A DNA stretch of 57,827 nt, from positions 1-57,827 of the IMG/VR virus record IMGVR_UViG_3300025536_000018; one strand, written 5' to 3'. The notes beneath the pieces were generated by a model. That model was not told the origin of the DNA. It was given only the letters and a program-made list of their open reading frames with translations, and searched no databases. Both the position numbers and the translations under genes were made by a program. This DNA comes from a virus. This document shows, one piece after another, positions 1-57,827 of this stretch (positions within the stretch are counted from its first letter, which is position 1; every line of letters begins with the position of its first letter).

Positions 1-12
1 GCTCAGCGCCCC
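1..12. repeat. Left copy of 12-bp terminal direct repeat
   Basis: GCTCAGCGCCCC is identical to the last 12 bases of the window (57816-57827). This fits either a circular assembly with a short overlap or 12-nt cohesive ends, as in lambda-type phages with GpA/Nu1 terminases. Confidence 0.75.
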
Positions 13-207
13 CGCCTGCCCCTCCACCCCTCCAAGGGGGAACCGTTGGACCGCGTAACTACTCGCAAAGCATAGCTAGACGCGGCTCCAGGCCACCACA
101 GAGAGGCTAAGCGGAAGGCATAGCTAGGGGATAGCGGGGCACATAGGCCAAGCGCTCTAGGGGCCTCTAATCGGCTCCAGGGCCTAGCCGATATCAGGCC
201 AGGCGCT

Positions 208-240
208 CTAGGCGGATCATCGGGCTAGGTGGATCATCGC
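208..240. repeat. 33-bp direct repeat, copy 1
   Basis: The 33 bases are repeated exactly at 250-282 with a 42-bp period. Each copy is itself two near-identical units of the form CTAGGYGGATCATCG, giving four iterons in 75 bp. Iterons next to a genome end resemble terminase-binding (cosB-like) or initiator-binding arrays. Confidence 0.85.
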
Positions 241-249
241 ACTAGGCGG

Positions 250-282
250 CTAGGCGGATCATCGGGCTAGGTGGATCATCGC
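250..282. repeat. 33-bp direct repeat, copy 2
   Basis: Exact second copy of 208-240, again made of two CTAGGYGGATCATCG units. A partial further unit (ACTAGGCGG) lies at 241-249 between the copies. Confidence 0.85.
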
Positions 283-379
283 CCCGGCCGCCCTGCCGAT
301 TCGCGGCCTAGCTCCAGGGGCAAGGGGCACAAAGAAAAACGCCCCGGCCATATCAGGCCAGGGCGCTAGGGTGCGACTC

Positions 380-392
380 GGAAGTTAGTTCT
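380..392. repeat. 13-bp palindrome site 1 (GGAAGTTAGTTCT)
   Basis: Member of the genome-wide GGAAGTNACTTCC family with two mismatches. It lies just beyond the 3' end of the leftmost gene, in non-coding DNA. Confidence 0.7.
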
Positions 393-398
393 ATGTGT

Positions 399-1187
399 CT
401 AGGGGTAGAGTAGCTTGACCGCCTCCAGGCCCGCCCGCTCCAGGTTCGTTAGGTCCGCCCTGCCGTCCAGGCTGGCCAGGGCCTCCCGCCATAGCTCCAG
501 GCGCTCCAGGCGTAGGGCCTCCCGTTCCTCCCGCTCCTTTGCCAGGCGGTCCCGCTCTATTGCCCGCTCCGCATCGCGTGCCGCCTCATCGGCCTTGCGC
601 TTGGCCAGGGCCGACTCCATCTCCGCAACCGTGGGAAGCTGGCCACGTTCAAAGGCCGTCCAGGCCGCCGCCGCCATGGCTTCCTTAGCCGTGAAATGCA
701 CGGGCCAGAATATCACGCGACTCGGTTCGCTATGCCCGCCGTTAAGCCACCGCTTAGCCTCAAACGAGTCCACCCGACTCCCGGATATGCAAGGCCCGTT
801 TTCATAGTAGCTATGCCGTTCCTCTGGACCCTTCAGGCGGTAGAGCTTCCAATGCGTGCCCCAACCCGAATCGCAAGACACATAGCCCCGCAATTCGCCG
901 TCAATCATCACGTCATAGCTAGAGCGCTGATAGGCGTTTATCGGCTCCGCCCGCTTCGCCAGGTCCAGGCGCGGCAACGTGGCGAGCTTCGCCTTGCCTA
1001 TGGCTTGCGCGCATTTAGGGCACGTCGCCAGGCGCGGGGAATCGAACGGCGCGGCCCGGTCATGTAAGCGCGACTCGCCGCACCACGATTCGGCCATGCC
1101 GCGCCCCGGATCATCCGCAAAGGGGTATTGATCCGGACTCCATCGCCGGAAGGCGCAAACCTTATGAACGCCGCGACTCCTGCCCAT
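399..1187 (-). CDS. Hypothetical protein with Cys-rich N-terminus and charged C-terminal helix
   Basis: 262 residues, family not recognised. The start chosen is the ATG at 1187, which shares its A with the TAA stop of the upstream gene (TAATG), a coupling seen four times in this arm; a longer frame from 1250 would overlap the neighbour more. The N-terminal third has a zinc-ribbon-like pair (a WCGES region and CPKC). The C-terminal 80 residues are rich in Arg, Glu and Ala and should form a long charged helix or coiled coil. It is the last gene of the leftward left-arm operon. Unusual base use (many GAGTC/GACTC) is shared with the whole arm. Confidence 0.75.
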   Translation of the reverse strand: MGRSRGVHKVCAFRRWSPDQYPFADDPGRGMAESWCGESRLHDRAAPFDSPRLATCPKCAQAIGKAKLATLPRLDLAKRAEPINAYQRSSYDVMIDGELRGYVSCDSGWGTHWKLYRLKGPEERHSYYENGPCISGSRVDSFEAKRWLNGGHSEPSRVIFWPVHFTAKEAMAAAAWTAFERGQLPTVAEMESALAKRKADEAARDAERAIERDRLAKEREEREALRLERLELWREALASLDGRADLTNLERAGLEAVKLLYP

Positions 1188-1639
1188 TAGACCGACTCGC
1201 CGATGATATGGGGGCCGCCCTCCAGGCCGGAATAAAGCGCCGTTTGCCACGGGATCGAATAGAAGCGGAAAGCGCCCGCCGTGCCCACGGCCTCAAATAT
1301 CGCCGCGTGCTGGCAATCGCCCGTTTCCTGATATCCGACAAGCCGGAAGCCGTGCAAGGCGGCCACCTTATCGGCCACCGGCTCCAGGCGCTTCCTATAT
1401 CGCTTGTCAGTGAGGAGTCGCACGCCGGAAGCGTGCAAATCGCCCCGCACTAGCGGCTTGTGGCGCTCCAGGGCGTCCAGGGCGGCCCGCACTTCGTCCG
1501 CCGTGGCGGCGCACCTGTTGCCGCTCCAGCCCCGCGCTAGGCGGGTGACGTGATTCAGGGCCTTGCGGAGTCCTATCACGTTCGTTTTTGTGACGTTGCC
1601 CGACTCAATCGCGGCAAGGTGACGTTGCATTGCGTTCAT
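1187..1639 (-). CDS. Hypothetical protein
   Basis: 150 residues, not recognised. ATG at 1639 follows the arm's standard leader (GCTTTCAAAGGAGCGAATC), which supplies the AGGAG ribosome binding site. The protein is basic in its first half and ends in an aromatic, mixed alpha/beta-looking stretch. The stop overlaps the next start (TAATG), so translation of the two genes is probably coupled. Soluble and cytoplasmic by composition. Confidence 0.8.
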   Translation of the reverse strand: MNAMQRHLAAIESGNVTKTNVIGLRKALNHVTRLARGWSGNRCAATADEVRAALDALERHKPLVRGDLHASGVRLLTDKRYRKRLEPVADKVAALHGFRLVGYQETGDCQHAAIFEAVGTAGAFRFYSIPWQTALYSGLEGGPHIIGESV

Positions 1640-1670
1640 TTGATTCGCTCCTTTGAAAGCGGGTTAAAGT

Positions 1671-1865
1671 TCAATTGTCGCCAGGGCGATTCGTGCCGCC
1701 GATGAACCGGCCCGCGCCGCCCTGAAGGCGAGTCGCGGCGATATCGTCCCGGCGTTGCGATTCCGCACATTCGCGCTTGATCCGGCTCCACAGTGTCGCG
1801 CCGCCGATGATAGCGGCGAAGGTGACGAGTCCGACAAGGGCGGCGATAAGGTCAGGTCCAAACAT
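1671..1865 (-). CDS. Small single-pass membrane protein
   Basis: 64 residues. Start is the ATG at 1865 preceded by GGAGTGATTCGA; an in-frame GTG three codons upstream lies inside the ribosome binding site and is less likely. Residues 4-25 form one hydrophobic helix (LIAALVGLVTFAAIIGGATL), followed by a basic cytoplasmic-looking tail. No family recognised. It is preceded by a putative promoter overlapping an operator-like palindrome at 1897-1933. Confidence 0.75.
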   Translation of the reverse strand: MFGPDLIAALVGLVTFAAIIGGATLWSRIKRECAESQRRDDIAATRLQGGAGRFIGGTNRPGDN

Positions 1866-1896
1866 TCGAATCACTCCGTTCCGTTGTTACTCACTC

Positions 1897-1933
1897 CGTA
1901 TAGCGGAGAAAGTCCTAACAGGAAGTTAATTCC
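1897..1933 (-). promoter_or_regulatory. Putative leftward promoter overlapped by palindrome site 2
   Basis: On the minus strand a -10-like TATACG (1897-1902) sits 18 bp after the palindrome GGAATTAACTTCC (1921-1933), so the palindrome covers the -35 position. The 9-mer TCCGCTATA at the -10 is repeated exactly in the promoter at 2446-2482, which has the same spacing. This argues that the pair is a real promoter plus operator class. Confidence 0.55.
1921..1933. repeat. 13-bp palindrome site 2 (GGAAGTTAATTCC)
   Basis: One mismatch in the core. It lies just upstream of the stop end of the 1926-2408 gene and at the -35 position of the putative promoter for the gene at 1671-1865. Confidence 0.8.
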
Positions 1934-2408
1934 GGCCGATTATCTCCGCCCCGGCAAGGTTGCCCTCCCGGCCGTCCGCCACCCGATAGCCCCGGATCAT
2001 AAGGAAGCCGGAGTCCACTTCATAACCAGTGACGCAACAAACGACTCCGCCGATTGCCCGCACTTCCTGCCCTACCGTGGGCACGGGTTGCTTACCGCTC
2101 CACACTGGCCAGCCGCCACGGTTCGCCAGGCGCTTGCCTTTCCACTTCGCTTTGACGTGGGGCGGGATCAAGCCGCGCCGGATATCGGCCGCCACCTTTG
2201 CCGCCCGCTCCGCTTTGACATACTCCCGCAACTTGCGAGTCGCGTTAGGGCCGTGGAAGGCGACAACGTGGCCCGTTGCCGGGTTGAACCGATAGAAGCG
2301 GGAAAGGTGCGCCGCATCGCCGCACTTGATCCACTGGCCAGGCTGGAGCTTTGCGCGGGCGCTATCGTCCAGGGTCCAGATATCAGGGGCAGGGGTAAAC
2401 TTAGCCAT
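1926..2408 (-). CDS. Hypothetical protein
   Basis: 160 residues, not recognised. ATG at 2408 follows GCTTTCAACGGAGCGACTC, the shared left-arm leader. The protein is basic in the middle (around residues 60-95) and ends with a Gly- and Val-rich beta-looking region. The last codons fall inside palindrome site 2, so stop region and operator overlap. Confidence 0.8.
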   Translation of the reverse strand: MAKFTPAPDIWTLDDSARAKLQPGQWIKCGDAAHLSRFYRFNPATGHVVAFHGPNATRKLREYVKAERAAKVAADIRRGLIPPHVKAKWKGKRLANRGGWPVWSGKQPVPTVGQEVRAIGGVVCCVTGYEVDSGFLMIRGYRVADGREGNLAGAEIIGRN

Positions 2409-2445
2409 TGTGAGTCGCTCCGTTGAAAGCGTTTCCGATAGACCT

Positions 2446-2482
2446 TCTATAGCGGATGATTCGTTAATAGGAAGTTACTTCC
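2446..2482 (-). promoter_or_regulatory. Putative leftward promoter overlapped by palindrome site 3
   Basis: Minus-strand TATAGA (-10, 2446-2451) lies 18 bp after a perfect GGAAGTAACTTCC (2470-2482), the same geometry and same TCCGCTATA word as the promoter at 1897. It would drive the gene ending at 1926. A bound protein would occlude the -35. Confidence 0.55.
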
Positions 2483-2640
2483 GCCGCCTTTCGATCATCC
2501 ACCGACTCGCGGTCCAGGTTGACATAATAGCGCCAGGCTCCGCCGCGCGACTGTTGCCGGAATAGTGCCGAATTAGCGAAGCCGCCCCGGTCATACCATT
2601 CCTTTTTAGTGATTCGCTCTTTCCGCACCTTTTGCGCCAT
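2464..2640 (-). CDS. Small basic hypothetical protein (58 aa)
   Basis: 58 residues from ATG at 2640 to TAA at 2464, with the leader ACTTTAGACGGAGTGCAAGACA in front. The sequence starts MAQKVRKERITKKEW and ends EVTSY; the final EVTS is encoded by the perfect palindrome at 2470-2482. Basic N-terminal half and aromatic centre (WRYYV). Not recognised; gene call rests on leader, start codon and position in the operon. Confidence 0.7.
   Translation of the reverse strand: MAQKVRKERITKKEWYDRGGFANSALFRQQSRGGAWRYYVNLDRESVDDRKAAEVTSY
2470..2482. repeat. 13-bp palindrome site 3 (perfect GGAAGTTACTTCC)
   Basis: Perfect copy at the 3' end of the 58-residue gene, encoding EVTS, and at the same time over the -35 position of the next promoter. 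Confidence 0.9.
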
Positions 2641-2667
2641 TGTCTTGCACTCCGTCTAAAGTGATTC

Positions 2668-2680
2668 GGAAGTTAGTTCC
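2668..2680. repeat. 13-bp palindrome site 4 (GGAAGTTAGTTCC)
   Basis: One core mismatch. It contains the TAA stop of the upstream gene (2673-2675) and lies 28 bp upstream of the next start. Confidence 0.85.
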
Positions 2681-2825
2681 GATATGCGCGGCCGTTCCGC
2701 CGCCGTTCAATCACGCCCGCCGCCTGTTTGCGGATGCGAGCGATTCGCTTGTGCTCTTCCCACGTCGCGACGTGCTGGCAATGGTTGCCGTCAAAATAGG
2801 CCGCCTCACTGTAGAGCATTTTCAT
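2673..2825 (-). CDS. Small hypothetical protein (50 aa)
   Basis: 50 residues from ATG at 2825 (GGAAGGGA just upstream; ATG at 2819 is an alternative) to a TAA inside palindrome site 4. Begins MKMLYSEAAYF; the second half is strongly basic (RRRNGRAYRN end). Its start overlaps the end of the upstream gene by 20 bp. Not recognised; could bind nucleic acid by charge alone. Confidence 0.65.
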   Translation of the reverse strand: MKMLYSEAAYFDGNHCQHVATWEEHKRIARIRKQAAGVIERRRNGRAYRN

Positions 2826-3057
2826 TCCCTTCCGTTGTCCGATGATTCGACACTAGGGCCGATTCGTTAACAACTGGTTTATAGTGGCGGCCTTGCATCC
2901 ATCCGGCGCAATAGACCGCAACCAGGGCGAAGGCGACGGCGTAGAGCAAGCAACCGCCGACTCCTTGCTTCCCCTGCCGTTTCTTCCGCTCTAGCGCTTC
3001 CTGTTGCTCCAGGGTGCGCCCCCACGGCAGAATCTCTAAGGGCTTATCGTCTTTCAT
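2806..3057 (-). CDS. Small single-pass membrane protein
   Basis: 83 residues from the ATG at 3057 (AAGG upstream), with an alternative ATG at 3087. A charged N-terminal half (GRTLEQQEALERKKRQGKQ) is followed by one hydrophobic helix near residues 42-60 (LLYAVAFALVAVYCAGW) and a short polar tail. The reading frame stays open upstream of the start, through a Cys-rich stretch (CSCGQC) to the TGA that ends the next gene, so the true N-terminus is uncertain. Confidence 0.7.
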   Translation of the reverse strand: MKDDKPLEILPWGRTLEQQEALERKKRQGKQGVGGCLLYAVAFALVAVYCAGWMQGRHYKPVVNESALVSNHRTTEGNENALQ

Positions 3058-3171
3058 GGCTTGGCCTTTCCCTTCCGTCCGGATCATGCCGCGCCCACAT
3101 TGCCCGCAAGAGCACGACTCGGCGTTCCAGGGCGTCCAGGGGCGGCCGTGGAGCCTCCAGGCGCTCCGCCC

Positions 3172-3426
3172 TCACTGTGGCCACCATTCGGGCCGCTCGC
3201 CTTCGTCCAGCCATGCCAGGCAATCGGCGGCCATGGCCACGGCGGCGGGGCCGTCATCATGTTCCGGCACGTCCGAGTCGATCAAGTCGCCCGACTCGTC
3301 ATACTCAAACCAATAGGCGCGAGTCGAACGAAGGCTAGAGCAAGGCCAGCCGCCGTTAAACAGGGCAACGCCGACTTGCGAGACTCGGACCTTGCGCGGC
3401 CCTACGGTGCTAAGGATATCAGACAT
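3172..3426 (-). CDS. Small acidic hypothetical protein
   Basis: 84 residues. ATG at 3426 overlaps the upstream TAA (TAATG); a GTG-type start at 3447 would lie deep in the neighbour and is rejected. Acidic, with a Trp-rich C-terminus (EWWPQ). After its TGA (3172-3174) the same frame continues open into the membrane-protein gene, raising the possibility of readthrough or a sequence error. Confidence 0.75.
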   Translation of the reverse strand: MSDILSTVGPRKVRVSQVGVALFNGGWPCSSLRSTRAYWFEYDESGDLIDSDVPEHDDGPAAVAMAADCLAWLDEGERPEWWPQ

Positions 3427-4055
3427 TAGGCGGATTCCTTCCCGCAAATATAGGTTTGCCCGTCATCGCCTAGATATGCCTCCAGGCTATGCCGCGACTC
3501 CACTAGGTCGCTAAGCGCTTCGCCGATTGCGCGATTCTCTTCCCGGTCATCGCTCCAGGAGTCCCGGTCCCGGAAGCCCGCGCCGTGGCCCGCCCGCTCT
3601 AGGTAAAGGTCGCTTCCCATTTGCTCCAGGGTGTAACGGTTCGCCAGGTCCAGGCCCGCTAAGGCCCCGTCAGGAACGGCCGCCAGGTGCGCCGCGATAG
3701 CCGCCAGGAACGACTCGCACTCCGCCACGGCCGCCCGAAAGGTGGAGTCGGGGCAATCGTAAATCGTGCCCGTGTCGCGAGCTTCCCGGCCTTCGCTAGT
3801 CGCTTCGTCCGACTCGCTATGCTGCAAGTCCTGAAGCAAGACGGCCAGGAACGACTCGGCCATAGGGCACGCCCGAAAGGCGGCCTTGCGCTCCCGTTCC
3901 CGGTTGTCAGTTTCCAGGGCGGCGCGGGCGGCCTTCAGGGCTTCCACCTTGTCCGCCACAATCGGCGAGTCCCGGCGCTCCAGGCCGTCCGCTTGCACGA
4001 AGCAAGGCCGATAGCCGCCGCCCGTCTTTTCGGTCCAATAGGTTTGCACGGCCAT
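3426..4055 (-). CDS. Hypothetical protein
   Basis: 209 residues, acidic, not recognised. ATG at 4055 overlaps the upstream stop (TAATG) and its own TAA overlaps the next ATG in the same way, so three genes are translationally chained here. Begins MAVQTYWTEKTGGGYRP; mostly helical by composition and Asp/Glu-rich toward the end. Confidence 0.8.
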   Translation of the reverse strand: MAVQTYWTEKTGGGYRPCFVQADGLERRDSPIVADKVEALKAARAALETDNRERERKAAFRACPMAESFLAVLLQDLQHSESDEATSEGREARDTGTIYDCPDSTFRAAVAECESFLAAIAAHLAAVPDGALAGLDLANRYTLEQMGSDLYLERAGHGAGFRDRDSWSDDREENRAIGEALSDLVESRHSLEAYLGDDGQTYICGKESA

Positions 4056-4519
4056 TATTCCGACTCCTCTTCGTCATAGTCGCCAGCCGTCAAAGCCGCC
4101 GCCAGCGTGGCCAGTTCCGCGCGTAGCTCTTCGCGTTGCTCTTCGTAAACTTCGCGAAGGTAAGCGCCGGAGTCCGACTCGATTCCCCAAAGGCCCGCGC
4201 TCCGTAGCTCCAGGATTCGGAAAGACTGGCCACCGGCCGGGATAAAGACAACCGCCCGCGCCACGACTCCGACATATTGCCAGGCGTCACCTAGCCACCT
4301 GTTATAGCGGAGCCGCGCCTTTTGCGTTTCCCGCTTCAGGTCCGCCGCCGTCTTGCCTTCGCCGATGAATCCCGCGTCTTGCGGATCAAGCGAAGGCCAA
4401 TAGCCGTCTTGCATTTGATCCGGGGCGCTTGCGTGATTGTCGCGGGGCGTTTCCATTGTCCAGGATATCGCCAGGCGTTGCGGCCGGGTGGCCGAGTCGA
4501 TCATGTTAAATTGCGTCAT
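4055..4519 (-). CDS. Hypothetical protein
   Basis: 154 residues, not recognised. ATG at 4519 follows the shared leader GCTTTAGACGGAGCGAATC, the clearest copy in the arm. Starts MTQFNMIDSATRPQRLAIS; ends in an acidic run (DYDEEESE). First gene of a TAATG-coupled trio running to 3172. Confidence 0.8.
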   Translation of the reverse strand: MTQFNMIDSATRPQRLAISWTMETPRDNHASAPDQMQDGYWPSLDPQDAGFIGEGKTAADLKRETQKARLRYNRWLGDAWQYVGVVARAVVFIPAGGQSFRILELRSAGLWGIESDSGAYLREVYEEQREELRAELATLAAALTAGDYDEEESE

Positions 4520-4572
4520 TTGATTCGCTCCGTCTAAAGCGTTGCCGATAGGCCCTTGATAGGGGGCAACCG

Positions 4573-4800
4573 TTAACAGGAAGTTACTTCCGCCGTAAAA
4601 ATATACACCGGGGCGCTAGGCTCCGTCGCGGCCAGGCCCGCCTGGTTCCACCTGTTGACTAGCTCCAGGAAGTCCAGGCGGCCGCCCGTCCGATTGCCGC
4701 CGCCTAGTTGCATGGCGACTCGCACCGGGTCCAGGCTAAGCGATTCGACGTGGCGGGAGCCGTCAGGCCGAATCGCGGTGCGGGTGTAACGGTGCGCCAT
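4573..4800 (-). CDS. Small hypothetical protein
   Basis: 75 residues, coupled by TAATG to the gene upstream. The C-terminus AEVTSC is encoded by a perfect palindrome copy (4579-4591). Gly-rich middle (LGGGNRTGGR). Not recognised. Confidence 0.75.
   Translation of the reverse strand: MAHRYTRTAIRPDGSRHVESLSLDPVRVAMQLGGGNRTGGRLDFLELVNRWNQAGLAATEPSAPVYIFTAEVTSC
4579..4591. repeat. 13-bp palindrome site 5 (perfect)
   Basis: Perfect GGAAGTTACTTCC at the 3' end of the 75-residue gene (encodes EVTS), about 60 bp upstream of the next leftward start at 4519. Confidence 0.9.
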
Positions 4801-5669
4801 TAGGCGAAGTCCGCCGCATCGCCCGCCGCGTCCAGTTCATCCCGGCCGCCATAGCGAGTCGCGTTATAGAGCTTCCAGGCCGAGTCCTTGTCCAGTTCCG
4901 CCGACTCCTTGCCGTCTTCCAGGCGGATGATTCGGCCGGTCATGGCATTGGAGTCGAACTTGAACCGATAGCGCGGGCGCGGGCCGTGCATTTGCTCCGC
5001 CACGTTTTCCAGGCGCAACCCGGAGTCGGTCCAGTCAATCGACTCGTCATCGGCCACGGCGTCCGCCATGATCGAATATTGAAAGTGCGCCGAGTCGCGG
5101 TCTCCGCTTCCCCATTTTGTCACAGTGTCGAAAGCCGCGCCGAGTCGGTTATTCTGGCGAAAGTCTCCGCTGATATACCGTTGCCCCTCCAGGCGGCGAC
5201 TCTGCCCGCGCGGGTTTGCCACGAAGGCGGCGGCATACTGGCCAAAGCCGCGCCCGCCGTAACCTTCGTGCTCCAGTTCCGCGCGGATCATGCAAATATC
5301 ATCGCCGAGTCGGGTGAAAAAGGCCAGGTAAACGGTAGGGCCGAATCCTTCGCCTTGCGACACGTCCAGCTTAGCGAAGTAAGGGCCGCCTTTTAGCTCG
5401 CCTTCGTCTTTGCCCACGTTGAGCGCGGCCGGGACAAAGCGGGTGTAAGTGCCCTTGAATTGATAGAAGGCAATCGGCTGGAACTTGCGCGCCAGGTCCA
5501 GGGCTTCCCATAGGTTCGCCACGCGGTAGCTAATCCAATGGCCGAGTCCCGCGCTTGTCAGTTGCACGGAACGGGGCGGCACGGGTGCGAGCGTTGCTAG
5601 GGCGTGCTCGCGCTCCAGCTTCGCCAGGTCCGCCGCTTGCTTGGCCTTCATTTCTTCTAGGGTCATCAT
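4800..5669 (-). CDS. Hypothetical protein, first gene of the left-arm operon
   Basis: 289 residues, not recognised. ATG at 5669 follows GCTTTAGACGGAGTGATTCGCA (ribosome binding site GGAG); a second ATG follows directly. The N-terminal 25 residues form a charged helix (LEEMKAKQAADLAKLEREHA). The rest looks like a globular mixed fold, with many aromatic residues and no Cys pair. It is the promoter-proximal gene of the leftward arm, reading from the putative promoter at 5709-5737, so it is probably expressed early and strongly. Confidence 0.8.
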   Translation of the reverse strand: MMTLEEMKAKQAADLAKLEREHALATLAPVPPRSVQLTSAGLGHWISYRVANLWEALDLARKFQPIAFYQFKGTYTRFVPAALNVGKDEGELKGGPYFAKLDVSQGEGFGPTVYLAFFTRLGDDICMIRAELEHEGYGGRGFGQYAAAFVANPRGQSRRLEGQRYISGDFRQNNRLGAAFDTVTKWGSGDRDSAHFQYSIMADAVADDESIDWTDSGLRLENVAEQMHGPRPRYRFKFDSNAMTGRIIRLEDGKESAELDKDSAWKLYNATRYGGRDELDAAGDAADFA

Positions 5670-5708
5670 TGCGAATCACTCCGTCTAAAGCGTCATTGCT
5701 ATGCGAAG

Positions 5709-5737
5709 TGATTAGCCCCGGAAGTCCTAACAATCAA
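5709..5737 (-). promoter_or_regulatory. Putative leftward promoter of the left arm
   Basis: Minus strand: -35 TTGATT (5732-5737), 17-bp spacer, -10 TAATCA (5709-5714), 40 bp before the ATG at 5669. A palindrome (5746-5758) lies 8 bp upstream of the -35, an activator-like position. Confidence 0.6.
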
Positions 5738-5745
5738 TTAAAATC

Positions 5746-5758
5746 GGAAGCAACTTCC
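5746..5758. repeat. 13-bp palindrome site 6 (GGAAGCAACTTCC)
   Basis: One core mismatch. Non-coding, immediately upstream of the -35 of the leftward promoter. Confidence 0.85.
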
Positions 5759-5830
5759 GGCCGCCGTCCAGGCGCTCCAGGCTCCAGGCTCCAGAGAATA
5801 GAATCGCGCGGCGCGCATAGGCGCGGCCGG

Positions 5831-5897
5831 GTTAACGAGTCACCCCACAAAAATGGTTAACGCGATTTTCATCATTAACGCGGCGGTAAGGTTAACG
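5831..5897. repeat. Cluster of four GTTAACG-type repeats
   Basis: GTTAACG at 5831-5837, 5856-5862 and 5891-5897, and ATTAACG at 5874-5880, all in the same orientation with spacings of 25, 18 and 17 bp. Possible operator or iteron array in the divergent control region. Confidence 0.6.
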
Positions 5898-6046
5898 CAA
5901 AACTTTTGCCCTCCGATCCAGCCGAGTCCCATTCTGGCACACCCGAATCGCCAACCCCCCTGTAGTGGTAATTCTGGAATAAAAACCAGTCCGCCCCACG
6001 GCCACGGCGCTGACGTTTGGCGGCTCTCCGAGGGTATGCGGTCTGG

Positions 6047-6075
6047 TTGACAATTTTTCCAGCCGCGTTTATACG
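6047..6075 (+). promoter_or_regulatory. Strong putative rightward early promoter
   Basis: TTGACA (6047-6052), 17-bp spacer, TATACG (6070-6075), 40 bp upstream of the GTG at 6115. Best sigma70-like match in the window; would drive the early operon. Confidence 0.75.
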
Positions 6076-6114
6076 AACCACATAACCGATTCCCACCAAG
6101 AAGGAGAAAGCCCC

Positions 6115-6402
6115 GTGGCCGACACCAATGCCACTATCACTTCCATGGCCAAGCAACTGAAGGAGGGAGAATCGGTCAGCCGATCCAAGCGTATCCCCCT
6201 GGACGAACTCGATCCCAAGAAGGTATCGAAGAAGCTGGCCTCCATGCGGAACAGCATGAACCAGATTGCGGCACGGGCGCGTGAAGCAACCGGAAGTGAC
6301 TTCCGCGTCGAGAGCGGCCAGTTCATCACCTATGACGGTGCGGCCGTTGTCCTGACCTGTGTGCTGACGTGCATGGAGGATGACGGCGAAGACGATATCT
6401 GA
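6115..6402 (+). CDS. Small early protein with acidic C-terminus
   Basis: 95 residues from a GTG at 6115 preceded by AAGGAG. First gene of the rightward early operon, directly after the strong promoter. Charged helical protein; residues 60-64 (GSDF) are encoded by palindrome site 7. The C-terminus EDDGEDDI belongs to a set of acidic tails ending in a hydrophobic residue found in several proteins here. Function unknown. Confidence 0.8.
   Translation: MADTNATITSMAKQLKEGESVSRSKRIPLDELDPKKVSKKLASMRNSMNQIAARAREATGSDFRVESGQFITYDGAAVVLTCVLTCMEDDGEDDI
6292..6304. repeat. 13-bp palindrome site 7 (GGAAGTGACTTCC)
   Basis: Perfect palindromic arms with centre G, inside the first early gene, read as GSDF. 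Confidence 0.88.
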
Positions 6403-6426
6403 CCACCAGCACCGGAGGACCAACCA

Positions 6427-6690
6427 ATGTGCATTGAAAAAGTTATGAGCTACAGCTTTGCGGGCAAGCTCTTCCCTACCGAACTCGACGCGGTGAAAGC
6501 CGCCCTCTCGGAGATCGGCACTCGCCTCATCAAGGACTACTCCACCAATCCGGTGAAGGGTCTTCTCGAACTCGGCCAGGACATCTCCGCTCTTCGCGAG
6601 CGCTTCCTTGCCCTGTCCCCCGCCCCTATTTCCACGGAAGAGGCTGAAGCAAAAGAGCCTACCACCCTTTCGGAGAAAGCCGATGGGTAG
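6427..6690 (+). CDS. Small hypothetical early protein
   Basis: 87 residues, ATG at 6427 with GGAGG eight bases upstream. Helical, Leu-rich middle (LIKDYSTNPVKGLLELGQDI) and an acidic Pro/Glu end. Its stop overlaps the next start by 8 bp. Not recognised. Confidence 0.8.
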   Translation: MCIEKVMSYSFAGKLFPTELDAVKAALSEIGTRLIKDYSTNPVKGLLELGQDISALRERFLALSPAPISTEEAEAKEPTTLSEKADG

Positions 6691-6961
6691 GGAGAGCTAC
6701 GCCGGTCTATGCGTGGGCGGCCCTCTGGCGGGCAAGTCCATCGCCTACCCTCACCAGGTCATGAAGGTCGAACAGTTCGAGCGCCCGCCGCTACGGACGG
6801 CCCTGGAACAGTCCCTCGCGGCTCCAGGTGCGATCCCCGAACCGATCACCTACAACTGGCACCACACTGGAGCGCAAGGCTTCTGGATACCGCAAGGTGA
6901 ATCGCTTCACGACGCGATCAACGCGATGGCGCTGGCTTACGCGGAGAAGTGTCATGGTTGA
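6683..6961 (+). CDS. Small hypothetical early protein
   Basis: 92 residues from the ATG at 6683, which overlaps the upstream stop and has CGGAG in front. Starts MGRESYAGLCVGGPLAGK. Moderately hydrophobic, soluble; not recognised. Confidence 0.8.
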   Translation: MGRESYAGLCVGGPLAGKSIAYPHQVMKVEQFERPPLRTALEQSLAAPGAIPEPITYNWHHTGAQGFWIPQGESLHDAINAMALAYAEKCHG

Positions 6962-7139
6962 AGGCGAGCGCCGGAAGAAGATCGCCGACGCTTACGTCAG
7001 CTTGCCGCACTACGGACAGAAGACCGAACAGTGCATCGCCTTCGTCAAGGGCACATGCCGTTGCCGCAACATCTACCACTTCCTCGATTCCGCCAAGGAC
7101 TCGAATGTCGAACGCCTCGAAAGGATGCTCTTCTCATGA
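6954..7139 (+). CDS. Small hypothetical protein with Cys triplet
   Basis: 61 residues; ATG at 6954 overlaps the upstream stop by 8 bp. Contains a CRCR cluster and an upstream Cys (QCIAFVKGTCRC), so metal binding is possible. Its stop shares bases with the next ATG (ATGA). Confidence 0.75.
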   Translation: MVEGERRKKIADAYVSLPHYGQKTEQCIAFVKGTCRCRNIYHFLDSAKDSNVERLERMLFS

Positions 7140-8350
7140 CCGACACTCTCCACCAGGAGCCGGAGCGCGACCAGTTCAAGACCGAGTCGCCGATCCGCGC
7201 CTTCACCACCTGGACCGTCCAGGGCCTCTACGCGCTCGGCAAGGGCTTCCGGCCGTCACTGGCGCACCTGGTCCCCTATCTGCACGCCATGGAGAGCAAG
7301 GAGGGCTGGCAACTGGTCCAGGTGCTCGAAGCCGGGACGCAAACGCCGAGCTTCATCTTCAGGCAAAGCCGGGTGATCCCGGATGAAGTGCTCATCGACC
7401 GATTGCGCGGCGACGATGGCTTCAAGCAGTCGATCCGCGACTTGCTCAACGATGGCGAGTCCGAGCGCGTCCACCTGACCCTATCGTGCGACACCACGGC
7501 GGCCAAAGTCAGCGTGGGCCTCCGTCAAGTGACGGGTGATATGCAATCGGCGATAGACGATTCCTGGAATGACGGGGCGTGCATGTCGCGCTCGACACTC
7601 GAAGACTTCATCGACCGGATCAACGGATACGCGGCCGAACTCGGCACGGTCGAAGAGCCGTTCGTCCGCAACCGCGAGGGATTCGAGGAAGCGGGCCGGA
7701 AGATCGACCAGGCCCGTGATATGTCGGCCGATCTGGATGGCTTCGGCGAACCAGCCGTGCCGACGCCAACCTATCCCATCATGCCGGAGATCGCCGAGAA
7801 GCCAGCCGCCCGCGCCATGGCCTCCAGGATGGACCAGCACGACTACGGCGACATGCAACCGGAAGACGAACCGCTCGGCACTCTCTACGACATGACACCC
7901 CCTGCCGAGGCAATTGGCGGTCAACCCCCTGCCGAGGCAATTGGCGATGATCCGATCAATCCGAAGCACTACGGCGGGACCGCGTGCGCGGAGATCGGCG
8001 AGCTTCTGACCGCCAACAGCTACCAGGTGCTCAAATACAACTGGCGGCTCGGCGAGAAGGACAGTCCGTGCGTCGAGATCGGCAAGAGCATCTGGTATCT
8101 CGACCGCGAGCTTGCCATGATCGCCGAAGGGCACACCTTCATCCCCGGCGATGATCGCCTGCCGGATCACACCTTCTTCGACCACCGCCTCCGGGGACGT
8201 AGCGAGCACACCGCCAAGGTCGCCCGCTCGCTCATCTCCTGGAACCGCTACGGCAACCCGGAGACCCTGAAGTTACTTCGGCGCGTGCTCCAGGGTGAAC
8301 TGGACCGGCTCGACGGTTGCAAGGATTGGGGAAGCGGGCTGGCGATATGA
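7136..8350 (+). CDS. DUF3310-containing early protein
   Basis: 404 residues; ATG at 7136 overlaps the upstream stop (ATGA). The C-terminal 130 residues carry DUF3310 features: a DPINPKHYGG start and a K-Y-x-W-R-L-G-E-K segment, a small phage domain often annotated as SaV-like or nucleotide-kinase-like, of uncertain function. The first 250 residues are not recognised. A linker holds a tandem PPAEAIG duplication caused by a 27-bp repeat (7897-7946). Palindrome site 8 lies near the 3' end, encoding KLLR. Confidence 0.75.
   Translation: MTDTLHQEPERDQFKTESPIRAFTTWTVQGLYALGKGFRPSLAHLVPYLHAMESKEGWQLVQVLEAGTQTPSFIFRQSRVIPDEVLIDRLRGDDGFKQSIRDLLNDGESERVHLTLSCDTTAAKVSVGLRQVTGDMQSAIDDSWNDGACMSRSTLEDFIDRINGYAAELGTVEEPFVRNREGFEEAGRKIDQARDMSADLDGFGEPAVPTPTYPIMPEIAEKPAARAMASRMDQHDYGDMQPEDEPLGTLYDMTPPAEAIGGQPPAEAIGDDPINPKHYGGTACAEIGELLTANSYQVLKYNWRLGEKDSPCVEIGKSIWYLDRELAMIAEGHTFIPGDDRLPDHTFFDHRLRGRSEHTAKVARSLISWNRYGNPETLKLLRRVLQGELDRLDGCKDWGSGLAI
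7897..7946 (+). repeat. Tandem duplication, 27-bp period
   Basis: A 23-base unit at 7897-7919 recurs exactly at 7924-7946 and duplicates PPAEAIG just before the DUF3310 domain. Likely a slippage product in a flexible linker. Confidence 0.85.
8268..8280. repeat. 13-bp palindrome site 8 (TGAAGTTACTTCG)
   Basis: All ten core bases kept; outer pair lost. Inside the DUF3310 gene, read as KLLR. Confidence 0.85.
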
Positions 8351-8598
8351 GGGGCGCGCTCATCATCTGGAACAAGGACAAGCTGGAGGCGCTGGAAGAG
8401 GCCATCGACGTGGCCGTTGCAGGCAACCAGCGTGTCGTGACCTGGGAAGAACGGGAATCCACGTCCAGGTGGGCCACGGTCAAGAAGCATACCGTAGCCC
8501 TGGAGGAAGCCCGCGAGACCGCCAACCGGGTCCGCTGCGATCTACACGAAAACCCTATGCCGGTGCTGCCGGAGAACAAAGAAGGACGCGAACCATGA
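8347..8598 (+). CDS. Small hypothetical protein
   Basis: 83 residues; ATGA overlap at 8347 with the DUF3310 gene and at 8595 with thyX. Charged helix-forming sequence (DKLEALEEAIDVAVAG). Tight coupling to thyX suggests co-expression, not a known shared function. Confidence 0.8.
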   Translation: MRGALIIWNKDKLEALEEAIDVAVAGNQRVVTWEERESTSRWATVKKHTVALEEARETANRVRCDLHENPMPVLPENKEGREP

Positions 8599-9272
8599 CC
8601 AGTGCCTCGATTCACACCATCAACCGGGCCGAGTTCAAACATTGCACACCTGACGGCGACAAGCTGATTGCCGAGATCGCGCGTGTCAGCAACCCGGCCA
8701 ATGAGAAGAACGAAGAGACCGCCCCGCGCCTCATCCGCTTCCTCATCGACAACAACCACTGGTCGCCGTTCCAGATGTGCTCCATGGCTATCGAAGTGAA
8801 CACCACGCGCGACATCGGCCGCCAGATTCTCCGGCACCTGTCCGCCATCGGCTACCAGGAGTTCTCCGGCCGATATGCCGCCTACAACGAATTGCTCGGC
8901 TTCCGGGAGTGCCGGTTCCAGCATCCCACGAACCGCCAGCTTTCGGTTGAGCCGTCCACTCCGGAGCAACTGGATATCGTCACCGAATGGAACGAATACA
9001 TAGCAGAGAGGGCGCAACGAGATGAACGCGAATATCGGTATTGGCTGGATCGCGGCGTGGCTAAGGAGTGCGCCCGCGCGATCCTCCCTGAAGGCTTGGT
9101 GCCGACGCGCATGTATCTCCACTATTCGGTTCGGACGTGGTTGCATTACATCGCCGAGCGCCAGAAGGCGGGCGTCCAGAAGGAGCACCGGGTCATCGCC
9201 CACCGATGCCGGGAAATCCTCTACGACCACTTCCCGATGACAGCGGAGGCGTTCTTCTATGCGGATATTTGA
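8595..9272 (+). CDS. thyX: Flavin-dependent thymidylate synthase ThyX
   Basis: 225 residues, normal for ThyX. It methylates dUMP to dTMP using methylene-tetrahydrofolate, FAD and NADPH, supplying dTTP for phage replication. Visible signatures: N-terminal ARVSNP, the NNHWSPF segment, and the ThyX motif region RHLSAIGYQEFSGRY (about residues 75-90), a divergent form of RHRxxSxNExSxRY with one extra residue and Gln for Asn. The C-terminal half keeps the Arg/His-rich LHYSVRTWLHY pattern. ATG at 8595 overlaps the preceding stop. A phage-borne dTMP source fits the early operon. Confidence 0.92.
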   Translation: MTSASIHTINRAEFKHCTPDGDKLIAEIARVSNPANEKNEETAPRLIRFLIDNNHWSPFQMCSMAIEVNTTRDIGRQILRHLSAIGYQEFSGRYAAYNELLGFRECRFQHPTNRQLSVEPSTPEQLDIVTEWNEYIAERAQRDEREYRYWLDRGVAKECARAILPEGLVPTRMYLHYSVRTWLHYIAERQKAGVQKEHRVIAHRCREILYDHFPMTAEAFFYADI

Positions 9273-9498
9273 TAACCCGAACCACCCGCAATACGGTCCC
9301 GTGCGGCGCATGTGGATCGTGCTGGTGCAACTCGACCTTCTCGCCGCCGCCGAACGCTGGAGCGACCACCAGCGGACGACAGGCAACGGCCACGCCTGGG
9401 ATAGCTTCCTGGCGGGCTTGGTGGAGAAAAACCCCCACATCCCGGAGAGCGCGAGCCAGCGGCTCCTGGTCGGGATATTGCTGGAAGGATGGGCGTGA
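9259..9498 (+). CDS. Small hypothetical protein
   Basis: 79 residues; start at 9259 overlaps the end of thyX by 14 bp. Starts MRIFDNPNHPQYGPVRRMW, helical Leu-rich core. Not recognised. Confidence 0.78.
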   Translation: MRIFDNPNHPQYGPVRRMWIVLVQLDLLAAAERWSDHQRTTGNGHAWDSFLAGLVEKNPHIPESASQRLLVGILLEGWA

Positions 9499-9857
9499 TG
9501 GCGGAGACCACCGAAAAGCCAAGCTGCCACGGCGAGTATCCGTTTAACGCGGGTCTGTGCGCCGAACGCGGATGTGCGGACTGTCCGGTAGGCCAGGAGT
9601 GCCTTGACATCTCTCGCGCCAAACTGCCGCAAAAACCATCGTTCTTGCTCGTTACCGACAAGGGCGAATCGCACCACGCAATCCCGATGATCCTCTTTTG
9701 CCCCAATGGGCATCGTCACATTGACGAAGAGGCGTTCGAGAAAGTGCCGCATCATACGCACGCCTGCCAGGAGTGCGGAATCGTATGGCGTCCTGCGAAG
9801 GTCAACACTCATGGCGTTCGCTTCTTGCCTGGCTACAAGAACGGAGACCAATCATGA
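9498..9857 (+). CDS. Hypothetical Cys/His-rich (zinc-ribbon-like) protein
   Basis: 119 residues. ATG at 9498 shares bases with the upstream TGA (TGATG) and has GGAAGG in front; an ATG at 9489 abuts that site and is less likely. Two Cys clusters: CAERGCADCPVGQEC near residues 21-35, and CPNGH with CQEC later, probably binding one or two zinc ions. Not assigned to a family. Confidence 0.78.
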   Translation: MAETTEKPSCHGEYPFNAGLCAERGCADCPVGQECLDISRAKLPQKPSFLLVTDKGESHHAIPMILFCPNGHRHIDEEAFEKVPHHTHACQECGIVWRPAKVNTHGVRFLPGYKNGDQS

Positions 9858-10639
9858 CGAGCGTTCCGACTAATTCGTCCATCAAGGGCCGTGGCACCCG
9901 CCATAACCCGCGATCCTATTCAACTTGGGAGTGGACCCGCGCCTACCTGGTGCTGGCTTTGCTCCTGCCGCTGTTCCCGGTGATGATCCTTCTCTCCGGC
10001 CGCACGCTCCCCGATTGGGCCACCAGGAAGTTACTTCGCGCTCATCGTCGGTGGACCGCCGCCAACGCCATGGACTTCCGGATACCCCCTAACGAGGCAA
10101 TCCCTGTTTACATGCAACGCTGGTGGCGCGTGCCGCGCAATTGGGCGTTCAACATCTACTATCACATCGTCCGCCGCTCGGACGACGACCGGGCGCTCCA
10201 CGATCATCCGTGGTTCTCCTTCTCCATCGTGCTCGACGGTGGCTATAACGAACATGAGATCAAGGAAGGCGGCATCCACACTCGCACCTGGTATGGGCCT
10301 GGCGCGATGCGGTTCCGATGGCACGGCCGCAAGGCGCACCGGCTCGAACTGAAGCAGCACCACCCGGCCGATGGATGGCCCCCGGAGATGACGACGATGC
10401 GCCTGGCTGACTTCAACGATATCTGCACGGCAGGAGACGGCGCTTTTGAACTCCCGGCCACCACAATCTTCATCACGGGGCCAGTGCTCCGCCGATGGGG
10501 CTTCCACGCCGCCGAGCACGGCTGGATCGACGCTTACGATTGGGACGCCTTTTGCGAGGCGAACGGCATTGCAGCAATGCGGATGGACGGAGGCTCCGAC
10601 GCCGTTGTCTCCAGCCGCAACCTACACAAGGATAATTGA
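9854..10639 (+). CDS. Cupin-like protein with N-terminal membrane segment
   Basis: 261 residues; ATGA overlap at 9854. A hydrophobic segment at about residues 30-50 (YLVLALLLPLFPVMILL) would anchor it in the membrane. The C-terminal two thirds look like a cupin barrel: ALHDHPW with two candidate metal His, a Gly-rich turn, and HGRKAHRLEL as the second motif. Similar cupin-like proteins occur in other phages without a known reaction. Palindrome site 9 encodes KLLR just after the membrane segment. Confidence 0.65.
   Translation: MTSVPTNSSIKGRGTRHNPRSYSTWEWTRAYLVLALLLPLFPVMILLSGRTLPDWATRKLLRAHRRWTAANAMDFRIPPNEAIPVYMQRWWRVPRNWAFNIYYHIVRRSDDDRALHDHPWFSFSIVLDGGYNEHEIKEGGIHTRTWYGPGAMRFRWHGRKAHRLELKQHHPADGWPPEMTTMRLADFNDICTAGDGAFELPATTIFITGPVLRRWGFHAAEHGWIDAYDWDAFCEANGIAAMRMDGGSDAVVSSRNLHKDN
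10026..10038. repeat. 13-bp palindrome site 9 (GGAAGTTACTTCG)
   Basis: Core intact. Inside the cupin-like gene, read as RKLLR. Confidence 0.88.
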
Positions 10640-10641
10640 CC

Positions 10642-12081
10642 ATGGGCCTGAAGAAAGACATCACCGCACTGGTGGAAGCCAGCTATGCGGTCGGCCGCGA
10701 CGGCGAGAAGATCGCCAAGCGGCTCATCGAAGCCGGAATCCGCATGATGGCGGACGAAGGGGCGATCACCGCCGAGCATCGGATCAAGGTCTCGGACTTC
10801 GACACGGGCGAGTTCCATCTTACCACCTTCACGGAAGCGCCGTCCTTCGGTAGCTTTGACGAAGCCGTGGGCGAGATGCGGTCCACCTTGCTCGAAGCCG
10901 GATCGACGTTCGACGGCTACGCACGCAACCACTTCGACAAGACGCCGCCGCAACTGGAAAAGGCGGCTCGAAACGTCGAAATGGCCGGAAAGTGCTTCTC
11001 GGCGGCCGGGGAGACCTACAGCCCGCCGTCAGAACCATCCAAATTGCCCGATTTCCGGCCCGTGGAGCACGATTCCGGGTCTGAAGGCTCCGGTGGCCCG
11101 GTCGGCAGCGCCCGCACGCTCCTGAAGGCGCTCTACGCGGCCGAACTGACCGGCGAACCGATGCTCGGCGTATCCGTCCACCTGGACGACCGGCCGGTGC
11201 TAGACGCCCTGGTCGAACTCGGCCATCTCAACCGCGACGATATCAGCGACAAGGTGACGCTGACGACAATGGGCAAGGACTCCATCGGCGTGCGCCCGCA
11301 CGGCGTTCCGGAGCTTCCGGTCGAAGTCGCGGAGATCACCGGCAACATCGAAGAGCGCGAGCTTGCCGCCCGCTATATCGACGGGAAGATCAAGGGCGTC
11401 GAAAAGCACCTGGCCAACAATGCCGGGGCGGCCGACCAGGCGGACTACGAGATCATGGCGCGTATCCTTATCGAGATCGCACATGAGTTCCGGATCGGCC
11501 TGCATCTCCCGACCATCCACATCGGCGGCCGAGTGGTCCCCTACAACGAAGACCGCTCGACCGGCGTGACGCACGCGGCCCCGCTCCGGCTCTTCTTCGA
11601 GGATGTCTATTCGCGGAACCTGAAGGCGGGCTGGTGGACCAACATCGAAGACGGGACGCCGAAGAAGCGCAATGTCGGCGAATTGTTCATCCTCTTCATC
11701 ACGGAGATCGCCGAAGCCTACATGGCCTATCGCGACAACCTGGCGGATGACAAGCTGCCCGAATATCCGGGTCTCGGCGTCGAGCTTGCCGATCTCGGCA
11801 TCCGGTGGGCGGACTTCTGTGGTGCCCTCCTGGCCGGGAACATTGTGGAGCACTCCGGCGCGCGGAATCCCGGTGACGAGATGTTCATCGAGATTCTGGC
11901 AATCGCCAACCGCTATGAGGCGATCCGCAAGACGCCTGAAGCTAAGGGCGAGCCGGAGGAAGGGGATTTCATCCCGGCCGCTGACGTGGCGATCATGGTG
12001 GACCGGAAGCTCGACTTCAACGCCCACCGGGAAGATCACAAGATCGAAAACCGCCTGAAGGAAGGCGGCAAGCAAACCTAA
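10642..12081 (+). CDS. Large hypothetical early protein
   Basis: 479 residues, not recognised. ATG at 10642 lies 3 bp after the upstream stop; a TTG two codons earlier is unlikely. N-terminal helical region (KKDITALVEASYAV...) then a Pro/Ser/Gly linker near residues 120-155 and a large helical C-terminal half rich in Glu and Ile (KIKGVEKHLANNAG, IEIAHEFRIGLHLP). No catalytic motif stands out. Last gene before the secondary promoter at 12104. Confidence 0.8.
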   Translation: MGLKKDITALVEASYAVGRDGEKIAKRLIEAGIRMMADEGAITAEHRIKVSDFDTGEFHLTTFTEAPSFGSFDEAVGEMRSTLLEAGSTFDGYARNHFDKTPPQLEKAARNVEMAGKCFSAAGETYSPPSEPSKLPDFRPVEHDSGSEGSGGPVGSARTLLKALYAAELTGEPMLGVSVHLDDRPVLDALVELGHLNRDDISDKVTLTTMGKDSIGVRPHGVPELPVEVAEITGNIEERELAARYIDGKIKGVEKHLANNAGAADQADYEIMARILIEIAHEFRIGLHLPTIHIGGRVVPYNEDRSTGVTHAAPLRLFFEDVYSRNLKAGWWTNIEDGTPKKRNVGELFILFITEIAEAYMAYRDNLADDKLPEYPGLGVELADLGIRWADFCGALLAGNIVEHSGARNPGDEMFIEILAIANRYEAIRKTPEAKGEPEEGDFIPAADVAIMVDRKLDFNAHREDHKIENRLKEGGKQT

Positions 12082-12103
12082 TCGGACTATGTAGCCTCGC
12101 GGC

Positions 12104-12132
12104 TTGACAGGTTTCTGTCTTCACTCTAAGCA
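12104..12132 (+). promoter_or_regulatory. Putative rightward internal early promoter
   Basis: TTGACA (12104-12109), 17-bp spacer, TAAGCA (12127-12132) in a 132-bp gap. Palindrome site 10 lies 52 bp downstream of the -10, between promoter and the next gene, a roadblock-like position. Confidence 0.7.
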
Positions 12133-12183
12133 GAGGGTCGCGAGGCAATTCCGGACAGAAAATGATTCGGGGATTCGCCAAAC

Positions 12184-12196
12184 GGAAGTAACTTCT
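12184..12196. repeat. 13-bp palindrome site 10 (GGAAGTAACTTCT)
   Basis: Core intact. In the leader between the 12104 promoter and the ribosome binding site (AGGAGG) of the gene at 12214. Confidence 0.88.
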
Positions 12197-12213
12197 CTAG
12201 GAGGACCACGAAA

Positions 12214-12720
12214 ATGAAACGTATAGCACTCGGCTTCGCCATCGTCGCCTTTGCGGGTCTCGCGGCCTACGCCCTGTCAGGGCAACCGGCCATCGGCCTG
12301 ATAGCCGCCGTCATCACCCTCATCGTCCTTCCGCCATCAATTGATCCGGCGATCCAGATCAAGGAGCGGCAGCTAAGCCACATCCAGCCGGAGATGCGGC
12401 CTGGTCCGAAGACCTGGAAGCGCGGCAACAAGGAGGCCGGGACCGGCGAAGTCCTCCAAGCCCTCCGAACCAACCGCGAGGGAACGCCGCTCTGCCCGAA
12501 TTGCGGAGAGCCTTCGCTTCTCCAAGGTCCGAGCGGCGGCATGTCCATGAACGCGGCGTGCGGATCGTGCCTCCATGAGTTCAACCTTGGCATGTTCGAC
12601 TCGCCCCCGCTGGTGATGGAAGCCCGTGGTCGGATGGACGTGGGCCGCGCGGCAGTCTTCGGCATCTCGCCGGAAGAATACACCGCCAATCCGAACTCCG
12701 AATCGGAGAAGGTGCAATGA
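12214..12720 (+). CDS. Membrane protein with zinc ribbon
   Basis: 168 residues, AGGAGG upstream. Two hydrophobic helices at about residues 4-20 and 26-42, then a cytoplasmic part with CPNCGEPSLL and a later CGSC, a typical four-Cys zinc ribbon. First gene behind the 12104 promoter; stop overlaps the next start (ATGA). No family assigned. Confidence 0.78.
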   Translation: MKRIALGFAIVAFAGLAAYALSGQPAIGLIAAVITLIVLPPSIDPAIQIKERQLSHIQPEMRPGPKTWKRGNKEAGTGEVLQALRTNREGTPLCPNCGEPSLLQGPSGGMSMNAACGSCLHEFNLGMFDSPPLVMEARGRMDVGRAAVFGISPEEYTANPNSESEKVQ

Positions 12721-13163
12721 GCGATGCAGTATCCCAAGCGGCCGAATATGCGGGCCTCATCGCCGACATCTGCAAGCTGTCCGCCTATGACCACGGCAAG
12801 CGCCGCGATCTCGAACAGCAAGTGTTCCAGCGGCTCGGCTACGAGACCACGATCAACAAGCGCGGCTACATGATGCGGAAGCCAGGGGAATCGCACTGGC
12901 AGAGCCAGCCGCAAATCCTCTCCGACTTCGGCACGGCCGTCAACTACACCATCGGCCACCGCTACGGCAATCTCGACCATCCGCTCGAACAGAACTGGTA
13001 TATCCGCGAGATGTGCGAGACCAGTGAGCCGGTCAACCCGAACGGCAAGCGGATCGCAGCGTGGGCCATCCGGCTCCACAAGATTGGCAAGCCCTATCGA
13101 GACGCTACCGCGATCTCCCCGGCCGCCGCCCTGGTCGCGGCCTGGCTCCGCACTCATCCATGA
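12717..13163 (+). CDS. Phage ABA-sandwich-like hypothetical protein
   Basis: 148 residues; ATGA overlap at 12717. The second half (a DFGTAVNY segment, then AISPAAALVAAWLR at the end) resembles the small phage ABA sandwich domain, whose members commonly end in an ATSPALALVAALL-like helix. Function of that family is unknown. Stop overlaps the next ATG. Confidence 0.65.
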   Translation: MSDAVSQAAEYAGLIADICKLSAYDHGKRRDLEQQVFQRLGYETTINKRGYMMRKPGESHWQSQPQILSDFGTAVNYTIGHRYGNLDHPLEQNWYIREMCETSEPVNPNGKRIAAWAIRLHKIGKPYRDATAISPAAALVAAWLRTHP

Positions 13164-13369
13164 GCGGCGAGCACACCCGGCTAGGGCACACCATGACGGC
13201 GACGTTCCGGATGACGGACTCGCCGAAGTGGTTGAGCCACTTCGAGATCACCCGTGACGGCGACAAGATCACGATCCTGGTGGTGAAGCGCAACGGGATC
13301 ATCCAGTGTGAGGCTGACGCCGACGCGAAGCAATTCTTCGACATGATCGAAAAACTGAAGGAGTTCTGA
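13160..13369 (+). CDS. Small hypothetical protein
   Basis: 69 residues; ATGA overlap at 13160 (an ATG at 13193 is an alternative start). Predicted beta-hairpin-rich (KITILVVKRNGIIQCEA) with a C-terminal helix. Not recognised. Confidence 0.7.
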   Translation: MSGEHTRLGHTMTATFRMTDSPKWLSHFEITRDGDKITILVVKRNGIIQCEADADAKQFFDMIEKLKEF

Positions 13370-13370
13370 C

Positions 13371-14075
13371 ATGCCTACCACCAAGCAAATCGAAAACATC
13401 CTCTATGACTTCATCGGCCAGGGCGGCGGAGACGGCGACACGATCACCGAATACGCCGAGAAGATCGCGGCGCTGTTCGATGACAACGGCGTGATCCTGA
13501 CGGCCGCCGCGCAACTGGAGAACGAAGTTACTTCGACGCTCATGGATATGACGGTCGCCACGGTGCTCGCCACGCTCATCGAAGAAGAAGGCGGCGGCCG
13601 GTCCAATATCAGCATCTCCCCGATGTCGATGGACCACATGCAACAGCACTACCTATACGAAGTGCGTAACGAAGGCATGATACGCCATGTGAGTATCAAG
13701 CTCCGCGAAGACAGCCCGCTCCAGAAGGAAGAGAACTGGCGCGAGCCGTCGAACCGGCACGCCCTGGTCGATACCGCCCCTGATTCGCTCACCATCGACC
13801 AGTTGAAGCCGCAAGCCGAGCCGAAGGAATACAAGCGGCCGGTATGGGCGGTGCGGTTCTGGTGCGCTACCGGCGACGGCTTCCGGCCGGAACTACGGGC
13901 GTGCGCGGATCGCGACGACGCCGCGCGGACGGTCAGAGGATACCACGACGACGATGGGCGGCCGGATGCTGCTATCGAGAATCGTTGGTGTTTGCACGAA
14001 GACTGTCCCACTTCGGGATGCAACCATGATCCGAAGCTCCGGGACGAACCGGAAGCAACTTCCGAGGCTGAATAG
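13371..14075 (+). CDS. Hypothetical protein with Cys-rich C-terminus
   Basis: 234 residues, ATG at 13371 two bases after the previous stop. N-terminal helices (TKQIENILYDFIG) contain NEVTS encoded by palindrome site 11; the C-terminus ends in a CLHEDCPTSGCNH cluster and PEATSEAE encoded by site 12. Two operator-like sites in one gene, the second directly at the promoter of the gapR-like gene. Confidence 0.78.
   Translation: MPTTKQIENILYDFIGQGGGDGDTITEYAEKIAALFDDNGVILTAAAQLENEVTSTLMDMTVATVLATLIEEEGGGRSNISISPMSMDHMQQHYLYEVRNEGMIRHVSIKLREDSPLQKEENWREPSNRHALVDTAPDSLTIDQLKPQAEPKEYKRPVWAVRFWCATGDGFRPELRACADRDDAARTVRGYHDDDGRPDAAIENRWCLHEDCPTSGCNHDPKLRDEPEATSEAE
13523..13535. repeat. 13-bp palindrome site 11 (CGAAGTTACTTCG)
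   Basis: Core intact, and the outer pair is also complementary (C/G). In the 13371 gene, read as EVTS. Confidence 0.88.
14051..14063. repeat. 13-bp palindrome site 12 (GGAAGCAACTTCC)
   Basis: One core mismatch. Encodes EATS at the end of the 13371 gene and lies 15 bp upstream of the -35 of the gapR/parB-like promoter, so it could control both regulators. Confidence 0.88.
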
Positions 14076-14078
14076 CTG

Positions 14079-14107
14079 TTGACAACTCTCTTGCAAGCGA
14101 TCATACG
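14079..14107 (+). promoter_or_regulatory. Putative promoter of the gapR-like/parB-like genes
   Basis: TTGACA (14079-14084), 17-bp spacer, CATACG (14102-14107), 35 bp before the ATG at 14142. Palindrome site 12 sits just upstream, as at the promoters at 5709 and 19218. Confidence 0.65.
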
Positions 14108-14141
14108 GTGATCGTCACACAGCGAGGAAAGTGACTGGACC

Positions 14142-14444
14142 ATGGCAAAGAAGCCGAAGAAGACCTACGACATCGACAACGATCCCACGTTCGACACCAG
14201 CGAAGCGGCCAAGAGCAACGCGCTGGACCGTCAACTGATTCAACTCCTGGAGCGTATCGAACGCCTCCGGGAAGAGAAGAAGGGAATCGCCGACGACGAG
14301 AAGGATGTCTTCTCCGAAGGCAAGGCGCTTGGCTACGACGCCAAATTGATGCGCGCCATGCTGACGCTTCGGAAGATGAAGCCCGATGATCGCGCCGAAC
14401 TCGACGCGCTCATGGAAACTTATCGCCGCGCCACTGGTTTGTAA
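14142..14444 (+). CDS. GapR-like DNA-binding protein (DUF2312)
   Basis: 100 residues. The C-terminal 75 residues match the DUF2312/GapR pattern: LLERIERLREEKKGIADDEKD, then a GYDAK turn and a LTLRKMKP helix, ending ALMETYRRATGL. Caulobacter GapR is a nucleoid protein that clamps overtwisted, AT-rich DNA and stimulates topoisomerases during replication. The phage version has a short acidic N-terminal extension. It could mark the phage genome or its AT-rich right end, or compete with host GapR (inference). Shares a promoter with the ParB-like gene 35 bp downstream. Confidence 0.88.
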   Translation: MAKKPKKTYDIDNDPTFDTSEAAKSNALDRQLIQLLERIERLREEKKGIADDEKDVFSEGKALGYDAKLMRAMLTLRKMKPDDRAELDALMETYRRATGL

Positions 14445-14479
14445 TCCCTGACATCGTGAAGAAGAGAAGGAACTGAATT

Positions 14480-15676
14480 ATGGAAAAGCTGACTCTGCCG
14501 AAGGCCAAGTTCGCCCACGAACTCACGGCCGCCCCCGTCGATCCGACCATGAAGGCCGCCGAAGCGACCAGCGCCAAGCTGTATCGCGTCCCGGTCTCCA
14601 AGATCAAGGTCATCCCCGGCTTCAACGTCCGCGTGCAGTCGCCCGACTACATCGCCCACCGTGACGCCATCCGCGCCAGCATCGCCAGCAACGGCTATGA
14701 CTCGACCAAGCCGCTCGCCGGTTACGTCGCGAAGGAAGGCGATGAGAACGTCATCTATGTCACGGACGGCCACACCCGACTGGACGCGGTGAACGAACAC
14801 AACGCCGATCCCGACACGGCCGAGAAGGATGAGATCAACACCTTGCCGGTGATGGTCCAGCCGAAGGAAGTGTCGCTCACCGACCTGACCGTCATGCTGC
14901 ACACCGCGAACAACGGTCGGCCGCTGACGCCGTTCGAGCTTGGCGTCGTCGTGAAGCGGCTCCTGGCCGAAGAAGGCGCGAAGAAGAGCGAGATCGCACA
15001 GCGGCTCGGCGTCACGTCGCGCTACCTGGACGATGTGCTCCTGCTTGCGAACGCTGATTCCAAGGTCAAGCAGCACGTCGCCAGCGGCGCGGTCTCCAGC
15101 ACCATGGCGATCCAGCTTATCCGCAAGGACGCCGACAGCGCCGCCGAGAAGATCGAAGCGGCCGTGAAGGCGACCGCTGGCACCGGCAAGAAGGCGACCA
15201 AGAAGCACGCCGGTCCCCGGATGCAGAAGATCAAGGTCGCCGTGCCGTTCACCGAAGACCAGGACATGAAGGAGATCGTGAAGGCCGCTGCCGCCGCGAT
15301 CCGCGAAGCCGTCCCGGCCGTCGAAGGCGAGGAAGACGCGAAGCTGGCTGGCGTCAGCGGCACCGTCAACCTGGTGATCGAAGTGCCCGCACCGGAGAAG
15401 CCGAAGCCCGCGAAGAAGGCTCCGGCGAAGAAGGCCGCCGCCAAGCCCGCCAAGGCCGCCAAGGCGACCGACGCGGAGCCGGAGGCGAAGCCCGCCAAGA
15501 AGGCCGCGACGAAGAAGGCCGCTGCCGCCAAGCCCGCGAAGAAGGGCAAGGCCGCCAAGGCTGACATCGGCGTCGAAGGCGCGGAAGCGGTCGGCGAGGA
15601 CGATGAAGTCGCGATCCTGCCGCCGAAGGTCGTGTCGGACGCGGATGTCCCCGACGACGAAGAAGTGGACATCTAA
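14480..15676 (+). CDS. Orphan ParB/KorB-like DNA-binding protein
   Basis: 398 residues. An N-terminal ParB/Spo0J-type domain (about residues 30-140) includes the typical VTDGHTRLDAV box near 94-104. A helix-turn-helix follows at about 166-187 (KKSEIAQRLGVTSRYLDDVL), the DNA-binding part of ParB and KorB. The C-terminal 130 residues are Lys/Ala/Pro-rich repeats (KKAPAKKAAA type), then an acidic tail ending DDEEVDI. No ParA gene was found. ParB proteins bind short inverted repeats and spread; KorB of RK2 binds scattered 13-bp palindromes and represses transcription. It is the leading candidate to bind the 39 palindromes here; one lies upstream of its own promoter. Confidence 0.85.
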   Translation: MEKLTLPKAKFAHELTAAPVDPTMKAAEATSAKLYRVPVSKIKVIPGFNVRVQSPDYIAHRDAIRASIASNGYDSTKPLAGYVAKEGDENVIYVTDGHTRLDAVNEHNADPDTAEKDEINTLPVMVQPKEVSLTDLTVMLHTANNGRPLTPFELGVVVKRLLAEEGAKKSEIAQRLGVTSRYLDDVLLLANADSKVKQHVASGAVSSTMAIQLIRKDADSAAEKIEAAVKATAGTGKKATKKHAGPRMQKIKVAVPFTEDQDMKEIVKAAAAAIREAVPAVEGEEDAKLAGVSGTVNLVIEVPAPEKPKPAKKAPAKKAAAKPAKAAKATDAEPEAKPAKKAATKKAAAAKPAKKGKAAKADIGVEGAEAVGEDDEVAILPPKVVSDADVPDDEEVDI

Positions 15677-15683
15677 TCGAGAC

Positions 15684-15791
15684 GGGGCCAGGAGCGGGGC
15701 GGCACAGATGCTAGTGTCGCCTGAAGGGGAAACTTCGCTACCTGGCCCCACCCCTCCGATGAGCGCTGTGCCGATACAGCTTTCATCGGAG
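15684..15791 (+). ncRNA. Candidate structured RNA element downstream of the parB-like gene
   Basis: Non-coding gap 15677-15895. P1: GGGGCCAGG (15684-15692) pairs with CCTGGCCCC (15741-15749). Inside it, P2 GGCGGCAC (15698-15705)/GTGTCGCC (15714-15721) and P3 GAAG/CTTC (15723-15726/15733-15736). P4: CTCCGATGA (15754-15762)/TCATCGGAG (15783-15791) with inner CTGT/ACAG. CGGCACAG (15700-15707) is also perfectly complementary to CTGTGCCG (15766-15773), allowing a pseudoknot or alternative fold between P2 and the P4 loop. No T-run follows, so it is not a simple terminator. Could be a leader switch for the gene at 15896 or a small RNA. Confidence 0.55.
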
Positions 15792-15882
15792 TGGTGGGAA
15801 TTGGCCTCGCCCCCTAAAGTCCGACCACAACCGGAAATGGCCCTGGAGCCGATGAGGACAGGTTGCGCCGCTCCAACTCATA

Positions 15883-15895
15883 GGAAGTAACTTCG
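15883..15895. repeat. 13-bp palindrome site 13 (GGAAGTAACTTCG), on a ribosome binding site
   Basis: Core intact. The site ends directly before the ATG at 15896 and its GGAAG half is the only Shine-Dalgarno-like sequence there, so binding at DNA level or the RNA hairpin itself could control the gene. Confidence 0.9.
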
Positions 15896-16159
15896 ATGGG
15901 CAAACGGTATGGAAGCAAGGCCGCATACGAAGCGTCCCGCGCCGACATCCGCGCCCACCGCGACAAGTGGGAAAGGTGGTATCAGATGACCGACGAAGAA
16001 CGCACCAAGCAGCGCAACAAGGAGCGCCTGGAAGGCGACGAAGCGATGATGACCTTCACGATGCTCATGGCCTCCAGCATGGCGGGCGGAGCCGACGCCA
16101 AGAAGGCCGCCGCAAACGCCGAACTGGCCATCGCCGAACTGAAGCGCCGGTTCACCTGA
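15896..16159 (+). CDS. Small hypothetical protein, helical
   Basis: 87 residues, strongly charged and helical (EERTKQRNKERLEGDEAMM), Ala-rich C-terminus. Its ribosome binding site is part of palindrome site 13, and a structured RNA element lies about 100 bp upstream, so regulation is probably unusual. Not recognised. Confidence 0.78.
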   Translation: MGKRYGSKAAYEASRADIRAHRDKWERWYQMTDEERTKQRNKERLEGDEAMMTFTMLMASSMAGGADAKKAAANAELAIAELKRRFT

Positions 16160-16161
16160 CC

Positions 16162-16371
16162 GTGGCCGGGTGTAGGCACATGCGGCAAGGCGATGAAGTC
16201 TTCTGCCCGACTTGCACCCGGCGCTGGCCAGTGGTAGAAGAGCCTCCCCCTTGCGAGAGGAAAGATGATGGACAGAATCCCGCCCACGAAGATCGACCGG
16301 AACCGGGCCGTCGAAGAGGCCGCCAAGCTCCGCGATATAGCGGATCGCGCAAAGGCCGCTCGCCCCGTTGA
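16162..16371 (+). CDS. Possible small zinc-finger protein
   Basis: 69 residues from a GTG at 16162, 2 bp after the upstream stop. The first 40 residues look real (CPTC followed by a later Cys, with RRW between), like a short zinc ribbon. The last third is Arg/Pro-rich and overlaps the better-supported gene at 16265 by 107 bp, so the call or its C-terminus may be wrong. Confidence 0.45.
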   Translation: MAGCRHMRQGDEVFCPTCTRRWPVVEEPPPCERKDDGQNPAHEDRPEPGRRRGRQAPRYSGSRKGRSPR

Positions 16372-16423
16372 TACCGGCCGGGATATCCTCCGCGCTCCAG
16401 GGGCGCTCCGGGACATCCTCTGA
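16265..16423 (+). CDS. Small hypothetical protein, end of early operon
   Basis: 52 residues from ATG at 16265 (second ATG at 16268) with GAGAGGAAAG upstream. Begins MMDRIPPTKIDRN, helical, repeats the phrase RDIL near its end. Stops 8 bp before the terminator stem. Not recognised. Confidence 0.65.
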   Translation: MMDRIPPTKIDRNRAVEEAAKLRDIADRAKAARPVDTGRDILRAPGALRDIL

Positions 16424-16431
16424 CAAACGAA

Positions 16432-16473
16432 AAGCCGCCGATCCTTTGCGAGGGGATCGGCGGCTTCGTTTTT
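16432..16473. terminator. Bidirectional rho-independent terminator
   Basis: Stem AAGCCGCCGATCC (16432-16444)/GGATCGGCGGCTT (16454-16466) with a 9-nt loop, followed on the plus strand by CGTTTTT; the minus strand reads CTTTTCGTTT. It separates the convergent rightward early operon and leftward lysis/late genes. Confidence 0.92.
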
Positions 16474-16532
16474 CCCCGGAGGACCAGTTCCAAGGGACAA
16501 CCTACCAGGAGGCAGGGATCAATTTACCCGAT

Positions 16533-16814
16533 CTAGTCGGGACAGTCCAGCCCCTTCATTCCCGTCTCATCGAAGAAGCGGCAGAGCCGCACACCGGCCG
16601 AGCGGAGTCGGTCGCCCCAACTCTCGACGCTCGCGTTGTAGCTGGCTTCGGCCACGGGATCGGTCGCGATCTCGTCAGTCGGGATCGGCTTGGCTTCCGT
16701 CACCGCCTGAAGGTCCGCAAGAGGGGGGTATCCGCCCGTAGCGGCGCAACCGCTCACAAGCGAGAGCATGAGCGGCAGGGCTAAGGCTCCCGCCAGGCGC
16801 GTTCTGTATGACAT
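16533..16814 (-). CDS. Rz1-like outer-membrane spanin lipoprotein
   Basis: 93 residues from ATG at 16814. A signal peptide (LAGALALPLMLSLVSGC) ends in a lipobox with Cys23, so the mature protein would be a lipoprotein in the outer membrane. It starts inside the Rz-like gene in another frame, the classical nested spanin layout, and pairs with it to fuse inner and outer membranes at lysis. Pro-rich region after the Cys as in many Rz1 proteins. Last gene before the terminator at 16432. Confidence 0.82.
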   Translation of the reverse strand: MSYRTRLAGALALPLMLSLVSGCAATGGYPPLADLQAVTEAKPIPTDEIATDPVAEASYNASVESWGDRLRSAGVRLCRFFDETGMKGLDCPD

Positions 16815-17082
16815 CCTGAAGTTCCTTCTCACTCTTGGCGTTTTCGATGGTGTCCACGGCCCGCTGGTCGGCCGCGTCTTCACGGGCACCGCTGGCAGCG
16901 GCCTCGCGCTGGACTTCGTGGTCTTCGATCACGGAGTTGTCGTAGGCGCACTTGCCCACGCCGAGCGCGATGACCAGGGCGACGGCGAGCACGCCGATCC
17001 CGATGGCCTTGGCGACCTTGTAGGACAGCTTCTTCCCGAACAGTCCAGGGATGAAAGCGCCGATGGTTGCGATGATACTCAT
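16675..17082 (-). CDS. Rz-like inner-membrane spanin
   Basis: 135 residues from ATG at 17082 (AAGGAG upstream). N-terminal membrane segment at about residues 26-44 (AIGIGVLAVALVIALGVG) and a charged, helical periplasmic part (DNSVIEDHEVQREAAASG...). Position after the endolysin and nested Rz1-like gene identify it as the i-spanin, though sequence similarity is not what identifies it. Confidence 0.78.
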   Translation of the reverse strand: MSIIATIGAFIPGLFGKKLSYKVAKAIGIGVLAVALVIALGVGKCAYDNSVIEDHEVQREAAASGAREDAADQRAVDTIENAKSEKELQDVIQNAPGGSLSPAAHALACERLRRYGRIPPSCGPSGGDGSQADPD

Positions 17083-17092
17083 GTCGATCTCC

Positions 17093-17905
17093 TTACGGCC
17101 GTTGCCGGTATCCAGCCTGTTGCAGGCCGGTCTGGAAGTCGATGGCATAGCCACCGATCAACTGTGCCTTGTCTCGGCCGTTGATGATGTCGCGGCTCGC
17201 GATGAACTGTTCCAGGGTGCCCGCTCCACGCACAGGAAGATCGTCGTCCAGGTCGCGGGTGGTGAACCATCCCTCGCGCATCCCATAGACCATCACAGCG
17301 GCGGCCACGTCAGCCTTCAGGAGATCGTCAGGGTTGGCCACCAGGTCCACGTTCCAGCCGCGCTCGCGTAGCTTCTCCGTGGCCTTCTCGTAGTTCGTCC
17401 TGCCCGTCAGTTGCGGATAGCCGCGACCGGCGAACTTGGCCCCGTCGCCAGGCGTCAGGTTGCCGAGTTCGCGGGCCTTGGCTGGTCGACTCCCCCGGAT
17501 GTCATACATGCGGGTGTAGTAGGCGGTGCCGCCATACTCCTTGACCGGCAGCATCGTATGCGCGGTTTCGTGGTAGGCCGTGGCCAGGGCATAGGCGATC
17601 CAGGAGACGCCCCACCCCTCGCGAGCGCACGCCTGGATGATCGTGTCGCATCCGGCGAACTCATCGGCCGAGATCACCGGGCCGAGCATCTTGTTGCCGC
17701 GTAGGAAGTCGTAGAACGCCCCGTAGTCCTCGAAGAAGGACGCGCTGCCATCGTTGAGCGGCTTAGGGGCTGGCGACGGCGCGGGAGCCGGGACGGACGG
17801 CGGGGCGGAATCGATTCCCTCCGGCACCATCTCGGCGAGCAAACGAAGCTCGGCCGCACGCGCCTCCAGTTCGGCCGCGATATCGAGTAGCTGTTGATCG
17901 CTCAT
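17093..17905 (-). CDS. Endolysin, GH19 (chitinase/lysozyme-like) muramidase
   Basis: 270 residues. N-terminal helix, a Pro/Ala linker at about 36-50, then a GH19-type catalytic domain with the general-acid region LATAYHETAH (about 107-116) and the later AGRGYPQLTGRTNY segment typical of the family. It cleaves peptidoglycan glycan strands. No signal peptide is seen, so release would depend on a holin. ATGA overlap with the upstream membrane protein and spanins downstream make a compact lysis cassette. Confidence 0.88.
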   Translation of the reverse strand: MSDQQLLDIAAELEARAAELRLLAEMVPEGIDSAPPSVPAPAPSPAPKPLNDGSASFFEDYGAFYDFLRGNKMLGPVISADEFAGCDTIIQACAREGWGVSWIAYALATAYHETAHTMLPVKEYGGTAYYTRMYDIRGSRPAKARELGNLTPGDGAKFAGRGYPQLTGRTNYEKATEKLRERGWNVDLVANPDDLLKADVAAAVMVYGMREGWFTTRDLDDDLPVRGAGTLEQFIASRDIINGRDKAQLIGGYAIDFQTGLQQAGYRQRP

Positions 17906-18393
17906 GACCGTCGACTCCTTGGTGCTGCATCTTGCTCCGGCTCCGGCCGCTCTCGGCGTGATTCCGGCCGGTCCTGGTGGCTCGGCTCTGGACCCGCCAC
18001 AGGCGGCACAGGAGGCGCTGGAGGCCGTCCTACGGTCCTGGCGGTGTCGGTGCTGCCGTCAGCCTCAACGCGCTGTCTCCCGGCCATCTGGACGCCGGAG
18101 CGGAGCAAGGCCGCGACCTTCAGCATCTTGACGATTTGCTCGGCGGACGGGGCCACCATGTAATAGGTCGCCATCAACCCGGAAAAGCCGATGATCCACT
18201 TGCAGAGCGACAGGAGCGCGGGCACGCCGAGATGCGGCGCGGAGAGCGCGACGGCCGCCAGCCGGTCGATAGCCCCCCACAGCATGAAGAGCACGGCCGC
18301 CGTGGTCGTGAATACGAAAACCCGCCGCCAGAGCCAGGAGGCTTCGGGCAGCGGGTCTTGTAGGTCCGTGGTCGGGCTGGTGCCGTCGCTCAT
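17902..18393 (-). CDS. Holin-like membrane protein
   Basis: 163 residues with two clear hydrophobic segments (about 24-50 and 60-82) and a long polar Pro/Arg/Glu-rich C-terminal tail. Starts with an ATGA overlap and its stop overlaps the endolysin start. Two-segment topology beside an endolysin suggests a class II-like holin; the long tail is unusual. Confidence 0.6.
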   Translation of the reverse strand: MSDGTSPTTDLQDPLPEASWLWRRVFVFTTTAAVLFMLWGAIDRLAAVALSAPHLGVPALLSLCKWIIGFSGLMATYYMVAPSAEQIVKMLKVAALLRSGVQMAGRQRVEADGSTDTARTVGRPPAPPVPPVAGPEPSHQDRPESRRERPEPEQDAAPRSRRS

Positions 18394-18686
18394 CTCATCG
18401 TGTCCCTCAACTGCAATACGGCGAAGCGTAGCTCGGCCATCTCCCGTTGGTGATCTCGAAGCGCCTCCGCGACATCCCGGTTACTTTCCGACCACATCAA
18501 CAGAGTGGTGCTGTCCAGGATCGCGCCACCTATGACTTTCGCGGCGCTCTTGTCGTCGTTCTCGACGCTCTTGATCTTTTTAACCGCCGACCAGATTGCC
18601 GCTATCACTGTGCCCACCGCTGCGAGAAAGACTCCGGCGTTCGTGATGATGGAAATGAAGTCAGGCGACGAAACTATGCTGGACAC
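18390..18686 (-). CDS. Holin or antiholin-like small membrane protein
   Basis: 98 residues; one hydrophobic segment near 12-34 (SIITNAGVFLAAVGTVIAAIW), then a charged helix. Starts inside the end of the upstream membrane-protein gene (26-bp overlap). Could be a type III-like holin or the partner of the 163-residue protein. Confidence 0.6.
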   Translation of the reverse strand: MSSIVSSPDFISIITNAGVFLAAVGTVIAAIWSAVKKIKSVENDDKSAAKVIGGAILDSTTLLMWSESNRDVAEALRDHQREMAELRFAVLQLRDTMR

Positions 18687-19152
18687 GGCGCGGCCTCTTG
18701 CTCTTCATATCGAGCCGCACCTTTTCCGCAAAAACCATGTCAGTAGATGCTCTGTAGGCCGACACGATATCCATCATGACTAGCCCTGCATAAACAACTA
18801 TTCCTGTATTTGCCACCCCACTATTGAAGAGTCCGATGCAAACTTGCGTCCAGATGAACGCGGACAGGAAGCTCATGAGCAAACGGATGATCGGCGTCCG
18901 CGTATAGGCCCCGTTTATGAAGAGGGCGCACGCACGGACCATGCCGACGAAGATGGCGGTAAGTCCCCACAGCGCGGCCGGGTCATAGCCGCGTGCCATC
19001 TCTTTCATGCCGGAGAATACCTGGCGAGTCGCGTCGTCAGCGAACAGTCCCGGATGGAGGACGACATAGACACCCCACCAAACGAGCATGAAGGACATCC
19101 ACCATTCGGGGAGCCTTGCTGGAAAATGTTGCTTCAACGAAACTATTAGCAT
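18661..19152 (-). CDS. Multi-pass membrane protein of the lysis cassette
   Basis: 163 residues from ATG at 19152 (GAGG upstream). About four hydrophobic segments (MSFMLVWWGVYVVLHPG, LWGLTAIFVGMV, LLMSFLSAFIWTQV, GIVVYAGLVMMDIV). First gene behind the leftward promoter at 19218-19246. Role unknown; may be a holin component or host-membrane modifier. Confidence 0.7.
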   Translation of the reverse strand: MLIVSLKQHFPARLPEWWMSFMLVWWGVYVVLHPGLFADDATRQVFSGMKEMARGYDPAALWGLTAIFVGMVRACALFINGAYTRTPIIRLLMSFLSAFIWTQVCIGLFNSGVANTGIVVYAGLVMMDIVSAYRASTDMVFAEKVRLDMKSKRPRRVQHSFVA

Positions 19153-19217
19153 GTCAACGCCTCGCACGTTCGACCCCCGCTTGTGAAGAATAGTTGGTGC
19201 CTGTTCTGGTTCCCACC

Positions 19218-19246
19218 GTATTAACCTTTTTGCGACTCGATAGCAA
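19218..19246 (-). promoter_or_regulatory. Putative leftward promoter of the lysis cassette
   Basis: Minus strand -35 TTGCTA (19241-19246), 17-bp spacer, -10 TAATAC (19218-19223). Two palindrome sites lie directly upstream, the first 6 bp from the -35, the second 40 bp further. Confidence 0.7.
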
Positions 19247-19252
19247 CCCCAT

Positions 19253-19265
19253 GGAAGTTACTTCG
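19253..19265. repeat. 13-bp palindrome site 14 (GGAAGTTACTTCG)
   Basis: Core intact, non-coding, 6 bp upstream of the -35 of the lysis promoter. Confidence 0.9.
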
Positions 19266-19292
19266 GTTTTTCGTGAACATACGGTGAACACT

Positions 19293-19305
19293 AGAAGTTA
19301 CTTCC
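19293..19305. repeat. 13-bp palindrome site 15 (AGAAGTTACTTCC)
   Basis: Core intact, non-coding, 40 bp centre-to-centre from site 14, close to four helical turns. Confidence 0.88.
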
Positions 19306-19308
19306 GAA

Positions 19309-20745
19309 TCACGAACGCGGGAACGCCGAAGTGGGAGGAACGAAAGACTCAGTATAGACCGGCTCACCTTTAGTGATACGAACTTCATCAATCCAGCCGA
19401 TAAAGTCGCGAGCCGTGCTGAAACCGTCTCGGCCGATCCGCAATACTTGCGTGTTGTTAGAAGGAGCGGCCCTTTGCGCGCCGACACGCCTCATAATCCC
19501 GTTAACGAATAGTCGGTAGAACGCACCTTCACGCGAAACAGCGATGTGGTGCCACTGGCCTGTGGCGAGGACTTGGCTATCGTCAAGGGCGACGACATCA
19601 TTACCCGCCGCAAGAGCCAAGAAACTCGCTTTACCGTCATTCAAGTCTAGGCTGTATTCCTGCCCACTTGTCGATGGTCTCTTATTGACGATAGCCACCC
19701 GTCCCGCTTTGATGGAGGGAAGGTAAATCCAGGCTTCCACACAAAAGTCGTCCGTGCTTCCAGTGCCTATAGGCATCTTCAGTTCGGCCGCATCCGGGGT
19801 GGTCAAGAAGTCACCCGTTCCGTCCAGGAGCAAAGATGTAGCCCCGAACTTAGCTTGCGCGGCGTCGAGTTGCGCGTTGCCGTTGAACGTCATCGGGTGG
19901 GCGTAAGTGCTTTCGTCCGTGGTCGCGACATCGCCATCCGAACCGTTCATACCGAGCAAAAGAACGACATTCGAGAAGGTCGGGTTTGGCGCGGACGGGA
20001 GGGTCAGAGAACGCGCGGTTGGGAACGGGAGAGTGGGCGGGGTGAAACCGGCCAAGTTATAGCGCGGAACGCCCATCGTTATCCGAAGCCAGTTCAAATT
20101 GCCATACCAGTAGCGACTGGCCTGGTCGTTTTCGGACTGTCCGATATACAGGAGCGTGCCGTCCGCGCCCATGGTGGAGCTTTGCGTATTGGAGCCTTTG
20201 AGCACGCCGTCCACGAAGCCGTAGTAAGTGGTTCCAACGCGGATCACGCAAACATGGTGGACGGTGTTGTTAGACATACCGGCCGCGACACTAAGCCGCG
20301 TTGTGCCTGTGGTCCCGCTGAAAGTTGAGAAGTTGATGACGTTGTTGACTATAGCCATGATGTAGTTGTTGCTGTTACGACGCCGACCGAATATCTGGTT
20401 GTTCTGGCTGATATCGGTGCAGTAAACGTAGGCTTCCATACAGAAGTCCGGACCTGTGGCTCCGGTCAAAGTCAAGCCATCGTCCCAACTGGCATTTAGG
20501 TAGTTCGCATCGGCACCAAAGAGGATGCTTGGGTTGTCTCCCACGGTGATCCCGGTGTCAACTTGTGCCGCGCCTACCGCATTTACAGTTCGGGCGTATT
20601 GCGAACGATCCGTGAAAACAGTGGAGGCGTCGGCCCCCTCGCCGTGCAGCAAGAACACTACGTTGTCCCAATAGGGATCGGTAGCGGGCGGCGTGTAAGG
20701 AACAGCTTCTCCCCGGCCGAGAGAGGGTGCAGCGAAAGGAATCAC
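19309..20745 (-). CDS. Tail protein with two LamG/concanavalin-like domains
   Basis: 478 residues with two repeats of a LamG-like jelly roll (about 25-235 and 255-475). Each has the FCMEAYVY / FCVEAWIYLP strand and ends in a WLRITMGVPRY / DEVRITKGEPVY motif. Such domains bind sugars and suggest a receptor-binding tail fibre or tip. GTG start at 20745 overlaps the upstream stop (GTGA). Last structural gene before the lysis promoter; base use is slightly richer in A/T than its neighbours, as expected of a fast-changing adhesin. Confidence 0.8.
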   Translation of the reverse strand: MIPFAAPSLGRGEAVPYTPPATDPYWDNVVFLLHGEGADASTVFTDRSQYARTVNAVGAAQVDTGITVGDNPSILFGADANYLNASWDDGLTLTGATGPDFCMEAYVYCTDISQNNQIFGRRRNSNNYIMAIVNNVINFSTFSGTTGTTRLSVAAGMSNNTVHHVCVIRVGTTYYGFVDGVLKGSNTQSSTMGADGTLLYIGQSENDQASRYWYGNLNWLRITMGVPRYNLAGFTPPTLPFPTARSLTLPSAPNPTFSNVVLLLGMNGSDGDVATTDESTYAHPMTFNGNAQLDAAQAKFGATSLLLDGTGDFLTTPDAAELKMPIGTGSTDDFCVEAWIYLPSIKAGRVAIVNKRPSTSGQEYSLDLNDGKASFLALAAGNDVVALDDSQVLATGQWHHIAVSREGAFYRLFVNGIMRRVGAQRAAPSNNTQVLRIGRDGFSTARDFIGWIDEVRITKGEPVYTESFVPPTSAFPRS

Positions 20746-21494
20746 GATTTGAAGTCCTTGCTAAGCGTTGCCATGATGGTGCCGTCGCTCCGGACATAAT
20801 AGGAGATCACGTCCACGGCGCTGGCGGTAGTCGAGAGCACGCCACCGGCCGCCACGCCTCCAGGGAACTTCCAGTTCGATCCGAAAGCCAGCGTGCGCGA
20901 TCCCGTGCCATCTTGGGTTACGATGATGATGCCCGACTGGCCCGTTTTCATGTTCGTCGGATTCGCCAAGGTGCGGTTGCCGCCGAGCGTAACCTTGAAG
21001 TTGAAGCCGGTGTTTCCGTCGATATTGATCGTCGCGCCATCCGTCAGTGTTTGAGTAACGGCGGCGTCGAAAATCTTCTTCGGAGTGACGGTTGCCAAGG
21101 ACGTGGTGCCGGTCCACATCTGGCTATCACTGGCCTCCGATCCAGGCACCGCGCCGGTCGTCATGAAGCGGTCAGCCCATACCGTGCCATCGAAGAAGTT
21201 GTAACGGTCGGTCGCCTTGTTCCAGAGCGTCCAGCCCTCGAACGGCGTGATGTATATCCACGCGCCTGCATCCCGCACCGCAACCTTGTTGGCCTGTGTG
21301 GGGTGCGTCTCATCGAAGATATGCACGTCGCCGTCAGTCGGTGCCCCTGGCGTGGCGGCGACCTTGCTAATGACGTTAGCCTGGACAAGGATGGAGAGCT
21401 TCAGCAAGTTCAAGCTCATCTCATCGTCCCACCCGTCCTCTCCGAGATCGAAGAAGGCTTTCAGGGCCAGGTTGGGAAGGTCGCGTGATGCCAT
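20742..21494 (-). CDS. DUF2793-type tail protein
   Basis: 250 residues. Begins with the ASRDLPNLALKAFFDLG pattern and continues with a PGAPTDGDVHIF, GAWIYITPFEGW region typical of DUF2793 phage tail proteins; the C-terminal half is Gly/Thr-rich beta structure. Probably a fibre or baseplate attachment protein joined functionally to the LamG protein. Its ribosome binding site overlaps palindrome site 16. Confidence 0.8.
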   Translation of the reverse strand: MASRDLPNLALKAFFDLGEDGWDDEMSLNLLKLSILVQANVISKVAATPGAPTDGDVHIFDETHPTQANKVAVRDAGAWIYITPFEGWTLWNKATDRYNFFDGTVWADRFMTTGAVPGSEASDSQMWTGTTSLATVTPKKIFDAAVTQTLTDGATINIDGNTGFNFKVTLGGNRTLANPTNMKTGQSGIIIVTQDGTGSRTLAFGSNWKFPGGVAAGGVLSTTASAVDVISYYVRSDGTIMATLSKDFKS

Positions 21495-21504
21495 GTCAAT
21501 TCTC

Positions 21505-21517
21505 CGAAGTTACTTCC
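21505..21517. repeat. 13-bp palindrome site 16 (CGAAGTTACTTCC), on a ribosome binding site
   Basis: Core intact. On the minus strand its last bases run into CGGAG, the Shine-Dalgarno of the gene starting at 21494. Confidence 0.88.
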
Positions 21518-21518
21518 G

Positions 21519-23756
21519 TCATGATCCGCCCCAATTGAAGCCCCATCCGTAGCCCCAACCAGTATTAAGGAACACTTGGAAGCGATAATGCTGCCACGAT
21601 ACGATGCCGTCGCGTTCACTCTCCAATTCGATATAGACGATAGAAGGAGCGTTGTCGGCAGTCTGCATTGTGGCGTCGTAGGTCCAAGTTGTCGCGGCGA
21701 TTCCGGTGACAGTGCGAACCGCCGTGTCGGGATCGTCGTAAGGGTAGATGCGGATGTTATAGGTCGTCCCGTCCTCCGGGGCAACGCTGGCGTCGAAGTG
21801 GTCGATCAACTGGTCTGATTGCGTGACACGATTGCGGGTGCCCCAAGTTATGACAGGTTCATTGTGCTCCCCGTCCAGGGCATAGATGCTGTCCCCGTCC
21901 ACTTGAACGTCCGAAGGCGGATAAGGTCGGCCCTGGCGACCTACCAGTTCGATTGACTGTTCGGCCGCGTCTTCCAGTGCCAAGACATCCGACGATATCC
22001 TGGTCAGCACCTTGGCGAAGACTGTTTCCCCTTCAGTGTAGGCGCGGCCGTCCGAGATTAGGTCGTCGTCAATCGTCCAAAGGATGTCACCGGCCGAGTG
22101 CGTTTGCGGAATCGTATCGCCTGTGCCGCGAGCAATGGTCGCCGTGCTGGTGCCCTCATCGAAGGCGTCCAGGCGGACGAGTTCTTCCCCGATGTAGAGG
22201 GCCTGGCCTACCGTGTCAGGGCCAACATCCGAGATGTCCGTCAGAACGACTTCCGTTTCGGTCTCGGAGATATCGTCCTGGAGCTTGGCATTGCCGGTGA
22301 AACTGCCGGTCACATCGACCGAATACTCCGGCTCGCCGTCCGCCCTGGTAGCCAGGTCGTATTGGTAGCTGGTGGTGTTGGGGGCCAGAGCAAGCTGACC
22401 GATATAGGCGGCGTCCACCGGGGCACTCTCGGCGTCTCCAGCGCCCACCAGGAGATAGATATCCCGGTAGCTGGCTTCGATGAGGCGTTCTTCGGCCGCT
22501 GGCACGGCCACGGAGGGCGGCGGCGTCCAGCCTGGCTCGGCGGGCACCACATAGCTGGTCTCTGGCAGGCCGAAGACATCCTGGATCGTCTTGATGGAGA
22601 TTTGCCCGTTGAGCATGTTCCCATCGTCAATCTCGCCAGCGCGGAGAACGATGTTGCTGATTCCCCGTTTGGGATCGCTGACGCGGAACGGCATACCAGG
22701 AGCGATCCGCCAGCCGCGCCGGTCCAGGACCACCGTGTAGCGCTTCAGGCCGACCGCGTTGGCGCGGAGATCGCGAAGCACCACTCGGCCGAGAAGTTCC
22801 TTCGTCGGGATGCCGCGATAGTCCTGGTCGAGCGAGGACACCGACTGTTGCGCCTGGAATGACGCCAGGTTTTGCGCGCGAACCTGGAACTCCTGGTTGG
22901 TGATAGGATCGCGGCCGGTGCCGATGACTTCGTTGAAGGAAGAATCGGTCGATCCCGAATCGTCCTCCTTGATATCAAGCAAGCCGCTGTCCGGAGTGAA
23001 GAGCGGCAAGTCATCGGGATCATAGTCGTCACGGACTAGGCGGATGACGATGAGTCCGGTCTCGCGATCCGTGTAGAGCACCGCGCCAAGAAGATCGCAC
23101 AGCTTGTTGATGAAGGTGTCGATGTCTTCCTTGCGATACCAAGCGATGCAGAGACCGAAGTTCTCCCCGCACAGCGTATTCGCGGCGGCGATGAAGCTGT
23201 TCTCATCCAGCTTGTCGGCCGGGAGACCACGGCCCCATTGCGGATTGGTGCAGCACTCGTAAACGATGTGCGCGCCGTTCATGGCCTTGATCTGACCACC
23301 GTTGAGGAAGACCACGGCCTTCTCTGGATACCAGGGATTGTCCTGCCACCAGCCCTTGTCCCAACGGCGAACGCGGAACTTCCATTCCTTGACGTAGGGA
23401 TTCATGGCCGAGACCATGCCGTCGAACCAGAGCGTCACGACGCCCCGGAAGTCGGACACCAGGCCGGTCCCGATGGAACCTTTGACGCTCGGCAAGGAGC
23501 CTTGCGCGCCAGGGAGCACCTGGTCTTCAGCGCCCATCCACACAGAGAACGGCCCGACCAGGCCGCCTTCCTTCTTCTCGCCGCCGAAGAGATCGGGGCG
23601 GTTGACAGAGGACAAGGTGTTGTCGGTGATAGGTCCGCGCCACGCGGTCAGGTCGGCCGCCTTCCACTCCACGAACTCATTGATCGGGCCACGGCAAAGC
23701 CCGCTCAAAATCGACATGAAGTAGCGGTAGCCGATTGTCTGTTTCTTAGCGCCCAT
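21519..23756 (-). CDS. Tail tip / baseplate hub protein (gpJ-like)
   Basis: 745 residues. Begins with a KQTIGYRYFMSILSGLCRGP segment characteristic of central tail-tip proteins that contact the tube end, followed by a putative phage tail domain and repeated beta-rich fibronectin-like parts in the C-terminal third. Placed between the gpL/BR0599-like gene cluster and the fibre genes, where gpJ lies in lambda. It would form the tail tip and carry host-recognition domains. ATG at 23756 overlaps the upstream stop by 11 bp. Confidence 0.82.
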   Translation of the reverse strand: MGAKKQTIGYRYFMSILSGLCRGPINEFVEWKAADLTAWRGPITDNTLSSVNRPDLFGGEKKEGGLVGPFSVWMGAEDQVLPGAQGSLPSVKGSIGTGLVSDFRGVVTLWFDGMVSAMNPYVKEWKFRVRRWDKGWWQDNPWYPEKAVVFLNGGQIKAMNGAHIVYECCTNPQWGRGLPADKLDENSFIAAANTLCGENFGLCIAWYRKEDIDTFINKLCDLLGAVLYTDRETGLIVIRLVRDDYDPDDLPLFTPDSGLLDIKEDDSGSTDSSFNEVIGTGRDPITNQEFQVRAQNLASFQAQQSVSSLDQDYRGIPTKELLGRVVLRDLRANAVGLKRYTVVLDRRGWRIAPGMPFRVSDPKRGISNIVLRAGEIDDGNMLNGQISIKTIQDVFGLPETSYVVPAEPGWTPPPSVAVPAAEERLIEASYRDIYLLVGAGDAESAPVDAAYIGQLALAPNTTSYQYDLATRADGEPEYSVDVTGSFTGNAKLQDDISETETEVVLTDISDVGPDTVGQALYIGEELVRLDAFDEGTSTATIARGTGDTIPQTHSAGDILWTIDDDLISDGRAYTEGETVFAKVLTRISSDVLALEDAAEQSIELVGRQGRPYPPSDVQVDGDSIYALDGEHNEPVITWGTRNRVTQSDQLIDHFDASVAPEDGTTYNIRIYPYDDPDTAVRTVTGIAATTWTYDATMQTADNAPSIVYIELESERDGIVSWQHYRFQVFLNTGWGYGWGFNWGGS

Positions 23757-23958
23757 GGTCGTCCCTTGCGATCTCGGCCACGCGGATAGCGAAAGGATCG
23801 CCGGTCGCGGCCAGGCGGTCGGCCGGTATGCCGTTCTTCACGAAGTCTCTCCAGTCGAGACCGTTGGCCCCCCACCAGTCGCGCGTGCCGTTGACGCAAA
23901 GGTTCGCCATGCGGAGATGCTTCACGCGAACTATCACTTCGGAAGTTACTTCCGGCAT
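23746..23958 (-). CDS. Small tail-region hypothetical protein
   Basis: 70 residues. ATG at 23958 shares bases with the upstream TGA (TGATG). Codons 3-6 (EVTS) are palindrome site 17, directly behind the start codon, so binding there could block early elongation or initiation. Contains a GTRDWWGANGLDW aromatic stretch. Not recognised. Confidence 0.75.
   Translation of the reverse strand: MPEVTSEVIVRVKHLRMANLCVNGTRDWWGANGLDWRDFVKNGIPADRLAATGDPFAIRVAEIARDDHGR
23941..23953. repeat. 13-bp palindrome site 17 (perfect)
   Basis: Perfect copy at codons 2-6 of the 70-residue tail gene, read as EVTS. Confidence 0.9.
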
Positions 23959-24191
23959 CACTTCTTGCCCTTCGACTGAATCTTGGTAGTCCGGTAGTTG
24001 CCATACCAGAGAACGAACCAGCCATCCAGCCACACATCCCCGAAGACGACAGCGTGCGGCGTGCCTTCCTCGACTTGCGGGATGTCGAAGTCCTCCAAGG
24101 AAGCGGCTTGCTGGTTGGGGACTTTCATGGTGATCGCTTGGATGACGTAACTCGCCACCATCGCGATCAAGGCCCATGCAAACATTGGCAT
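23958..24191 (-). CDS. Small tail protein with N-terminal hydrophobic segment
   Basis: 77 residues; residues 4-22 (FAWALIAMVASYVIQAITM) are hydrophobic. Lies between BR0599-like and tip genes as similar short proteins do in lambda-like siphoviruses (position of gpK/gpI). Stop overlaps the next start. Confidence 0.75.
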   Translation of the reverse strand: MPMFAWALIAMVASYVIQAITMKVPNQQAASLEDFDIPQVEEGTPHAVVFGDVWLDGWFVLWYGNYRTTKIQSKGKK

Positions 24192-24201
24192 CGGCTGTCC
24201 C

Positions 24202-25038
24202 CTAGAAGATCAATGTCCCGAACGGCGTTTGCCCCGGCATAAAGTCGAAGCCCCCGAAGTTCGGAAGGTTGGCGAACTTGCTGTTGCAAGTCGTAGGGGA
24301 TCGGTCGCAACCAGGATAGACGGCGACGGCATCGCCGATCTCCAATCCGTCCGTCAGGCCGAGCATGGTGAGCACCAAGCCAGTGTGCGATTCGATCATG
24401 CGGCGTTCAATGGTGCCTTCGTCGGTGATCTCCCACGATATGAAGCCGCCGTTGAAGTATCCGTCAGGGTGCGCGCCTAAAGTGTCGAGCGTGACGGTGT
24501 TGCCGGTCAGCGCCGTGACCGCGCCATCCGTGCGGAAGTCCTCCGGATCGACCCGGCAACCGGGATCGTAGAGGAAGTGCGGGCACTCGCGGGTCCAGCA
24601 AAGCCGGAGGCCGGTTCGCTTGAACGAAGCCGTGATGGGCTTTCCGATAACCTGTGCGTCGGCGTCTCCGAGCCGCTTGACGTTCGTGACGGTGCCTATC
24701 CAGTAGATCGGAGCATCGACTTCCGACTCATGCTTACGGCGCACGGTGAGCCAGATGGAATCGCTTGGAGGCGTGCCACGGAAGAGATCGACAATCGGCA
24801 AGTTCGCGGGACAGTCCAAGGTGAAGTCGTTGGCCGACGATCCGCCCTGGACCATCCCCTTGTCCGAGACAGCGAGCGCTAGATACTCGACATCGGTGGC
24901 CACGCCGTTGATGATCTCGCTTCGAGTTATGTTCCGGTCGGCGGACGTGTAAGCCCATACCGTCGCGCCCCATACAATGAGATAGAGGGCAATCGGCCTG
25001 CCGTCTTGTGTGCTGATCTCGGCGTCGTTGAAAGCCAT
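24202..25038 (-). CDS. Minor tail protein, DUF2163/BR0599-like (gpL position)
   Basis: 278 residues. The C-terminal third has four conserved Cys (LCWTRECPHFLYDPGC and later GCDRSPTTC) and the ending FANLPNFGGFDFMPGQTPFG, the hallmark of phage BR0599/DUF2163 proteins. Lambda gpL, in the same position, uses such cysteines for an iron-sulfur cluster; whether this one does is inference. Acts at the tail tip during assembly. Confidence 0.82.
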   Translation of the reverse strand: MAFNDAEISTQDGRPIALYLIVWGATVWAYTSADRNITRSEIINGVATDVEYLALAVSDKGMVQGGSSANDFTLDCPANLPIVDLFRGTPPSDSIWLTVRRKHESEVDAPIYWIGTVTNVKRLGDADAQVIGKPITASFKRTGLRLCWTRECPHFLYDPGCRVDPEDFRTDGAVTALTGNTVTLDTLGAHPDGYFNGGFISWEITDEGTIERRMIESHTGLVLTMLGLTDGLEIGDAVAVYPGCDRSPTTCNSKFANLPNFGGFDFMPGQTPFGTLIF

Positions 25039-25040
25039 GG

Positions 25041-26696
25041 CTACTTGTCGATCCTGATAGAAACGCCACCAGAGTTATCGCCGAGAGGCGAATCAATGAT
25101 GCCGAACGTGTAGCTAGAATAGCCGGTGATGGTCTCGAAACCAAATGCCTGCCGTGCGGCTTCGTATCCGGCAAAACTGGCCGAAGGATCGCCGATTTGC
25201 ATGACCAGGGCGGGATTGCCATCTGGAACTACCCAAAACTGGTTGGCCGCTCCCCGTGATCCAGGCGTGACAGGAGGACCGGGATTGCCCCACGGAGACC
25301 AACCCGCGTAAGTCTGTCCTGGAGGCTGTGTCAGGTATAGCACATCGCTCGGCGAGAAGCCGGAGACCGTGATCCCGTTGGCCAGCATAGATGTGGCCGT
25401 CGATCCACCGTGGACATCCGCGTCCACGTTGATGAGGGTGACAAGCTCCAGGCCGCACGGCAAGTCGTCCATCTCGGCCGGTGGGATCGGGAAGTAGATC
25501 GCGCCAGCGGTCGTTCGCGAGTTCTTGAAGCTCTGGAACGTCAGCGAGCACTCCATCGCGCCGTCCGAGTCGGCGTGGTGCATGATCTCCACCGTATCCT
25601 GGTTGAGCCGCACGGTGGACAGGAAGCTCCCAGGGACACCGGAGACCACGGCAGCGGCGAGACCCGCCCCTACGCGGAGTCGCTCTTCAGCGGCCGACTG
25701 TGGGACGCCTATGTTGGTGATCCTGGCAGGGGTGACACCATTGATGAGCACCGCATCCCGGCCGGGGACGATCTCGCCACTCCCGGCATAGGTGTAGCCG
25801 ATCTTCTGGATGTCCAGGTTCGTGGAGGCGAGCGCGCTGTTGCGGCTGACCACGAAGTCCTGGTTGAAGGAGGGGAGCCACAGCGCCCGCTGACGGCCGC
25901 GAAGCCAATACAGGAACTCGCGGAACTCCGATTGCTCCTGGCGGCCCTGCTTGATCCAGCTATGCCCCTGAATCTGGAAGGCACGCTCGGCCGGATCGGT
26001 GCGATAAGGGATGCCCGTGCGGTTGTCTTGCTCGGAGGCGAGTCGCATGTGGTCGGTGGTGATGATTTGCGAACGGTTCGGCGGCGTCACCAGCACCGGC
26101 ATCCCCTCGAAGGTGAGATCGGCCGGAGTGGTCGCGGTATAATCGTTCGCTTCGATCACCTGGAACAGCAACACCGATTCCCCCACGGTCGTCGTCAGCG
26201 CGTCCAGGCTGGTTTCGGTCGAGAGGCGAGCCAGGCGCAACGGATAGACCTTGGCACCGGCCGACCAATTCCCGTCGAGCACCACGTCCAGGTCGAGACC
26301 GTCATCGTCTTGCCCGCCGATGGAAATAACTTCCCAGGTGAACGTGTCCTGGTAGAGCAAGGCAAAGCCGCCCGTCAGGAACTCGCGATAGGTGTTGTCG
26401 AAGTCCACCCGGCTCGCTCCGAGCGCGGCATCGGCCGTCAGCTTCGCTTGATCGAACCACAGCGGGCAGAGCCATTCGTCGCTGCCGAGCCGGTGCAACA
26501 CCAAGTCCAGGAAGCTCCGCTCGTTGTTCGTCGGATTGACGGTGATCTCGATATACCGGCGCGGCGACAGCCGGAGCGCCCGCCGTTGCTCGACGCCCGT
26601 GGACGAAGTGAGCACATCGGTCAGCCACTCCAAGCGCTCCAGCACGCCTTCGCGCCAGTTCGGCCGGATGCTCCATACAGGATAGGCAGGAGTCAT
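25041..26696 (-). CDS. Large minor tail protein
   Basis: 551 residues, beta-rich, following the tape measure with a TAATG overlap. A segment FREFLYWLRGRQRALWLPSF occurs in tail-tip-associated proteins of related siphoviruses (distal-tail or gpM-like position), which supports a role in linking tube and tip. Palindrome site 18 encodes EVIS in the N-terminal third. Confidence 0.75.
   Translation of the reverse strand: MTPAYPVWSIRPNWREGVLERLEWLTDVLTSSTGVEQRRALRLSPRRYIEITVNPTNNERSFLDLVLHRLGSDEWLCPLWFDQAKLTADAALGASRVDFDNTYREFLTGGFALLYQDTFTWEVISIGGQDDDGLDLDVVLDGNWSAGAKVYPLRLARLSTETSLDALTTTVGESVLLFQVIEANDYTATTPADLTFEGMPVLVTPPNRSQIITTDHMRLASEQDNRTGIPYRTDPAERAFQIQGHSWIKQGRQEQSEFREFLYWLRGRQRALWLPSFNQDFVVSRNSALASTNLDIQKIGYTYAGSGEIVPGRDAVLINGVTPARITNIGVPQSAAEERLRVGAGLAAAVVSGVPGSFLSTVRLNQDTVEIMHHADSDGAMECSLTFQSFKNSRTTAGAIYFPIPPAEMDDLPCGLELVTLINVDADVHGGSTATSMLANGITVSGFSPSDVLYLTQPPGQTYAGWSPWGNPGPPVTPGSRGAANQFWVVPDGNPALVMQIGDPSASFAGYEAARQAFGFETITGYSSYTFGIIDSPLGDNSGGVSIRIDK
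26322..26334. repeat. 13-bp palindrome site 18 (GGAAATAACTTCC)
   Basis: One core mismatch; inside the 551-residue tail gene, read as EVIS. Confidence 0.78.
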
Positions 26697-29600
26697 TAGT
26701 CCCTCAAAAGCTGCTTGATGAGTGGCACGTTGCGGCGAAGGTGTGTGATCGTCGTGCGCTCCCCGGCGTTACCTTGCATCGCTGCCGCCACCTGGTCGTC
26801 ACCGAAGGCGAGCACCTGGCGCAAGCTCCCGCCACCCTTCTGTGCAGCGGCAAGACGGTTCTTTTCGAGACGCTGTTGCTCCTTGGTCGTGACCTTCTCG
26901 CCCTTCTCCAGGACGGCCAGCATCTCATTCGACTTCAGGCCAGCGCCTTGCGTGCCATTGTGGTAGCGCGGCACGCCGGAGAGATCGGGCATACCGATGT
27001 TCCGCGACAGCTTCATCTGGCCGCCGCCATAGTCGCCGACCGTGCCGCCACCGTGGAAACCGCCCACCAGGCTCTTGGCGATCCGGAGCGCGTAAATCTG
27101 GATGATCGCTTGCGCGATAGCCTGTGCGAACTGTGCCGCGAAGTTGAGCGCCGCGCGGCCGAGATCGGAGAACAAGTCCTTCAGCGATCCGCCACCAGTG
27201 ATGACGTTGGCGATCCCTTGCGCCAGCGTGTCGAACATCGTCATGATGCCGCCAGCGATAGCTTGCTCGGCGCTCTGCTTGACGGCCGTGGTCAGCGTAT
27301 CGGTATAGCGAAGCTCGGCGTTGTATGCCTGAAGCTGTGCCAAGGCGCGGTCATAGACTTCAGGCGGGAAGAGATTGCGGTTCGCCTCCAGATATTGCTG
27401 GAGCAATCCGATTTGCGTGGTGATCGCCTCATTGGTCTGGTCGTAGGCCGACCGGATGCGAGCTTCCTTCTCCGTGAAGTTGATAGCGCCGACATCGTAG
27501 AGCCGATTGGCCGCTTCGATCAACGCCGCACGGCGCTGGAAGATGTCGTTGAGCCGCTGTTCCTCCAATTGGAGGCCCGCGTCCGCCTGGCTCCGCACGA
27601 TGGTCTGTGCCGCCTGTGGGCCGCTGCTTTGCGACTGGATGCGGGCGAACTTGTCCAGGAGCGCTTGCGTCTCGGCGCTCGGCGTCAGGGTAGCGATGAA
27701 CTGGCGGGCGGATTCAATGGCACCGTCGATTTGCGGCCCCATGCTGGAAGTAACTTCCTGAGTCCGGGTCAACGCCTCTTGCGCCGAGATCAACCCGGCG
27801 TCTTGTTGCTCGCGAATATCGCGAAGGCGTTCATCGCGCGACCGCAAGAGGTCGTTCACGTTCGATTCGTAAACGGCCATCTGGCGGATGTTGACCAGTT
27901 GCGCCTTTTGCGCCGCGAGCGCCGCCGCGTAGTCCGCTTGCGACATGCCGTTGATAGGCCGGTCGCCGAACTTCTCCTGGAACTCGGCCAAGCGGTCTTC
28001 GAGCGCCTTGAACTGTTCGTCCACGGCGTCACGGGCAAGCTGAAGCTGTTGCTCCAGGGGAGCCTGTGTGCCCCGCATCGCCTGTGCGGTCGCGCGGCTC
28101 AACGCGGACGTAAGCTGGTCCGACTCGTTCTCATACTGGCGCTGAAGCTGTGCGGCCTCGCGGGCACGGCGGGCGGCTTCGGCCTCCGCCTCGCGTGCTG
28201 CCCTCGCGCTGTCCCTCTCGGCGTCCCTACGGGCTTCAGCGTCCGCCGCCTCTCGTTCCCGCCTCCGGCCGCGTGAACCGGCTCCAGCGTCCGCTCCAGG
28301 CGCTTGCTGGACCCTTGTGGTGGCCCGCCGAGCCTGTGCCATCTGTCCGAGGGTATCGTTTTCGGCGTCGGCGAGGATGCTGTTGCCCCGGCCCTGCCCG
28401 ATGTTGACGCCAATCTGACCAGCCGCCGCCATGGCACCCGTGAAGCCGCCACCAGCGCGGAGATAGGCTGTGCCCGCCCCCTCGAACAACGCGACCGAAC
28501 GGCGGGCGACGTTGACAAGGTAGCTGAAGCCGAGAACCGCGTTCGAGATGAATCGGGTGACGGACTCAATGATGCCGGTATCGGCGAAGGTGTTGAGCAA
28601 GGTGCGCCAGGCCGTGCGAAGGGTGTTCGTCGCATCGGTCATTGGACCGCGAGCCGCATTGGCCCCGTCCTGCATCTTGTCGTAGAGCGCGGTGAACGCC
28701 CGGTTGACTTCATCGTATTCCCGGCCGGTATCCTTCGACGCGATCAAGTTCTCGCGTTGCGTGTCGGTCAGGAAGTGATAGCGATCATCCAGCTTCAGGA
28801 CTTCATCCGCGCCGCGCGTGAACGCTTGCGTCAGTTCCTCCGTCGCGGTCTTTACGTCGATCCCTTGGACCGTGGCCAAGTTGCGAGCCGCAATGATGTA
28901 ATCGTCCACGGCGGCCGGGTTGAGACCTTCCGTGACGAAGATGCGGGCGGCCTCTGTTGCCTCTTCGGCCGAAACACCGATCGCGCGGAATTGCTCCACG
29001 ATAGCCTGGAACTTCGAGACATCGTAGCCATTGGTCTCGCCGAGCGAAGCGAGCACGGTTTGCGCGGTGCGGAGCGTCCGCAACTGGTCGTTCGCTTCAC
29101 CGATGGCACCGCCGAGCACGCCGAGCGCGATGGCAACCGGCGCGATAAGCGGAAGCCACCGGGCGAAGCCGGAGATGATCCCAGGGAAAATCTGGACGAT
29201 CTGCCCCGCCTGTTGGGCGAAAATCTGGAACGGCGGCTGACCGCTCGCCAACCCGGTGAAAACGTCATTCACCTGGTAGGAGAGATTCTGAAGCTGGAAG
29301 GGATCGAGTCCGAGGAAACCCTTCTTGCCGCCAGGCTGAAGGACGTTCGACACGCGCTGGATCGCCGGGGCAGCGCGACCGGCCGCCGTCTCGATACGCT
29401 GGATCGCAGCCGGAAGCTGACTCGAGTCGACTCCCACGCGCTGAAGCGCCGCGCCCATCTCGCGGAGCTTGGCGCTATCCCGATCCAGGGCAACACCAAG
29501 ACGCTCCAGGGCGGCTTCCTCGCGCTGGAGATCGGCCGTCATCTGTTCGACGTTGGTGCTCGCGTTGACTTGCGCGGCGGCCAGTTCGCGGACCTTGGCG

Positions 29601-30565
29601 GCTTGGCGATCATAAGCACCGGCCGCGTCGTCCACGCGCGCCTGTTGCGCGGTGAACTTATCGACTTCGGCCGACACCTGTATCAGGCCCGCCTGGATGC
29701 CCTGGAGTTCGTTGTTGAGATAGCCCCACTCGGCGACACTGATCTTGCCGCCCGCCATCTTGTTGACCACGGCGTCGAGCCGTTCGTCCATGCCGTCCAG
29801 GGTCTTTGCCGCTGCTTGCGCCGGGTTGACGATCCCAAGCACCGCATCGGCCAGGCGGGTGGCGGCGGTGGCGGCACCTTCGTTGCTGGTCTTGATCCGC
29901 TCCGTGGCGCTTACGGCCGCAACTGAATCCGAAGCCAGGCGACGGAAGGCATCGACTTGCGCCAGGCGCTCGGCTTCGACCTTAGCCCCGGCGATCTCAT
30001 CCTTGAAACCGGCCACCGATCCCTTGGCAGCGGCGAGGCCCTGTGTGATGTCCCGCTGTGCGATGGCGACGGTGCGGAAAGCGTTCTGGAGATTATCGAC
30101 CGGGCCGATGATCCCTTCCACGCTGGTCTTGACTTCGGTGTAGTTCTTGCGCGCCTCATCCAGGCGAGCATTGTTCGCCGCAAGGCCGCGCTCGGCCGCC
30201 GCAAGGGAGTTCGTCAGGCGCTTGGTCGGTGCTTCCGCCCCCTCCACCTGTGTCTTCAGGTCTTGATACTTGCGGGTGGCCTTCTCGACGGCCGTTTCAG
30301 CACGCTCGACAGCCGATGCCTGTGCGTTGAGTTGCGTCAGGAGCGTGCGCGCGTTGGCAAGCTCCTGTTGCGCCTTCTCCAACTCGCGGGTGGTGGTGGC
30401 GAGGGAGTCCAGGCTCTTGTCGGTTTTGCCGCTCGACTTCACCAAGTCTTCGAGAGACTGGCGAAGGCGCTTTACATCGGAACTTAGTTCGTTGACCGGG
30501 CGTTGGGCGGCATCCGTCTCCGCCCGAAAGATCATCTCGATATCGCGCTTCGACAGAGCCGCCAT
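26696..30565 (-). CDS. Tape measure protein
   Basis: 1289 residues, the longest gene. Long coiled-coil N-terminus (ELEKAQQELANARTLLTQL and similar to about residue 390), a hydrophobic centre (FQIFAQQAGQIVQIFPGI, LIAPVAIALGVLGG, about 440-490) preceded by the LSYQVNDVFTGL motif of tape measures, more coiled coil, and a Gly-rich C-terminus (GGFHGGGTVGDYGG). It sets tail length and helps DNA delivery. At roughly 1.5 A per residue this implies a tail near 190 nm. Palindrome site 19 encodes EVTS in the C-terminal half. Confidence 0.93.
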   Translation of the reverse strand: MAALSKRDIEMIFRAETDAAQRPVNELSSDVKRLRQSLEDLVKSSGKTDKSLDSLATTTRELEKAQQELANARTLLTQLNAQASAVERAETAVEKATRKYQDLKTQVEGAEAPTKRLTNSLAAAERGLAANNARLDEARKNYTEVKTSVEGIIGPVDNLQNAFRTVAIAQRDITQGLAAAKGSVAGFKDEIAGAKVEAERLAQVDAFRRLASDSVAAVSATERIKTSNEGAATAATRLADAVLGIVNPAQAAAKTLDGMDERLDAVVNKMAGGKISVAEWGYLNNELQGIQAGLIQVSAEVDKFTAQQARVDDAAGAYDRQAAKVRELAAAQVNASTNVEQMTADLQREEAALERLGVALDRDSAKLREMGAALQRVGVDSSQLPAAIQRIETAAGRAAPAIQRVSNVLQPGGKKGFLGLDPFQLQNLSYQVNDVFTGLASGQPPFQIFAQQAGQIVQIFPGIISGFARWLPLIAPVAIALGVLGGAIGEANDQLRTLRTAQTVLASLGETNGYDVSKFQAIVEQFRAIGVSAEEATEAARIFVTEGLNPAAVDDYIIAARNLATVQGIDVKTATEELTQAFTRGADEVLKLDDRYHFLTDTQRENLIASKDTGREYDEVNRAFTALYDKMQDGANAARGPMTDATNTLRTAWRTLLNTFADTGIIESVTRFISNAVLGFSYLVNVARRSVALFEGAGTAYLRAGGGFTGAMAAAGQIGVNIGQGRGNSILADAENDTLGQMAQARRATTRVQQAPGADAGAGSRGRRREREAADAEARRDAERDSARAAREAEAEAARRAREAAQLQRQYENESDQLTSALSRATAQAMRGTQAPLEQQLQLARDAVDEQFKALEDRLAEFQEKFGDRPINGMSQADYAAALAAQKAQLVNIRQMAVYESNVNDLLRSRDERLRDIREQQDAGLISAQEALTRTQEVTSSMGPQIDGAIESARQFIATLTPSAETQALLDKFARIQSQSSGPQAAQTIVRSQADAGLQLEEQRLNDIFQRRAALIEAANRLYDVGAINFTEKEARIRSAYDQTNEAITTQIGLLQQYLEANRNLFPPEVYDRALAQLQAYNAELRYTDTLTTAVKQSAEQAIAGGIMTMFDTLAQGIANVITGGGSLKDLFSDLGRAALNFAAQFAQAIAQAIIQIYALRIAKSLVGGFHGGGTVGDYGGGQMKLSRNIGMPDLSGVPRYHNGTQGAGLKSNEMLAVLEKGEKVTTKEQQRLEKNRLAAAQKGGGSLRQVLAFGDDQVAAAMQGNAGERTTITHLRRNVPLIKQLLRD
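27746..27758. repeat. 13-bp palindrome site 19 (perfect)
   Basis: Perfect copy inside the tape measure gene, read as EVTS. Confidence 0.9.
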
Positions 30566-30576
30566 CCGACTATTCC

Positions 30577-30777
30577 CTACTCTCCGGTCAATCGCCTAAT
30601 CACCGACTTGAAAAGGCTATGACCTTCCTTTCCTCCGTGAACCGCTGCTTGTGACGCTTTATCGACAGTCGCTTGGTTCGCTAATTCATTGTCCACCCTC
30701 CGCTTGGTGATCTCCTTCTCCGACCACAGCTTGCCGAGTGGATATCGACCGGCGTGGATGTGCCCTTGCGCGATCAA
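30577..30777 (-). CDS. Tail assembly chaperone, downstream (T-like) part
   Basis: 66 residues if started at the TTG at 30777, which overlaps the upstream TGA (TTGA). The -1 frame is open upstream and reads protein-like (FYFGCREDANFLIAQGHIH), so this is probably the extension of a fused G-GT-type product made by -1 frameshifting rather than a separate gene. Basic helical C-terminus ending RRLTGE. Confidence 0.7.
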   Translation of the reverse strand: MIAQGHIHAGRYPLGKLWSEKEITKRRVDNELANQATVDKASQAAVHGGKEGHSLFKSVIRRLTGE

Positions 30778-31259
30778 GAAGTTCGCGTCTTCGCGGCACC
30801 CGAAGTAGAAGACGGCGAGAGGATGGCCTGCAATTTTTGCGACACTTCGCCCCGTCCCGCCACGGCCGCCCTTACGGCGTCTTGAAGTATCGCTGAAAGG
30901 TTTCCCAGGCCACCAGCATCCTCAATCGTCAGCTTCAGGGTTGCCTGAATGATCTTGATTTGAAGACCGGCCGGGAGCTTCACATTGCGAAGTTCCGGCG
31001 TGTCGGTGACGGTGGAAATAACTTCCGAAACGAAGTCGGGGAAGGAGCGCACAGCCACCATCACCAAGTCGGTCATGTTGGTGACGGCGAGCACATCCTT
31101 CTGCGACTGGATGTAGAGCGTGGTGATCTCCATCATCGTGTCGAGATTGTTGACGATCAACAGGCTCATGTCGTCCAGCGACAGGCCGCGAACCGGGCGC
31201 TGTTGCCCGTCGCCTGTGTCGATCATCACCGTAGGAACTTTATAGTCGGTCCAGGTCAT
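30774..31259 (-). CDS. Tail assembly chaperone, upstream (G-like) part
   Basis: 161 residues between tail tube and tape measure genes, the invariant place of the tail assembly chaperone that coats the tape measure during assembly. Helical, with SEVIST encoded by palindrome site 20. Near the 3' end an A5 run (30834-30838, minus strand CAAAAATTG) is a candidate slip point into the -1 frame. ATG at 31259 with GAGG upstream. Confidence 0.78.
   Translation of the reverse strand: MTWTDYKVPTVMIDTGDGQQRPVRGLSLDDMSLLIVNNLDTMMEITTLYIQSQKDVLAVTNMTDLVMVAVRSFPDFVSEVISTVTDTPELRNVKLPAGLQIKIIQATLKLTIEDAGGLGNLSAILQDAVRAAVAGRGEVSQKLQAILSPSSTSGAAKTRTS
31014..31026. repeat. 13-bp palindrome site 20 (GGAAATAACTTCC)
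   Basis: One core mismatch; inside the tail chaperone gene, read as EVIS. Confidence 0.78.
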
Positions 31260-31280
31260 ACTATCCTCGCTATAGCAAAA

Positions 31281-31306
31281 GGGCGGCGACCCGTAGATCG
31301 CCGCCC
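31281..31306 (-). terminator. Leftward terminator or attenuator after the tail tube gene
   Basis: Minus strand: GGGCGGCGA / TCGCCGCCC stem (31298-31306 with 31281-31289) with an 8-nt loop, followed by TTTTGC. Likely lowers expression of the chaperone and tape measure relative to the abundant tube protein. Confidence 0.75.
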
Positions 31307-31334
31307 CCGCTTATGCCTGATTGGCCGTCGAAGA

Positions 31335-32423
31335 TCAAGAAGCGCGACGGCGGGTGATATACTGGCGCTCCACCATCGAGTCCCGCTTCAGAATCTCGAA
31401 GTTGAAGGTGACGGTCATCCACTCATCGCCCTTCAGGCTGAAGTCGCCATCGGGCATGAGCTTGACGTAGGGCCAGAAGTAATCGTCGTTGGCACCGGCC
31501 GCGTTGTTCGCGATGAAGGTCATCTCGCCTTCGATGGTGTCCGACCGGCCGACCACGATGTCATCGACGCCCGCCATGACGCCATAGGCAACTTCGAGAT
31601 CGTCGCCGTCCACGATGTCGGTGGCGTCTTCGTGGATGAAGATGCGACCGGCCGCCGCGTCGATGGTGAAGCTGTCAGCCGAGACACCCGTGATCGTCAC
31701 GCTGCCGATCCGGCGCACACCTTGCGGGAGAGCCGTTTCGACGCCAAGCTGATACCACCGGCCACGCTCGACGTTGGTGAGCGTTTCTTCCGCGTCGGTG
31801 CCGCCCGTCAGCGTAGCGCCGGAGACGGTGATGTTGGCCGGAGTAGCCGCGACCTTGGCCAGGGTGATCGCATTGCCGCCCGCACCAGGCGCAACGGCCG
31901 TGATGGTGGTGACAGCCGCCGCGACGGTAGCGGTCACGCCGAGCGCAACCGACATATCGTTGATGAAGTTGGCCAGGGCGGTGGCCTGTTGCGCGATGGT
32001 TCCTGCGATGAGGATTTCCATGCCGCTCGGATCGGCGTCAACGAAGGTGATCTCCTGGCCGTTGATCGTCACGGTGTCGCCATCGTCCGGAACCGCCGTC
32101 GAGAAGGTCACGGTGCCGGTGGCATAGCCGCTGCCCGCTTCGATGTTCGTGGTCTGGTAGCCACGGAACCAGAGCGCCAGGTTCGGAAGGGAGATGTTGT
32201 CGCACTGGAACGATCCGCTCGAATCGTTCTGGAGCGATACGCTGGCATCCTTGACGCGGACGCCGCCTTCGCTCGAATAGTGATCCAGGGTGTCTTCCGA
32301 CTGCGACAGCGAGAGCGCCGGGGTGTTCCCGAAGTAAAGCTGACCGCGCGGAGTGCGCGTGCCGGTGCGGAACTGCCCGAAGAACAGTCGGCCACGGCCA
32401 ACGACATAGTTCATTTCGTCCAT
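31335..32423 (-). CDS. Major tail tube protein with inserted immunoglobulin-like domain
   Basis: 362 residues, GGGAG before the ATG. N-terminal and C-terminal parts form the tube fold (FFGQFRTGTRTPRG... and VTFNFEILKRD). Between about residues 98 and 212 lies an inserted domain beginning TGTVTFSTAVPDDGDTV and ending SGATLTGGTD. The same domain occurs in the putative decoration protein at 35484. Such additions project from virion surfaces and may bind cell envelopes. Confidence 0.85.
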   Translation of the reverse strand: MDEMNYVVGRGRLFFGQFRTGTRTPRGQLYFGNTPALSLSQSEDTLDHYSSEGGVRVKDASVSLQNDSSGSFQCDNISLPNLALWFRGYQTTNIEAGSGYATGTVTFSTAVPDDGDTVTINGQEITFVDADPSGMEILIAGTIAQQATALANFINDMSVALGVTATVAAAVTTITAVAPGAGGNAITLAKVAATPANITVSGATLTGGTDAEETLTNVERGRWYQLGVETALPQGVRRIGSVTITGVSADSFTIDAAAGRIFIHEDATDIVDGDDLEVAYGVMAGVDDIVVGRSDTIEGEMTFIANNAAGANDDYFWPYVKLMPDGDFSLKGDEWMTVTFNFEILKRDSMVERQYITRRRAS

Positions 32424-32438
32424 CTGAAATCTCCCTTC

Positions 32439-32939
32439 TTACTTGCCATAGGGGTTGCTGATATCGGTAGTGATCTCCAGTATCAACGGGAGATAGAACA
32501 TTGCCAAGCGCGATGCTGCTTCTTCCGAAGGCGGCCTTACCACGCCTTGACCGATAGTTAAAGAGGCGATGTCTCCGCCGAGCATCCAGAGATCGGGATA
32601 CGTGGGCAGGCCGTCGCGCTCGTTAACCGCGATGATCCGATAGAGCCACTGTTCCACGGCGGCCTTCATCGCGTAGGCGGGATCGCTCGGATTGTCCTTG
32701 TCGTCCTTCGGCCAGCCCTGGACCAGCAAAGTCCATGTCTCCAGGCGCTTGTGGCCCTGGTGCCCTGCCGGTTGCCCGACGATAGGGCGCGGCGCTTCTA
32801 GGATCGACAGGCAATCCTGGACTTCCTTGGCGGAGACCACCAGGAGGCCACGATAGCACTTGATGCCCTCATAACCGGAAGTTGCTTCCAGGATCGTGGT
32901 GAGCTTCTTCAGGATGCGAAGTTGCTTCGAGTCGGCCAT
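32439..32939 (-). CDS. Tail terminator (gpU-like position)
   Basis: 166 residues located between the gpZ-like and tube genes. Begins SKQLRILKKLTTIL; mixed alpha/beta. ATG at 32939 overlaps the upstream stop (TAATG). Two palindrome sites (32877 and 32917) fall in its first 25 codons. Assignment is from gene order. Confidence 0.7.
   Translation of the reverse strand: MADSKQLRILKKLTTILEATSGYEGIKCYRGLLVVSAKEVQDCLSILEAPRPIVGQPAGHQGHKRLETWTLLVQGWPKDDKDNPSDPAYAMKAAVEQWLYRIIAVNERDGLPTYPDLWMLGGDIASLTIGQGVVRPPSEEAASRLAMFYLPLILEITTDISNPYGK
32877..32889. repeat. 13-bp palindrome site 21 (GGAAGTTGCTTCC)
   Basis: One core mismatch; in the tail terminator gene, read as EATS. Spaced 40 bp from site 22, the same spacing as sites 14 and 15. 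Confidence 0.82.
32917..32929. repeat. 13-bp palindrome site 22 (CGAAGTTGCTTCG)
   Basis: One core mismatch, outer pair complementary. Codons 4-8 of the tail terminator gene, read as KQLR. Confidence 0.8.
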
Positions 32940-33541
32940 TATGCGAGCCTCGCGAATTGGCGGAAGAACTCTTGCGCGATGGCCCCGACGACTTCCGGCG
33001 TCTCGGCTTCGGCGACTTCATTCCGGAGAATCTGGTCCACGCTCGGACCATACAGGAGAACCACGTTGTTCTCCAAGCGGACCATACGGCTGGTGTCCTT
33101 CTTGTTGAGGGTCATGCCCTCCTTCAGGCGGATCGCCAGGCCAAGATTGAAGCTATCGTTGTCCAGGGCCGTGCCGGAGCGAAGGCGCACCAGGAAGGCG
33201 TCCTTCATGTAGCTGGAGCCGCCTTTGACACGGACAGTCACGCCGCCCCGGCCGCCGACCGATCCGCTAGTAGCGAATCGAGCGAGACTGGTGGGCCGCT
33301 GGCGACCGACCACGGAGGCGGTCAGCCGAGTCGGCGTGGCGTGCTGTGCGAAGTTGATCTTGTCATCGACGTAACCGGCCGGGAACTGCACTTCAGCCGC
33401 CACCGCCTTGCGGAAGCGGGCGAGACCTTGGCCGGAGAGAACATCGTTCATGGCCAGGGCCGCCGCGCGCCGGGTGACATCCGGAACGCCGTCAAGGAAC
33501 TTCTCCAGGTCCAGGACTTGCGCGATGTTGATGTCAAACAC
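32939..33541 (-). CDS. Minor tail / neck protein, gpZ-like
   Basis: 200 residues from a GTG at 33541 that overlaps the upstream stop; a start at 33574 or 33583 in the same frame is possible. Contains a helical N-terminus (FLDGVPDVTRRAAALAMND), as in prophage minor tail protein Z families, and a Gly-rich middle. Acts at the head-tail joint or tube top. Confidence 0.7.
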   Translation of the reverse strand: MFDINIAQVLDLEKFLDGVPDVTRRAAALAMNDVLSGQGLARFRKAVAAEVQFPAGYVDDKINFAQHATPTRLTASVVGRQRPTSLARFATSGSVGGRGGVTVRVKGGSSYMKDAFLVRLRSGTALDNDSFNLGLAIRLKEGMTLNKKDTSRMVRLENNVVLLYGPSVDQILRNEVAEAETPEVVGAIAQEFFRQFARLA

Positions 33542-33899
33542 GGGTGACGGTCCAATAGACGTTCTCCGGCCCATCGGGATCAAGCTCTTGGTCGAGGATC
33601 ACCGATAGCTCATAGCCGGGAAAATGAATCTCCGCGCCGTTCTCCAGGACCAGGCCGAGAGCGTCAAGCTCCGACTGGTTGAAGACCAGCTTCTCGATTG
33701 GCTCCATGACGGTCAGGCCGTCGCTATCGCCAAGGTTGACTTTGGATTTGGTGTGGAAGCGCGCGGTCAGGCCAAGGCCCGCCGCGATGTGCTCGGCGGT
33801 CGGCACAGTGGGATCACCGCCGTCCGTATAGGTGCAAGGCTCGCCCATCCTTGCTTGGATGGCGAGCCTCGCTTCCCTCTTGATGGCCGAGAGGCCCAT
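33534..33899 (-). CDS. Head-tail joining protein
   Basis: 121 residues, ATG at 33899. Beta-rich small protein (VFNQSELDALGLVLENGAEIHF) in the FII position between capsid-side and tail-side genes. Assignment from order and size. Confidence 0.65.
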   Translation of the reverse strand: MGLSAIKREARLAIQARMGEPCTYTDGGDPTVPTAEHIAAGLGLTARFHTKSKVNLGDSDGLTVMEPIEKLVFNQSELDALGLVLENGAEIHFPGYELSVILDQELDPDGPENVYWTVTRV

Positions 33900-33902
33900 C
33901 GG

Positions 33903-34307
33903 TTAGATGTCCTCGTCTTCGTCGGCATCTTCGTCCGCGTCGGCATCTTCGTCCGCGTCGGCGTCATCGTCGTCGTCGGCTTCTTCCTTGGCAGGAGCGG
34001 CCTTCTTCGCCGGAGCCTTCTTGGCGGCGGTCTTCTTGGCAGCGGCCTTCTTCGCCGGAGCCTTGGTTTCCGTCTCGGCGTCGGCGTCGTCATCGTCTTC
34101 GATGTCGGCTTCGACCGCCGCACGGACGGCGCTTTCGTTCACCGGCTTGCGGAGCGCACCGGGAAGCGCCTTGTTGATGGACGTGATCTCGTCTTCGGTG
34201 AAGTCGGTGCCGGAACCGGCCGAGATGGTCTTGCGCTTGCCGTCACGGACAATCACCACCGACGCACCGGCCGCCACCATGAAACTGGACTTGCTCTTGG
34301 TCATCAT
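33903..34307 (-). CDS. Small head-region protein with KA-rich linker and acidic tail
   Basis: 134 residues; ATG at 34307 (second ATG at 34304) with AGGAG upstream, directly after perfect palindrome site 23. A 60-residue N-terminal domain (SFMVAAGASVVIVRDGKRK) is followed by Lys/Ala/Pro repeats and a long Asp/Glu tail ending DEDEDI. Located where FI-like head proteins lie; FI of lambda also has a repetitive charged part. Function uncertain. Confidence 0.7.
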   Translation of the reverse strand: MMTKSKSSFMVAAGASVVIVRDGKRKTISAGSGTDFTEDEITSINKALPGALRKPVNESAVRAAVEADIEDDDDADAETETKAPAKKAAAKKTAAKKAPAKKAAPAKEEADDDDDADADEDADADEDADEDEDI

Positions 34308-34315
34308 AATCTCCT

Positions 34316-34328
34316 GGAAGTTACTTCC
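34316..34328. repeat. 13-bp palindrome site 23 (perfect), before a ribosome binding site
   Basis: Perfect copy, non-coding, abutting the AGGAG of the gene at 34307. Confidence 0.9.
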
Positions 34329-34336
34329 GGAAAGGC

Positions 34337-34364
34337 AGGGCGACGATCCGAAGACCGCCGCCCT
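34337..34364 (-). terminator. Hairpin after the capsid gene, possible attenuator
   Basis: Minus strand AGGGCGGCG / CGTCGCCCT, 9 bp with one G-U and a 10-nt loop, 8 bp after the capsid stop. No T-run, so it may stabilise the capsid mRNA rather than terminate. Confidence 0.5.
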
Positions 34365-34371
34365 AGCTCAT

Positions 34372-35445
34372 TCAGGCTTCGCCGTCATGGACGACGATGT
34401 GGAAGGAATTGTCGATGTTGGTGGGGACCATGAGCGGGGCGCTTTGCGTCATGGTGTAGGTCAGCGACGGGTCTTCCTGGTCCCACATCTTCGGGAACAG
34501 CGGAAGAGCCTGGAGACCCGCGCGCTTGTCGCGGATCGCACCATAGCAGCGAACGCCACGGAGATTGTTGCCAGTGCCGACCACCGAATAGGTGCCCATG
34601 ATCGACTGTGTGACATCGTTCTCGTCTTCGTATTGCTCGTTGTAGGTGTAGATTTCCAGGCGGCCCTGCCCGTTGGCACCCTGGAGGATGCCACGGAACT
34701 CGAAGGGCTGACCCGGCGAGCCGAGAGCCGACAGCGTGGAGTCGCTGGTGCGCGCCACGTTGCCGATCTCCTGGCCCTTCAGGAGCGACTGGACCTTCTC
34801 GTCTTCGTAGAAGAGATCGAAGGCTCCCAGGCCCATCGTCAGGCGAGTGATGGGGGCACCGCTCTCCTGGAACGACAGGGTGCGGAGTTCCGCCACATCG
34901 GTCAGCGGAGCCGCCGCCGATTCGCCCCACCGGGCGGTGCCGGTCAGGATGCGGGTGAGACCGGCGTTGCGGCGGAAGTCCACCACTTGCGTCGGATAGT
35001 CCTCGCCCGTGATCGTCACGCGACCGTGGATGATCGCCATGGCGGCCATCCAGTTTTCCCGACGCTGGATGCTTTCGCGCTCTTCGGCCAGGTTCTCCGA
35101 GATCGCCGCGTTCCAGCGCGCACCGGGCGAACTGGAGCCGAGACCCGGAATCTCACCCGCGCGGCGGGTGAACTGCCGGTTGGGATCGACAATATGCTTC
35201 GGCTTCACATAGGCCGGAGCAAAGCTGAAGGTCTCGAAACCACGCGACCGCATAACGCGACCCTGGACGACAGGGCTGACGAACGGCGCGAGCTTGCGCG
35301 TCGTCTTCAGCTTGTCGAACATGATCTCGGCCGTGTCGAACTGACGGGCGCTGGTGAACCAGCCATCCAGCCAGTAGGCGGATTCGACCGGAGTGACCCG
35401 AAGGACATCCAGCATCTCCGCCGTGCCGTAGAGATCAAAAGCCAT
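34372..35445 (-). CDS. Major capsid protein, lambda gpE-type
   Basis: 357 residues, typical size for the gpE family of HK97-fold capsids. N-terminal FDLYGTAEMLDVLRV and the KTTRKLAPFVSPVVQG segment followed by a DPNRQFTRRAGE region are family features. AAGGA before the ATG. Flanked by decoration protein (upstream) and head-completion genes (downstream) as in lambda. Confidence 0.9.
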   Translation of the reverse strand: MAFDLYGTAEMLDVLRVTPVESAYWLDGWFTSARQFDTAEIMFDKLKTTRKLAPFVSPVVQGRVMRSRGFETFSFAPAYVKPKHIVDPNRQFTRRAGEIPGLGSSSPGARWNAAISENLAEERESIQRRENWMAAMAIIHGRVTITGEDYPTQVVDFRRNAGLTRILTGTARWGESAAAPLTDVAELRTLSFQESGAPITRLTMGLGAFDLFYEDEKVQSLLKGQEIGNVARTSDSTLSALGSPGQPFEFRGILQGANGQGRLEIYTYNEQYEDENDVTQSIMGTYSVVGTGNNLRGVRCYGAIRDKRAGLQALPLFPKMWDQEDPSLTYTMTQSAPLMVPTNIDNSFHIVVHDGEA

Positions 35446-35483
35446 TGAACTATTCCTTTCTTTCGATTGGCCAGGCGGCGCTC

Positions 35484-36272
35484 TTAGTAGAGCTTCTGGA
35501 CGTTAATCATGGTGCCCGCGAAGGCGGCCTTGACTTCCAGGTAGGTGGTGCCTTCCGGGAGATCGAGCGCGTCGAAGTTGGGGTGGCCGGAGATGAAGAC
35601 CGGCGTATCCACCGGGCCGTCATAGCCGCCCACGGCGTCCGTAGTGTCGAGCGCGTGGGGCAGGATGCCGTAGGGGACGCGAGCGCCACCGACTTCCGCA
35701 TCGCTGTCCGTGCCGCCCGACAGGTTCGCCCCGGAGACCGCGATGTTCGCCCCGGCTTCCGCCAGGGTGACAGCGTTGCCTGCCGTGCCCGCCGACTTCA
35801 CCGTCACGACGCCCGCACTGGACGTTGCGATCACGCCGTTACCGCTTTCGACGTTGAAGTCCATGCGGTGCGCGTTGATGAAGTTCTTCAGGTTGGTGGC
35901 CGTGTCGGTCAGGGTAGCGCCGATGGCGACTTCCCATTCGTCATCGACATCGGCCGCCGCGCGGAACGTGATGACTTCGCCGTTGATCGTCACCGTTTCA
36001 CCGGCAGTCGGAACCGCCGTCGAGAAGGTGATCGTGGCCGAAGCGTAGGCGTTCGGATTGTCCGAGTCGGCGAGAGGATTCCAGGGAACCAGGAGACCGC
36101 CGACCAGGGCGACCACCGGGAACTTGTAGGTCTCGCCACGCGCGTTCTTCTGGCCGAAGACGTGGCCTTCGGCGCAAGTGCCCTGCGTGGTCTGCCCGTT
36201 CGGCTCACCAGCCCAAAGCTGGATCGGGGTGAAGGTGCCTTCGAGATTGAGGCCACCAGCCAGTCCATCCAT
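35484..36272 (-). CDS. Putative head decoration protein with immunoglobulin-like domain
   Basis: 262 residues from the ATG at 36272, correctly spaced from AAGGAG; an ATG two codons earlier is too close. Placed between scaffold/protease and capsid, the gpD position, but longer than gpD. Residues about 77-190 are the domain also present in the tail tube (TFSTAVPTAGETVTINGE to SGANLSGGTD). The N- and C-terminal flanks would hold the capsid-binding part. Confidence 0.75.
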   Translation of the reverse strand: MDGLAGGLNLEGTFTPIQLWAGEPNGQTTQGTCAEGHVFGQKNARGETYKFPVVALVGGLLVPWNPLADSDNPNAYASATITFSTAVPTAGETVTINGEVITFRAAADVDDEWEVAIGATLTDTATNLKNFINAHRMDFNVESGNGVIATSSAGVVTVKSAGTAGNAVTLAEAGANIAVSGANLSGGTDSDAEVGGARVPYGILPHALDTTDAVGGYDGPVDTPVFISGHPNFDALDLPEGTTYLEVKAAFAGTMINVQKLY

Positions 36273-36331
36273 GTTCATTCTCCTTGTGGGCACTTGCCCG
36301 TTGAAGGGTTGTTAAAACTGACCGTTGCCGA

Positions 36332-36949
36332 TCAATGCTGCGACTTCAGGGCGTCACCGGACCACTTGGCACCCGTGACCTTGGCGTGATCCGCCAGGAG
36401 CGGATTGACCTTCGGGCGACCACCGGCACCTTCGTCGTCGCCCTTCACCTTGCCGCCGCCAGCGTTGGGGTGCTTCGACTTGCCCATGGCGCGGTCGAAG
36501 TGGTTGACGCGATCCCGGCCGCCCTTGCGGGCCGAGCGAGCGGCTTCTTCGCCTTCGTCTTCATCTTCGTCGGCTTCGTCGTCGGCGTCGATGTCGTCTT
36601 CGGCGTCTTCCAGGTCGTCATCGTCATCGTCATCGGGACCGGCGACCTTCTGCTTACCCTTCGGGGCAGCGGCCTTGGCCTTCTTGCCCTTGGGGGTGCC
36701 GAACGCGGCGTCGAGCATACCGATGGCGTCGTCCGCCGACAGGTTCTCGTTGTCGATGAGCGTTTTCGCCAGGGCACCGGCCTGTGGGCCGATATTCGAG
36801 GCGTGATCGCGGATCGCCTGCTTGCGTTCGATGCTGGTGGCGACGGCCGCTGCCGCCTTTGCACCGGCTTCGGCCGCGATGGTTCCGATCCGCTGGAGAT
36901 CGGCTTCGGTGAGAGCGGAAGTAACTTCCTTCGCCTTCGGGTCTGCCAT
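36332..36949 (-). CDS. Nested scaffold protein (Nu3-like)
   Basis: 205 residues from an internal ATG at 36949 in the protease frame, with GAGGAAC upstream. Starts MADPKAKEVTSALTEADL; EVTS is palindrome site 24 at codons 8-11. Lambda Nu3 is made in the same way from inside gene C. The separate product is inferred from start and family precedent. Confidence 0.7.
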   Translation of the reverse strand: MADPKAKEVTSALTEADLQRIGTIAAEAGAKAAAAVATSIERKQAIRDHASNIGPQAGALAKTLIDNENLSADDAIGMLDAAFGTPKGKKAKAAAPKGKQKVAGPDDDDDDDLEDAEDDIDADDEADEDEDEGEEAARSARKGGRDRVNHFDRAMGKSKHPNAGGGKVKGDDEGAGGRPKVNPLLADHAKVTGAKWSGDALKSQH

Positions 36950-37876
36950 TGTAAGTTCCTCTTCGTCTTCAGTGGAAGGGTCATCGTCGGCCAACTCGGC
37001 AAGGAACGCCGCGACGGCTTCAGTGGGCGTCTTTACCGCATTGATTAACCCTTTGGCAAGGGCTTCGTCCGCGCGATATACACGGGCTTGCGTTGCACGC
37101 ACTTCATCTTCGGAGATGTCGCGCGCTTCCGCCACCAGGGATATGAAGTCATCCCAGGTCTTTCCGGCGCTTTCACGCCACTCATCCAGAACGGCTTGCG
37201 GCAAGTCCTGATACGGATTGCCGTCAACTTTGTTCTCACCGGCCGTCGCGAACGTCACCTTGATCCCGGCGTCCTTCAGTGCGCCTTCGTAGCTGACGTG
37301 CATCCGATAGACACCGATGGACCCGATTCGGGCCGAAGGGATAGCGTAGATCGCCGTGGGGGCCACGCCGAGCGCGATGCCTCCGGAGGCGGCCAGCGAG
37401 TCGACCATGGCCAGGCTCGGCTTCACGCGGCGGCTAGCCATGATCTCGCGGGCAAGCTCGAAGCACCCGGCCGCCTCGCCGCCAGGGCTGTCCACGTCGA
37501 AGACGATCAATTCGACATCATCGTCATCCAGGGCCAGGTTGAGCATCCGGCGCACATACTGGTAGCCGGTCACGAATCCCCACGATCCGTTGAAGCGATT
37601 GAGCAAGGTTCCGTGGATCGGGATCACGGCCACGCCGTCCTGATAGACGAAGGGCTTGCGCTCATCTTCGTCTTGCGGCCCGTAGCCGTATGCCGACTCC
37701 AGGCTCTCCCGCGAAGCAACTTCCAACGCGGCTCCTTCGGTCGATGCGTCGATCTCATAGAACCGGGTCAGGTCCGCCATCACGCGCGGCGACGTGTCCT
37801 GGAGAATCAGCATGTCCCGCGAGTCGATGCGGGACAGTGCTTCCATGCTGATACTGTTGTTCTTCCGCTTACTCAT
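36332..37876 (-). CDS. Head maturation protease, S49 family, fused to scaffold
   Basis: 514 residues. ATG at 37876 overlaps the portal stop by 8 bp. S49/gpC signatures: IPIHGTLL, DVDSPGGEAAG and DSLAASGGIALG (active-site Ser region), and SARIGSIGVY. Residues about 310-514 form the scaffold: helical, then Lys/Ala linker and an acidic stretch (DDDDDDDLEDAEDD). Cleaves scaffold and itself during head maturation, as gpC/Nu3 in lambda. An internal start at 36949 probably makes free scaffold. Confidence 0.9.
   Translation of the reverse strand: MSKRKNNSISMEALSRIDSRDMLILQDTSPRVMADLTRFYEIDASTEGAALEVASRESLESAYGYGPQDEDERKPFVYQDGVAVIPIHGTLLNRFNGSWGFVTGYQYVRRMLNLALDDDDVELIVFDVDSPGGEAAGCFELAREIMASRRVKPSLAMVDSLAASGGIALGVAPTAIYAIPSARIGSIGVYRMHVSYEGALKDAGIKVTFATAGENKVDGNPYQDLPQAVLDEWRESAGKTWDDFISLVAEARDISEDEVRATQARVYRADEALAKGLINAVKTPTEAVAAFLAELADDDPSTEDEEELTMADPKAKEVTSALTEADLQRIGTIAAEAGAKAAAAVATSIERKQAIRDHASNIGPQAGALAKTLIDNENLSADDAIGMLDAAFGTPKGKKAKAAAPKGKQKVAGPDDDDDDDLEDAEDDIDADDEADEDEDEGEEAARSARKGGRDRVNHFDRAMGKSKHPNAGGGKVKGDDEGAGGRPKVNPLLADHAKVTGAKWSGDALKSQH
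36917..36929. repeat. 13-bp palindrome site 24 (perfect)
   Basis: Perfect copy near the internal scaffold start, read as EVTS. Confidence 0.9.
37712..37724. repeat. 13-bp palindrome site 25 (CGAAGCAACTTCC)
   Basis: One core mismatch; in the protease gene, read as EVAS. Confidence 0.75.
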
Positions 37877-39587
37877 CGTCGGTGTCCTCATCTTCGTCGG
37901 CGTCAGCGTCGTCCTGGTTCTGTGCCGATCCGGCTCCAGCCCTGCCGCCTTGCATGGTGTTGCGGGCTTCGTTGTTCCCGGCGCGCTGTGCGTCGAGCGA
38001 GAACGGAAGGTCGAGCGCCACGAAGACCTTCTCTTCCTTGGCCCGCTGTGCCGCCAGTTCGCGCCAGTCTTCGCCGAGACGCGAGGCTTCCTTCTCGTAG
38101 GTCGAGAGACCCGCCTTGATCCGGAGCATCGCGGCTTGCGTCTCCTTCAGTTCGTCCACCTGACCACGGCCGGAAGCGATCCAGGAGCACCGCGTATAGG
38201 CGTCCTTCATGAGAGGCTTGTAGAAGTCGGTGCGGTTACGGCCGCGCGGCAGAGGCAAGTTGCCCTGTGCGATCTCTTCTTCAACCCAAAGCTGATAGAC
38301 TTGCGTGGCCGCCCGGTCAGCGCCGAACTTCTTCTTCGAGTTCATCGTCCGTTCGATCAATGCCATCTCGGCCTTGATCCCGGAATAGTTGAACTTTGCG
38401 AAGTTCCGGCTCATCTCGGAGAATCCGACACCGAAGGTCGCCGCGAGCTTGCGGATCAAAGAGTCCTCGAAGTCACTTCCGATTCCGCCCGGTGTGCCCA
38501 TCGGCAGGATGTTGAGCTTGGTGCCGGGGAACAGATGCGGCATCTTCACGCCGTCGATTGCAATGTTCTCGCTGGCTCCCAGGAAGTCCTGGAGCATCGA
38601 CATATACTGGCCGACCGCGTTCATGATCCCTTGCTCGCCGCCGCCCATGGCAGCGATGACATCGGCGTTCGGCATCTCGGACTCGACGGCCGCCGCATAG
38701 CTGGCATCGACCACGGCCTTCTGGAGCACCAGTTCCGAATAGGTCTTCGTCATGTTCGAGTGGCCGAGCGCCGCGACCATCTCGGAGATGCCACGGGTCT
38801 GGTCGATCATGTTGGGATCGCGGACGAACACCACCTGGCGGCGGCCCCACGGCTTGCGCGCTTCGATAATATCCCAGGTGTCGAACTCCCGGTTGTCCCA
38901 ATCGGTCTCGTAGCCGCGCCGGAAGTGGAAGCGGATCGGCCGGTTCTTCCGGTCCATCTCGACGCCGCGCGAGAGCTTGGCCCCGGTTCGCGGATCGTAT
39001 CCATCCGGCAGGCCGTCGCGGTTGCAGAGCCGATCCGGGGAGATCATCTGGATACAGGTCTTGAACGGCCGCGACGGATCGCTGTCTTCCCATTCGGACG
39101 TGCCGATGATCTCGCCCGTATAGCAGAACGCCCCAACCCATAGGCGGAGCATCCCGGTAAAGGTCAACTGGCCACTGGCGTCAAACCATCCGTCTTCGCT
39201 CTCGGCGGCCAGGTTGAAGCGGCTCTCGGCCACGGCCGCGAACTCTTCGGCCCATTCCTGCGCCCATGCGGCATCGGTGCCACAGATGACCCGATAGTCG
39301 GGCTTGGCGTTGAGGCGGTAGCTCGCCCCAACGATGCTGTCCTTCTGGATTCGGACGGCCCCTTGCGTGTAGCCGTCATTCAGCACCATGTCCTTGCCGC
39401 GTGCGTCGGCGAGCTTCTTGCCTGGATTGATCGCCCGGTCAGGGCTGACCATCGGCGGGGACCACAACGCGGTTTCCCGCTTGGTGCGCTCGGCACCCTC
39501 CAGTCCGCCGCCAAACGACATTTCCCGGCTCTCGCCGGGATGAAGGATGACCGCTGTGGACTTAACTGTTGCTGGAGCTTTCTTCAT
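37869..39587 (-). CDS. Portal protein, lambda gpB-type
   Basis: 572 residues. ATG at 39587 shares bases with the gpW-like stop (TGATG). gpB-type portal features: RDPNMIDQTRGISEMVA and FSEMSRNFAKFNYSG(I)KAEM, the latter typical of lambda-family portals. Forms the dodecameric DNA gate of the head. Ends in an acidic tail (DADEDEDTDDE). Palindrome site 26 is read as GSDF. Confidence 0.92.
   Translation of the reverse strand: MKKAPATVKSTAVILHPGESREMSFGGGLEGAERTKRETALWSPPMVSPDRAINPGKKLADARGKDMVLNDGYTQGAVRIQKDSIVGASYRLNAKPDYRVICGTDAAWAQEWAEEFAAVAESRFNLAAESEDGWFDASGQLTFTGMLRLWVGAFCYTGEIIGTSEWEDSDPSRPFKTCIQMISPDRLCNRDGLPDGYDPRTGAKLSRGVEMDRKNRPIRFHFRRGYETDWDNREFDTWDIIEARKPWGRRQVVFVRDPNMIDQTRGISEMVAALGHSNMTKTYSELVLQKAVVDASYAAAVESEMPNADVIAAMGGGEQGIMNAVGQYMSMLQDFLGASENIAIDGVKMPHLFPGTKLNILPMGTPGGIGSDFEDSLIRKLAATFGVGFSEMSRNFAKFNYSGIKAEMALIERTMNSKKKFGADRAATQVYQLWVEEEIAQGNLPLPRGRNRTDFYKPLMKDAYTRCSWIASGRGQVDELKETQAAMLRIKAGLSTYEKEASRLGEDWRELAAQRAKEEKVFVALDLPFSLDAQRAGNNEARNTMQGGRAGAGSAQNQDDADADEDEDTDDE
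38468..38480. repeat. 13-bp palindrome site 26 (CGAAGTCACTTCC)
   Basis: Core intact with centre C; in the portal gene, read as GSDF. Confidence 0.85.
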
Positions 39588-39844
39588 CACATCCTCGGAA
39601 AGACAAAACCGACAGGGCGGGCCTTGTAGCGCCGCGCGAACCGACAGTCGATCATGGCTTTGAGTTCGTTGATGAAAGCAAGGAGCTTGGCCGCGTTAGC
39701 GGTCGTGTATTCCACTTGCTCACCGTTCTGGTCAACGAAACGCTTGATCGCCTTGCCGGAGAGGATGTCGTCATAAGCCGCTTCGAGCTTGACGATCCGA
39801 GCCTTGATGACCGCGATCTCGGTTGGCGTCAACGGCAGCGACAT
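39587..39844 (-). CDS. gpW-like head-tail connector
   Basis: 85 residues from ATG at 39844. Pattern LEAAYDDILSGKAIKRF, then GEQVEYTTANAAKL and a long helix, matches gpW (about 70 residues in lambda), which closes the filled head and docks the tail. Lies between terL and portal exactly as W in lambda. Confidence 0.85.
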   Translation of the reverse strand: MSLPLTPTEIAVIKARIVKLEAAYDDILSGKAIKRFVDQNGEQVEYTTANAAKLLAFINELKAMIDCRFARRYKARPVGFVFPRM

Positions 39845-39848
39845 CCCT

Positions 39849-42074
39849 TTACCCCATCTTGCGGCCGAACTCGGCAAAGTTAAACTGCTTTGTCTCGCGA
39901 CGTTCAAAGGCGACTTCGGCGTCCGCTGCTATGACCAGGGGGTTGTCGTCCCAATCGGCGGCAAACGGAGGCGGGCGGTCCCAATTGAGCCGATCTATCC
40001 CAATAAGGGACGAAACGCAAGCCCCGATGGCATAGTAGAACAAATCCCAGGCTTCGTTGCGCTTGGCGATCTTCTTCCATCCCTCGCCGGGGACTCGCAT
40101 CTCGGAAGTTAGTTCCGCGAAAAACCAAGACATGCTTTCCGTTATCAGCCAATCGGGAAGGTGGATCATGCCCTTCCCGGTCTCCAATACGTCAAGGCGC
40201 GCGTCCAGGTTGTCCTTGTTGATTGTCGGGTTAAGCTGGAGCACAGGGATTTCCCCGCGACGGCGCGACTTATCCTTGGCGATCTCACTGTCCGGATAGG
40301 TGATGCGGGCGCGCGGTGCCCCTGGCGTGGAGTCACCCTTCAGGAGATGGAACCGCGAGGACAACCCTTCGTCTCGCATCTTGCGATAGAAGTTGTAGGC
40401 GTTGGTCGTCACGCCGACCTTCTTGCCGTCGCTGCCCTCCTTGCCCGCCGCACCACCGGAGTCGCACAGCGTCAGCTTCACCGTCATCTTACGGCCGCTG
40501 TCATCGTCAAGCTCATAGCTCGCGTCGATCACTTGCTCTTTGATCTTATCCCAATCGTCCAGGTAGGATGCGGGCTTAACCCAAAGATAGCTCTCCTTGC
40601 CCTCCGGAGCGGACGGGTCCATGCGGTCGGAATACTGGATCGTGAAGCGGTCCACCAGATACAAGTCGAACGGCTCTCCAGGAGCTACGCCGATAATCTG
40701 CACCACGAAGGCGTTCTTCTGCACGTCCACCAGGCCAAGGAGGAAGCGAACGCGGGGCGGCACCTTCTTGTAGCTCCACGCCTCGCATCGGCCTTGGATA
40801 GATTCCGGAGTGCGGTTCTCGGAGTCGACAATGTGCTTCGGCACATAGGGCAAGCCGAGATCGGTATTGTAGAACTTCGTCAGCGCCGTCTCATCGCCGG
40901 TCGCCAGATAGTCGTCTTCAGCGTCCAGGTAGCTCTTGACCAGTTGCGGCCAGGTCACGAACGCGGCGGCCACTCCCATGAGCCAGAAGGACGCGATGTT
41001 CGAGCCGTTGCCCTTCCCGCGCACATAGCCTTCTTCGTCTATCCACTGGCCTTCCTTTACCCATTGCCCCCACAGGTTCATCTTCTTCCGCTGGACTTGC
41101 TGGATGCGGTAGGAGCAATGCGGGCACTCCATGTAGGCACTCGCGGACTTGTCGGTGTTCGACTGGAGATCGTTATCCCACTTGATATGATCCCAACGGC
41201 CCTCGAAGTAACTTCCACATTCAGGGCAAGGCCAGTGCCAGCGTCGGCGGTCGCCGCGATTGTAGAGCGAGAGGATGCCGGTCGTCGGCGGAGCCATGTG
41301 GCCGGTGACGACTTTCTTGTAGTCGATGATCTCGCGCGACGGGCTACTCTCCGCCAGCGTCATGGCGTTCGAGCCGTAGGTCGTGGTGCGCTTTGATGCC
41401 AGGTCGAAGGCGTTACCCTCGCCGTCGATATCATCCTCGATTCGGTCGTAGTCGGTGATCCCGACGCGGCCGATAGGCTTGCCTGACAATTCGTTCTTCG
41501 ACGGATGGGAGATCGTCAAGAGCATCCCGTTATCGAAGGTCTTGTCGAACTTGTTGTCCGACTGGCTACCCTTGGCCAGGGCGTCCTTGACTTCCGGCGT
41601 GTAGCGGATGAGGCGGTCGATACGCCGCATGGAAAAGTCGCGAGCCGCCGTGAACGACTGGCACACAATCATCATGTCCTGGCCGTCTAGGTGCGCGCCG
41701 TAGCCGGTCCAGTTCACGATGAGGCCGTCAGTCTTGCCGGTCTGTGCCGATCCCACGAAGACTTCGCCCCGGAGATCGGGATTGGTCAGTTCGTCGGCCG
41801 GTTCCTCCATGTAGGGCGTGGTCTCGTTCCGGTAGGGACCAATATACGCGCCAGGCTGGTTGACTTCGCGATATTCTTCTGCCCACTCGCTGACCGTCAT
41901 TCGGCGCGGCGGGACGAAGACCTTCTCTGTGACCGCGACCGCGAGTTCGCAGAGATCGGAGTATTTAGATATCGACTTCTTCGTCTTCCGGGGTTTCAGG
42001 AATTGTTCCGGCGTCACCACGGGAATCGACCAGGCGTTCAACAGCCGATCCTGTATGATGTTCTCGGTTAGCAT
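39849..42074 (-). CDS. Terminase large subunit, GpA family
   Basis: 741 residues. ATPase P-loop GSAQTGKT at about 108-115, the GITDYDRIEDD region near 203 as Walker B, Cys pairs (CPECGSYFEG, CPHC) near 300-335, and the nuclease LVDVQKNAF region near 470. It packages DNA and, in this family, cuts cos sites to give short cohesive ends. ATG at 42074 has AGGA upstream and overlaps the small-subunit gene by 110 bp. Two palindromes lie inside: site 27 (ELTS) and site 28 (GSYF). Confidence 0.93.
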   Translation of the reverse strand: MLTENIIQDRLLNAWSIPVVTPEQFLKPRKTKKSISKYSDLCELAVAVTEKVFVPPRRMTVSEWAEEYREVNQPGAYIGPYRNETTPYMEEPADELTNPDLRGEVFVGSAQTGKTDGLIVNWTGYGAHLDGQDMMIVCQSFTAARDFSMRRIDRLIRYTPEVKDALAKGSQSDNKFDKTFDNGMLLTISHPSKNELSGKPIGRVGITDYDRIEDDIDGEGNAFDLASKRTTTYGSNAMTLAESSPSREIIDYKKVVTGHMAPPTTGILSLYNRGDRRRWHWPCPECGSYFEGRWDHIKWDNDLQSNTDKSASAYMECPHCSYRIQQVQRKKMNLWGQWVKEGQWIDEEGYVRGKGNGSNIASFWLMGVAAAFVTWPQLVKSYLDAEDDYLATGDETALTKFYNTDLGLPYVPKHIVDSENRTPESIQGRCEAWSYKKVPPRVRFLLGLVDVQKNAFVVQIIGVAPGEPFDLYLVDRFTIQYSDRMDPSAPEGKESYLWVKPASYLDDWDKIKEQVIDASYELDDDSGRKMTVKLTLCDSGGAAGKEGSDGKKVGVTTNAYNFYRKMRDEGLSSRFHLLKGDSTPGAPRARITYPDSEIAKDKSRRRGEIPVLQLNPTINKDNLDARLDVLETGKGMIHLPDWLITESMSWFFAELTSEMRVPGEGWKKIAKRNEAWDLFYYAIGACVSSLIGIDRLNWDRPPPFAADWDDNPLVIAADAEVAFERRETKQFNFAEFGRKMG
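40104..40116. repeat. 13-bp palindrome site 27 (GGAAGTTAGTTCC)
   Basis: One core mismatch; in terL, read as ELTS. Confidence 0.82.
41214..41226. repeat. 13-bp palindrome site 28 (CGAAGTAACTTCC)
   Basis: Core intact; in terL within the Cys-pair region, read as GSYF. Confidence 0.86.
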
Positions 42075-42585
42075 AGTATTCCTGGAAGCCCTCGGTTAGC
42101 TTTTCTTTGAACTGTGTGATCGAAGCGTCGGTTATACGCCGAAAGGCCCGCCGTTGTCCATCCGTCAGCCCCTCTTCGCGTTCGATGTCATCGACCACCA
42201 GCAACATGGTTTGGCGGATGCCGTTCTCCAGCACCGCGAATAGGGCCACAACATCTTCGGTCGGCCACAGGTTCCCCATCTCCTTCTCGAAGGCGGCACG
42301 GGCACGCTGGCCGTTCCAGAACTCCTTGTTGAGAAGGGGTGGAAGCTCCTGTGGCGACATCTGCCGGATATACTCTTCGATCTCATAGCCTGGCTTGACC
42401 AGGCGGGACGCGGCCTCCCGGATTTTATAGACCTTGTAGCCGTTCCGCTTGCCGCACGGGATGATGCCCTTCATCCTTTGCGGAAGTGTCTTGGCGTCCG
42501 TCTCAAATAACTGTGCGATCTGGCTCATCGTAGCCTCGCCAGTCGCAAGTAATTCGGAAGTAACATCCGATATCCGCTTCACCAC
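41965..42585 (-). CDS. Terminase small subunit, DUF1441/Nu1-like
   Basis: 206 residues from GTG at 42585 (GTG at 42582 possible). N-terminal winged-helix-like region (MSQIAQLFETDAKTLPQRMKGI) as in DNA-recognition domains of Nu1/DUF1441 small terminases, helical middle, acidic C-terminus EDEEVDI identical in style to that of the ParB-like protein. Recognises the packaging site; the 33-bp repeats near the left end are candidate targets. Confidence 0.8.
   Translation of the reverse strand: MVKRISDVTSELLATGEATMSQIAQLFETDAKTLPQRMKGIIPCGKRNGYKVYKIREAASRLVKPGYEIEEYIRQMSPQELPPLLNKEFWNGQRARAAFEKEMGNLWPTEDVVALFAVLENGIRQTMLLVVDDIEREEGLTDGQRRAFRRITDASITQFKEKLTEGFQEYYANREHHTGSAVERLVDSRGDAGTIPETPEDEEVDI
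42556..42568. repeat. 13-bp palindrome site 29 (GGAAGTAACATCC)
   Basis: One core mismatch; codons 7-10 of the small terminase gene, read as DVTS. Confidence 0.72.
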
Positions 42586-42848
42586 AGCTTCAGTTCCTCT
42601 ATCAAATCTTCGATCCGGGTGTGCAGGCTATAGACCGGCCGCTCACCCGATATCCAATACCGCCGCGCCAGGCCGTTATAGTAGATCGCACTCTCCATAC
42701 TCGACATGCGCCGCATCTTCAATCGCCATACCAGGAAGGCGATCTCCTTTTCCAGGCGATCCACGGCCGGGGACGGCTGGACTCCGCCCATGGTCTCTAT
42801 CAGGCCCCCGATCTCGGCCGACAATGCTTCCATCCCTTCAGTGAGCAC
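42579..42848 (-). CDS. Small hypothetical protein
   Basis: 89 residues from GTG at 42848 (GGAG seven bases upstream), overlapping the previous gene by 11 bp. Helical with charged ends; C-terminus IEDLIEELKLW. Not recognised; coupled to the small terminase downstream. Confidence 0.72.
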   Translation of the reverse strand: MLTEGMEALSAEIGGLIETMGGVQPSPAVDRLEKEIAFLVWRLKMRRMSSMESAIYYNGLARRYWISGERPVYSLHTRIEDLIEELKLW

Positions 42849-43185
42849 GGATCGTCTCCGTCAAGCCGTCCACGGCGATCTCCAGTTGTCGGCAGGCTCC
42901 TAGCAAACCGGCAGGGCGTTCCCGAAGAGCGGCCGGGTCTAGGTCGAAAGCCAATTGGACCGGGCCGCTGGTCCGGAGATCGGAAGCCAAGGACGCACGG
43001 CCGCGAACGGAGTCGACTCCCGCCCGTTTCATGGCGGTAGCTAGGGCGTCATCGTGATCGTCCCCGAAGGCCGATGCGAGGACTTTCCTCTCGAACAGCG
43101 CGCCGGGGCCGACAAGCTGCACAAAGGTCTTGCCCTTGCCCGCGTCGAGCGAGCATCCGATCCAGGCGTCAGAAGGGGATGTCAT
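42838..43185 (-). CDS. Hypothetical protein, paralogue 1 of a tandem trio
   Basis: 115 residues from ATG at 43185 (AGGGGAG upstream). Begins MTSPSDAWIGCSLDAGKGKT. The last third (acidic helix, then RQLEIAVDGLTETIRAH) resembles the C-terminal helices of the next two genes (ERAIDRLVETLRAG; ERAASDLRYGLAA), suggesting old tandem duplication. Function unknown; lies in the replication module. Confidence 0.72.
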   Translation of the reverse strand: MTSPSDAWIGCSLDAGKGKTFVQLVGPGALFERKVLASAFGDDHDDALATAMKRAGVDSVRGRASLASDLRTSGPVQLAFDLDPAALRERPAGLLGACRQLEIAVDGLTETIRAH

Positions 43186-43546
43186 CGTCAAGCTCCCCTG
43201 GTGGATCGACCTTGAACCGTTCGGCCGCCAAGCCATACCGTAGATCGCTCGCAGCGCGCTCCAGGCGCATCATAGCGCCTTTCAGCCCTGGCACCCGCCC
43301 GATGAGCGCCGGAGACGCCAGAGCGTCGTCCACGGCCGCCTGGAGCGTCGATCCGAAGCCAAGACAGTCGTGCTCCAGGCCGGGGCCTTGAAGTGCCACG
43401 TTGACCCGCTCCTTGTTCTCGCGGTGGATGAGCTTGCCCGTCTTCTCGCTGACGCCCGACACCACCTTCGGATGCTTGGCTTCCCATAGCGTCAGGTTCA
43501 ACGATTCCAGGTGGGCCTGGATATCAGGGTCAAGTTTAACCGGCAC
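43169..43546 (-). CDS. Hypothetical protein ending in an SSB-tip-like DDDIPF
   Basis: 125 residues from GTG at 43546 (GGAG upstream), overlapping its neighbours. Similar in layout to the genes on both sides (a GSTLQAAVDDAL segment, then GLKGAMMRLERAASDL). The C-terminus is GELDDDIPF. DDDIPF is the C-terminal tip of bacterial SSB that recruits RecQ, Exo I, PriA, topoisomerases and others. Inference: it docks host SSB-interacting enzymes or titrates them. The nearby DUF2815 SSB lacks this tip. Confidence 0.75.
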   Translation of the reverse strand: MPVKLDPDIQAHLESLNLTLWEAKHPKVVSGVSEKTGKLIHRENKERVNVALQGPGLEHDCLGFGSTLQAAVDDALASPALIGRVPGLKGAMMRLERAASDLRYGLAAERFKVDPPGELDDDIPF

Positions 43547-43862
43547 GCAACGTCTCCACCAATCGGTCGATGGCACGCTCGGCGCGGAGCATGGACGCCT
43601 TCAAGCCGCGCGGCATCGCAGCGTCAACCGCGTCCTCGAACGTCGCGCCGACAGCGGTGGCGACGGTGCCGCCGTCAGCCCATGGGACGCGATCCATCCG
43701 GTTGAGCGTCACCATCCACGGATCGGCAGGCTCGGCCACGCGGGTCAGCCTGCGGCCGTTCGGGATGAAGAGATGTTGCGGCTGGTAGCACTGGCCGATC
43801 TTCAGCCCCATAGACTGAATCTGGACTTGCGTGAAATGGTCCAGCTTATGCTGCTTTGACAC
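43536..43862 (-). CDS. Hypothetical protein, paralogue 3 of a tandem trio
   Basis: 108 residues from GTG at 43862 (GGAGG seven bases upstream), 17-bp overlap with the helicase gene. Middle includes HLFIPNGRRLTRV and the paralogue helix pattern GATFEDAVDAAM ... GLKASMLRAERAIDRL. Not recognised outside the trio. Confidence 0.72.
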   Translation of the reverse strand: MSKQHKLDHFTQVQIQSMGLKIGQCYQPQHLFIPNGRRLTRVAEPADPWMVTLNRMDRVPWADGGTVATAVGATFEDAVDAAMPRGLKASMLRAERAIDRLVETLRAG

Positions 43863-45486
43863 GGGTGGTCCTCCGTTCGTTGTCGTTCGCGAACCGTGCC
43901 CTCGCTGCACGGATAAACTTGAAGAGTCGCTCTTGGCCTTTGTGCTTGTCTTCCAAGCACTCATAAACCAGTTCGTCGTAGGTATCAACGCAAGTCAACT
44001 GCCAAACGCGAACTAACTTCCGCTGTCCTTGCCTGGCCAGGCGTCCGATGACTTGCTCGTAAAGCTCCCGGCTGTAGAACGGATCGAAGATCGCGATGTC
44101 GTGGCCTGGACCCTTCTGAAGGTTGAGACCGTGACCGGCGCTCGCCGGGTGAACCAGGAGCATCTTGATCTTCCCGGCGTTCCAGGCGTCCTTGCACTTT
44201 GCCTCGCGGTCCATGACCACCGCATCCGGGAAAGCCTTCTTCAGCCGCGCCAGGGTGGACTGGAACCAGTATGTCACCATGAGCGGTTCGCCGTCGAGTT
44301 CGTCCACCAACTGTTTCAGGTCTTCGATCTTCTCGTCATGCACGGCGACGACTTGCTTCTCGGCGTCATAGACGGCACCGGCCGATAGCTGGAGCAACTT
44401 GTTGAACAGCGCCCCGGCGCTCATCGCTTCGATGATGTCGTCATCAAGCTCCAGGATGAAGTTGCGCTCGAAGTCGCGGTAACGCTCCTGGATATCGGTC
44501 GGCAAGACCACGCGGCGCTTGATCGGCACCCAATCTTCGACCTTCACATAGTCGCGCACATCCGCCAGCTTCACCACCTTGCAGATGTCCGCGATCTTCG
44601 TGCCGATCCGCTTGTCATTGCCCCGGCGAAGATGCCACTTCCGATTCGGAAGCTCCTTGAAATACTTCATGTGGTAGCTTCGCATCGAATTGCCGAGACG
44701 CTTGCCGCGATCCAGGAGGAACAACTGTGCGAACAGCCCCTCATAGCTCTCGCTCGCGGGAGAGGCCGTCAACTGGTGCATCCGCTTCATCCGGCCGCGC
44801 GCCTTGTTGAGCGCTTTCCACCGGGCCGTTGACGGGTCTTTGAACTTCGAGCTTTCGTCCAGGAAGCACACATCGTAGGGCCAGGTCTCGCCGGTTATTT
44901 GACCGCGCTTCTCCCAATACTCCACCAGCCAAACCAGTTGTTCGACATTGATGATGTGAAGCTCTGTGTCCTCCAGGGCGAGCCGTTGGCGCTTCGCCTC
45001 CTTGGCGGCCTGGCGATAGGGGGACGCCTTCCTGGCGGCGTTCCTGGCGGCAACGCGGGGCGTCTCGCCGACACGGCGTTCGGCCGCGTAGAAGCGATCA
45101 TAGTGCTCCTTGTAGATCGCCTTGATATCGTCGTCGGAATCTTCAGCGCGGATCAATGTGTATTCGATCCCGGCCGCTTGCTTCCATTCCTTGATCTCTT
45201 CCGGCCAGGTTGAACGGGCCACGCGGAGAGGGGCGATCACCAGGGCCTTGCCGCGCCATCCATCGTTCAAGAGATCGGACAGGAGGGTGAGCGCGATCAC
45301 CGACTTTCCCAGGCCCACGTCGATGAACAGCGCGGAGTAGGGATTCTTCTTCAGGTGCTTGACGCAAGACCGCTGGTAGGGGTGCAAGTCATCACGCCCA
45401 CGGATCACCTTTCCGTAGGTCTCCTGGAACCAGGAAGCGAGATCAAACCGCTGTTCTGCTATATCTCTAGCAAGCATCGGCCCCAT
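43846..45486 (-). CDS. SNF2/DEAD-type phage helicase
   Basis: 546 residues. Superfamily 2 helicase: DVGLGKSV Walker A (about 55-62), VIAPLRVA motif Ia, FLDESSKFK as motif II (DESS, common in phage SNF2-like helicases), LTASPASESYEGL motif III, HPASAGHGLNLQ and QVIGRLARQGQ motifs V and VI. Probably moves on DNA during replication or recombination. Start at 45486 or ATG at 45477. Palindrome site 30 is read as KLVR. Confidence 0.9.
   Translation of the reverse strand: MGPMLARDIAEQRFDLASWFQETYGKVIRGRDDLHPYQRSCVKHLKKNPYSALFIDVGLGKSVIALTLLSDLLNDGWRGKALVIAPLRVARSTWPEEIKEWKQAAGIEYTLIRAEDSDDDIKAIYKEHYDRFYAAERRVGETPRVAARNAARKASPYRQAAKEAKRQRLALEDTELHIINVEQLVWLVEYWEKRGQITGETWPYDVCFLDESSKFKDPSTARWKALNKARGRMKRMHQLTASPASESYEGLFAQLFLLDRGKRLGNSMRSYHMKYFKELPNRKWHLRRGNDKRIGTKIADICKVVKLADVRDYVKVEDWVPIKRRVVLPTDIQERYRDFERNFILELDDDIIEAMSAGALFNKLLQLSAGAVYDAEKQVVAVHDEKIEDLKQLVDELDGEPLMVTYWFQSTLARLKKAFPDAVVMDREAKCKDAWNAGKIKMLLVHPASAGHGLNLQKGPGHDIAIFDPFYSRELYEQVIGRLARQGQRKLVRVWQLTCVDTYDELVYECLEDKHKGQERLFKFIRAARARFANDNERRTTRVKAA
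44009..44021. repeat. 13-bp palindrome site 30 (CGAACTAACTTCC)
   Basis: One core mismatch; in the helicase gene, read as KLVR. Confidence 0.72.
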
Positions 45487-45829
45487 ACTTCTTTCGGATC
45501 ACGCGGGCGGCGAACTCCGGATAGACGACTTTGTAACCGCCAGGATCGAGTCGAACTAACTTCCGATATCCGGCCACGCTATCGGTCCACCATGCTTCGA
45601 CACCCGCGTTCCGCATCTCCCATATCCGGAGGAACTGTTGTGCGCTCGGCTTGCGTCCTGGAACCTTGAACTCGATATGGATGGCACCGCCGCTCACCTT
45701 CTCGGCGAACGTGTCGGGGAAGCCGTTGATCGACTTGCCTTCGACTTGCCAGAAGATGAGATCGTTCGGGCGCGCGTGGTCGTCCCGGCACTCATCCTTT
45801 ATCGCGCCTTCAGGTTGCCGCCGTCCCAT
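45467..45829 (-). CDS. VRR-NUC domain nuclease
   Basis: 120 residues from ATG at 45829. The core IHIEFKVPGRKPSAQQF has the VRR-NUC (PD-(D/E)XK) catalytic pattern with E-x-K and a conserved Gln; D/N residues upstream (NDLIFW, NGFPDTF) complete it. Such stand-alone domains in phages probably resolve branched DNA. Gene order helicase-VRR-NUC-methylase-polymerase is common in siphoviruses. Palindrome site 31 is read as KLVR. Confidence 0.85.
   Translation of the reverse strand: MGRRQPEGAIKDECRDDHARPNDLIFWQVEGKSINGFPDTFAEKVSGGAIHIEFKVPGRKPSAQQFLRIWEMRNAGVEAWWTDSVAGYRKLVRLDPGGYKVVYPEFAARVIRKKYGADAC
45552..45564. repeat. 13-bp palindrome site 31 (CGAACTAACTTCC)
   Basis: One core mismatch; in the VRR-NUC gene, read as KLVR. 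Confidence 0.72.
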
Positions 45830-46719
45830 GCCGCCATCGCCTTTGCCAGTTCGTCCAGTTCGCCTTCGAGCACTTGCATCGCGGGCTTCAGGCCCGTTCC
45901 GCCGTAGCCGGGATACTTGCGGCGGATCAAAGGCTCCGCCACGCACATCCGCTCGGCTATCGGCAGCGCGGCGTTCTCACCTGACCAGATGTTCCACATG
46001 CAATCCATGAGCGGACTGTTCCCGCGTTCCTTCGCCAGGAAGGCGAGCCGCCACGTCAGCTTCAACTCCAGGTCGGGCATGTGATCCAGCCACAGTCCCG
46101 CGCTTCGGCCGCCCACGTTCCAGTAGGTTTGCTTCAGAAGCATGGCGACGTTCGGCGTGAACAGAAGCGAGCGCCGGATGAACTCTTCGGCCAGGCTGAA
46201 GGGCGGGTTGGTCACGATGGCGTCGATGTCGCCGATCTCCCATCCCCACTTCGCCTTCGGGTGCTCTGCGAGAAAGTCCAGGCCGCCATAGCCGTAGCCA
46301 GGATACTCGCGGAGATCGGTGGCGATCACTTCAAAGCCGTGCCATTCGAGCACGCGAGCGAGGCGACCATCGCCGCACGCCGGTTCCCATATCCGCTTGA
46401 TCGGCGAGCCGTCCGGACGCTTCATCGCCTTCAGCGCGGGGATGAGGCTTTCGGTGCCGTCCACGGGCGTCGGATATAGATCGGCTGGCTTGCGCTCCCA
46501 CTTCTTGTAGGACGTGATGATCGCGTCGGCGATGCTCTGCCCCTTTGCGGTGTGCGGGATCGCTTCGATGATGTCGGAAATAACTTCCGGCTCCTTCAAG
46601 CCCTGGTCCCGCGCCGCCTGGCGGAAGCGCGGTTCATCGGTCACATCGGAAGCGAAAGGGTCCGAACAGAACTCATCCCAAAACAGGGATTCAGAGTCGG
46701 CGTCGAAGTAAAGTCTCAT
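45799..46719 (-). CDS. DNA N6-adenine methyltransferase-like protein
   Basis: 306 residues from ATG at 46719 (GGAAGG upstream). SAM-binding motif WEPACGDGRLARVL and the catalytic NPPF typical of adenine/cytosine-N4 methyltransferases. C-terminal part (MQVLEGELDELAK) may be a recognition region. Target unknown. A GANTC-like specificity would be notable given the left-arm GANTC enrichment, but nothing in the sequence shows specificity. Palindrome site 32 is read as EVIS. Confidence 0.85.
   Translation of the reverse strand: MRLYFDADSESLFWDEFCSDPFASDVTDEPRFRQAARDQGLKEPEVISDIIEAIPHTAKGQSIADAIITSYKKWERKPADLYPTPVDGTESLIPALKAMKRPDGSPIKRIWEPACGDGRLARVLEWHGFEVIATDLREYPGYGYGGLDFLAEHPKAKWGWEIGDIDAIVTNPPFSLAEEFIRRSLLFTPNVAMLLKQTYWNVGGRSAGLWLDHMPDLELKLTWRLAFLAKERGNSPLMDCMWNIWSGENAALPIAERMCVAEPLIRRKYPGYGGTGLKPAMQVLEGELDELAKAMAAWDGGNLKAR
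46576..46588. repeat. 13-bp palindrome site 32 (GGAAATAACTTCC)
   Basis: One core mismatch; in the methyltransferase gene, read as EVIS. Confidence 0.78.
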
Positions 46720-46721
46720 CG

Positions 46722-48887
46722 TCAGTCCTTCCGGTATATCTTGGTTGTCATGCCAGCGGCGTTGAGCGGCATATCGACGCCGCCTTTCCGCATCCACTTC
46801 TTCTTGCGGATCATCTCCACCCGCATGTTCTCATGAGTATGTTCGTTGTCGTTGACGGCTTCCTCCGAGATCGCTTCGTCGTGGACGTGGCCGATCAAGT
46901 AAAAGCCCGCCTTGTGGAGCGCGAGCATCCCTTCGCGGAGCACGTCGCGCGCAATCGCCTGGACGATGTTTTCGATGAACTTGCCGCCGTGGCTGTTGAT
47001 CCGGAGCCACTTCGAGCCGTTCTGTTGCTTCCCCATGTAGGAGATGCTGTCTTTCCAATAGACGTATCGCTCGCCGGTCTCCTTGTCGATCCCCTCCATC
47101 TTCTCGCGACGGATGCGAGGATTCTTGTAGAAGATGCACCGGCCGGAAGGAAGTTCGCACACCAGGTAGGGCTTCGCCATGTAGAAGCGAACCGGGCCGA
47201 CGCGGCGGGTGCCTCCCCGCTTGATGACGCTCTTGATCGCGTCTTCCAGGTCATACCAGCATTGCGGGATTTCCTTATAGACGCGCCGGAAGGTCGCCAC
47301 GTTTTTGTGCGCCTCCTTGCGGCTCATCTCGACGCCCATGTTCTCGGCGTAGCCCCACAGGCCGGTCTTCTTGCCGTCCTTGATGTCGCCGCCGCCCAAG
47401 CGGTAGCCCGCGCCGAGCGTGGCGGGCTTCGCCATCTTCCGCATCTGCTTGGTGACTTCTTCGTAGAGCACCTTGTAGAGTTCGGTCGCGAAATCCTTGT
47501 AGGCGTCCTTGCCCTCGCGGAAGACGTTGAGCAATCGTTCGCAGCGGGCAACCCATCCGATCACCACCGATTCGATGGAGGACAGGTCGCACACTACCAG
47601 CTTCTTGTTCTTCGGCGCTCGCACGGAAGATCGCACCAAACCGGCCAGGGCGTCGAGCGGTTCCTTGCGATAAATCTGCAACGACTCGTAGTCGTTCTGA
47701 CGGATCACGTCCGTCATCTGTTCGAGTATCTTTTCCGACTCGATGTCTCGCATCATCGTCAGGTTTTGCGGCTGAAACCGGCGACCGGCGAAGCGGCCGG
47801 TGCGGCTGGCACCACAGAACTGGAAGACGTAGCGCATCCGGCCGTCCGTCCCCATAGCTGTAAGGAGCGCCTGGTATTTGCTGGTGCTGGTGCGCGCCTG
47901 TTGCTGCCGGAGCTTCAGCACCGCGACGGCGCGCTTCGTCAGCGTGTCCGGATAGAGTTCGTCCTTCTCCTTCTTCAACTCGCCAGTCTGGATTCCCTTC
48001 CAGGCGGTCAGCACCTTCTTGACCGAATCCTTCTGGAGATCGTTGAACGGATAGCCGCGTGCCTGGAGCCACGGCAATAGCTGTGCGGGCGATCCGGGAT
48101 TAGCCAGGCCGGTCTTCTGCCGCATCCGCTCCAGGAGTTCGTCCTTGCGGAGATTGGCCATGGCCAGGGCGTTTTCCGCGAAGATGCGGTCAATAGGCAA
48201 GCCCCGGTCGTTGATTATCTGGTCGAGCGCGTAGAACTCCCACTCGCGCGCCGGGATCGGATACTTCGGCTTGTCGAGAAGACGCTTGATCTCGCACTCG
48301 GCTTCCACGTCTCGGATGTTGTATTCGATGAACATGCGCCATTCGACCGGGTGCGTCTCGGCCGTGAAGCGTCGGTGCGGCTGGTTCGCCGTCACCCGTT
48401 GCGGCATGGAGAACAGCTTCATGAGCCGCTTGCCTGTGTCGAGCTTGATCTTATCTTGCTCGATTCCCATCTGCCGCGCGATCATGCCGAGATCGCCGGT
48501 AAAGCTGTGCATGTATGCCAGGACCATCGTGCAGCGCCACCGCTCCATGCGCGGATGGATGTTGAGCACGCGGTTCATGATGACGCGCTCGAATTGCGCG
48601 TTGAACGCCCATATCAGGGTGTTGTCATCGTCCAGGGCTTGCCGGAGCTTCTTCGGCATCGGCTCATTGGTGGCGTCCCAATGGCGAACGGGGCCATCGT
48701 CCAAGCGCCAAGCGCACATGAGCACTTCGCATGACGGATGGCTAGAATATAGATCGAGTCCGAACTTGCGAAGGTCGATGTCGCAATAGGTTTCAAAGTC
48801 GATTGATAGGGCGCGCGGGACCACTTCGTCGTCAGGGATATCCCAACGTCCGAACCGTTCTTCGAGTTGTCCGCGTCTAAGTGCCAC
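46722..48887 (-). CDS. DNA polymerase, family A
   Basis: 721 residues. 3'-5' exonuclease motif SIDFETYCDIDL with D30 and E32; polymerase motif A CDLSSIES, a Lys-containing motif B region (AKPATLGAGYRLGG), and motif C HVHDEA. Replicates the phage genome. GTG start at 48887: the only ribosome binding site is GGAAG within perfect palindrome site 33, so expression of the replicase is probably tied to occupancy of that site. A minus-strand TATTAT (48945-48950) could be a -10 but has no good -35. Confidence 0.93.
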   Translation of the reverse strand: MALRRGQLEERFGRWDIPDDEVVPRALSIDFETYCDIDLRKFGLDLYSSHPSCEVLMCAWRLDDGPVRHWDATNEPMPKKLRQALDDDNTLIWAFNAQFERVIMNRVLNIHPRMERWRCTMVLAYMHSFTGDLGMIARQMGIEQDKIKLDTGKRLMKLFSMPQRVTANQPHRRFTAETHPVEWRMFIEYNIRDVEAECEIKRLLDKPKYPIPAREWEFYALDQIINDRGLPIDRIFAENALAMANLRKDELLERMRQKTGLANPGSPAQLLPWLQARGYPFNDLQKDSVKKVLTAWKGIQTGELKKEKDELYPDTLTKRAVAVLKLRQQQARTSTSKYQALLTAMGTDGRMRYVFQFCGASRTGRFAGRRFQPQNLTMMRDIESEKILEQMTDVIRQNDYESLQIYRKEPLDALAGLVRSSVRAPKNKKLVVCDLSSIESVVIGWVARCERLLNVFREGKDAYKDFATELYKVLYEEVTKQMRKMAKPATLGAGYRLGGGDIKDGKKTGLWGYAENMGVEMSRKEAHKNVATFRRVYKEIPQCWYDLEDAIKSVIKRGGTRRVGPVRFYMAKPYLVCELPSGRCIFYKNPRIRREKMEGIDKETGERYVYWKDSISYMGKQQNGSKWLRINSHGGKFIENIVQAIARDVLREGMLALHKAGFYLIGHVHDEAISEEAVNDNEHTHENMRVEMIRKKKWMRKGGVDMPLNAAGMTTKIYRKD

Positions 48888-48888
48888 T

Positions 48889-48901
48889 GGAAGTTACTTC
48901 C
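48889..48901. repeat. 13-bp palindrome site 33 (perfect), on a ribosome binding site
   Basis: Perfect copy one base upstream of the polymerase GTG; its GGAAG half serves as the Shine-Dalgarno. Confidence 0.92.
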
Positions 48902-48992
48902 GAAGAAAGTGGAGAGGGTGAACGTCACCGGCCGACTGGAGCCTATAATACTGCTATCGCCGTCGCGGAACGCCACCCCCTCCTGTTACGAA

Positions 48993-49790
48993 TTAGATGT
49001 CGTCGTCTTCGTCATCGTCATCGTAGTCATTCGACCGCTTCTTCGACTTCGGCTTGGTCTTCGACTTCCGCGCGGGACGATCATCGTCATCGTCATCGTC
49101 ATCGTCGTCGTCGCGCGAGCGCTTCGACTTCGACTTCTTGGCGGGACGGTCATCATCGTCGTCGTCATCGTAGGAGCCATCGTCGTCATCGTCGTCGTCA
49201 TAGGACCGGAAGGTGTCGTCCAGGTCATCATCCGACAGGCGGCCTTCGCCGAACTCTTCGTCCTTCATGAGGAACTGGACAGACGACAGGCCCGCGTTGA
49301 CACGCTTGCCCCAATCGTTGTTCATGAACCACGGACGGATGAGCACGGCACCCCAAAATCCGGGACGGAACACATCGCCAGCGTCTTCCGGGTCCACGAC
49401 TTCGTTGCGCCGGTCGCGCAGCGGAGGCCGCCGCTCTTCCCGTGCATTGACCGTCATGAAGCCTTCGTATTCGTCCTGGTCCGAATCGTCGCCGTCCCGC
49501 ATGAAGATGCGATCCGACTTCAGCTTCTTGATCTTGTTCTCCTTCAGGAGTTCGTCAATCCGCTCTTGGACCAGTTCGATTGCCGCCGCGTGCGTCTTCT
49601 TGCCGAGCAGCGACACGATGGAGAACTTGGCTTTGCCTTCGTCGCCCTTCTTCTTCCAGGGCTTGTCGAGATGCGGATAGGAGAACCGCACCCATTCGAT
49701 GAAGATAGTGCCGTCAGCGTAGAGGATCGCAAAACCCTTCTGCCCCTTCGGACCCTTCACCGTCACCTTTTTCACGACTTCGCGTGCCAT
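48993..49790 (-). CDS. Single-stranded DNA-binding protein, DUF2815 family
   Basis: 265 residues from ATG at 49790. The first 185 residues match the DUF2815 phage SSB pattern (YADGTIFIEWVRFSYPHLDKPW, VNARE, LIRPWFMNNDWGKRVNAGL). The C-terminal 80 residues alternate Asp runs and Lys/Ser/Arg runs and end DDDDEDDDI. Coats ssDNA in replication beside the polymerase and DUF2800 nuclease. Confidence 0.85.
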   Translation of the reverse strand: MAREVVKKVTVKGPKGQKGFAILYADGTIFIEWVRFSYPHLDKPWKKKGDEGKAKFSIVSLLGKKTHAAAIELVQERIDELLKENKIKKLKSDRIFMRDGDDSDQDEYEGFMTVNAREERRPPLRDRRNEVVDPEDAGDVFRPGFWGAVLIRPWFMNNDWGKRVNAGLSSVQFLMKDEEFGEGRLSDDDLDDTFRSYDDDDDDDGSYDDDDDDDRPAKKSKSKRSRDDDDDDDDDDDRPARKSKTKPKSKKRSNDYDDDDEDDDI

Positions 49791-49809
49791 CGTATTTACC
49801 TTTCTCTCG

Positions 49810-51204
49810 TTATTCGGTGTCCAGATCGTCATGATTCCGGAACACATCGGTATCCTTCGGCAAAGCCTTCCTACGGTCGGACTTTTGCGCCAGGGTCTTC
49901 TGACCGGGCGGTTGCACGGCCAGTCCTGCTTCGGCCAAGAGCTTCTTGGCATCCACAAGTTTCATCTTCAGCTTTGTGTGAAGCATACGCTCCATCTCGG
50001 CCGGAGATAGCATGACGGTTTTGAACATATACCGCCGTTTAAGTCCCGCTTCCTCCAGGGTCTCAACGATGAAGTCTTCATCGTCAACCCATTTGCGGAG
50101 CGTGCGGCCCATAACCAGTTTCCACCAGGTAAGCTCTTCTTCGTCGGAGATCGCCCGATCAAGTAGCTCCGCCTGGATCGCGTTGAAGAAGTTCTCCATC
50201 AACTTGCGGTAGCGAAGTAACTTCTCCATCGCCTTGGTGTTGAGTTCGGCTGGCTTCGGGAGATCGGGGAAGGGCGACGGCGCGAACTCATCCAGGATGA
50301 CCGCGTTAGCTCCTTGCATCCGCTCTTCGGAAATAACTTCCTCCCACTCGCCTTCGATCACGTCTTCGTCGTCATCGTGGTTGCGAAAGCCAGCGTCGGC
50401 GGTCTCTTCCGCCATGAACAGATACAGGGCGGGGCACTTGGCACGGATCGCGCACCATCGGCAACCCTTGATCGACGGCACGCGGCCCTTCGGGTTGGCC
50501 CATGTGTATGCCCACTTCGAGCGGATCATATCGGCGAACTCGATAAGCTCTTGGCGCGAGATCGTCACTTCGCTGTAGCCGTGCGTCAGGCGCGGCTGGC
50601 TAATGCAAAGGGTAATCTCCTGGAAGTTGTAGAGCCAATCGAACTCCAGGAAGACGCCCCAAGCGTAGATGCCGAGTTGCTTGTTAATCGTCTCTGTGAC
50701 CGGATCGAAGGCCAGGACCGGCTCCTTGCCATACTTCAGGTCCACGATCTTGATCCAGCCTGGCCCCATGCCGCCGAAGTCGAGCGTGCCGCCCTGGTCG
50801 GGAATCGGCGTCAGGTCGGAGATGTCCACATGCCGTTCGGTGAAGCTCTCTTCGGAGATCGCCGCGAGCGCCTGGCAGCGGCGCACGAAGTCCCCGACGA
50901 ACTCCATCATCTCTTCGTCAATGTCGATGGTGAAGTCTTTAACGGTGCGCGTGCGGCCGATCCAGCGATCCGGTCGGCGGCCGGTCTTCAACCAGCGCTC
51001 CGCGAGCCAATGCGCGACCGTGCCGGTTGCCGAATCAATGTTGGTATCGTCTTCAGCCAGGGCGTTGATAACCAGGCTCTCCGGACAGGTCGTTGTCATC
51101 TCCGCGCCGGAAGGTGAGAATACGCTGTGCCCGCCTGCCATCTTCTTGGCGATTTGAGCGGCCGTCAGGGGGCCACGGATGGCTGGTAGCTTATGCTCGC
51201 TCAC
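49810..51204 (-). CDS. DUF2800 PD-(D/E)XK nuclease (recombination exonuclease)
   Basis: 464 residues. Nuclease core with GTVAHWLAERW, the GGTLDFGG and KIVDLKYGK motifs (catalytic D and E/D-x-K) and a Cys cluster GCRWCAIRAKC as in iron-sulfur RecB-like nucleases. DUF2800 genes commonly sit next to DUF2815 SSB genes. Two palindromes lie inside: site 34 (KLLR) and site 35 (EVIS). Probably processes DNA ends for recombination. Confidence 0.85.
   Translation of the reverse strand: MSEHKLPAIRGPLTAAQIAKKMAGGHSVFSPSGAEMTTTCPESLVINALAEDDTNIDSATGTVAHWLAERWLKTGRRPDRWIGRTRTVKDFTIDIDEEMMEFVGDFVRRCQALAAISEESFTERHVDISDLTPIPDQGGTLDFGGMGPGWIKIVDLKYGKEPVLAFDPVTETINKQLGIYAWGVFLEFDWLYNFQEITLCISQPRLTHGYSEVTISRQELIEFADMIRSKWAYTWANPKGRVPSIKGCRWCAIRAKCPALYLFMAEETADAGFRNHDDDEDVIEGEWEEVISEERMQGANAVILDEFAPSPFPDLPKPAELNTKAMEKLLRYRKLMENFFNAIQAELLDRAISDEEELTWWKLVMGRTLRKWVDDEDFIVETLEEAGLKRRYMFKTVMLSPAEMERMLHTKLKMKLVDAKKLLAEAGLAVQPPGQKTLAQKSDRRKALPKDTDVFRNHDDLDTE
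50213..50225. repeat. 13-bp palindrome site 34 (CGAAGTAACTTCT)
   Basis: Core intact; in the DUF2800 gene, read as KLLR. Confidence 0.84.
50329..50341. repeat. 13-bp palindrome site 35 (GGAAATAACTTCC)
   Basis: One core mismatch; in the DUF2800 gene, read as EVIS. Confidence 0.78.
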
Positions 51205-51740
51205 AAGTCGTCGTCCTCATCCGGCGCGGCCGGGATCGGTTGCGGATAGTCGATTGCGCCGCTCTGGATGTTTTCCCAATGCGCGGCGGCGACATCGGAC
51301 GGCTCGGCGGAAAGCGGCTCCACGATCTTGTAGCGCCGTAGCACATCGGCGAGAGAATCCAAGACCCGCTCCAGCCGATCTTCCCGAACGCGGGCGGAGG
51401 CGAGAGCTTCGGCGAGCAATTCGCACTCAATCTCCAAGCAGCACGCCGCGATGAACGGAGATGACCGCTCAAACTTCTGGACCGCCTTGACCACGGCCGC
51501 CATAGGGTTGGGATCGTAGGCGTTGCAATGCTTGACGATGTAGTATTGACCGGAGGCGAATTGCTCGACGGTCTCGATCTCGGCCGTGTAGAGGCGGCCG
51601 GTGTAGCTGTAGTGGCAATTGAAGGTGAAGCCCGCTTGGCGGAGAGCGCGCAACAACGCGCTGTAGCTGTCCCGGCTGGAGTAACGCGCATAGCGTTCGT
51701 CCGGATGCCAGAACTTGCCCTTGATGTAGCCGAGCGACAT
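51201..51740 (-). CDS. Hypothetical replication-module protein
   Basis: 179 residues from ATG at 51740; a GTG at 51758 overlaps palindrome site 36 and is less likely. Aromatic N-terminal half (YIKGKFWHPDERYARYSS), helical C-terminal half, acidic ending DEDDDL. Not recognised. Stop overlaps the DUF2800 start (ATGA-type). Confidence 0.75.
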   Translation of the reverse strand: MSLGYIKGKFWHPDERYARYSSRDSYSALLRALRQAGFTFNCHYSYTGRLYTAEIETVEQFASGQYYIVKHCNAYDPNPMAAVVKAVQKFERSSPFIAACCLEIECELLAEALASARVREDRLERVLDSLADVLRRYKIVEPLSAEPSDVAAAHWENIQSGAIDYPQPIPAAPDEDDDL

Positions 51741-51757
51741 GCGACTTTCCCGTTCCA

Positions 51758-51770
51758 CGAAGTAACTTCC
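51758..51770. repeat. 13-bp palindrome site 36 (CGAAGTAACTTCC)
   Basis: Core intact, non-coding, 17 bp upstream of the ATG at 51740. Confidence 0.87.
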
Positions 51771-51791
51771 GATCTGCGATTTTCGCTAAGG

Positions 51792-51839
51792 CCCCGCTGA
51801 CCGGGGAGACAAGGCCCCGCCCGACTGGCGAGCGAGGCC
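51792..51839 (-). terminator. Paired GC hairpins, possible leftward terminator
   Basis: CCCCG/CGGGG (51792-51796 with 51802-51806) and a GGCC/GGCC plus CGCC/GGCG hairpin (51813-51839), directly after the 51860 gene. No T-run, so partial attenuation is more likely than full termination. Confidence 0.4.
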
Positions 51840-51859
51840 CTGTGATCCGTTACCGACGA

Positions 51860-52300
51860 TTAAACGTCGTCGTCATCGTCGTCATCATCGGCTTCGATGA
51901 TGGCTTCGGCGAAGTCGAACGCGGCGTCGTAGAGTTCCGGCTTGGTGAGAAGTTCCGCCAGGTCTTCACATTCGACCTTGGCGAGATACTTCTTGCACTT
52001 CGGCTTGTCGATCTTCGCCGCCTTGCGGAAGATGGAGCCGACTTCATCTTCGTCGTGCTCCGGCTCGGCGGCCTTCTTCTTGGCCGGAGCCTTCTTGGCC
52101 GGAGCCTTCTTCGCGGGCGCTTCGTCCGCATCATCGTCGTCGTCATCGTCGTCGTCGGCGGCAGCGGCCTTGGCCGATGCCTTCTTGGCGGGAGCCGCCT
52201 TCTCGGCGGCCTTGGTCCCGGCCGCTGTGCCGTTCTTCTCGATGGCCTGGCGAAGGGCAACGACTTCCTTCGTCAGTGCCTCGATTTTTTCTTCCAACAT
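51860..52300 (-). CDS. Small coiled-coil protein with KA linker and acidic tail
   Basis: 146 residues from ATG at 52300 (GGAGG eight bases upstream). N-terminal coiled coil (LEEKIEALTKEVVALRQAI), Lys/Ala/Pro and Asp repeats, a folded segment with two Cys (KPKCKKYLAKVECEDL), and a terminal run DDDDDDDDV. First gene of the leftward replication operon. Not recognised. Confidence 0.75.
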   Translation of the reverse strand: MLEEKIEALTKEVVALRQAIEKNGTAAGTKAAEKAAPAKKASAKAAAADDDDDDDDDADEAPAKKAPAKKAPAKKKAAEPEHDEDEVGSIFRKAAKIDKPKCKKYLAKVECEDLAELLTKPELYDAAFDFAEAIIEADDDDDDDDV

Positions 52301-52353
52301 GCTGATTGCCTCCAATTGGTAGGTTGCCCCGGTTTGATCCGAAGACGGCTGAC

Positions 52354-52382
52354 GGTCTAAACGGGGGAAAAGCCTCTGTCAA
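52354..52382 (-). promoter_or_regulatory. Putative leftward promoter of the replication operon
   Basis: Minus strand TTGACA (52377-52382), 17-bp spacer, TAGACC (52354-52359), about 55 bp before the ATG at 52300. Confidence 0.65.
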
Positions 52383-52453
52383 CCGGAAATATATCTTGCG
52401 TTAACCCTGTGTCTTCGGGCATAGCCACCGGGGACCGTATCAGGCGAGGCACC

Positions 52454-52735
52454 ATGTCTAGTAGTTCATATTGGCCCAAGCCCCCAAGGCTTGTAGGCAC
52501 CACCGATTCGAGAGAGCTTGTCCGCTGGCATTTGCGCCTGGCGATCATCTGCATGGATGACGCTTCGGCCACCACCCTGGCCAACAAGCTCGGCGTTACC
52601 CCCAACACCGTCCATCTTGCCGTCCACCGTGGCAGTTGCACCGACGATCTCGCGAAGCGGATAGAGAAGCTGTTCGGTCGGGAATACTTCCCGCGCGAGC
52701 TTTTCGTCTCGGAGCCTGACCTTCCGGTGGAGTGA
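52454..52735 (+). CDS. HTH DNA-binding protein (Cro/YdaS-like)
   Basis: 93 residues from ATG at 52454. Residues about 39-62 (ATTLANKLGVTPNTVHLAVHRG) form a helix-turn-helix of the phage repressor/YdaS type; the end is acidic. It lies at the divergent point between leftward replication genes and the rightward primase gene, the usual place of a regulator. Second candidate for binding the 13-bp palindrome, although none lies in its own promoter region. Confidence 0.75.
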   Translation: MSSSSYWPKPPRLVGTTDSRELVRWHLRLAIICMDDASATTLANKLGVTPNTVHLAVHRGSCTDDLAKRIEKLFGREYFPRELFVSEPDLPVE

Positions 52736-52741
52736 TTCGCG

Positions 52742-55210
52742 GTGCCAACCAAGTATCTACAAAAATATGCGCTGCGAGTAGTCGAAAACGGATACGACAT
52801 CTGTTTCATTCGGCCGGGAGAGAAGCGCCCCTTCGGGAAAGATTGGGAGGCCAAGCGGCACGGCCCCAAGCGGATCGCATCGGCTATAGAGGCCGGTCGC
52901 GGTGACTTCGGCATAGGGATCAAAACGCGGGAGACGCCTGGCGTCGATATCGACTGCTACGACGAAGAGCTTGTCGATCACATGATCCGGGTCACGGGGG
53001 AACTGTGCGGCGAAACTCTCCAGCGCGTCGGCCTCGCCCCCAAGACGCTCCTGGTCTATCGCTCCGAAGACCCGTTCCCCAAGACGCAATCGAAGGTCTT
53101 CATTGACGACGAAGGCCGGTCGGTGAAGCTGGAAGTGTTGAGCGACGGCCAGCAATTCGTGGCGCTCCACATCCACCCTGACACGAACAAGCCCTATCGC
53201 TGGAAAGACAAGCGTTCCGTGCTCGACGTGGCGCAAGACGAACTGCCGGTGATCGAACATGACGATGCCCTGGAGATCGTCGCCGAGTTCGAGCGCCAGG
53301 CCCGCAAGCGCGGCTGGCAGGAGAAGAGCACCGTCAAGCGGCTAACCGATCAACGTAGCCGGGGCAAGGAATACAACTACGACGATCCCTTCATCTCGGA
53401 CAAGTCGAAGGTCGATCTCTCGCCGGAGCAATTGCTGAAGAAGCTCCACAGCGTCCCCAACGCTGACGACTATGACACCTGGTTCCATGTTGGCATGGCG
53501 CTCTACCACCAGTTTGACGGCTCCGATGAGGGCTTGATGATGTGGCATGAGTGGTCGGCGACCGCGCCGAACTACGACATGGACGCGCTGGATGAGAAGT
53601 GGCCGACCTTCGATGTCGAAGGCAAGAAGCGCGAGCCGATCACCGCTCGATTCATCCTGAAGCAAGCCGTCGCCGAGGAAGAGCGGCTGGCAGGAGAGGA
53701 ACTGGATGAGATCAAGGACGATATCCGTAATGCGGGCGACCACCGCGAGTTCCAGTCGGTGATGGACAAGATCAAGCACCTGGCCTTCTCGCCGATGATC
53801 CGAGAGTCCCTGGTCGTGATGCTGAAGGAGCGGATCAAGAAGGCGACGGACGTGATGATGCCGGTGACGATGATCCGTCGCGCCATTGCGTTCGAGAATC
53901 CGGAGCATCGGTCGACTCCCGCCTGGCTCCGCGATTGGGTCTTCATCCAACAGGACGAAACCTTCTATCACGTCAAAACCAGGCAAGTGCTGTCCACCAA
54001 GGCGTTCGATCTATCGTTCGGCCGGTTCCTCCTGACGAAGAAAGACATCCTGGAGGGCCTGTCCACGCCGGAGCACTCGGCCTCGCATGTCGCCGTTCAC
54101 CGCTACCAGATACCAGCCGTCGCGAACAAGATGTATGTGCCGTGGGAGGACCAGTTCTTCGACGCCAACAAGCTAAGCTATGTGAATAGCTACAGCGATG
54201 CGACCGTGCCGCACGACATCCCGGAGACGTTGAGCGCCAAGCAGCGCAAGCTGTGCGAGCGCGTGGAACGCCACCTGGAGCACCTATTCCGCAATGATCG
54301 CGACCGGAAGTTACTTCTTAGCTGGTTGGCCTACATCGTGCAGACTGGCGGCAAGGTGAACTGGTCTCCGGTCGTCCAGGGTGTCGAGAACGATGGCAAG
54401 AGCTTCTTCGGCCGCATGATGGCGGCGGTGATCGGCGGCGAGAACGTCAACGTCATCAACGGGGACGCCTTCAGCGAGCAATATACGCCGTGGGCGGAGG
54501 GTTGCCAGTTCCTCATGGTGGAGGAAGTCCGGTTGCACGGGCAGGATCGCTTCGCCGTAATCAACAAGGTGAAGCCCTACATCTCGAACGACATGGTTTC
54601 GATCCGCCGCATGAGGACGGACACCTACAAGGTCATCAACACCGTCAACTACTTCCTGACGACGAACCACAAAGACGGCGTGCCGGTCAACGAGAACTCG
54701 ACGCGCTACTTCCCGATGTTCTCGCGCTGGCAGACAAAGCGAGCGCTCGACAAGTTCAACGCGGCGAATCCGGACTACTATGTGAAGTTGCACGAAGTCT
54801 TGGACCACCCGGAAGTGTTGCGCCGCTGGCTCCTGGACTACGAGCTTCACGAAGAGTTCGATCCGATCACCCGCGCAACCGAAAGCTCCAGCCTCAACGA
54901 GATGCGGTATCTCAACCAAACCGAAGAGGAAGAGGGCCTGGCCGAGATACTGGACGGCAGCGACGATCCGGAGCTTTGCCGGGAACTGGTCAATTCGGCC
55001 AGGCTCGCCGACGCAATGCAGGACAAGGGCATCCCGGTCCCCTACGGGCAGGCGTGGAAGCGCTTGATGTCGGAGCGTGGCTTCACGCCGCTCGGCAAGG
55101 TCAAGGTCGGCGGGAAGTCGGCTACCTATTGGAGCCAGGAGCCGGATCAATTCATGATCGGCGACAAGACGGACACACAAGCGATCCGCGATTGGGTTGA
55201 GCCGATCTAA
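52742..55210 (+). CDS. Primase-helicase (Prim-Pol, PriCT-2, D5/DUF5906)
   Basis: 822 residues from GTG at 52742 with GGAGTGATTCGC upstream, the leader used in the left arm. Domains: bifunctional primase/polymerase (about 20-200) with GVDIDCYD acidic motif; PriCT-2 (about 235-310, PNADDYDTWFHVGMALYHQF); superfamily 3-like helicase with Walker A GVENDGKS near 545-552, MVEEV Walker B and FLTTNHKDGVPV sensor. It would prime and unwind phage DNA. Palindrome site 37 is read as KLLL. Confidence 0.9.
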   Translation: MPTKYLQKYALRVVENGYDICFIRPGEKRPFGKDWEAKRHGPKRIASAIEAGRGDFGIGIKTRETPGVDIDCYDEELVDHMIRVTGELCGETLQRVGLAPKTLLVYRSEDPFPKTQSKVFIDDEGRSVKLEVLSDGQQFVALHIHPDTNKPYRWKDKRSVLDVAQDELPVIEHDDALEIVAEFERQARKRGWQEKSTVKRLTDQRSRGKEYNYDDPFISDKSKVDLSPEQLLKKLHSVPNADDYDTWFHVGMALYHQFDGSDEGLMMWHEWSATAPNYDMDALDEKWPTFDVEGKKREPITARFILKQAVAEEERLAGEELDEIKDDIRNAGDHREFQSVMDKIKHLAFSPMIRESLVVMLKERIKKATDVMMPVTMIRRAIAFENPEHRSTPAWLRDWVFIQQDETFYHVKTRQVLSTKAFDLSFGRFLLTKKDILEGLSTPEHSASHVAVHRYQIPAVANKMYVPWEDQFFDANKLSYVNSYSDATVPHDIPETLSAKQRKLCERVERHLEHLFRNDRDRKLLLSWLAYIVQTGGKVNWSPVVQGVENDGKSFFGRMMAAVIGGENVNVINGDAFSEQYTPWAEGCQFLMVEEVRLHGQDRFAVINKVKPYISNDMVSIRRMRTDTYKVINTVNYFLTTNHKDGVPVNENSTRYFPMFSRWQTKRALDKFNAANPDYYVKLHEVLDHPEVLRRWLLDYELHEEFDPITRATESSSLNEMRYLNQTEEEEGLAEILDGSDDPELCRELVNSARLADAMQDKGIPVPYGQAWKRLMSERGFTPLGKVKVGGKSATYWSQEPDQFMIGDKTDTQAIRDWVEPI
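54306..54318. repeat. 13-bp palindrome site 37 (GGAAGTTACTTCT)
   Basis: Core intact; in the primase-helicase gene, read as KLLL. Confidence 0.86.
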
Positions 55211-55217
55211 AGGAAAA

Positions 55218-55253
55218 CGCCCCGCCGATCCGTGGGAGTGGATTGGCGGGGCG
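55218..55253 (-). terminator. Terminator between convergent primase gene and right-end operon
   Basis: CGCCCCGCCGATCC (55218-55231) pairs with GGATTGGCGGGGCG (55240-55253), 14 bp with one G-T pair. On the minus strand it is followed by TTTTCC, so it mainly ends the leftward right-end operon. The 140 bp from 55254 to 55399 hold only a short GGAGG/CCTCC hairpin and no gene. Confidence 0.8.
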
Positions 55254-55399
55254 CTGCGACCCGGAGGCTCACCCTCCGTGGGGGTATCTGGCACCTGGCT
55301 ACTGTAGTTCGGTCGTCTTCCGGCTTTGTAGGCCCTATCCGTTACCACGCTTGTCATGCCGCCAGGCAGGCCGCGTCCGAGTCGTATAGACGATCCCGC

Positions 55400-55702
55400 C
55401 TACCCCTGCAAGAGATTTGTCGGATCGAAGTCGGCGTCCACATGGAACGGCCGCAAACCGCCACGCTTGGCGAGCTTCTGGAGATCGCTAAGCGGCTGGT
55501 CGGTATAGGCGAAGTTCGGCACCTTCAGGCTGGCCGCCGCGAGATCGCGTTCATGGAACCACGCCTGGCGGCCGTTCGGATGGACCAGGATGAAGACCTT
55601 GAACCGCTTCATCTCCAGGAGTTGCCATTCGCCGGTCGCCGGGATGTCGACTCTGTTGAAGATGCGGCCTTCAACGATGGTGTGCTTCTCTGGTCCGCTC
55701 AT
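55400..55702 (-). CDS. Small hypothetical protein
   Basis: 100 residues from ATG at 55702 (ATGA overlap). Beta-rich start (IVEGRIFNRVDIP...) and C-terminal DADFDPTNLLQG. Last gene of the right-end operon. Not recognised. Confidence 0.75.
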   Translation of the reverse strand: MSGPEKHTIVEGRIFNRVDIPATGEWQLLEMKRFKVFILVHPNGRQAWFHERDLAAASLKVPNFAYTDQPLSDLQKLAKRGGLRPFHVDADFDPTNLLQG

Positions 55703-55902
55703 GACTCTTTGCACTCCAGTTGCGCCGCTCGAACCAGGGAGGACAGCGCCACGAAGTTCGAGCCTTCTTCGTATGGCACCTTCAGGATCATCGTGTCGGC
55801 CGTGACGCCGGGATGTTCGGTGAAAGTGAACTCGGCCGCGTCGAGACGCCGTTTGAAGACGGGGAGCTTCCATCGGTCGATTGCTATTGCGGCGGTCTTC
55901 AT
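55699..55902 (-). CDS. Small hypothetical protein
   Basis: 67 residues from ATG at 55902 (GGAGGA upstream, ATGA overlap). Mixed alpha/beta (AIAIDRWKLPVFKRRLDAAEF). Not recognised. Confidence 0.75.
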   Translation of the reverse strand: MKTAAIAIDRWKLPVFKRRLDAAEFTFTEHPGVTADTMILKVPYEEGSNFVALSSLVRAAQLECKES

Positions 55903-56249
55903 GTCTTCCTCCAATTGATGTCGCTGCTTAGGATCGCACGGCCCTGATAGGTGTGCGGAGCCTGGCCCGCAAGCGCTGCCATGGTGCCCGCCTCGATACG
56001 GCCGACAAACCGGCCCTTGCTGGTCCAGAAGCCATGCTCATCGCCGGGGCGCTCTTCGTAGCACGCCACGTCGCCTAGTGATCGCCGTAGCTCGGCGTGG
56101 GAGCGGAATCGAGTCTCTCGGCCGTGCTCGACGCCATCGCGGCGGATCGCGCATCCGACCAGGTGCTCCTGTGCCTTCGTGATGAGGCCCACCTTGCCCT
56201 GGTCAAACCGCTTCTCGGCCCACGTCTTCTTGCGTTTCTTCAGCTTCAC
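55899..56249 (-). CDS. Small basic hypothetical protein
   Basis: 116 residues from GTG at 56249 (GGAGG eight bases upstream). Strongly basic start ([14 protein letters not shown]) and a His/Arg-rich middle. Could bind nucleic acid. Overlaps the NrdR-like gene by 47 bp. Confidence 0.7.
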
Positions 56250-56460
56250 GATTGGTCCTCCGTTCCAGTTGCTTGACCAGGCGCACGGCGAGCTTCGTGG
56301 CTTCCATGCTTTCCTGGTCGATCTCGAATGTGGTGCGCCGGTCGCCGCATGACGGACAGAGTCGACGGCGGCGAAGAGCCATGATCGGCTCTCGGACGAT
56401 CCGCACATCCTTGACGTTGGTTTCGCCGTGGCCGCACTTCGGGCAGGGGAAGTAGGCCAC
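56203..56460 (-). CDS. Truncated NrdR-like zinc ribbon
   Basis: 85 residues. Residues 6-50 follow the NrdR zinc-ribbon pattern: [15 protein letters not shown], the basic [12 protein letters not shown] segment and RTTFE. Full NrdR (about 150 residues) has an ATP-cone after this; here it is absent, replaced by a short charged helix. NrdR represses ribonucleotide reductase genes through NrdR boxes; a ribbon-only protein could bind the boxes without nucleotide control and relieve repression (inference). GTG start shares a base with the upstream TAG. Confidence 0.72.
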
Positions 56461-56684
56461 TAGATGCCGTCCTCCAGGTAGCGCCGCCCCTTCTCTGTGG
56501 CGACATAGTGCGGAATCTTCGCGCCTTTGTGCGTCTTGTATGGCGACGGGTGGTGTTCGATCTCGGCGTAGCCCTGACGCAACAGCTTGTGCGACACACC
56601 GGCATTGACTTCTTGCGCGGCGAGCGGCCGACGCGAGATCGAACGAAGGACGCCTTCCGCGTGATCGGATAGCGGCTTAGCCAC
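56460..56684 (-). CDS. Small winged-helix-like protein
   Basis: 74 residues from GTG at 56684. The order helix-helix-strand ([42 protein letters not shown]) resembles a winged helix of the MarR/phage type. Possible regulator of the small right-end operon. Confidence 0.6.
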
Positions 56685-56994
56685 GGGCCGCCCCGAACAG
56701 ATGACATACCACGATTCCTTCAGCTTCGATCACCGACTTGTCGCCATAGGTGATCCGCTCATAGACGATGTGGCCGCCTTCCGTGGTCGGATCGTCCAGT
56801 TGGAGGATCAAGCCGTCGCCCCCGTCCAAGGCACCAGGCGGTGCGTCGAGAACGGCTTGCTGCCACAGGGCTTTGACGAGAGATGTGCGATCCGAGAGGA
56901 TGGCGGGCGTGATCTCGACAGCTACCAGCCGAGCGCCAGGCCCGAACGCGGCCTCCAGGAACTCATCGAACGGTGTCTTTGTCATGCCGATCAT
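56677..56994 (-). CDS. Small hypothetical protein
   Basis: 105 residues from ATG at 56994 (ATG at 56985 possible). Acidic, mixed alpha/beta (ARLVAVEITPAILSDRTSLV). Not recognised. Confidence 0.7.
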   Translation of the reverse strand: MIGMTKTPFDEFLEAAFGPGARLVAVEITPAILSDRTSLVKALWQQAVLDAPPGALDGGDGLILQLDDPTTEGGHIVYERITYGDKSVIEAEGIVVCHLFGAARG

Positions 56995-56995
56995 C

Positions 56996-57361
56996 CTACT
57001 CGCTTTCGTCGGCTTTGCCAAGGCGGCGGGCGGCAACACCGTTGTTCGTCATCTCGACGCGGTAGGTCTCTCCGCAAGCCTGGCAATCGACGCGGCGGTG
57101 GGACGGATCGGCCGAAGTAACTTCCTTCAGACTGTTGAACGTCCGACATTCGGGGCACACACCTTGCATCATCGCTGCCGCATCGGCGCGGGGCCGATAA
57201 GTGAGATCGGCGGCGATCATGGCAGCGAACCAGAACGCAATGGAGGCGCTGGTGGTGGCTGGCACGATCCAGGCGATGCTGGAAAAAGGCACTCCAGCGA
57301 GCGCGAGAGCCAGGAAAGCGGCGGTGGCGGAGATAGCCGCGACGGCGATTAAACGGTGCAT
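56996..57361 (-). CDS. Membrane protein with zinc ribbon
   Basis: 121 residues from ATG at 57361 (GGAGG upstream). Two hydrophobic helices (about 4-24 and 30-50), then a four-Cys ribbon (CPEC and CQAC) with EVTS of palindrome site 38 between the pairs. Same architecture as the early protein at 12214: two helices and then a ribbon. First gene of the right-end operon. Confidence 0.78.
   Translation of the reverse strand: MHRLIAVAAISATAAFLALALAGVPFSSIAWIVPATTSASIAFWFAAMIAADLTYRPRADAAAMMQGVCPECRTFNSLKEVTSADPSHRRVDCQACGETYRVEMTNNGVAARRLGKADESE
57113..57125. repeat. 13-bp palindrome site 38 (CGAAGTAACTTCC)
   Basis: Core intact; in the membrane/zinc-ribbon gene, read as EVTS. Confidence 0.86.
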
Positions 57362-57389
57362 TTTCGTCCTCCGAATCAGTGATACGATC

Positions 57390-57418
57390 CGTGTAGCCGA
57401 TTCGGGGAGACCTGACAA
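57390..57418 (-). promoter_or_regulatory. Putative leftward promoter of the right-end operon
   Basis: Minus strand TTGTCA (57413-57418), 17-bp spacer, TACACG (57390-57395), 29 bp before the ATG at 57361. Confidence 0.55.
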
Positions 57419-57440
57419 GGGTTCCGATAGGGGCACCACA

Positions 57441-57466
57441 TACACGGTTCGATCAAGCTACACGGT
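57441..57466. repeat. TACACGGT direct repeats near the right-end promoter
   Basis: TACACGGT at 57441-57448 and 57459-57466, 18 bp apart, with an inverted CCGTGTA copy over the -10 at 57389-57395. Possible operator set separate from the 13-bp palindrome. Confidence 0.45.
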
Positions 57467-57758
57467 CTAATCGGCTATGCGGACTGGTATATGATTTGAC
57501 CACCAACGGCATGGGAAGCCGTAGCTACGCAAAACCTGTAACCGATTTTAATTGGAACCAGAGCAATTAGAACCTGAATATCTGCACCGATTAACAGCGT
57601 TGTATTTAATAGCTTTTTTAGCGTCAGGTTCCGAAGTTCCAATAGTTCCAATTACTCTGAAAGACAGTGTATTTTTTGACAACATTCTCTCCAAATCTAG
57701 GGGATAGTCCAGCTACATATCGGATCGGAACCTGACTACGCTCTTCGGATAACCGTAT

Positions 57759-57771
57759 GGAAGTGACTTCC
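57759..57771. repeat. 13-bp palindrome site 39 (GGAAGTGACTTCC)
   Basis: Perfect arms with centre G; non-coding, 45 bp from the right terminal repeat. Confidence 0.88.
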
Positions 57772-57815
57772 GGCACCGGGGCCATGTCGATTCACGGAAA
57801 AAACATCGAAAATCG

Positions 57816-57827
57816 GCTCAGCGCCCC
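57816..57827. repeat. Right copy of 12-bp terminal direct repeat
   Basis: GCTCAGCGCCCC, identical to bases 1-12. Confidence 0.75.

Follow-up and report, generated by a model that had tools for sequence, protein, structure and literature searches.

A conserved, genome-wide palindrome in a viral genome and a lone ParB/KorB-like protein as its candidate reader

The window (i.e. the whole stretch of 57,827 nucleotides that was analysed) is probably the complete genome of a virulent, Casjensviridae-type siphophage. It carries many copies of the palindrome GAAGT-N-ACTTC, which are real, conserved and genome-wide. The phage's own ParB-like protein (14480-15676) is a candidate reader of these palindromes, and we consider this assignment very probable. 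With less certainty, but still as the likely account, the palindromes are putative binding or loading sites of this lone ParB/KorB-like protein, serving genome-wide organisation, the damping of transcription, or both. The features are listed below in window coordinates; sites are given without strand.

14142..14444, + strand, GapR-family nucleoid protein, possible ParB partner, directly upstream of the ParB-like gene (Pfam GapR_DNA-bd, 87.8 bits)
14480..15676, + strand, ParB/KorB-like protein, 398 aa, proposed reader of the sites (PHROG 1033, Pfam, AF2 fold, co-occurrence)
381..391, 1 mismatch, GAAGTTAGTTC
1922..1932, 1 mismatch, GAAGTTAATTC
2471..2481, perfect
2669..2679, 1 mismatch
4580..4590, perfect
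5747..5757, 1 mismatch, GAAGCAACTTC
6293..6303, perfect; kept without change at the same codons in G002, G005, G009; lost in R22L
8269..8279, perfect; kept in G002
10027..10037, perfect; kept in G002, G005, G009, G010, not R22L
12185..12195, perfect, intergenic
13524..13534, perfect; kept in G002
14052..14062, 1 mismatch, closely upstream of gapR-parB
15884..15894, perfect, 208 bp beyond the end of the ParB-like gene
16818..16828, 1 mismatch
19254..19264, perfect, intergenic; 40 bp from partner 19294
19294..19304, perfect, intergenic; partner of 19254
21506..21516, perfect, intergenic
22793..22803, 1 mismatch; not kept in aligned relatives, possibly chance
23942..23952, perfect, intergenic
26323..26333, 1 mismatch; absent in G002, R22L
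27747..27757, perfect, tape-measure gene; kept in G002, G005, R22L
31015..31025, 1 mismatch, coding strand GAAGTTATTTC; unchanged in 5 relatives, GAAATCATTTC in Carli
32878..32888, 1 mismatch; perfect in G005
32918..32928, 1 mismatch; same in G002, R22L, G009, G010
34317..34327, perfect, intergenic, upstream of 33903-34307
36918..36928, perfect, protease gene; kept in G002, R22L; 9/10 in G005
37713..37723, 1 mismatch; same in G002, G005
38469..38479, perfect, portal gene; kept in G002, G005, G009, G010; 9/10 in R22L
40105..40115, 1 mismatch
41205..41215, perfect, TerL gene; identical in G002, G005, R22L, G009, G010; GAAATCATTTC in Carli, both arms changed
42557..42567, 1 mismatch
44010..44020, 1 mismatch; kept only in G002
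45553..45563, 1 mismatch; kept only in G002
46577..46587, 1 mismatch; kept only in G002
48890..48900, perfect, intergenic
50214..50224, perfect, exonuclease gene; kept in G002, G005, R22L, BcepNazgul
50330..50340, 1 mismatch; weaker in relatives
51759..51769, perfect, intergenic
54307..54317, perfect, primase gene; kept in G005, R22L, G009; 1 mismatch in G002
57114..57124, perfect; kept in G002
57760..57770, perfect, intergenic, near genome end

The recount yielded the same 23 perfect copies that an earlier note on this DNA had reported. That note also claimed 16 further sites with one or two changes. We found 18 copies with one core change, giving 41 sites in total, whereas the 12 matches with two changes do not exceed chance and this class is therefore unsupported. 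With at most two mismatches, the window has 53 matches versus 16.6 ± 3.6 in dinucleotide shuffles (n = 100; largest 25). The excess also holds against shuffles that preserve synonymous codons (n = 500), which gave a mean of 0.87 perfect copies (maximum 4) and a mean of 4.45 copies with at most one mismatch (maximum 10); hence, a few one-change sites among the 18 could be fortuitous. Scrambled-arm controls (58 draws, at most one mismatch) had a mean of 0.97 and a maximum of 5. The claimed expectation of 0.06 copies is close to the 0.03 obtained from base composition, but Markov-3 and codon models predict about 0.5-0.9. Likewise, the core of the claimed 13-bp palindrome is fixed in all 23 copies, but its outer G/C is preferred rather than fixed (about 61%), and 9 places in the window match the full 13-mer GGAAGTNACTTCC. 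At the centre, 20 of the 23 perfect sites have A or T.

Sites were found in all genome modules, both between and within genes, as had been claimed. The mean interval is about 1.5 kb, and the spacing is more even than random: the coefficient of variation for sites with at most one mismatch was 0.55 in the window, 0.54 in Erythrobacter phage R22L, 0.56 in G005 and 0.39 in Sphingomonas phage Carli (P ≤ 0.0006 versus uniform placement). Evenness was weaker for perfect sites only (P = 0.03 in the window, 0.08 in G002 and 0.07 in G009), and failed to reach significance in BcepNazgul (P = 0.10-0.18) or G012 (P = 0.39-0.49).

The palindrome is shared with related phages, often at the same codons. The sites numbered 25 in R22L, 18 in BcepNazgul, and 23, 26 and 26 in the full-length IMG/VR relatives G002, G005 and G009, respectively, while fragments of relatives (22.7-36.5 kb) had 11-13 sites each. 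Among the 13 intragenic perfect sites of the window, 4-8 could be aligned per relative. Identical sites made up 8/8 in G002 (background 23%), 6/7 in G005 (6%), 5/7 in R22L (3%), 4/5 in G009 (2%) and 3/4 in G010 (2%). The sites are read in three codon phases, which argues that protein sequence is not the cause of their conservation. These results bear out the earlier claim of a genome-wide palindrome system; of the two outcomes named there as refuting it, no excess over shuffles and no conservation in related phages, neither occurred.

Presence and form of the sites vary with the ParB-like protein. No sites were found in ten Casjensviridae-type records that lack a ParB match (chi, the partial genome MA11, phiAxp-2, PM87, FoX4, A18P4, Clavibacter 33, AchV4, Enc34 and KPN N98). 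Carli has 0 GAAGT sites; all 30 of its GGAA-5-TTCC palindromes follow the two-arm variant GGAAA-Y-S-R-TTTCC, with a centre base that is always G or C. Two of its GAAATCATTTC sites are orthologous to window sites 41205 and 31015, which implies a change of both arms within the site family. Fourteen distinct phages had one or more GAAGT sites together with a recognition helix that could be read. The helix was R-Y-[LI]-x-D in the 12 with dense sites and KYV in the other two, G012 (7 sites) and G023 (1 site), where sites were mixed. In Carli the helix is RHLNN, and in AH2 and G011 it is KYV with AACT-N-AGTT sites. The relation is thus not one-to-one, as G012 combines KYV with 7 GAAGT sites, and it is partly confounded by shared descent of the phages. 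Mapped onto the ParB tree, the GAAGT label requires 2 changes; GAAGT-type sites may have had one origin in this tree. The phages PCA1, RG-2014 and SS2019XI, with more distant ParB homologues, had no GAAGT sites, and a clear genome-wide palindrome was absent from PCA1 and RG-2014. Loci of a sister ParB clade have a perfect palindrome of 15-21 bp (...AAAT-N-ATTT...) beyond the parB stop; this holds for 11 of the 12 (L034-L043 and L045, not L046), several of which are near-copies. Its centre is 53-62 bp from the stop in 10 loci and 160 bp in L039; no long palindrome adjoins parB at L046 and L047.

The ParB-like protein consists of a ParB-type N domain, a helix-turn-helix (HTH) with the helix TSRYLDDV, a Lys/Ala-rich histone-like tail and an acidic C-terminus. 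Pfam matched HTH_ParB with 24.8 bits (cut-off 22.6) and KorB with 23.1 bits (cut-off 22.3), and gave no N-domain match at E 0.01. Its orthologues in R22L and BcepNazgul had no Pfam match at E 0.01, and that in Carli was below cut-off. The AF2 model of residues 1-260 (pLDDT 83.6) had RK2 KorB as best PDB match (E = 9e-8), and aligned with KorB, Noc and ParB over about 200 columns at modest TM-scores (best 0.54/0.64); with 16-17% identity, the fold kinship to KorB is distant. The segments GHTRLxA and N...LTP.E align with GERRWRAV and N..REELTP.E of Noc, and G97, H98, R100, N144, L149 and E153 are invariant over 21 alignment rows. Hence, the protein has the ParB-type HTH and, in its model, the N-terminal (NTPase) fold of the ParB/KorB superfamily, and CTP use is predicted from fold and motif alignment.

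We compared the 76 window genes with R22L, G009, Carli, BcepNazgul and G012 (tblastn, E 1e-4). Only ParB, structural, packaging and tail, and replication genes had matches in all five. The ParB-like gene, the lone such gene in this phage, is the best candidate since no other gene common to the tested site-bearing genomes is neither structural nor core replication. Of three candidate proteins named earlier, 14480 thus came out strongest, whereas 14142 (GapR) and 52454 proved weaker. GapR and the small Cro-like protein near 52454 (52553-52735) were unmatched by tblastn in both BcepNazgul and G012, as was methyltransferase 45799, which also had no match in Carli. BcepNazgul has an annotated gene, Nazgul73, before the primase, in the same place as 52553-52735, which may therefore have a divergent homologue there. 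Phage chi, which lacks the sites, likewise has a regulator gene at the equivalent position.

As to mechanism, a dimer of the ParB-like protein would read GAAGT-N-ACTTC through its HTH. As sites recur about every 1.5 kb in every module, the protein could occupy the whole phage genome, and it would coat it if, as ParB, Noc and KorB do, it slides along DNA as an NTP-dependent clamp. The likely outcome would be phage chromatin, helped by GapR and the Lys/Ala-rich tail, and/or damped transcription, rather than ParA-driven segregation. Binding, dimerisation, nucleotide use, sliding and biological purpose are all inferred here. For a role in coverage or architecture we judge the case evenly balanced. 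More tentatively, and somewhat short of that balance, about 40 regularly placed loading stations may let a phage-encoded, NTP-gated ParB-type clamp coat the whole infecting or replicating genome as sequence-programmed phage chromatin. In phages of Alphaproteobacteria and Betaproteobacteria this system would have been re-tuned together with the recognition helix, and it would derive from an ancestor that had a site nowhere but next to its own gene.

A possible but rather doubtful alternative is that the ParB-like protein acts locally at each site as a multi-operator repressor, blocking initiation or elongation and timing early and late genes, with even spacing as an incidental feature. Perfect sites are indeed enriched in noncoding DNA, which holds 10 of 23 in the window (8.9% of its length on the gene map predicted in this analysis; P = 1e-5) and 9 of 25 in R22L (6.1%). 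Several sites lie within about 30 bp of gene starts or stops, and the nearest fold, KorB, is a repressor. However, 13 of the 23 perfect sites are intragenic, some deep in long genes (27747, 36918, 41205, 54307), and the over-even spacing crosses operons. It is improbable that the sites have another reader (the Cro-like protein 52553, GapR, methyltransferase 45799 or a host factor) and that the ParB link is mere hitch-hiking. Phage lineages have many genes in common, the tested genomes are partly related, and Nazgul73 may be a homologue of 52553; against this stand the missing tblastn matches given above and the palindromes of similar architecture that adjoin parB in the sister clade. One common host factor is also hard to reconcile with Erythrobacter, Sphingomonas and Burkholderia as hosts.

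Segregation, raised in the earlier note, here as ParABS-type partition of a plasmid-like prophage, is suggested by ParB homology but very unlikely. PF13614, the one ParA-type family searched, was matched in 0 of 11 genomes (controls 14/14) and in 0 of 9 further records. Tyrosine integrases (PF00589), the one integrase class searched, were not matched in the window, R22L, Carli, BcepNazgul, G002, G005, G009 or G023, and the sites are dispersed with no centromere-like cluster. We give equally little credence to RNA hairpins acting in transcripts, with GGAAG/CTTCC stems and a three-base loop. The site is self-complementary and the change in Carli compensatory, but bases are fixed beyond pairing, including the T and A of the loop; one-change sites disrupt pairing on one or the other strand (by inspection), and at the centre the window has mainly A/T whereas Carli always has G/C. 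Chance, codon usage or repeats have virtually no probability: the two-change matches are at chance level, but nothing of the kind applies to the perfect sites, the shuffles, Markov-3 and codon models and scrambled arms all give far fewer copies than the window has, and positions are conserved in five relatives. Based on shuffles and conservation, a chance origin was rejected for perfect sites and, as a class, for one-change sites.

Phage ParB-like genes are many, and their roles are mostly unexplored. The gene described here comes with a likely target, i.e. a mapped, conserved and co-evolving set of about 40 sites, and its function is directly testable in the isolates R22L, BcepNazgul and Carli. 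Moreover, the natural series of helices and sites (GAAGT, GAAAT, AACT, mixed) can serve to study changes in ParB specificity. If the clamp model is true, ParB clamp-and-site logic would have been turned from segregation to whole-genome coverage in ParA-less viruses.

Several known systems resemble parts of this arrangement. ParB-parS shares HTH_ParB, the ParB-type N domain and, in the sister clade, parB-adjacent palindromes. The window falls outside ParABS, as a PF13614 ParA partner was found in none of the 11 genomes and its sites are genome-wide rather than clustered as in a centromere. Mycobacteriophage L5, to whose stoperators the sites had been likened, has about 30 of these 13-bp elements scattered over its genome, often in small gaps between genes, but the likeness is not close: its stoperators are asymmetric and oriented and are recognised by a temperate phage's immunity repressor, whereas the window's sites are palindromic, the candidate reader has a ParB fold, and no PF00589 integrase was matched in the window or its closest relatives. 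In the SP-beta prophage, MrpR/SPBRE elements are similarly repeated prophage-wide, but they serve a lysogeny switch and their reader is unrelated. Noc, a ParB paralogue of Bacillus and Geobacillus with many dispersed NBS sites (an even-length palindrome), ranks high in both the fold and the profile comparison, but acts on the host chromosome in division control. RK2 has about 12 OB sites in 60 kb, compared with about 40 in 58 kb in the window. The phage site is odd-spaced and differs from the OB sequence, the phage protein has a histone-like tail and no PF13614 ParA partner was matched; given also the distant fold kinship, the sites are not KorB-OB operators. The earlier comparison with KorB was nevertheless apt, as both systems combine a ParB-fold DNA-binding protein (here a candidate) with several palindromic operators across a genome, and KorB gave the best PDB fold match and a Pfam match above cut-off. 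KorB itself has been described as a CTP-dependent sliding clamp with long-range repression (PMC11790492).

The palindrome GAAGT-N-ACTTC occurred in the window in 23 perfect copies and 18 copies with one core change. We compared these counts with dinucleotide shuffles, Markov-3 sequences, scrambled arms and codon-preserving shuffles, which ruled out chance or a codon artefact as the origin of the sites. The earlier note had grouped sites with one or two core changes. The 18 one-change sites hold up as a class, whereas the 12 two-change matches were at chance level in dinucleotide shuffles; the codon-preserving shuffles point to chance for a few of the one-change sites as well. The flanks preferred G/C, and a variable-gap version of the pattern brought no gain. 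The sites could also be read as RNA hairpins, but this was rejected on the centre base, which was A/T in 20 of the 23 perfect window sites versus S in the 30 sites of Sphingomonas phage Carli, and on the one-change sites, which on inspection disrupt pairing in one of the two strands.

Noncoding DNA, 8.9% of the window, held 10 of the 23 perfect sites (P 1e-5); in Erythrobacter phage R22L it held 9 of 25, versus 6.1% of the DNA. With up to one mismatch, sites were over-evenly spaced in the window, R22L, Carli and the IMG/VR relatives G002, G005 and G009 (P 0.0074 or less), and not significantly so in Burkholderia phage BcepNazgul (P 0.10) and the relative G012 (P 0.39). With perfect sites alone, the spacing P was below 0.05 in four of eight genomes.

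Sites were counted over whole records in 34 records, several of them short fragments; 14 contained GAAGT-N-ACTTC and the remaining 20 were at zero.

GAAGT-N-ACTTC sites per record (G numbers, relatives, some as fragments)
G005: 26
G009: 26
R22L: 25
G002: 23
BcepNazgul: 18
G006: 13
G010: 13
G007: 11
G008: 7
G012: 7
G001: 4
G003: 4
G004: 4
G023: 1

In genes of at least 150 aa with a strong match, to which the conservation test was restricted, intragenic sites were retained at identical codons despite divergent background DNA. They were read in three phases (EVTS, GSYF/GSDF and xKLLR). Carli had no GAAGT sites; its own form, GGAAA-Y-S-R-TTTCC, occurred 30 times. Where the window has GAAGTTACTTC in TerL, Carli has GAAATCATTTC, and the same Carli word stood opposite GAAGTTATTTC at position 31015. 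Related forms were AACT-N-AGTT in phage AH2 (5) and G011 (6), GAACT/ACTTC hybrids in G023 (8) and AAGT-N-ACTT in G012 (13, including the 7 of GAAGT type). The inclusive pattern AASTNASTT exceeded Markov-3 expectation in G012 (21 vs 2.4), G023 (12 vs 1.6), G011 (11 vs 0.8) and AH2 (8 vs 1.15), and showed no excess in the first 49 kb of phage chi (1 vs 1.05). A TCGA-5-TCGA excess in AH2-type genomes was dropped since it was not one consistent motif; where tabulated (R22L, G023), it was only moderately above Markov expectation. Profile scans for relatives returned three when led by Carli and one when led by BcepNazgul; of the single-protein scans, one gave none and another BcepNazgul itself only.

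The following window genes were considered as readers of the sites.

14480-15676 (+), ParB-like protein, 398 aa
14142-14444, GapR homologue
52553, Cro-like protein
45799, methyltransferase

All 76 window proteins were compared by tblastn with 15 genomes, some partial. Outside structure, packaging and core replication, the ParB-like protein was the sole gene matched in each of R22L, G009, Carli, BcepNazgul and G012. The GapR homologue, the Cro-like protein and the methyltransferase were rejected as conserved readers: none of the three had a tblastn match in BcepNazgul or G012, and the methyltransferase had none in Carli either. For ParB absence, 11 of 316 TerL-matching records were picked and chi was added, giving 12. 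The ten records without a ParB match had no GAAGT sites. Phages SS2019XI and V18, also without sites, were left out of these ten because their ParB matches were distant (E 1.7e-20) and weak and short (E 1.6e-4, only in the profile's tail part), respectively; V18 was labelled 'no ParB' in the TerL tree. In that tree, G012 and G023, which have ParB and sites, grouped with the ParB-less phages MA11, chi and PM87 (99/98), and the starred branches required at least two changes of GAAGT label. The association is therefore not a single-clade effect. The recognition helix varied with the site (one helix type in 12 of 14 phages that have a GAAGT site and a readable helix), and G012 broke a strict code. 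Pseudomonas phage SS2019XI (NC_053013, L089-L091) carried 12 CAAC-5-GTTG palindromes, versus 0-3 in 15 Markov-3 runs, and is possibly another ParB/site pair; this palindrome was also frequent elsewhere (phage PCA1 8, G012 7).

The AF2 model of the ParB-like protein (pLDDT 83.6) matched KorB best, followed by Noc and ParB, and a profile search matched the same proteins. In a sister ParB clade, 11 of 12 loci, several of them near-copies, had a perfect palindrome with core AAAT-N-ATTT downstream of parB. These palindromes (TAGATAAAT-N-ATTTATCTA type; L034-L043, L045) lay 53-62 bp past the parB stop codon in ten loci and 160 bp in one; L046 had none downstream of parB. Three loci added GGTAAAT-N-ATTTACC 49 bp upstream. 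Another perfect palindrome, GCAAAGTCACTTTGC, occurred about 2.2 kb upstream of parB at L037:1242 and L043:1697. Rating the parB-adjacent palindromes as the strongest evidence, we take AAxT-N-AxTT palindromes as predicted targets of this ParB family and the genome-wide sites as a putative elaboration. The ParB tree omits L012 (a fragment) and the copies L033, L048, L049 and L050; alignment A4 was limited to 21 of the 27 candidates, with L035, L036, L038, L043 and L045 not entered and L046 removed (stop). Window segments 51860-52300 and 33987-34064 resembled, at the DNA level, the part of the ParB-like gene that encodes its Lys/Ala-rich tail, and the 51860 product, a second Lys/Ala-rich, acidic protein, is a possible second chromatin-like protein.

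The virus record is 57,827 bp long (GC 61%) and its ends overlap by 12 bp, with identical GCTCAGCGCCCC at 1-12 and 57816-57827. Because cos overhangs of this length are annotated in BcepNazgul and phage Enc34, the window is probably a complete genome closed over cos. It contained no tRNAs. A PHROGs search of 30 of the 76 predicted proteins included head and tail proteins, DNA polymerase, primase, helicase, exonuclease and a gp2.5-like ssDNA-binding protein. The tail-region protein at 19309-20745 matched many large baseplate or virion PHROGs, most over two stretches, and may consist of two tandem LamG-like domains. The cluster at 7136-12081 encodes nucleotide-kinase-, thymidylate-synthase-, cysteine-dioxygenase- and pyrophosphatase-like proteins; in the light of work on phages M6 and ViI, it may represent a thymidine hypermodification pathway. 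Megablast of window positions 1-25000 against phages gave zero matches. TerL shared 61% identity with R22L and about 49% with chi-type phages. In the available text of PMC12185513, R22L (PQ394074) is placed in Casjensviridae as R34L1; PQ394074 and PQ394075 are R22L and R16L in GenBank-derived records versus R34L1 and R34L2 there.

A segregation role was rejected, as the ParA family PF13614 had no match in the genomes searched and PF00589 integrase was absent from the window and its closest relatives; AH2, G011 and G012 do have this integrase. The most economical model would be a solitary KorB/Noc-like clamp that loads at many positions along the genome. From sequence, we infer that the ParB-like protein may bind the sites, use nucleotide and slide. 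The even spacing and the sites deep inside genes speak for a putative role in genome coverage, the noncoding enrichment for a candidate role in regulation.

Literature searches with motif strings returned no phage paper by title. PMC12704722 surveys ParB-fold proteins, phages included, and its available text does not mention genome-wide phage sites of the GAAGT-N-ACTTC kind. The terms 'palindrom', 'inverted repeat' and 'parb' were absent from the accessible portion of PMC3483164, as was 'palindrom' from that of PMC12185513. KorB and Noc are multi-site ParB-fold regulators already known, but the literature searched, chiefly openly accessible papers and in part only, yielded no comparable site set in ParA-less phages. 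Within that literature, what is new relative to KorB and Noc is therefore a phage-wide, evenly spaced and co-evolving set of sites without ParA.

Follow-up and report, generated by a model that had tools for sequence, protein, structure and literature searches.

In the window, as the whole analysed stretch of 57,827 nt of viral DNA is called here, the leftward operon at the left end (the arm) carries GANTC about five times more densely than the remaining genome, and this island recurs at the homologous operon of ten related phages. GANTC is the cell-cycle methylation site of CcrM in Alphaproteobacteria. With a probability of about 0.5, the arm sites are kept by selection at the DNA level as substrates of the solitary adenine methyltransferase of the host (CcrM or Dam), the early operon then bearing the m6A mark of its host.

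The phage and its cos-terminal operon

Judged by its sequence, the window is a chi-like (Casjensviridae-type) siphovirus. Its TerL is 61% identical to that of Erythrobacter phage R22L, 51% to that of Sphingomonas phage Carli and about 49% to that of chi, and its primase shows 28-55% identity to those of relatives. The Casjensviridae (Salmonella phage chi, BcepNazgul, AH2) have the same gene order, terminase, primase and arm position as the window, and probably the same kind of cos ends; however, the arm is GATC-enriched in chi and enriched in neither word in the Burkholderia phages. The 12-nt word GCTCAGCGCCCC at both ends of the window is cos-like by sequence, the Carli record begins with GGGGCGCGGAGC, which is related to it in the reverse-complement sense, and the BcepNazgul record has an annotated 12-nt cos overhang. 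Near the left terminus, the noncoding stretch 180-290 contains near-tandem CTAGG/GGATCATCG repeats.

The arm consists of small genes without known function (Table 1). Searching its proteins against Pfam and PHROGs returned two families only, both without known function, and no relatives were found in IMG/VR for two single arm proteins used as queries. Considering the terS, terL, portal direction, as in lambda, the arm end would be ejected first. Regarding the host, it is most likely an alphaproteobacterium with CcrM.

Table 1. Features of the window, with coordinates in nucleotides
Feature	Position	Strand	Remarks
cos-like terminus GCTCAGCGCCCC	1..12	.	copy repeated at right end
GANTC island, 78 sites	600..5950	.	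leftward cos-terminal operon and its upstream region
arm gene, 283 aa, basic, CPKC motif	399..1250	-	11 GANTC
arm gene, 150 aa	1187..1639	-	homologs in Carli and G041 arms; leader GGAGCGAATCAA-ATG
arm gene, 67 aa, probable single membrane segment (by eye)	1671..1874	-	homolog in G003 arm
arm gene, 160 aa, phrog_21585	1926..2408	-	leader GGAGCGACTC
arm gene, 58 aa	2464..2640	-	homologs in G003, G005 and R22L arms
arm gene, 50 aa	2673..2825	-	homologs in G003, G041, G005 and Carli arms
arm gene, 93 aa	2806..3087	-	homolog in G003 arm
arm gene, acidic, start codon uncertain	3172..3429	-	homologs in G013 and G016 arms
arm gene, 209 aa, acidic, phrog_1915	3426..4055	-	homologs in Carli arm and Lacusarx right-end early region
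arm gene, 154 aa, acidic	4055..4519	-	8 GANTC; leader GGAGCGAATCAA-ATG
arm gene, 75 aa	4573..4800	-	homolog searched, none found
first gene of leftward operon, 289 aa	4800..5669	-	13 GANTC; leader GGAGTGATTCGCA-ATG; homolog searched, none found
divergent intergenic region, presumed promoter	5670..6114	.	6 GANTC; GTTAAC-rich; island ends here
first rightward gene, DUF7609, phrog_6647	6115..6402	+	outside island; conserved arm neighbour in R22L and Carli
cos-like terminus, second copy of GCTCAGCGCCCC	57816..57827	.	match to left end
GGAARTNAYTTCC sites	2470, 4579, 6292, 23941, 26322, 27746, 31014, 34316, 36917, 46576, 48889, 50329, 57759

A separate observation concerns the 13-bp palindrome GGAARTNAYTTCC, which is present at 13 sites across the window genome (chance about 0.014). 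It occurs 4-15 times in every complete relative with a GapR-like gene (14 in G003, 12 in G005, 13 in Carli, 15 in G007), is absent from chi and is found in few or no copies in others (4 in BcepNazgul, 2 in G019). This word may be a candidate site of the ParB-like (14480-15676) or the GapR-like (14142-14444) protein of the phage.

Counts and controls in the arm

Exact counting gives 80 GANTC sites in 1-6000 and 78 in 399-6000, thus one per 72-75 bp, confirming the preliminary description, where about 75-80 sites in the first 6 kb, one per roughly 75 bp, had been claimed. Its sparse control, about one site per 330 bp, is likewise matched, as 6001-57827 holds 153 sites (one per about 340 bp) and 34001-36000 only 4. 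The island extends from about 600 bp inside the left terminus to about 5950, where the leftward and the rightward genes diverge. GANTC is the top-enriched gapped four-letter word when the arm is compared with the rest of the genome (78 versus 16.5), and GATC is depleted there (16 versus 48). For the seven further palindromes with this composition, the ratios mostly lie near 1x; only CTNAG departs from this, at 4.5x with small counts. Sites are found both in the noncoding gaps and in the genes of the arm, at 17 and 13.5 per kb, respectively. Regular spacing or pairing of sites was considered and rejected, since the spacing is close to random, being slightly even in the window.

Concerning other words, each arm has its own strong avoidance: GCTG/CTGC in the window (399-6000), ACCG/CGGT and GGCC in R22L (1-7900), and the AC dinucleotide in the contig G003 (1-5900). 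CTAG is avoided in the body, yet not in the arms. Such further word biases of the arms count against the methylation reading.

When synonymous codons were shuffled in the twelve arm genes, with protein and codon usage held fixed and 80 palindromic words ranked, 68 GANTC sites were observed where 30 were expected (z about 11), which places the word first of the 80, and the body genes were neutral (97 versus 87). The excess is present in all three frames, two of them having a near-zero expectation. It therefore survives the codon-shuffle control that had been set at the outset and, as words of like composition stay mostly near 1x, it is not the equal excess of such words that codon bias would give. 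Codon usage, amino-acid composition or base composition as the sole cause is ruled out by the shuffles together with the word and frame counts. The GANTC excess alters even the protein sequence of the arm, where Asp/Glu-Ser pairs reach 20.3 per 1000 aa versus 6.9 expected, about threefold; moreover, when a CGA or GGA codon precedes Ile, Val, Leu or Phe, the next codon is NTC in 19 of 19 cases in the window and 32 of 32 in R22L. As a shuffle z of similar size is obtained for GATC in the body genes of R22L, it is position and recurrence that carry the argument, and not z by itself. In that body (8141-49652), GATC is well over the synonymous-shuffle expectation (268 versus 149; 96 versus 49).

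The leaders of the arm genes are also involved. In half of those in the window (6 of 12), a GANTC site lies no more than 20 nt from the start, the expectation at arm density being 0.20 per leader (binomial tail 0.02). This bears out the earlier claim that some sites lie in a shared ribosome-binding leader, which takes the form GGAGYGANTC; in the gene at 3426..4055, the Shine-Dalgarno sequence is fused to GAGTC. The R22L arm (496-7535) has such a site at 13 of 14 genes (tail 2e-8), mostly as GGAGTC, a Shine-Dalgarno sequence fused to GANTC.

Recurrence, gene turnover and host methylation

R22L and R16L, whose arms are near-identical, have the island at the homologous operon, as do Carli and seven IMG/VR contigs (G003, G005, G041, G036, G013, G016 and G035). 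It also occurs on a phage contig assigned by binning to an Acetobacteraceae MAG, the genome of which encodes GcrA and a RAMA-domain protein. In the terminase tree, the island occurs in all nine testable members of the clade of the window, five members being fragments without the arm. Only G035 carries an island well outside this clade; the remaining relatives have none, G008 being borderline. The known hosts of the clade are alphaproteobacteria (Erythrobacter, Sphingomonas). In Carli, the excess is weak under codon shuffling (27 versus 22).

Meanwhile, the genes that compose the arm are not constant. Over 45 kb of body sequence, the window and G003 share 81% identity, whereas their arms, both with islands, align in patches only (about 0.57 kb), and the arms of the window and R22L have almost no genes in common. 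By these alignments, arm genes turn over almost completely among close relatives. Within the same gene families, the GANTC density averages 14.5 per kb inside islands (56 sites in 3849 bp) and 2.8 per kb elsewhere (9 sites in 3225 bp). For instance, the window gene at 399-1250 has 11 sites in 849 bp, and its homolog in Carli, which lies beyond the island of that phage, has 1 in 660 bp; the 8 sites at 4055..4519 compare with 0 in the aligned part of a weak homolog in G009 that lies outside any island. The GANTC excess follows operon position, not gene family. A source with different word use, which the preliminary description had offered as an origin of the arm, is thus insufficient, as arm genes differ among close relatives yet the island is kept, and homologs outside islands have normal density. 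Inheritance of the island together with the arm genes is weakened by the same two observations.

As for relatives with other hosts, the enterobacterial hosts presumably have Dam, and the hosts belonging to Burkholderia, Xanthomonas, Stenotrophomonas, Achromobacter and Pseudomonas are taken to be without it. The arm/body density ratio of GATC is above 1 in 11 of 11 chi-clade and JS26 records (1.26 to 2.34), the enterobacterial records being mostly one clade with near-duplicates and G050 having no known host, and all 7 records from the five genera taken to lack Dam fall below 1 (0.26 to 0.79). GATC ranks first or second of the 80 palindromes in the arms of chi, Smarc5, pEp08 and JS26 (shuffle z 4.5 to 6.3). 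In the arms of Klebsiella and Cronobacter phages, JC01 included, it is not significant under codon shuffling, and no GATC excess is seen in other early genes of the Dam-host phages. As for Dcm, no CCWGG site was seen in binned counts over the 59.6-kb genome of Salmonella phage chi. Thus, from the earlier proposal that the arm senses or titrates host methylation, the link to host methylation is indirectly supported, with GANTC in the alphaproteobacterial type, GATC in Dam-host relatives and neither without Dam; sensing or titration as such is not upheld.

Regarding the machinery, of 58 genomes sampled from the class, 44 encode a CcrM-type RAMA domain. GcrA (PF07750) and a CcrM-type N6_N4_Mtase (PF01555) were sought in ten island phages without a match, so the writer of the methylation would be that of the host; the window phage has another DNA methyltransferase, phrog_799 (45799-46797). 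The GcrA consensus YGAKTCK is not consistently enriched among island sites, accounting for a fraction of 0.55 in the window, 0.66 in Carli and 0.15-0.40 in eight other islands, nearly all at or below the body value.

Interpretation of the island

If the arm sites are indeed substrates of the host methyltransferase, selection on double-stranded DNA would maintain GANTC in the operon, and the operon that enters and is expressed first would carry a dense mark of the host type. Speculatively, an early operon marked in this way might pass as host-like to defence nucleases or silencers until the early proteins have taken effect. A close alternative to this host-like appearance is that the methylation state controls early transcription, and the data do not tell the two apart. 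The distribution of sites across the whole operon at near-random spacing fits a bulk mark better than promoter control and so favours host-like appearance, whereas the match to one transcription unit, the leader enrichment and the promoter-like repeats of Lacusarx keep transcription control in play. In Carli, GANTC density drops toward the cos end, a poor fit to protection of the first-entering DNA. Extending this reading to the group is more tentative: chi-like phages may tune their cos-terminal early operon to the methyltransferase of the host (GANTC for CcrM, GATC for Dam), so that m6A would densely mark the incoming operon in the pattern of the host, to be read by host defence or transcription machinery.

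It is rather unlikely, though to be taken seriously, that the island is a methylation-state switch, where an m6A reader from host or phage (GcrA-like, SeqA-like or other) turns early transcription on or off according to full, hemi- or no methylation, for example off after replication. The island covers a single transcription unit as far as its divergent promoter, and the R22L leaders exceed the arm-level frequency of GANTC. In addition, the unrelated Sphingobium phage Lacusarx carries, at 121-130 kb, a promoter-like element, CCAGAAGAAAAG..CCTTGACGAATC-N5-GASTC, in about ten copies before its small right-end genes, with GANTC avoided in other sampled genes (17 versus 41); its arm was rejected as a further island, since the coding part is neutral and the sites are concentrated in the promoter-like gaps. 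In Caulobacter and relatives, CcrM and GcrA control individual GANTC promoters (PMC3667746, PMC7987155), GcrA prefers methylated GANTC and ctrAP1 coverage differs between hemi- and fully methylated states (PMC3667746). These promoters resemble the arm in the word, the presumed methyltransferase and a possible link to transcription. However, they have single sites, and regulation calls for sites in promoters, not the dozens found here through coding sequence; the phages also lack GcrA and its consensus is inconsistently enriched.

An improbable explanation is a shared gene pool, in which arm genes circulate among alphaproteobacterial phages with an inherited word bias unrelated to methylation. 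Several arm genes are common to the window, Carli, G041 and G003, arms differ from the body in further words and codons, and G035 provides a single island well outside the clade. Nevertheless, the window and R22L arms hardly share genes, homologs outside islands lack the excess, other word biases vary from arm to arm with GANTC common to all, and the enterobacterial relatives show the corresponding Dam word. It is very improbable that the sites act as a titration decoy, occupying the CcrM, Dam or readers of the host and disturbing its cell cycle: the known role of CcrM in the cell cycle and the high local density would agree with it, but about 80 sites per phage genome face thousands on the host chromosome (3,900 in Brevundimonas subvibrioides, PMC7987155), and confinement to one operon, with a body neutral for GANTC, would not be needed. 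Hardly to be credited is an RNA-level motif, in which some factor of host or phage would bind or spare GANUC in the early mRNA, because, despite the confinement to one transcription unit and the fusion to Shine-Dalgarno sequences, the complementary GAGTC and GACTC are about equally enriched on the sense strand, the pattern of a double-stranded DNA palindrome, and the change to GATC among Dam-host phages would have to be fortuitous.

Compared with known systems, the pac site of phage P1 is a GATC cluster and thus likewise gathers sites for a solitary host-type methyltransferase, but it is a short packaging site and not an operon of 5-8 kb. The first-step-transfer region of T5 is likewise a terminal block of small early genes, which enters first; its DNA showed no enrichment when checked for GATC, nor did the unrelated Caulobacter phage KcrB have a GANTC island, and the feature is therefore not general to phages. 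Pelagiphage genomes are also shaped with respect to GANTC (PMC9516812), by depletion across the genome as opposed to enrichment in one operon. A literature search of incomplete coverage found GANTC depletion in phages and no report of operon-wide, host-matched enrichment.

Among phages, methyltransferase or restriction sites are known to be either avoided or employed in small numbers within short regulatory elements. If the reading of the arm sites as host methyltransferase substrates is true, an operon-wide enrichment that tracks the solitary methyltransferase of the host would be the opposite of this, and an epigenetic mark of the host would be built into the coding sequence of an early viral operon. 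The methylation type of the host would then be predictable from the phage sequence.

Follow-up and report, generated by a model that had tools for sequence, protein, structure and literature searches.

The window, which is the whole stretch of viral DNA analysed here (57,827 nt), starts with an arm of twelve open reading frames which all point leftward, from 399 to 5669, and code for 50–289 amino acids. All twelve are present as first described (Table 1). The arm is also a coherent unit, as had been proposed: it is leftward, adjoins the cos end, faces away from the other early genes and ends at a terminator at 367–338. In the divergent region we noted by eye a rightward-facing TTGACA-17-TATACG at 6047–6075, a pair which is absent from the promoter-scan list.

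Table 1. Features of the arm and associated elements of the window
Feature	Position	Strand	Remarks
cos cohesive end, left, GCTCAGCGCCCC	1–12		same 12-mer at both record ends
Hairpin, intrinsic-terminator-like	338–367	-	closes leftward arm; 12 pairs, 9 G-C, then T-rich tail
GASTC-saturated zone	375–5940		51 GACTC/GAGTC sites; 8.6 per kb vs 1.2 elsewhere
ORF g12, 262 aa	399–1187	-	CxxC motif; 33% identity to a non-arm ORF of Carli
ORF g11, 150 aa	1187–1639	-	51% identity to Carli arm gene; TAATG-coupled to g12
Leader, 3 mismatches	1642–1660	-	before 1639 gene
ORF g10, 64 aa	1671–1865	-	N-terminal hydrophobic segment (by eye); relative in L011
Leader, 3' half only, ACGGAGTGATTCG	1866–1878	-	before g10 (1865)
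ORF g9, 160 aa	1926–2408	-	phrog_21585; relatives in Carli arm, TRX32-1 early region
Leader, 2 mismatches	2412–2430	-	before 2408 gene
ORF g8, 58 aa	2464–2640	-	relatives in L011, L013, R22L arms
Leader, 4 mismatches	2644–2662	-	before 2640 gene
ORF g7, 50 aa	2673–2825	-	relatives in L011, L013, Carli arms
ORF g6, 83 aa	2806–3057	-	hydrophobic segment (by eye); L011 relative 78% identical
ORF g5, 84 aa	3172–3426	-	orphan
ORF g4, 209 aa	3426–4055	-	phrog_1915; relatives in Carli arm, Lacusarx right end, large Klebsiella phages, L043
ORF g3, 154 aa	4055–4519	-	orphan
Leader, 0 mismatches	4522–4540	-	before 4519 gene
ORF g2, 75 aa	4573–4800	-	without relative among loci compared
13-bp palindrome GGAAGTNACTTCC, exact	4579–4591		sequence match
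Other arm palindromes	2470; 1921, 2668, 5746; 380		exact; 1 mismatch; 2 mismatches
ORF g1, 289 aa	4800–5669	-	arm's first gene; orphan
Divergent intergenic region	5670–6114		GTTAACG repeats at 5831, 5856, 5891
Leader, 0 mismatches	5673–5691	-	before 5669 gene
ParB/KorB-like protein	14480–15676	+	candidate palindrome binder; HTH_ParB E 2.5e-5, KorB E 7e-5
cos cohesive end, right	57816–57827		exact copy of 1–12

It had been stated that none of the products is recognised. This is the case in Pfam, but in PHROGs g4 and g9 match families of unknown function (phrog_1915, E 3e-13, and phrog_21585, E 1e-10). These scans took in ten arm proteins (g1, g3–g5 and g7–g12) and gave no match to a known anti-defence homologue. 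Homologues with structural roles were looked for in the arm and none was found. A search of g1 and g11 against viral_contigs gave no relatives, and the structure predictions of g1 (from a single sequence, mean pLDDT 42) and g4 (from two sequences, 41) are unusable. Judged by their sequences, the arm products are for the most part orphans. The homologue of g9 in the T7-like Rhizobium phage TRX32-1 lies directly upstream of the RNA polymerase gene, and that of g4 in Sphingobium phage Lacusarx is found in a right-end block of small rightward genes; both positions are typical of early genes.

The window is a complete genome, with the identical 12-nt cos sequence at both ends, and the end of contig L008 falls on the very same base. 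The annotated cos of Nazgul (GCTCTGCGCCCT) and Soft (GCTCTGCGCACC) each differ from GCTCAGCGCCCC in two of the 12 positions, and the AH2 record begins with GCTCAGCGCCCT. Its primase-polymerase is 55% identical to that of R22L, 47% to Carli, 41% to AH2 and 38% to BcepNazgul; the values for the helicase are 57, 46, 45 and 50%, respectively. The open reading frame map and the annotation of the relatives give a leftward arm, rightward small genes, a leftward structural block and the primase near the right end, which is the order conserved in Casjensviridae (Nazgul-like). By primase and helicase homology, cohesive ends and gene order, the window can be placed as a relative within this family. The host is probably an alphaproteobacterium, with Sphingomonadales favoured. 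The arm is syntenic across the Casjensviridae relatives examined, and it is the cos-proximal block found across the family. The left arms of BcepNazgul, AH2, the Chi-like YSD1, Carli and Erythrobacter phage R22L also lie beside cos and point to it, diverge from rightward early genes and contain small genes, nearly all of them annotated as hypothetical, but their gene content is nearly all different. The arm genes are likely to be small, fast-changing genes of host interaction.

The TAATG stop/start overlaps at 1187, 3426, 4055 and 4800 were confirmed. A shared leader had also been described at six gene starts. We find GCTTTAGACGGAGYGANTC before the genes at 5669, 4519, 2408, 1639 and 2640, with 0–4 mismatches in 19 positions, but only its 3' half before 1865. 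This repetition is not due to chance, since nowhere else in the 57.8 kb is there a match within 4 mismatches; all five copies are at gene starts of the arm. The related leader reported before 52742 departs from GCTTTAGACGGAGYGANTC in 5 positions. The window has eight sites of this kind where about 7.6 would be expected, so that as a leader it is indistinguishable from chance and we do not take it as the same element; a 12-mer near this position, GGAGTGATTCGC, is identical to one at 5682. The leaders of L011, the closest relative, have another sequence, with the pattern CTTT..AAC..AGGAGTC, so that the leader is lineage-specific.

The 13-bp palindromes of the arm sit upstream of five leader genes. 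They are not specific to the arm, because they are spread over the whole genome, with 23 exact copies of the core. Either GGAAGTNACTTCC or its core GAAGTNACTTC is present in the window, R22L, R16L, L011, L013 and Nazgul. Carli has the palindrome GGAAATNATTTCC instead, and its ParB is 39.5% identical. In Carli the palindrome and the ParB-like protein thus differ together, and the palindromes are probably sites of the phage ParB/KorB-like protein, yet AH2 and SS2019XI have ParB-like proteins and no palindrome was found in them. IncP plasmids offer a similar case: KorB, of the ParB family, acts with O_B, a 13-bp palindrome found before many transcription units. The phage palindrome has a different sequence, and its binding is inferred from co-variation.

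The original prediction took the arm for a locus of host takeover or anti-defence with a single scheme of control. The single scheme holds only in part: about half of the genes have the leader, the others do not, and the palindromes are genome-wide. Takeover or anti-defence is suggested by the early-type position, by the small orphan genes, by homologues which other phages carry in regions of early type, and by the shared leaders and the ParB/KorB-type palindromes before five leader genes. It is weakened by the lack of known anti-defence homologues in Pfam and PHROGs, by the unusable folds of g1 and g4 and by the spread of the palindromes. We give it an even chance. It is compatible with the readings at the DNA level discussed below.

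The most unusual property of the arm had escaped the original prediction: it is saturated with GASTC (GACTC/GAGTC). Its coding sequences contain 46 sites, about three times the 15.6 expected (z 13.5) in a shuffle which keeps proteins, codon usage and codon-junction dinucleotides fixed; in the same shuffle the core genes of the window have no excess (z -0.8). A plain codon shuffle gives z 9.9–11. The change point lies at 5940 (log-likelihood gain 46), inside the divergent promoter region. The whole class GANTC is found 76 times in the arm and 17.5 would be expected from the core; a codon shuffle gives 66 against 29 (z 11.9). The proteins are also affected: there are 34 [DE]-S dipeptides with 12.8 expected, while the reversed S-[DE] is not raised (12). 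R22L and Carli have the same one-way rise.

When the arms of five phages of alphaproteobacterial type are combined, GASTC ranks first of 512 pentamers (z 20.6), and the runner-up, with overlapping words, has a z of 10.6. In the junction-preserving shuffle R22L has 74 sites with 18.6 expected (z 18.7); z is 8.5 in L013, 7.7 in L011, 7.1 in RcCWillis and 5.1 in Carli. L045, L046 and RcAqua agree. Altogether nine relatives of alphaproteobacterial type were tested, distant Rhodobacter phages included, and every one has the excess in its cos-proximal arm; none of 16 other Casjensviridae members has it. In the window, R22L, R16L, L011 and Carli the boundary is the divergent region. Between homologous arm genes the sites mostly turn over, while their density stays. 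GASTC occurs on both strands with loose flanks, so that only five bases are specified.

A GASTC block is not a feature of every phage with an alphaproteobacterial host: KcrB, RHph_Y52 and TRX32-1, which belong to other families, have none. Lacusarx has only a mild rise, and L043, which carries a g4 relative, a mild rise at most. No block was found in the compared stretches of L014–L022 and L047–L052, which are linked to the window solely through ThyX or a 120-residue domain of the 7136 gene.

The excess might be a by-product if the arm were a hot spot of recent orphan genes, with the composition of their own pool, relaxed codons and a particular mutation pattern. The arm does differ from the core in codon use (TTT, TAT and CTA are commoner) and in many words: CTAG is 9.7 times as frequent as in the core, there is a shortage of AGAT and GAGA, and the arms of all relatives deviate in composition from their own cores. 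Codon choice accounts for most of the CTAG excess in the window, which falls to z 1.4 in a codon shuffle. GASTC, however, is extreme even with codons and junction dinucleotides fixed and, in most arms, under a Markov model of maximal order; the dipeptides are distorted in one direction only and the word is common to unrelated genes of several lineages. We consider a by-product unlikely, and selection on the DNA of the whole arm is very likely the cause of the excess. Restriction-site avoidance does not fit the arm, because it is enriched above random expectation. The window also has an excess of CCWGG, which is genome-wide (core z 8.5) and not specific to the arm.

Other hosts suggest a parallel with Dam. 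Several enterobacterial relatives on hosts taken as Dam+ have an excess of GATC in the arm in place of GASTC; z is 4–11 in JS26, Erwinia 08, YSD1 and A18P4. In six of nine arms from hosts which we take to be Dam+ (JS26, YSD1, Soft, A18P4, Erwinia 08 and SLP22) GATC is the top of the 16 four-base palindromes, although these phages are related, so that the counts are not independent, and CGSCG and GCGC also score high in the same arms. The parallel fails in JC01, PM87 and Smarc1, whose hosts are also taken as Dam+. Among seven arms of other hosts (Nazgul, AH2, Suzuki, AXY1, FoX4, UF_RH7 and SS2019XI) GATC is never at the top.

The GASTC excess probably mirrors a reading of the first phage genes by the DNA-methylation or DNA-binding machinery of the host. 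Half of the variants of the CcrM site GANTC are GASTC, and the trait tracks alphaproteobacterial hosts, the distant Rhodobacter lineage included. CcrM and GcrA occur in most Alphaproteobacteria (PMC2877005), and in Sphingomonadales GANTC is found in all putative ctrA promoters (PMC8116508). GcrA is a reader of methylated GANTC (PMC3667746, PMC7987155), with the consensus YGAKTCK (PMC7987155). GANTC is under-used in coding regions of the host (PMC3973325), the opposite of the phage arm. CcrM or GcrA is thus a tentative candidate for the reader, somewhat short of an even chance. The host sites act at promoters and are rare in coding sequence, whereas the phage sites are spread throughout coding sequence and not at promoters, which counts against this candidate. 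Nor are the four GANTC variants enriched alike: for GAWTC the window alone has a clear excess (z 4.1), and in R22L, L013 and Carli its z values are about 0, -3.5 and -2.6 (junction-preserving shuffle). CcrM methylates all four forms and GAWTC lags, so that the reader may be something else. A CcrM/GcrA module carried by the phage is ruled out: the genome has no matches to GcrA (PF07750) or the N6_N4 methylase (PF01555).

Another reader might be a protein, from phage or host, which binds GASTC independently of methylation and coats the arm as a nucleoid-type protein, a silencer or an anti-silencer; density would then matter and not position. The enrichment in most phages of GASTC rather than of all GANTC agrees with such a binder, as do the presence on both strands, the turnover of sites between homologous genes and the abrupt end of the block in the divergent promoter region. 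On the other hand, the loose flanks leave only five specified bases, and the recurrence of the word in a distantly related Rhodobacter phage means that a phage-specific binder must span lineages, so that a host factor is favoured. We know of no GASTC-coating protein of this kind and consider a binder rather unlikely.

Our best explanation as a whole, which we hold tentatively, takes the arm to be the early operon at the cos end of a Casjensviridae-like phage, with GASTC sites that are read by the CcrM methylation system of the host, perhaps with its methyl-dependent sigma-70 partner GcrA. Transcription would run leftward from the divergent region at 5.7–6.1 kb, with re-starts at the repeated leaders and TAATG coupling along the arm, and would stop at the terminator before cos. 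Sites arriving methylated would draw host transcription to the early arm or hold it there; phage replication would remove the methyl mark and turn the arm down. Such a switch coupled to replication is doubtful. A wider proposal, which we also regard as improbable, is that the early arm of Casjensviridae is written in the recognition words of solitary methyltransferases of the host (GASTC/GANTC for Alphaproteobacteria and, for several Dam+/Dcm+ hosts, GATC and CCWGG), even where this alters the proteins, and that methylation marks DNA as virion-derived and unreplicated and so sets the switch from early to late. The same data would be expected if the dense sites were a decoy for CcrM, GcrA or a site-specific nuclease, whose titration would disturb the cell cycle or the defence of the host; phage phiCbK has a GcrA homologue of its own, and there is speculation that it stalls the cell cycle (PMC7987155). 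However, each phage genome brings only about 50–75 arm sites, whereas a host chromosome like that of Brevundimonas subvibrioides has about 3900 GANTC, and a decoy would have no reason to end at the divergent promoter. A decoy is very improbable.

We found no report of clusters of methylase sites in early regions of phages in the literature searched. There are partial parallels. HIP1 (GCGATCGC) of cyanobacteria and the uptake sequences of Neisseria and Haemophilus are short words repeated through coding DNA, far beyond chance, which can also shape proteins; the phage word has five bases and is confined to one arm, with no excess in the core. In phage P1, too, methylase sites cluster at the packaging end: the GATC sites of Dam lie together at pac, but within about 160 bp, whereas the arm consists of about 5.6 kb of genes.

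Descriptions of phage early regions usually go from gene to gene. In this phage a constraint at the DNA level covers an entire arm; it is strong enough to bias the encoded proteins and is common to phages of Sphingomonadales and Rhodobacterales. If the methylation system of the host reads the word, the phage would have a simple way to tell incoming from replicated DNA, and recoding of the arm could test what makes the methylases of the host important to phages. Should the reader prove to be another protein, it could still be sought with the arm as a 5.6-kb bait.

The words GACTC and GAGTC (together GASTC) are crowded at one end of this genome, in the arm of leftward genes next to cos. There are 8.6 copies per kb in the first 5,940 bases and 1.2 per kb in the rest of the genome; the change point between the two has a log-likelihood gain of 46 and falls within the divergent intergenic region. 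Phages R22L, R16L and Carli and contig L011 have equivalent boundaries. When the arms of five alphaproteobacterium-type phages are pooled and compared with shuffles which keep protein and codon usage, GASTC is the first of the 512 pentamers (combined z 20.6); the next ones are words which overlap it (z 10.6). A stricter null also fixes the dinucleotides across codon junctions: z is then 13.5 in the window, 18.7 in R22L, 8.5 and 7.7 in contigs L013 and L011, 7.1 in Rhodobacter phage RcCWillis and 5.1 in Carli. The window genes outside the arm have no excess under this null (z -0.8). The ranking is similar in most arms under a maximal-order Markov model, where Carli is the weakest. GASTC is found on both strands; in some phages GAGTC is the more frequent form on the coding strand. 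Its sites mostly do not coincide between homologous genes, so that what is kept is density, not fixed positions. Such saturation is not an ordinary feature of phage operons, and the literature searched contains no account of it.

GASTC shapes the arm proteins as well: one of its reading frames encodes Asp/Glu-Ser. This dipeptide appears 34 times in the window arm (12.8 expected), 53 times in R22L (20.8) and 22 times in Carli (11.9); the reversed dipeptide appears 12 times, as expected, in the window, 19 times in R22L and 9 times in Carli.

The window spans the entire 57,827-base record. The related contig L008 ends on exactly the same base, L011 and L013 have the terminal 12-mer of the window at the start of their arm, and the annotated 12-nt cos overhangs of BcepNazgul and Klebsiella phage Soft differ from it in 2 of 12 bases. 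Gene order is that of Casjensviridae. For the primase-polymerase, identity is 55% with Erythrobacter phage R22L, 47% with Sphingomonas phage Carli and 38-41% with both BcepNazgul and AH2; the helicase agrees. The nearest relatives, where their host is known, infect Sphingomonadales.

Coordinates of features in the window
Feature	Position	Remark
12-mer GCTCAGCGCCCC	both ends	
Short imperfect direct repeats	205-285	CTAGGCGGATCATCGGGCTAGGTGGATCATCGC, two exact copies; non-coding, between cos and arm terminator
Predicted intrinsic terminator	367-338	ends arm operon immediately ahead of cos
Arm, twelve leftward ORFs	399-5669	
g9	1926-2408	
g4	3426-4055	
GTTAACG	2865, 4571, 5825-5900, 52399	repeated in divergent intergenic region (5825-5900); ahead of primase region (52399)
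Palindrome GGAAGTNACTTCC (examples)	2470, 4579, 6292, 23941, 27746, 34316, 36917, 48889, 57759	13 bp
ThyX-type thymidylate synthase	8601-9272	PF02511, E 4e-33; among rightward early genes
ParB/KorB-like protein	14480-15676	
ORF placed like R22L gene annotated SAM-dependent methyltransferase	45799-46797	no methylase match in Pfam; best Glyco_transf_34, E 0.003
Primase-polymerase	52742	

All twelve ORFs and the four TAATG overlaps of the original prediction are present. The repeated leader has five copies genome-wide (0-4 mismatches in 19), every one at an arm start codon; the related leader claimed before the primase matches no better than expected by chance. The close relative L011 repeats a different leader in its arm, and the leader is therefore lineage-specific. 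Leader and coupling are ordinary features of phage operons. The GTTAACG copies are possible regulator sites.

Ten arm products were scanned: none has a Pfam match above threshold, and two hit PHROG families whose function is unknown. The nearest relatives have just a few of the arm genes. In the T7-like Rhizobium phage TRX32-1, g9 has a relative in the block directly ahead of the RNA polymerase gene, where this group has its host-transcribed early genes; g4 has one in the small-gene block at the right end of Sphingobium phage Lacusarx. These placements support, without demonstrating it, an early, host-directed role. The original observation is real, and the reading of the arm as an early one is plausible.

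The palindrome GGAAGTNACTTCC is scattered genome-wide, and five arm genes have a copy upstream of their leader; its 11-bp core GAAGTNACTTC has 23 exact copies (about 0.03 expected). GGAAGTNACTTCC is also present in R22L, R16L, L011 and L013, and its core in Nazgul; Carli has GGAAATNATTTCC in its place, and a ParB-like protein 39.5% identical to that of the window. The ParB/KorB-like protein is a putative binder of these palindromes, in a manner similar to KorB of IncP plasmids. Co-variation is incomplete: no such site occurs in AH2 or SS2019XI, although a ParB-like protein is annotated in both. The other relatives scanned, some in part, have no comparable palindrome, except for a rarer one in RcCWillis.

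Every alphaproteobacterium-type arm examined has a GASTC excess: the window, L011 (L044 is this contig too), L013, L045, L046, R22L, R16L, Carli, RcCWillis and RcAqua. The RcCWillis primase (24% identity over a part) is far from those of the other GASTC-rich phages; since this distant phage has it too, the trait spans two host orders. The arms of 16 other family members lack the excess. Among the phages outside the family that infect Alphaproteobacteria, Lacusarx has a mild rise and the others examined have no such block. These counts establish the excess and its conservation, and selection is very likely behind them.

Other words are enriched elsewhere. With codons and junctions fixed, GATC has z values of 9.1 in JS26, 7.0 in Erwinia 08, 4.3 in YSD1 and 10.9 in A18P4, enterobacterial and Aeromonas relatives whose hosts we take to be Dam+; CCWGG is also enriched in Erwinia 08 and A18P4. 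These arms fit a general link to solitary methylases of the host, though those of JC01, PM87 and Smarc1 depart from the pattern. CCWGG is in excess over the whole window phage but nearly missing from what was examined of Carli, R22L and R16L, with 0 copies in the stretches of R22L; this contrast suggests that the hosts differ in Dcm-type restriction or methylation. The R22L arm is rich in CGATCG, 32 against 14 expected (loci L006:1-7600, of R22L, and L028:1-5700, of R16L), and GGCGATCGCC, which is similar to the cyanobacterial word HIP1, has 8 copies in the stretches of R22L.

The CcrM site is GANTC, which includes GASTC. Most Alphaproteobacteria have CcrM and GcrA (PMC2877005), methylated GANTC is bound by GcrA with consensus YGAKTCK (PMC7987155), and all putative ctrA promoters of Sphingomonadales contain GANTC (PMC8116508). 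Host coding DNA under-uses GANTC (PMC3973325), the reverse of the arm. The remaining forms, GAWTC, have no general enrichment in the arms, which counts against CcrM as the reader. A methylation system of the host is the most likely reader of GASTC. We propose, as a testable possibility, that methylation of the arm might act as an early switch coupled to replication. It is its GASTC saturation, rather than leader or coupling, which gives the arm its interest.
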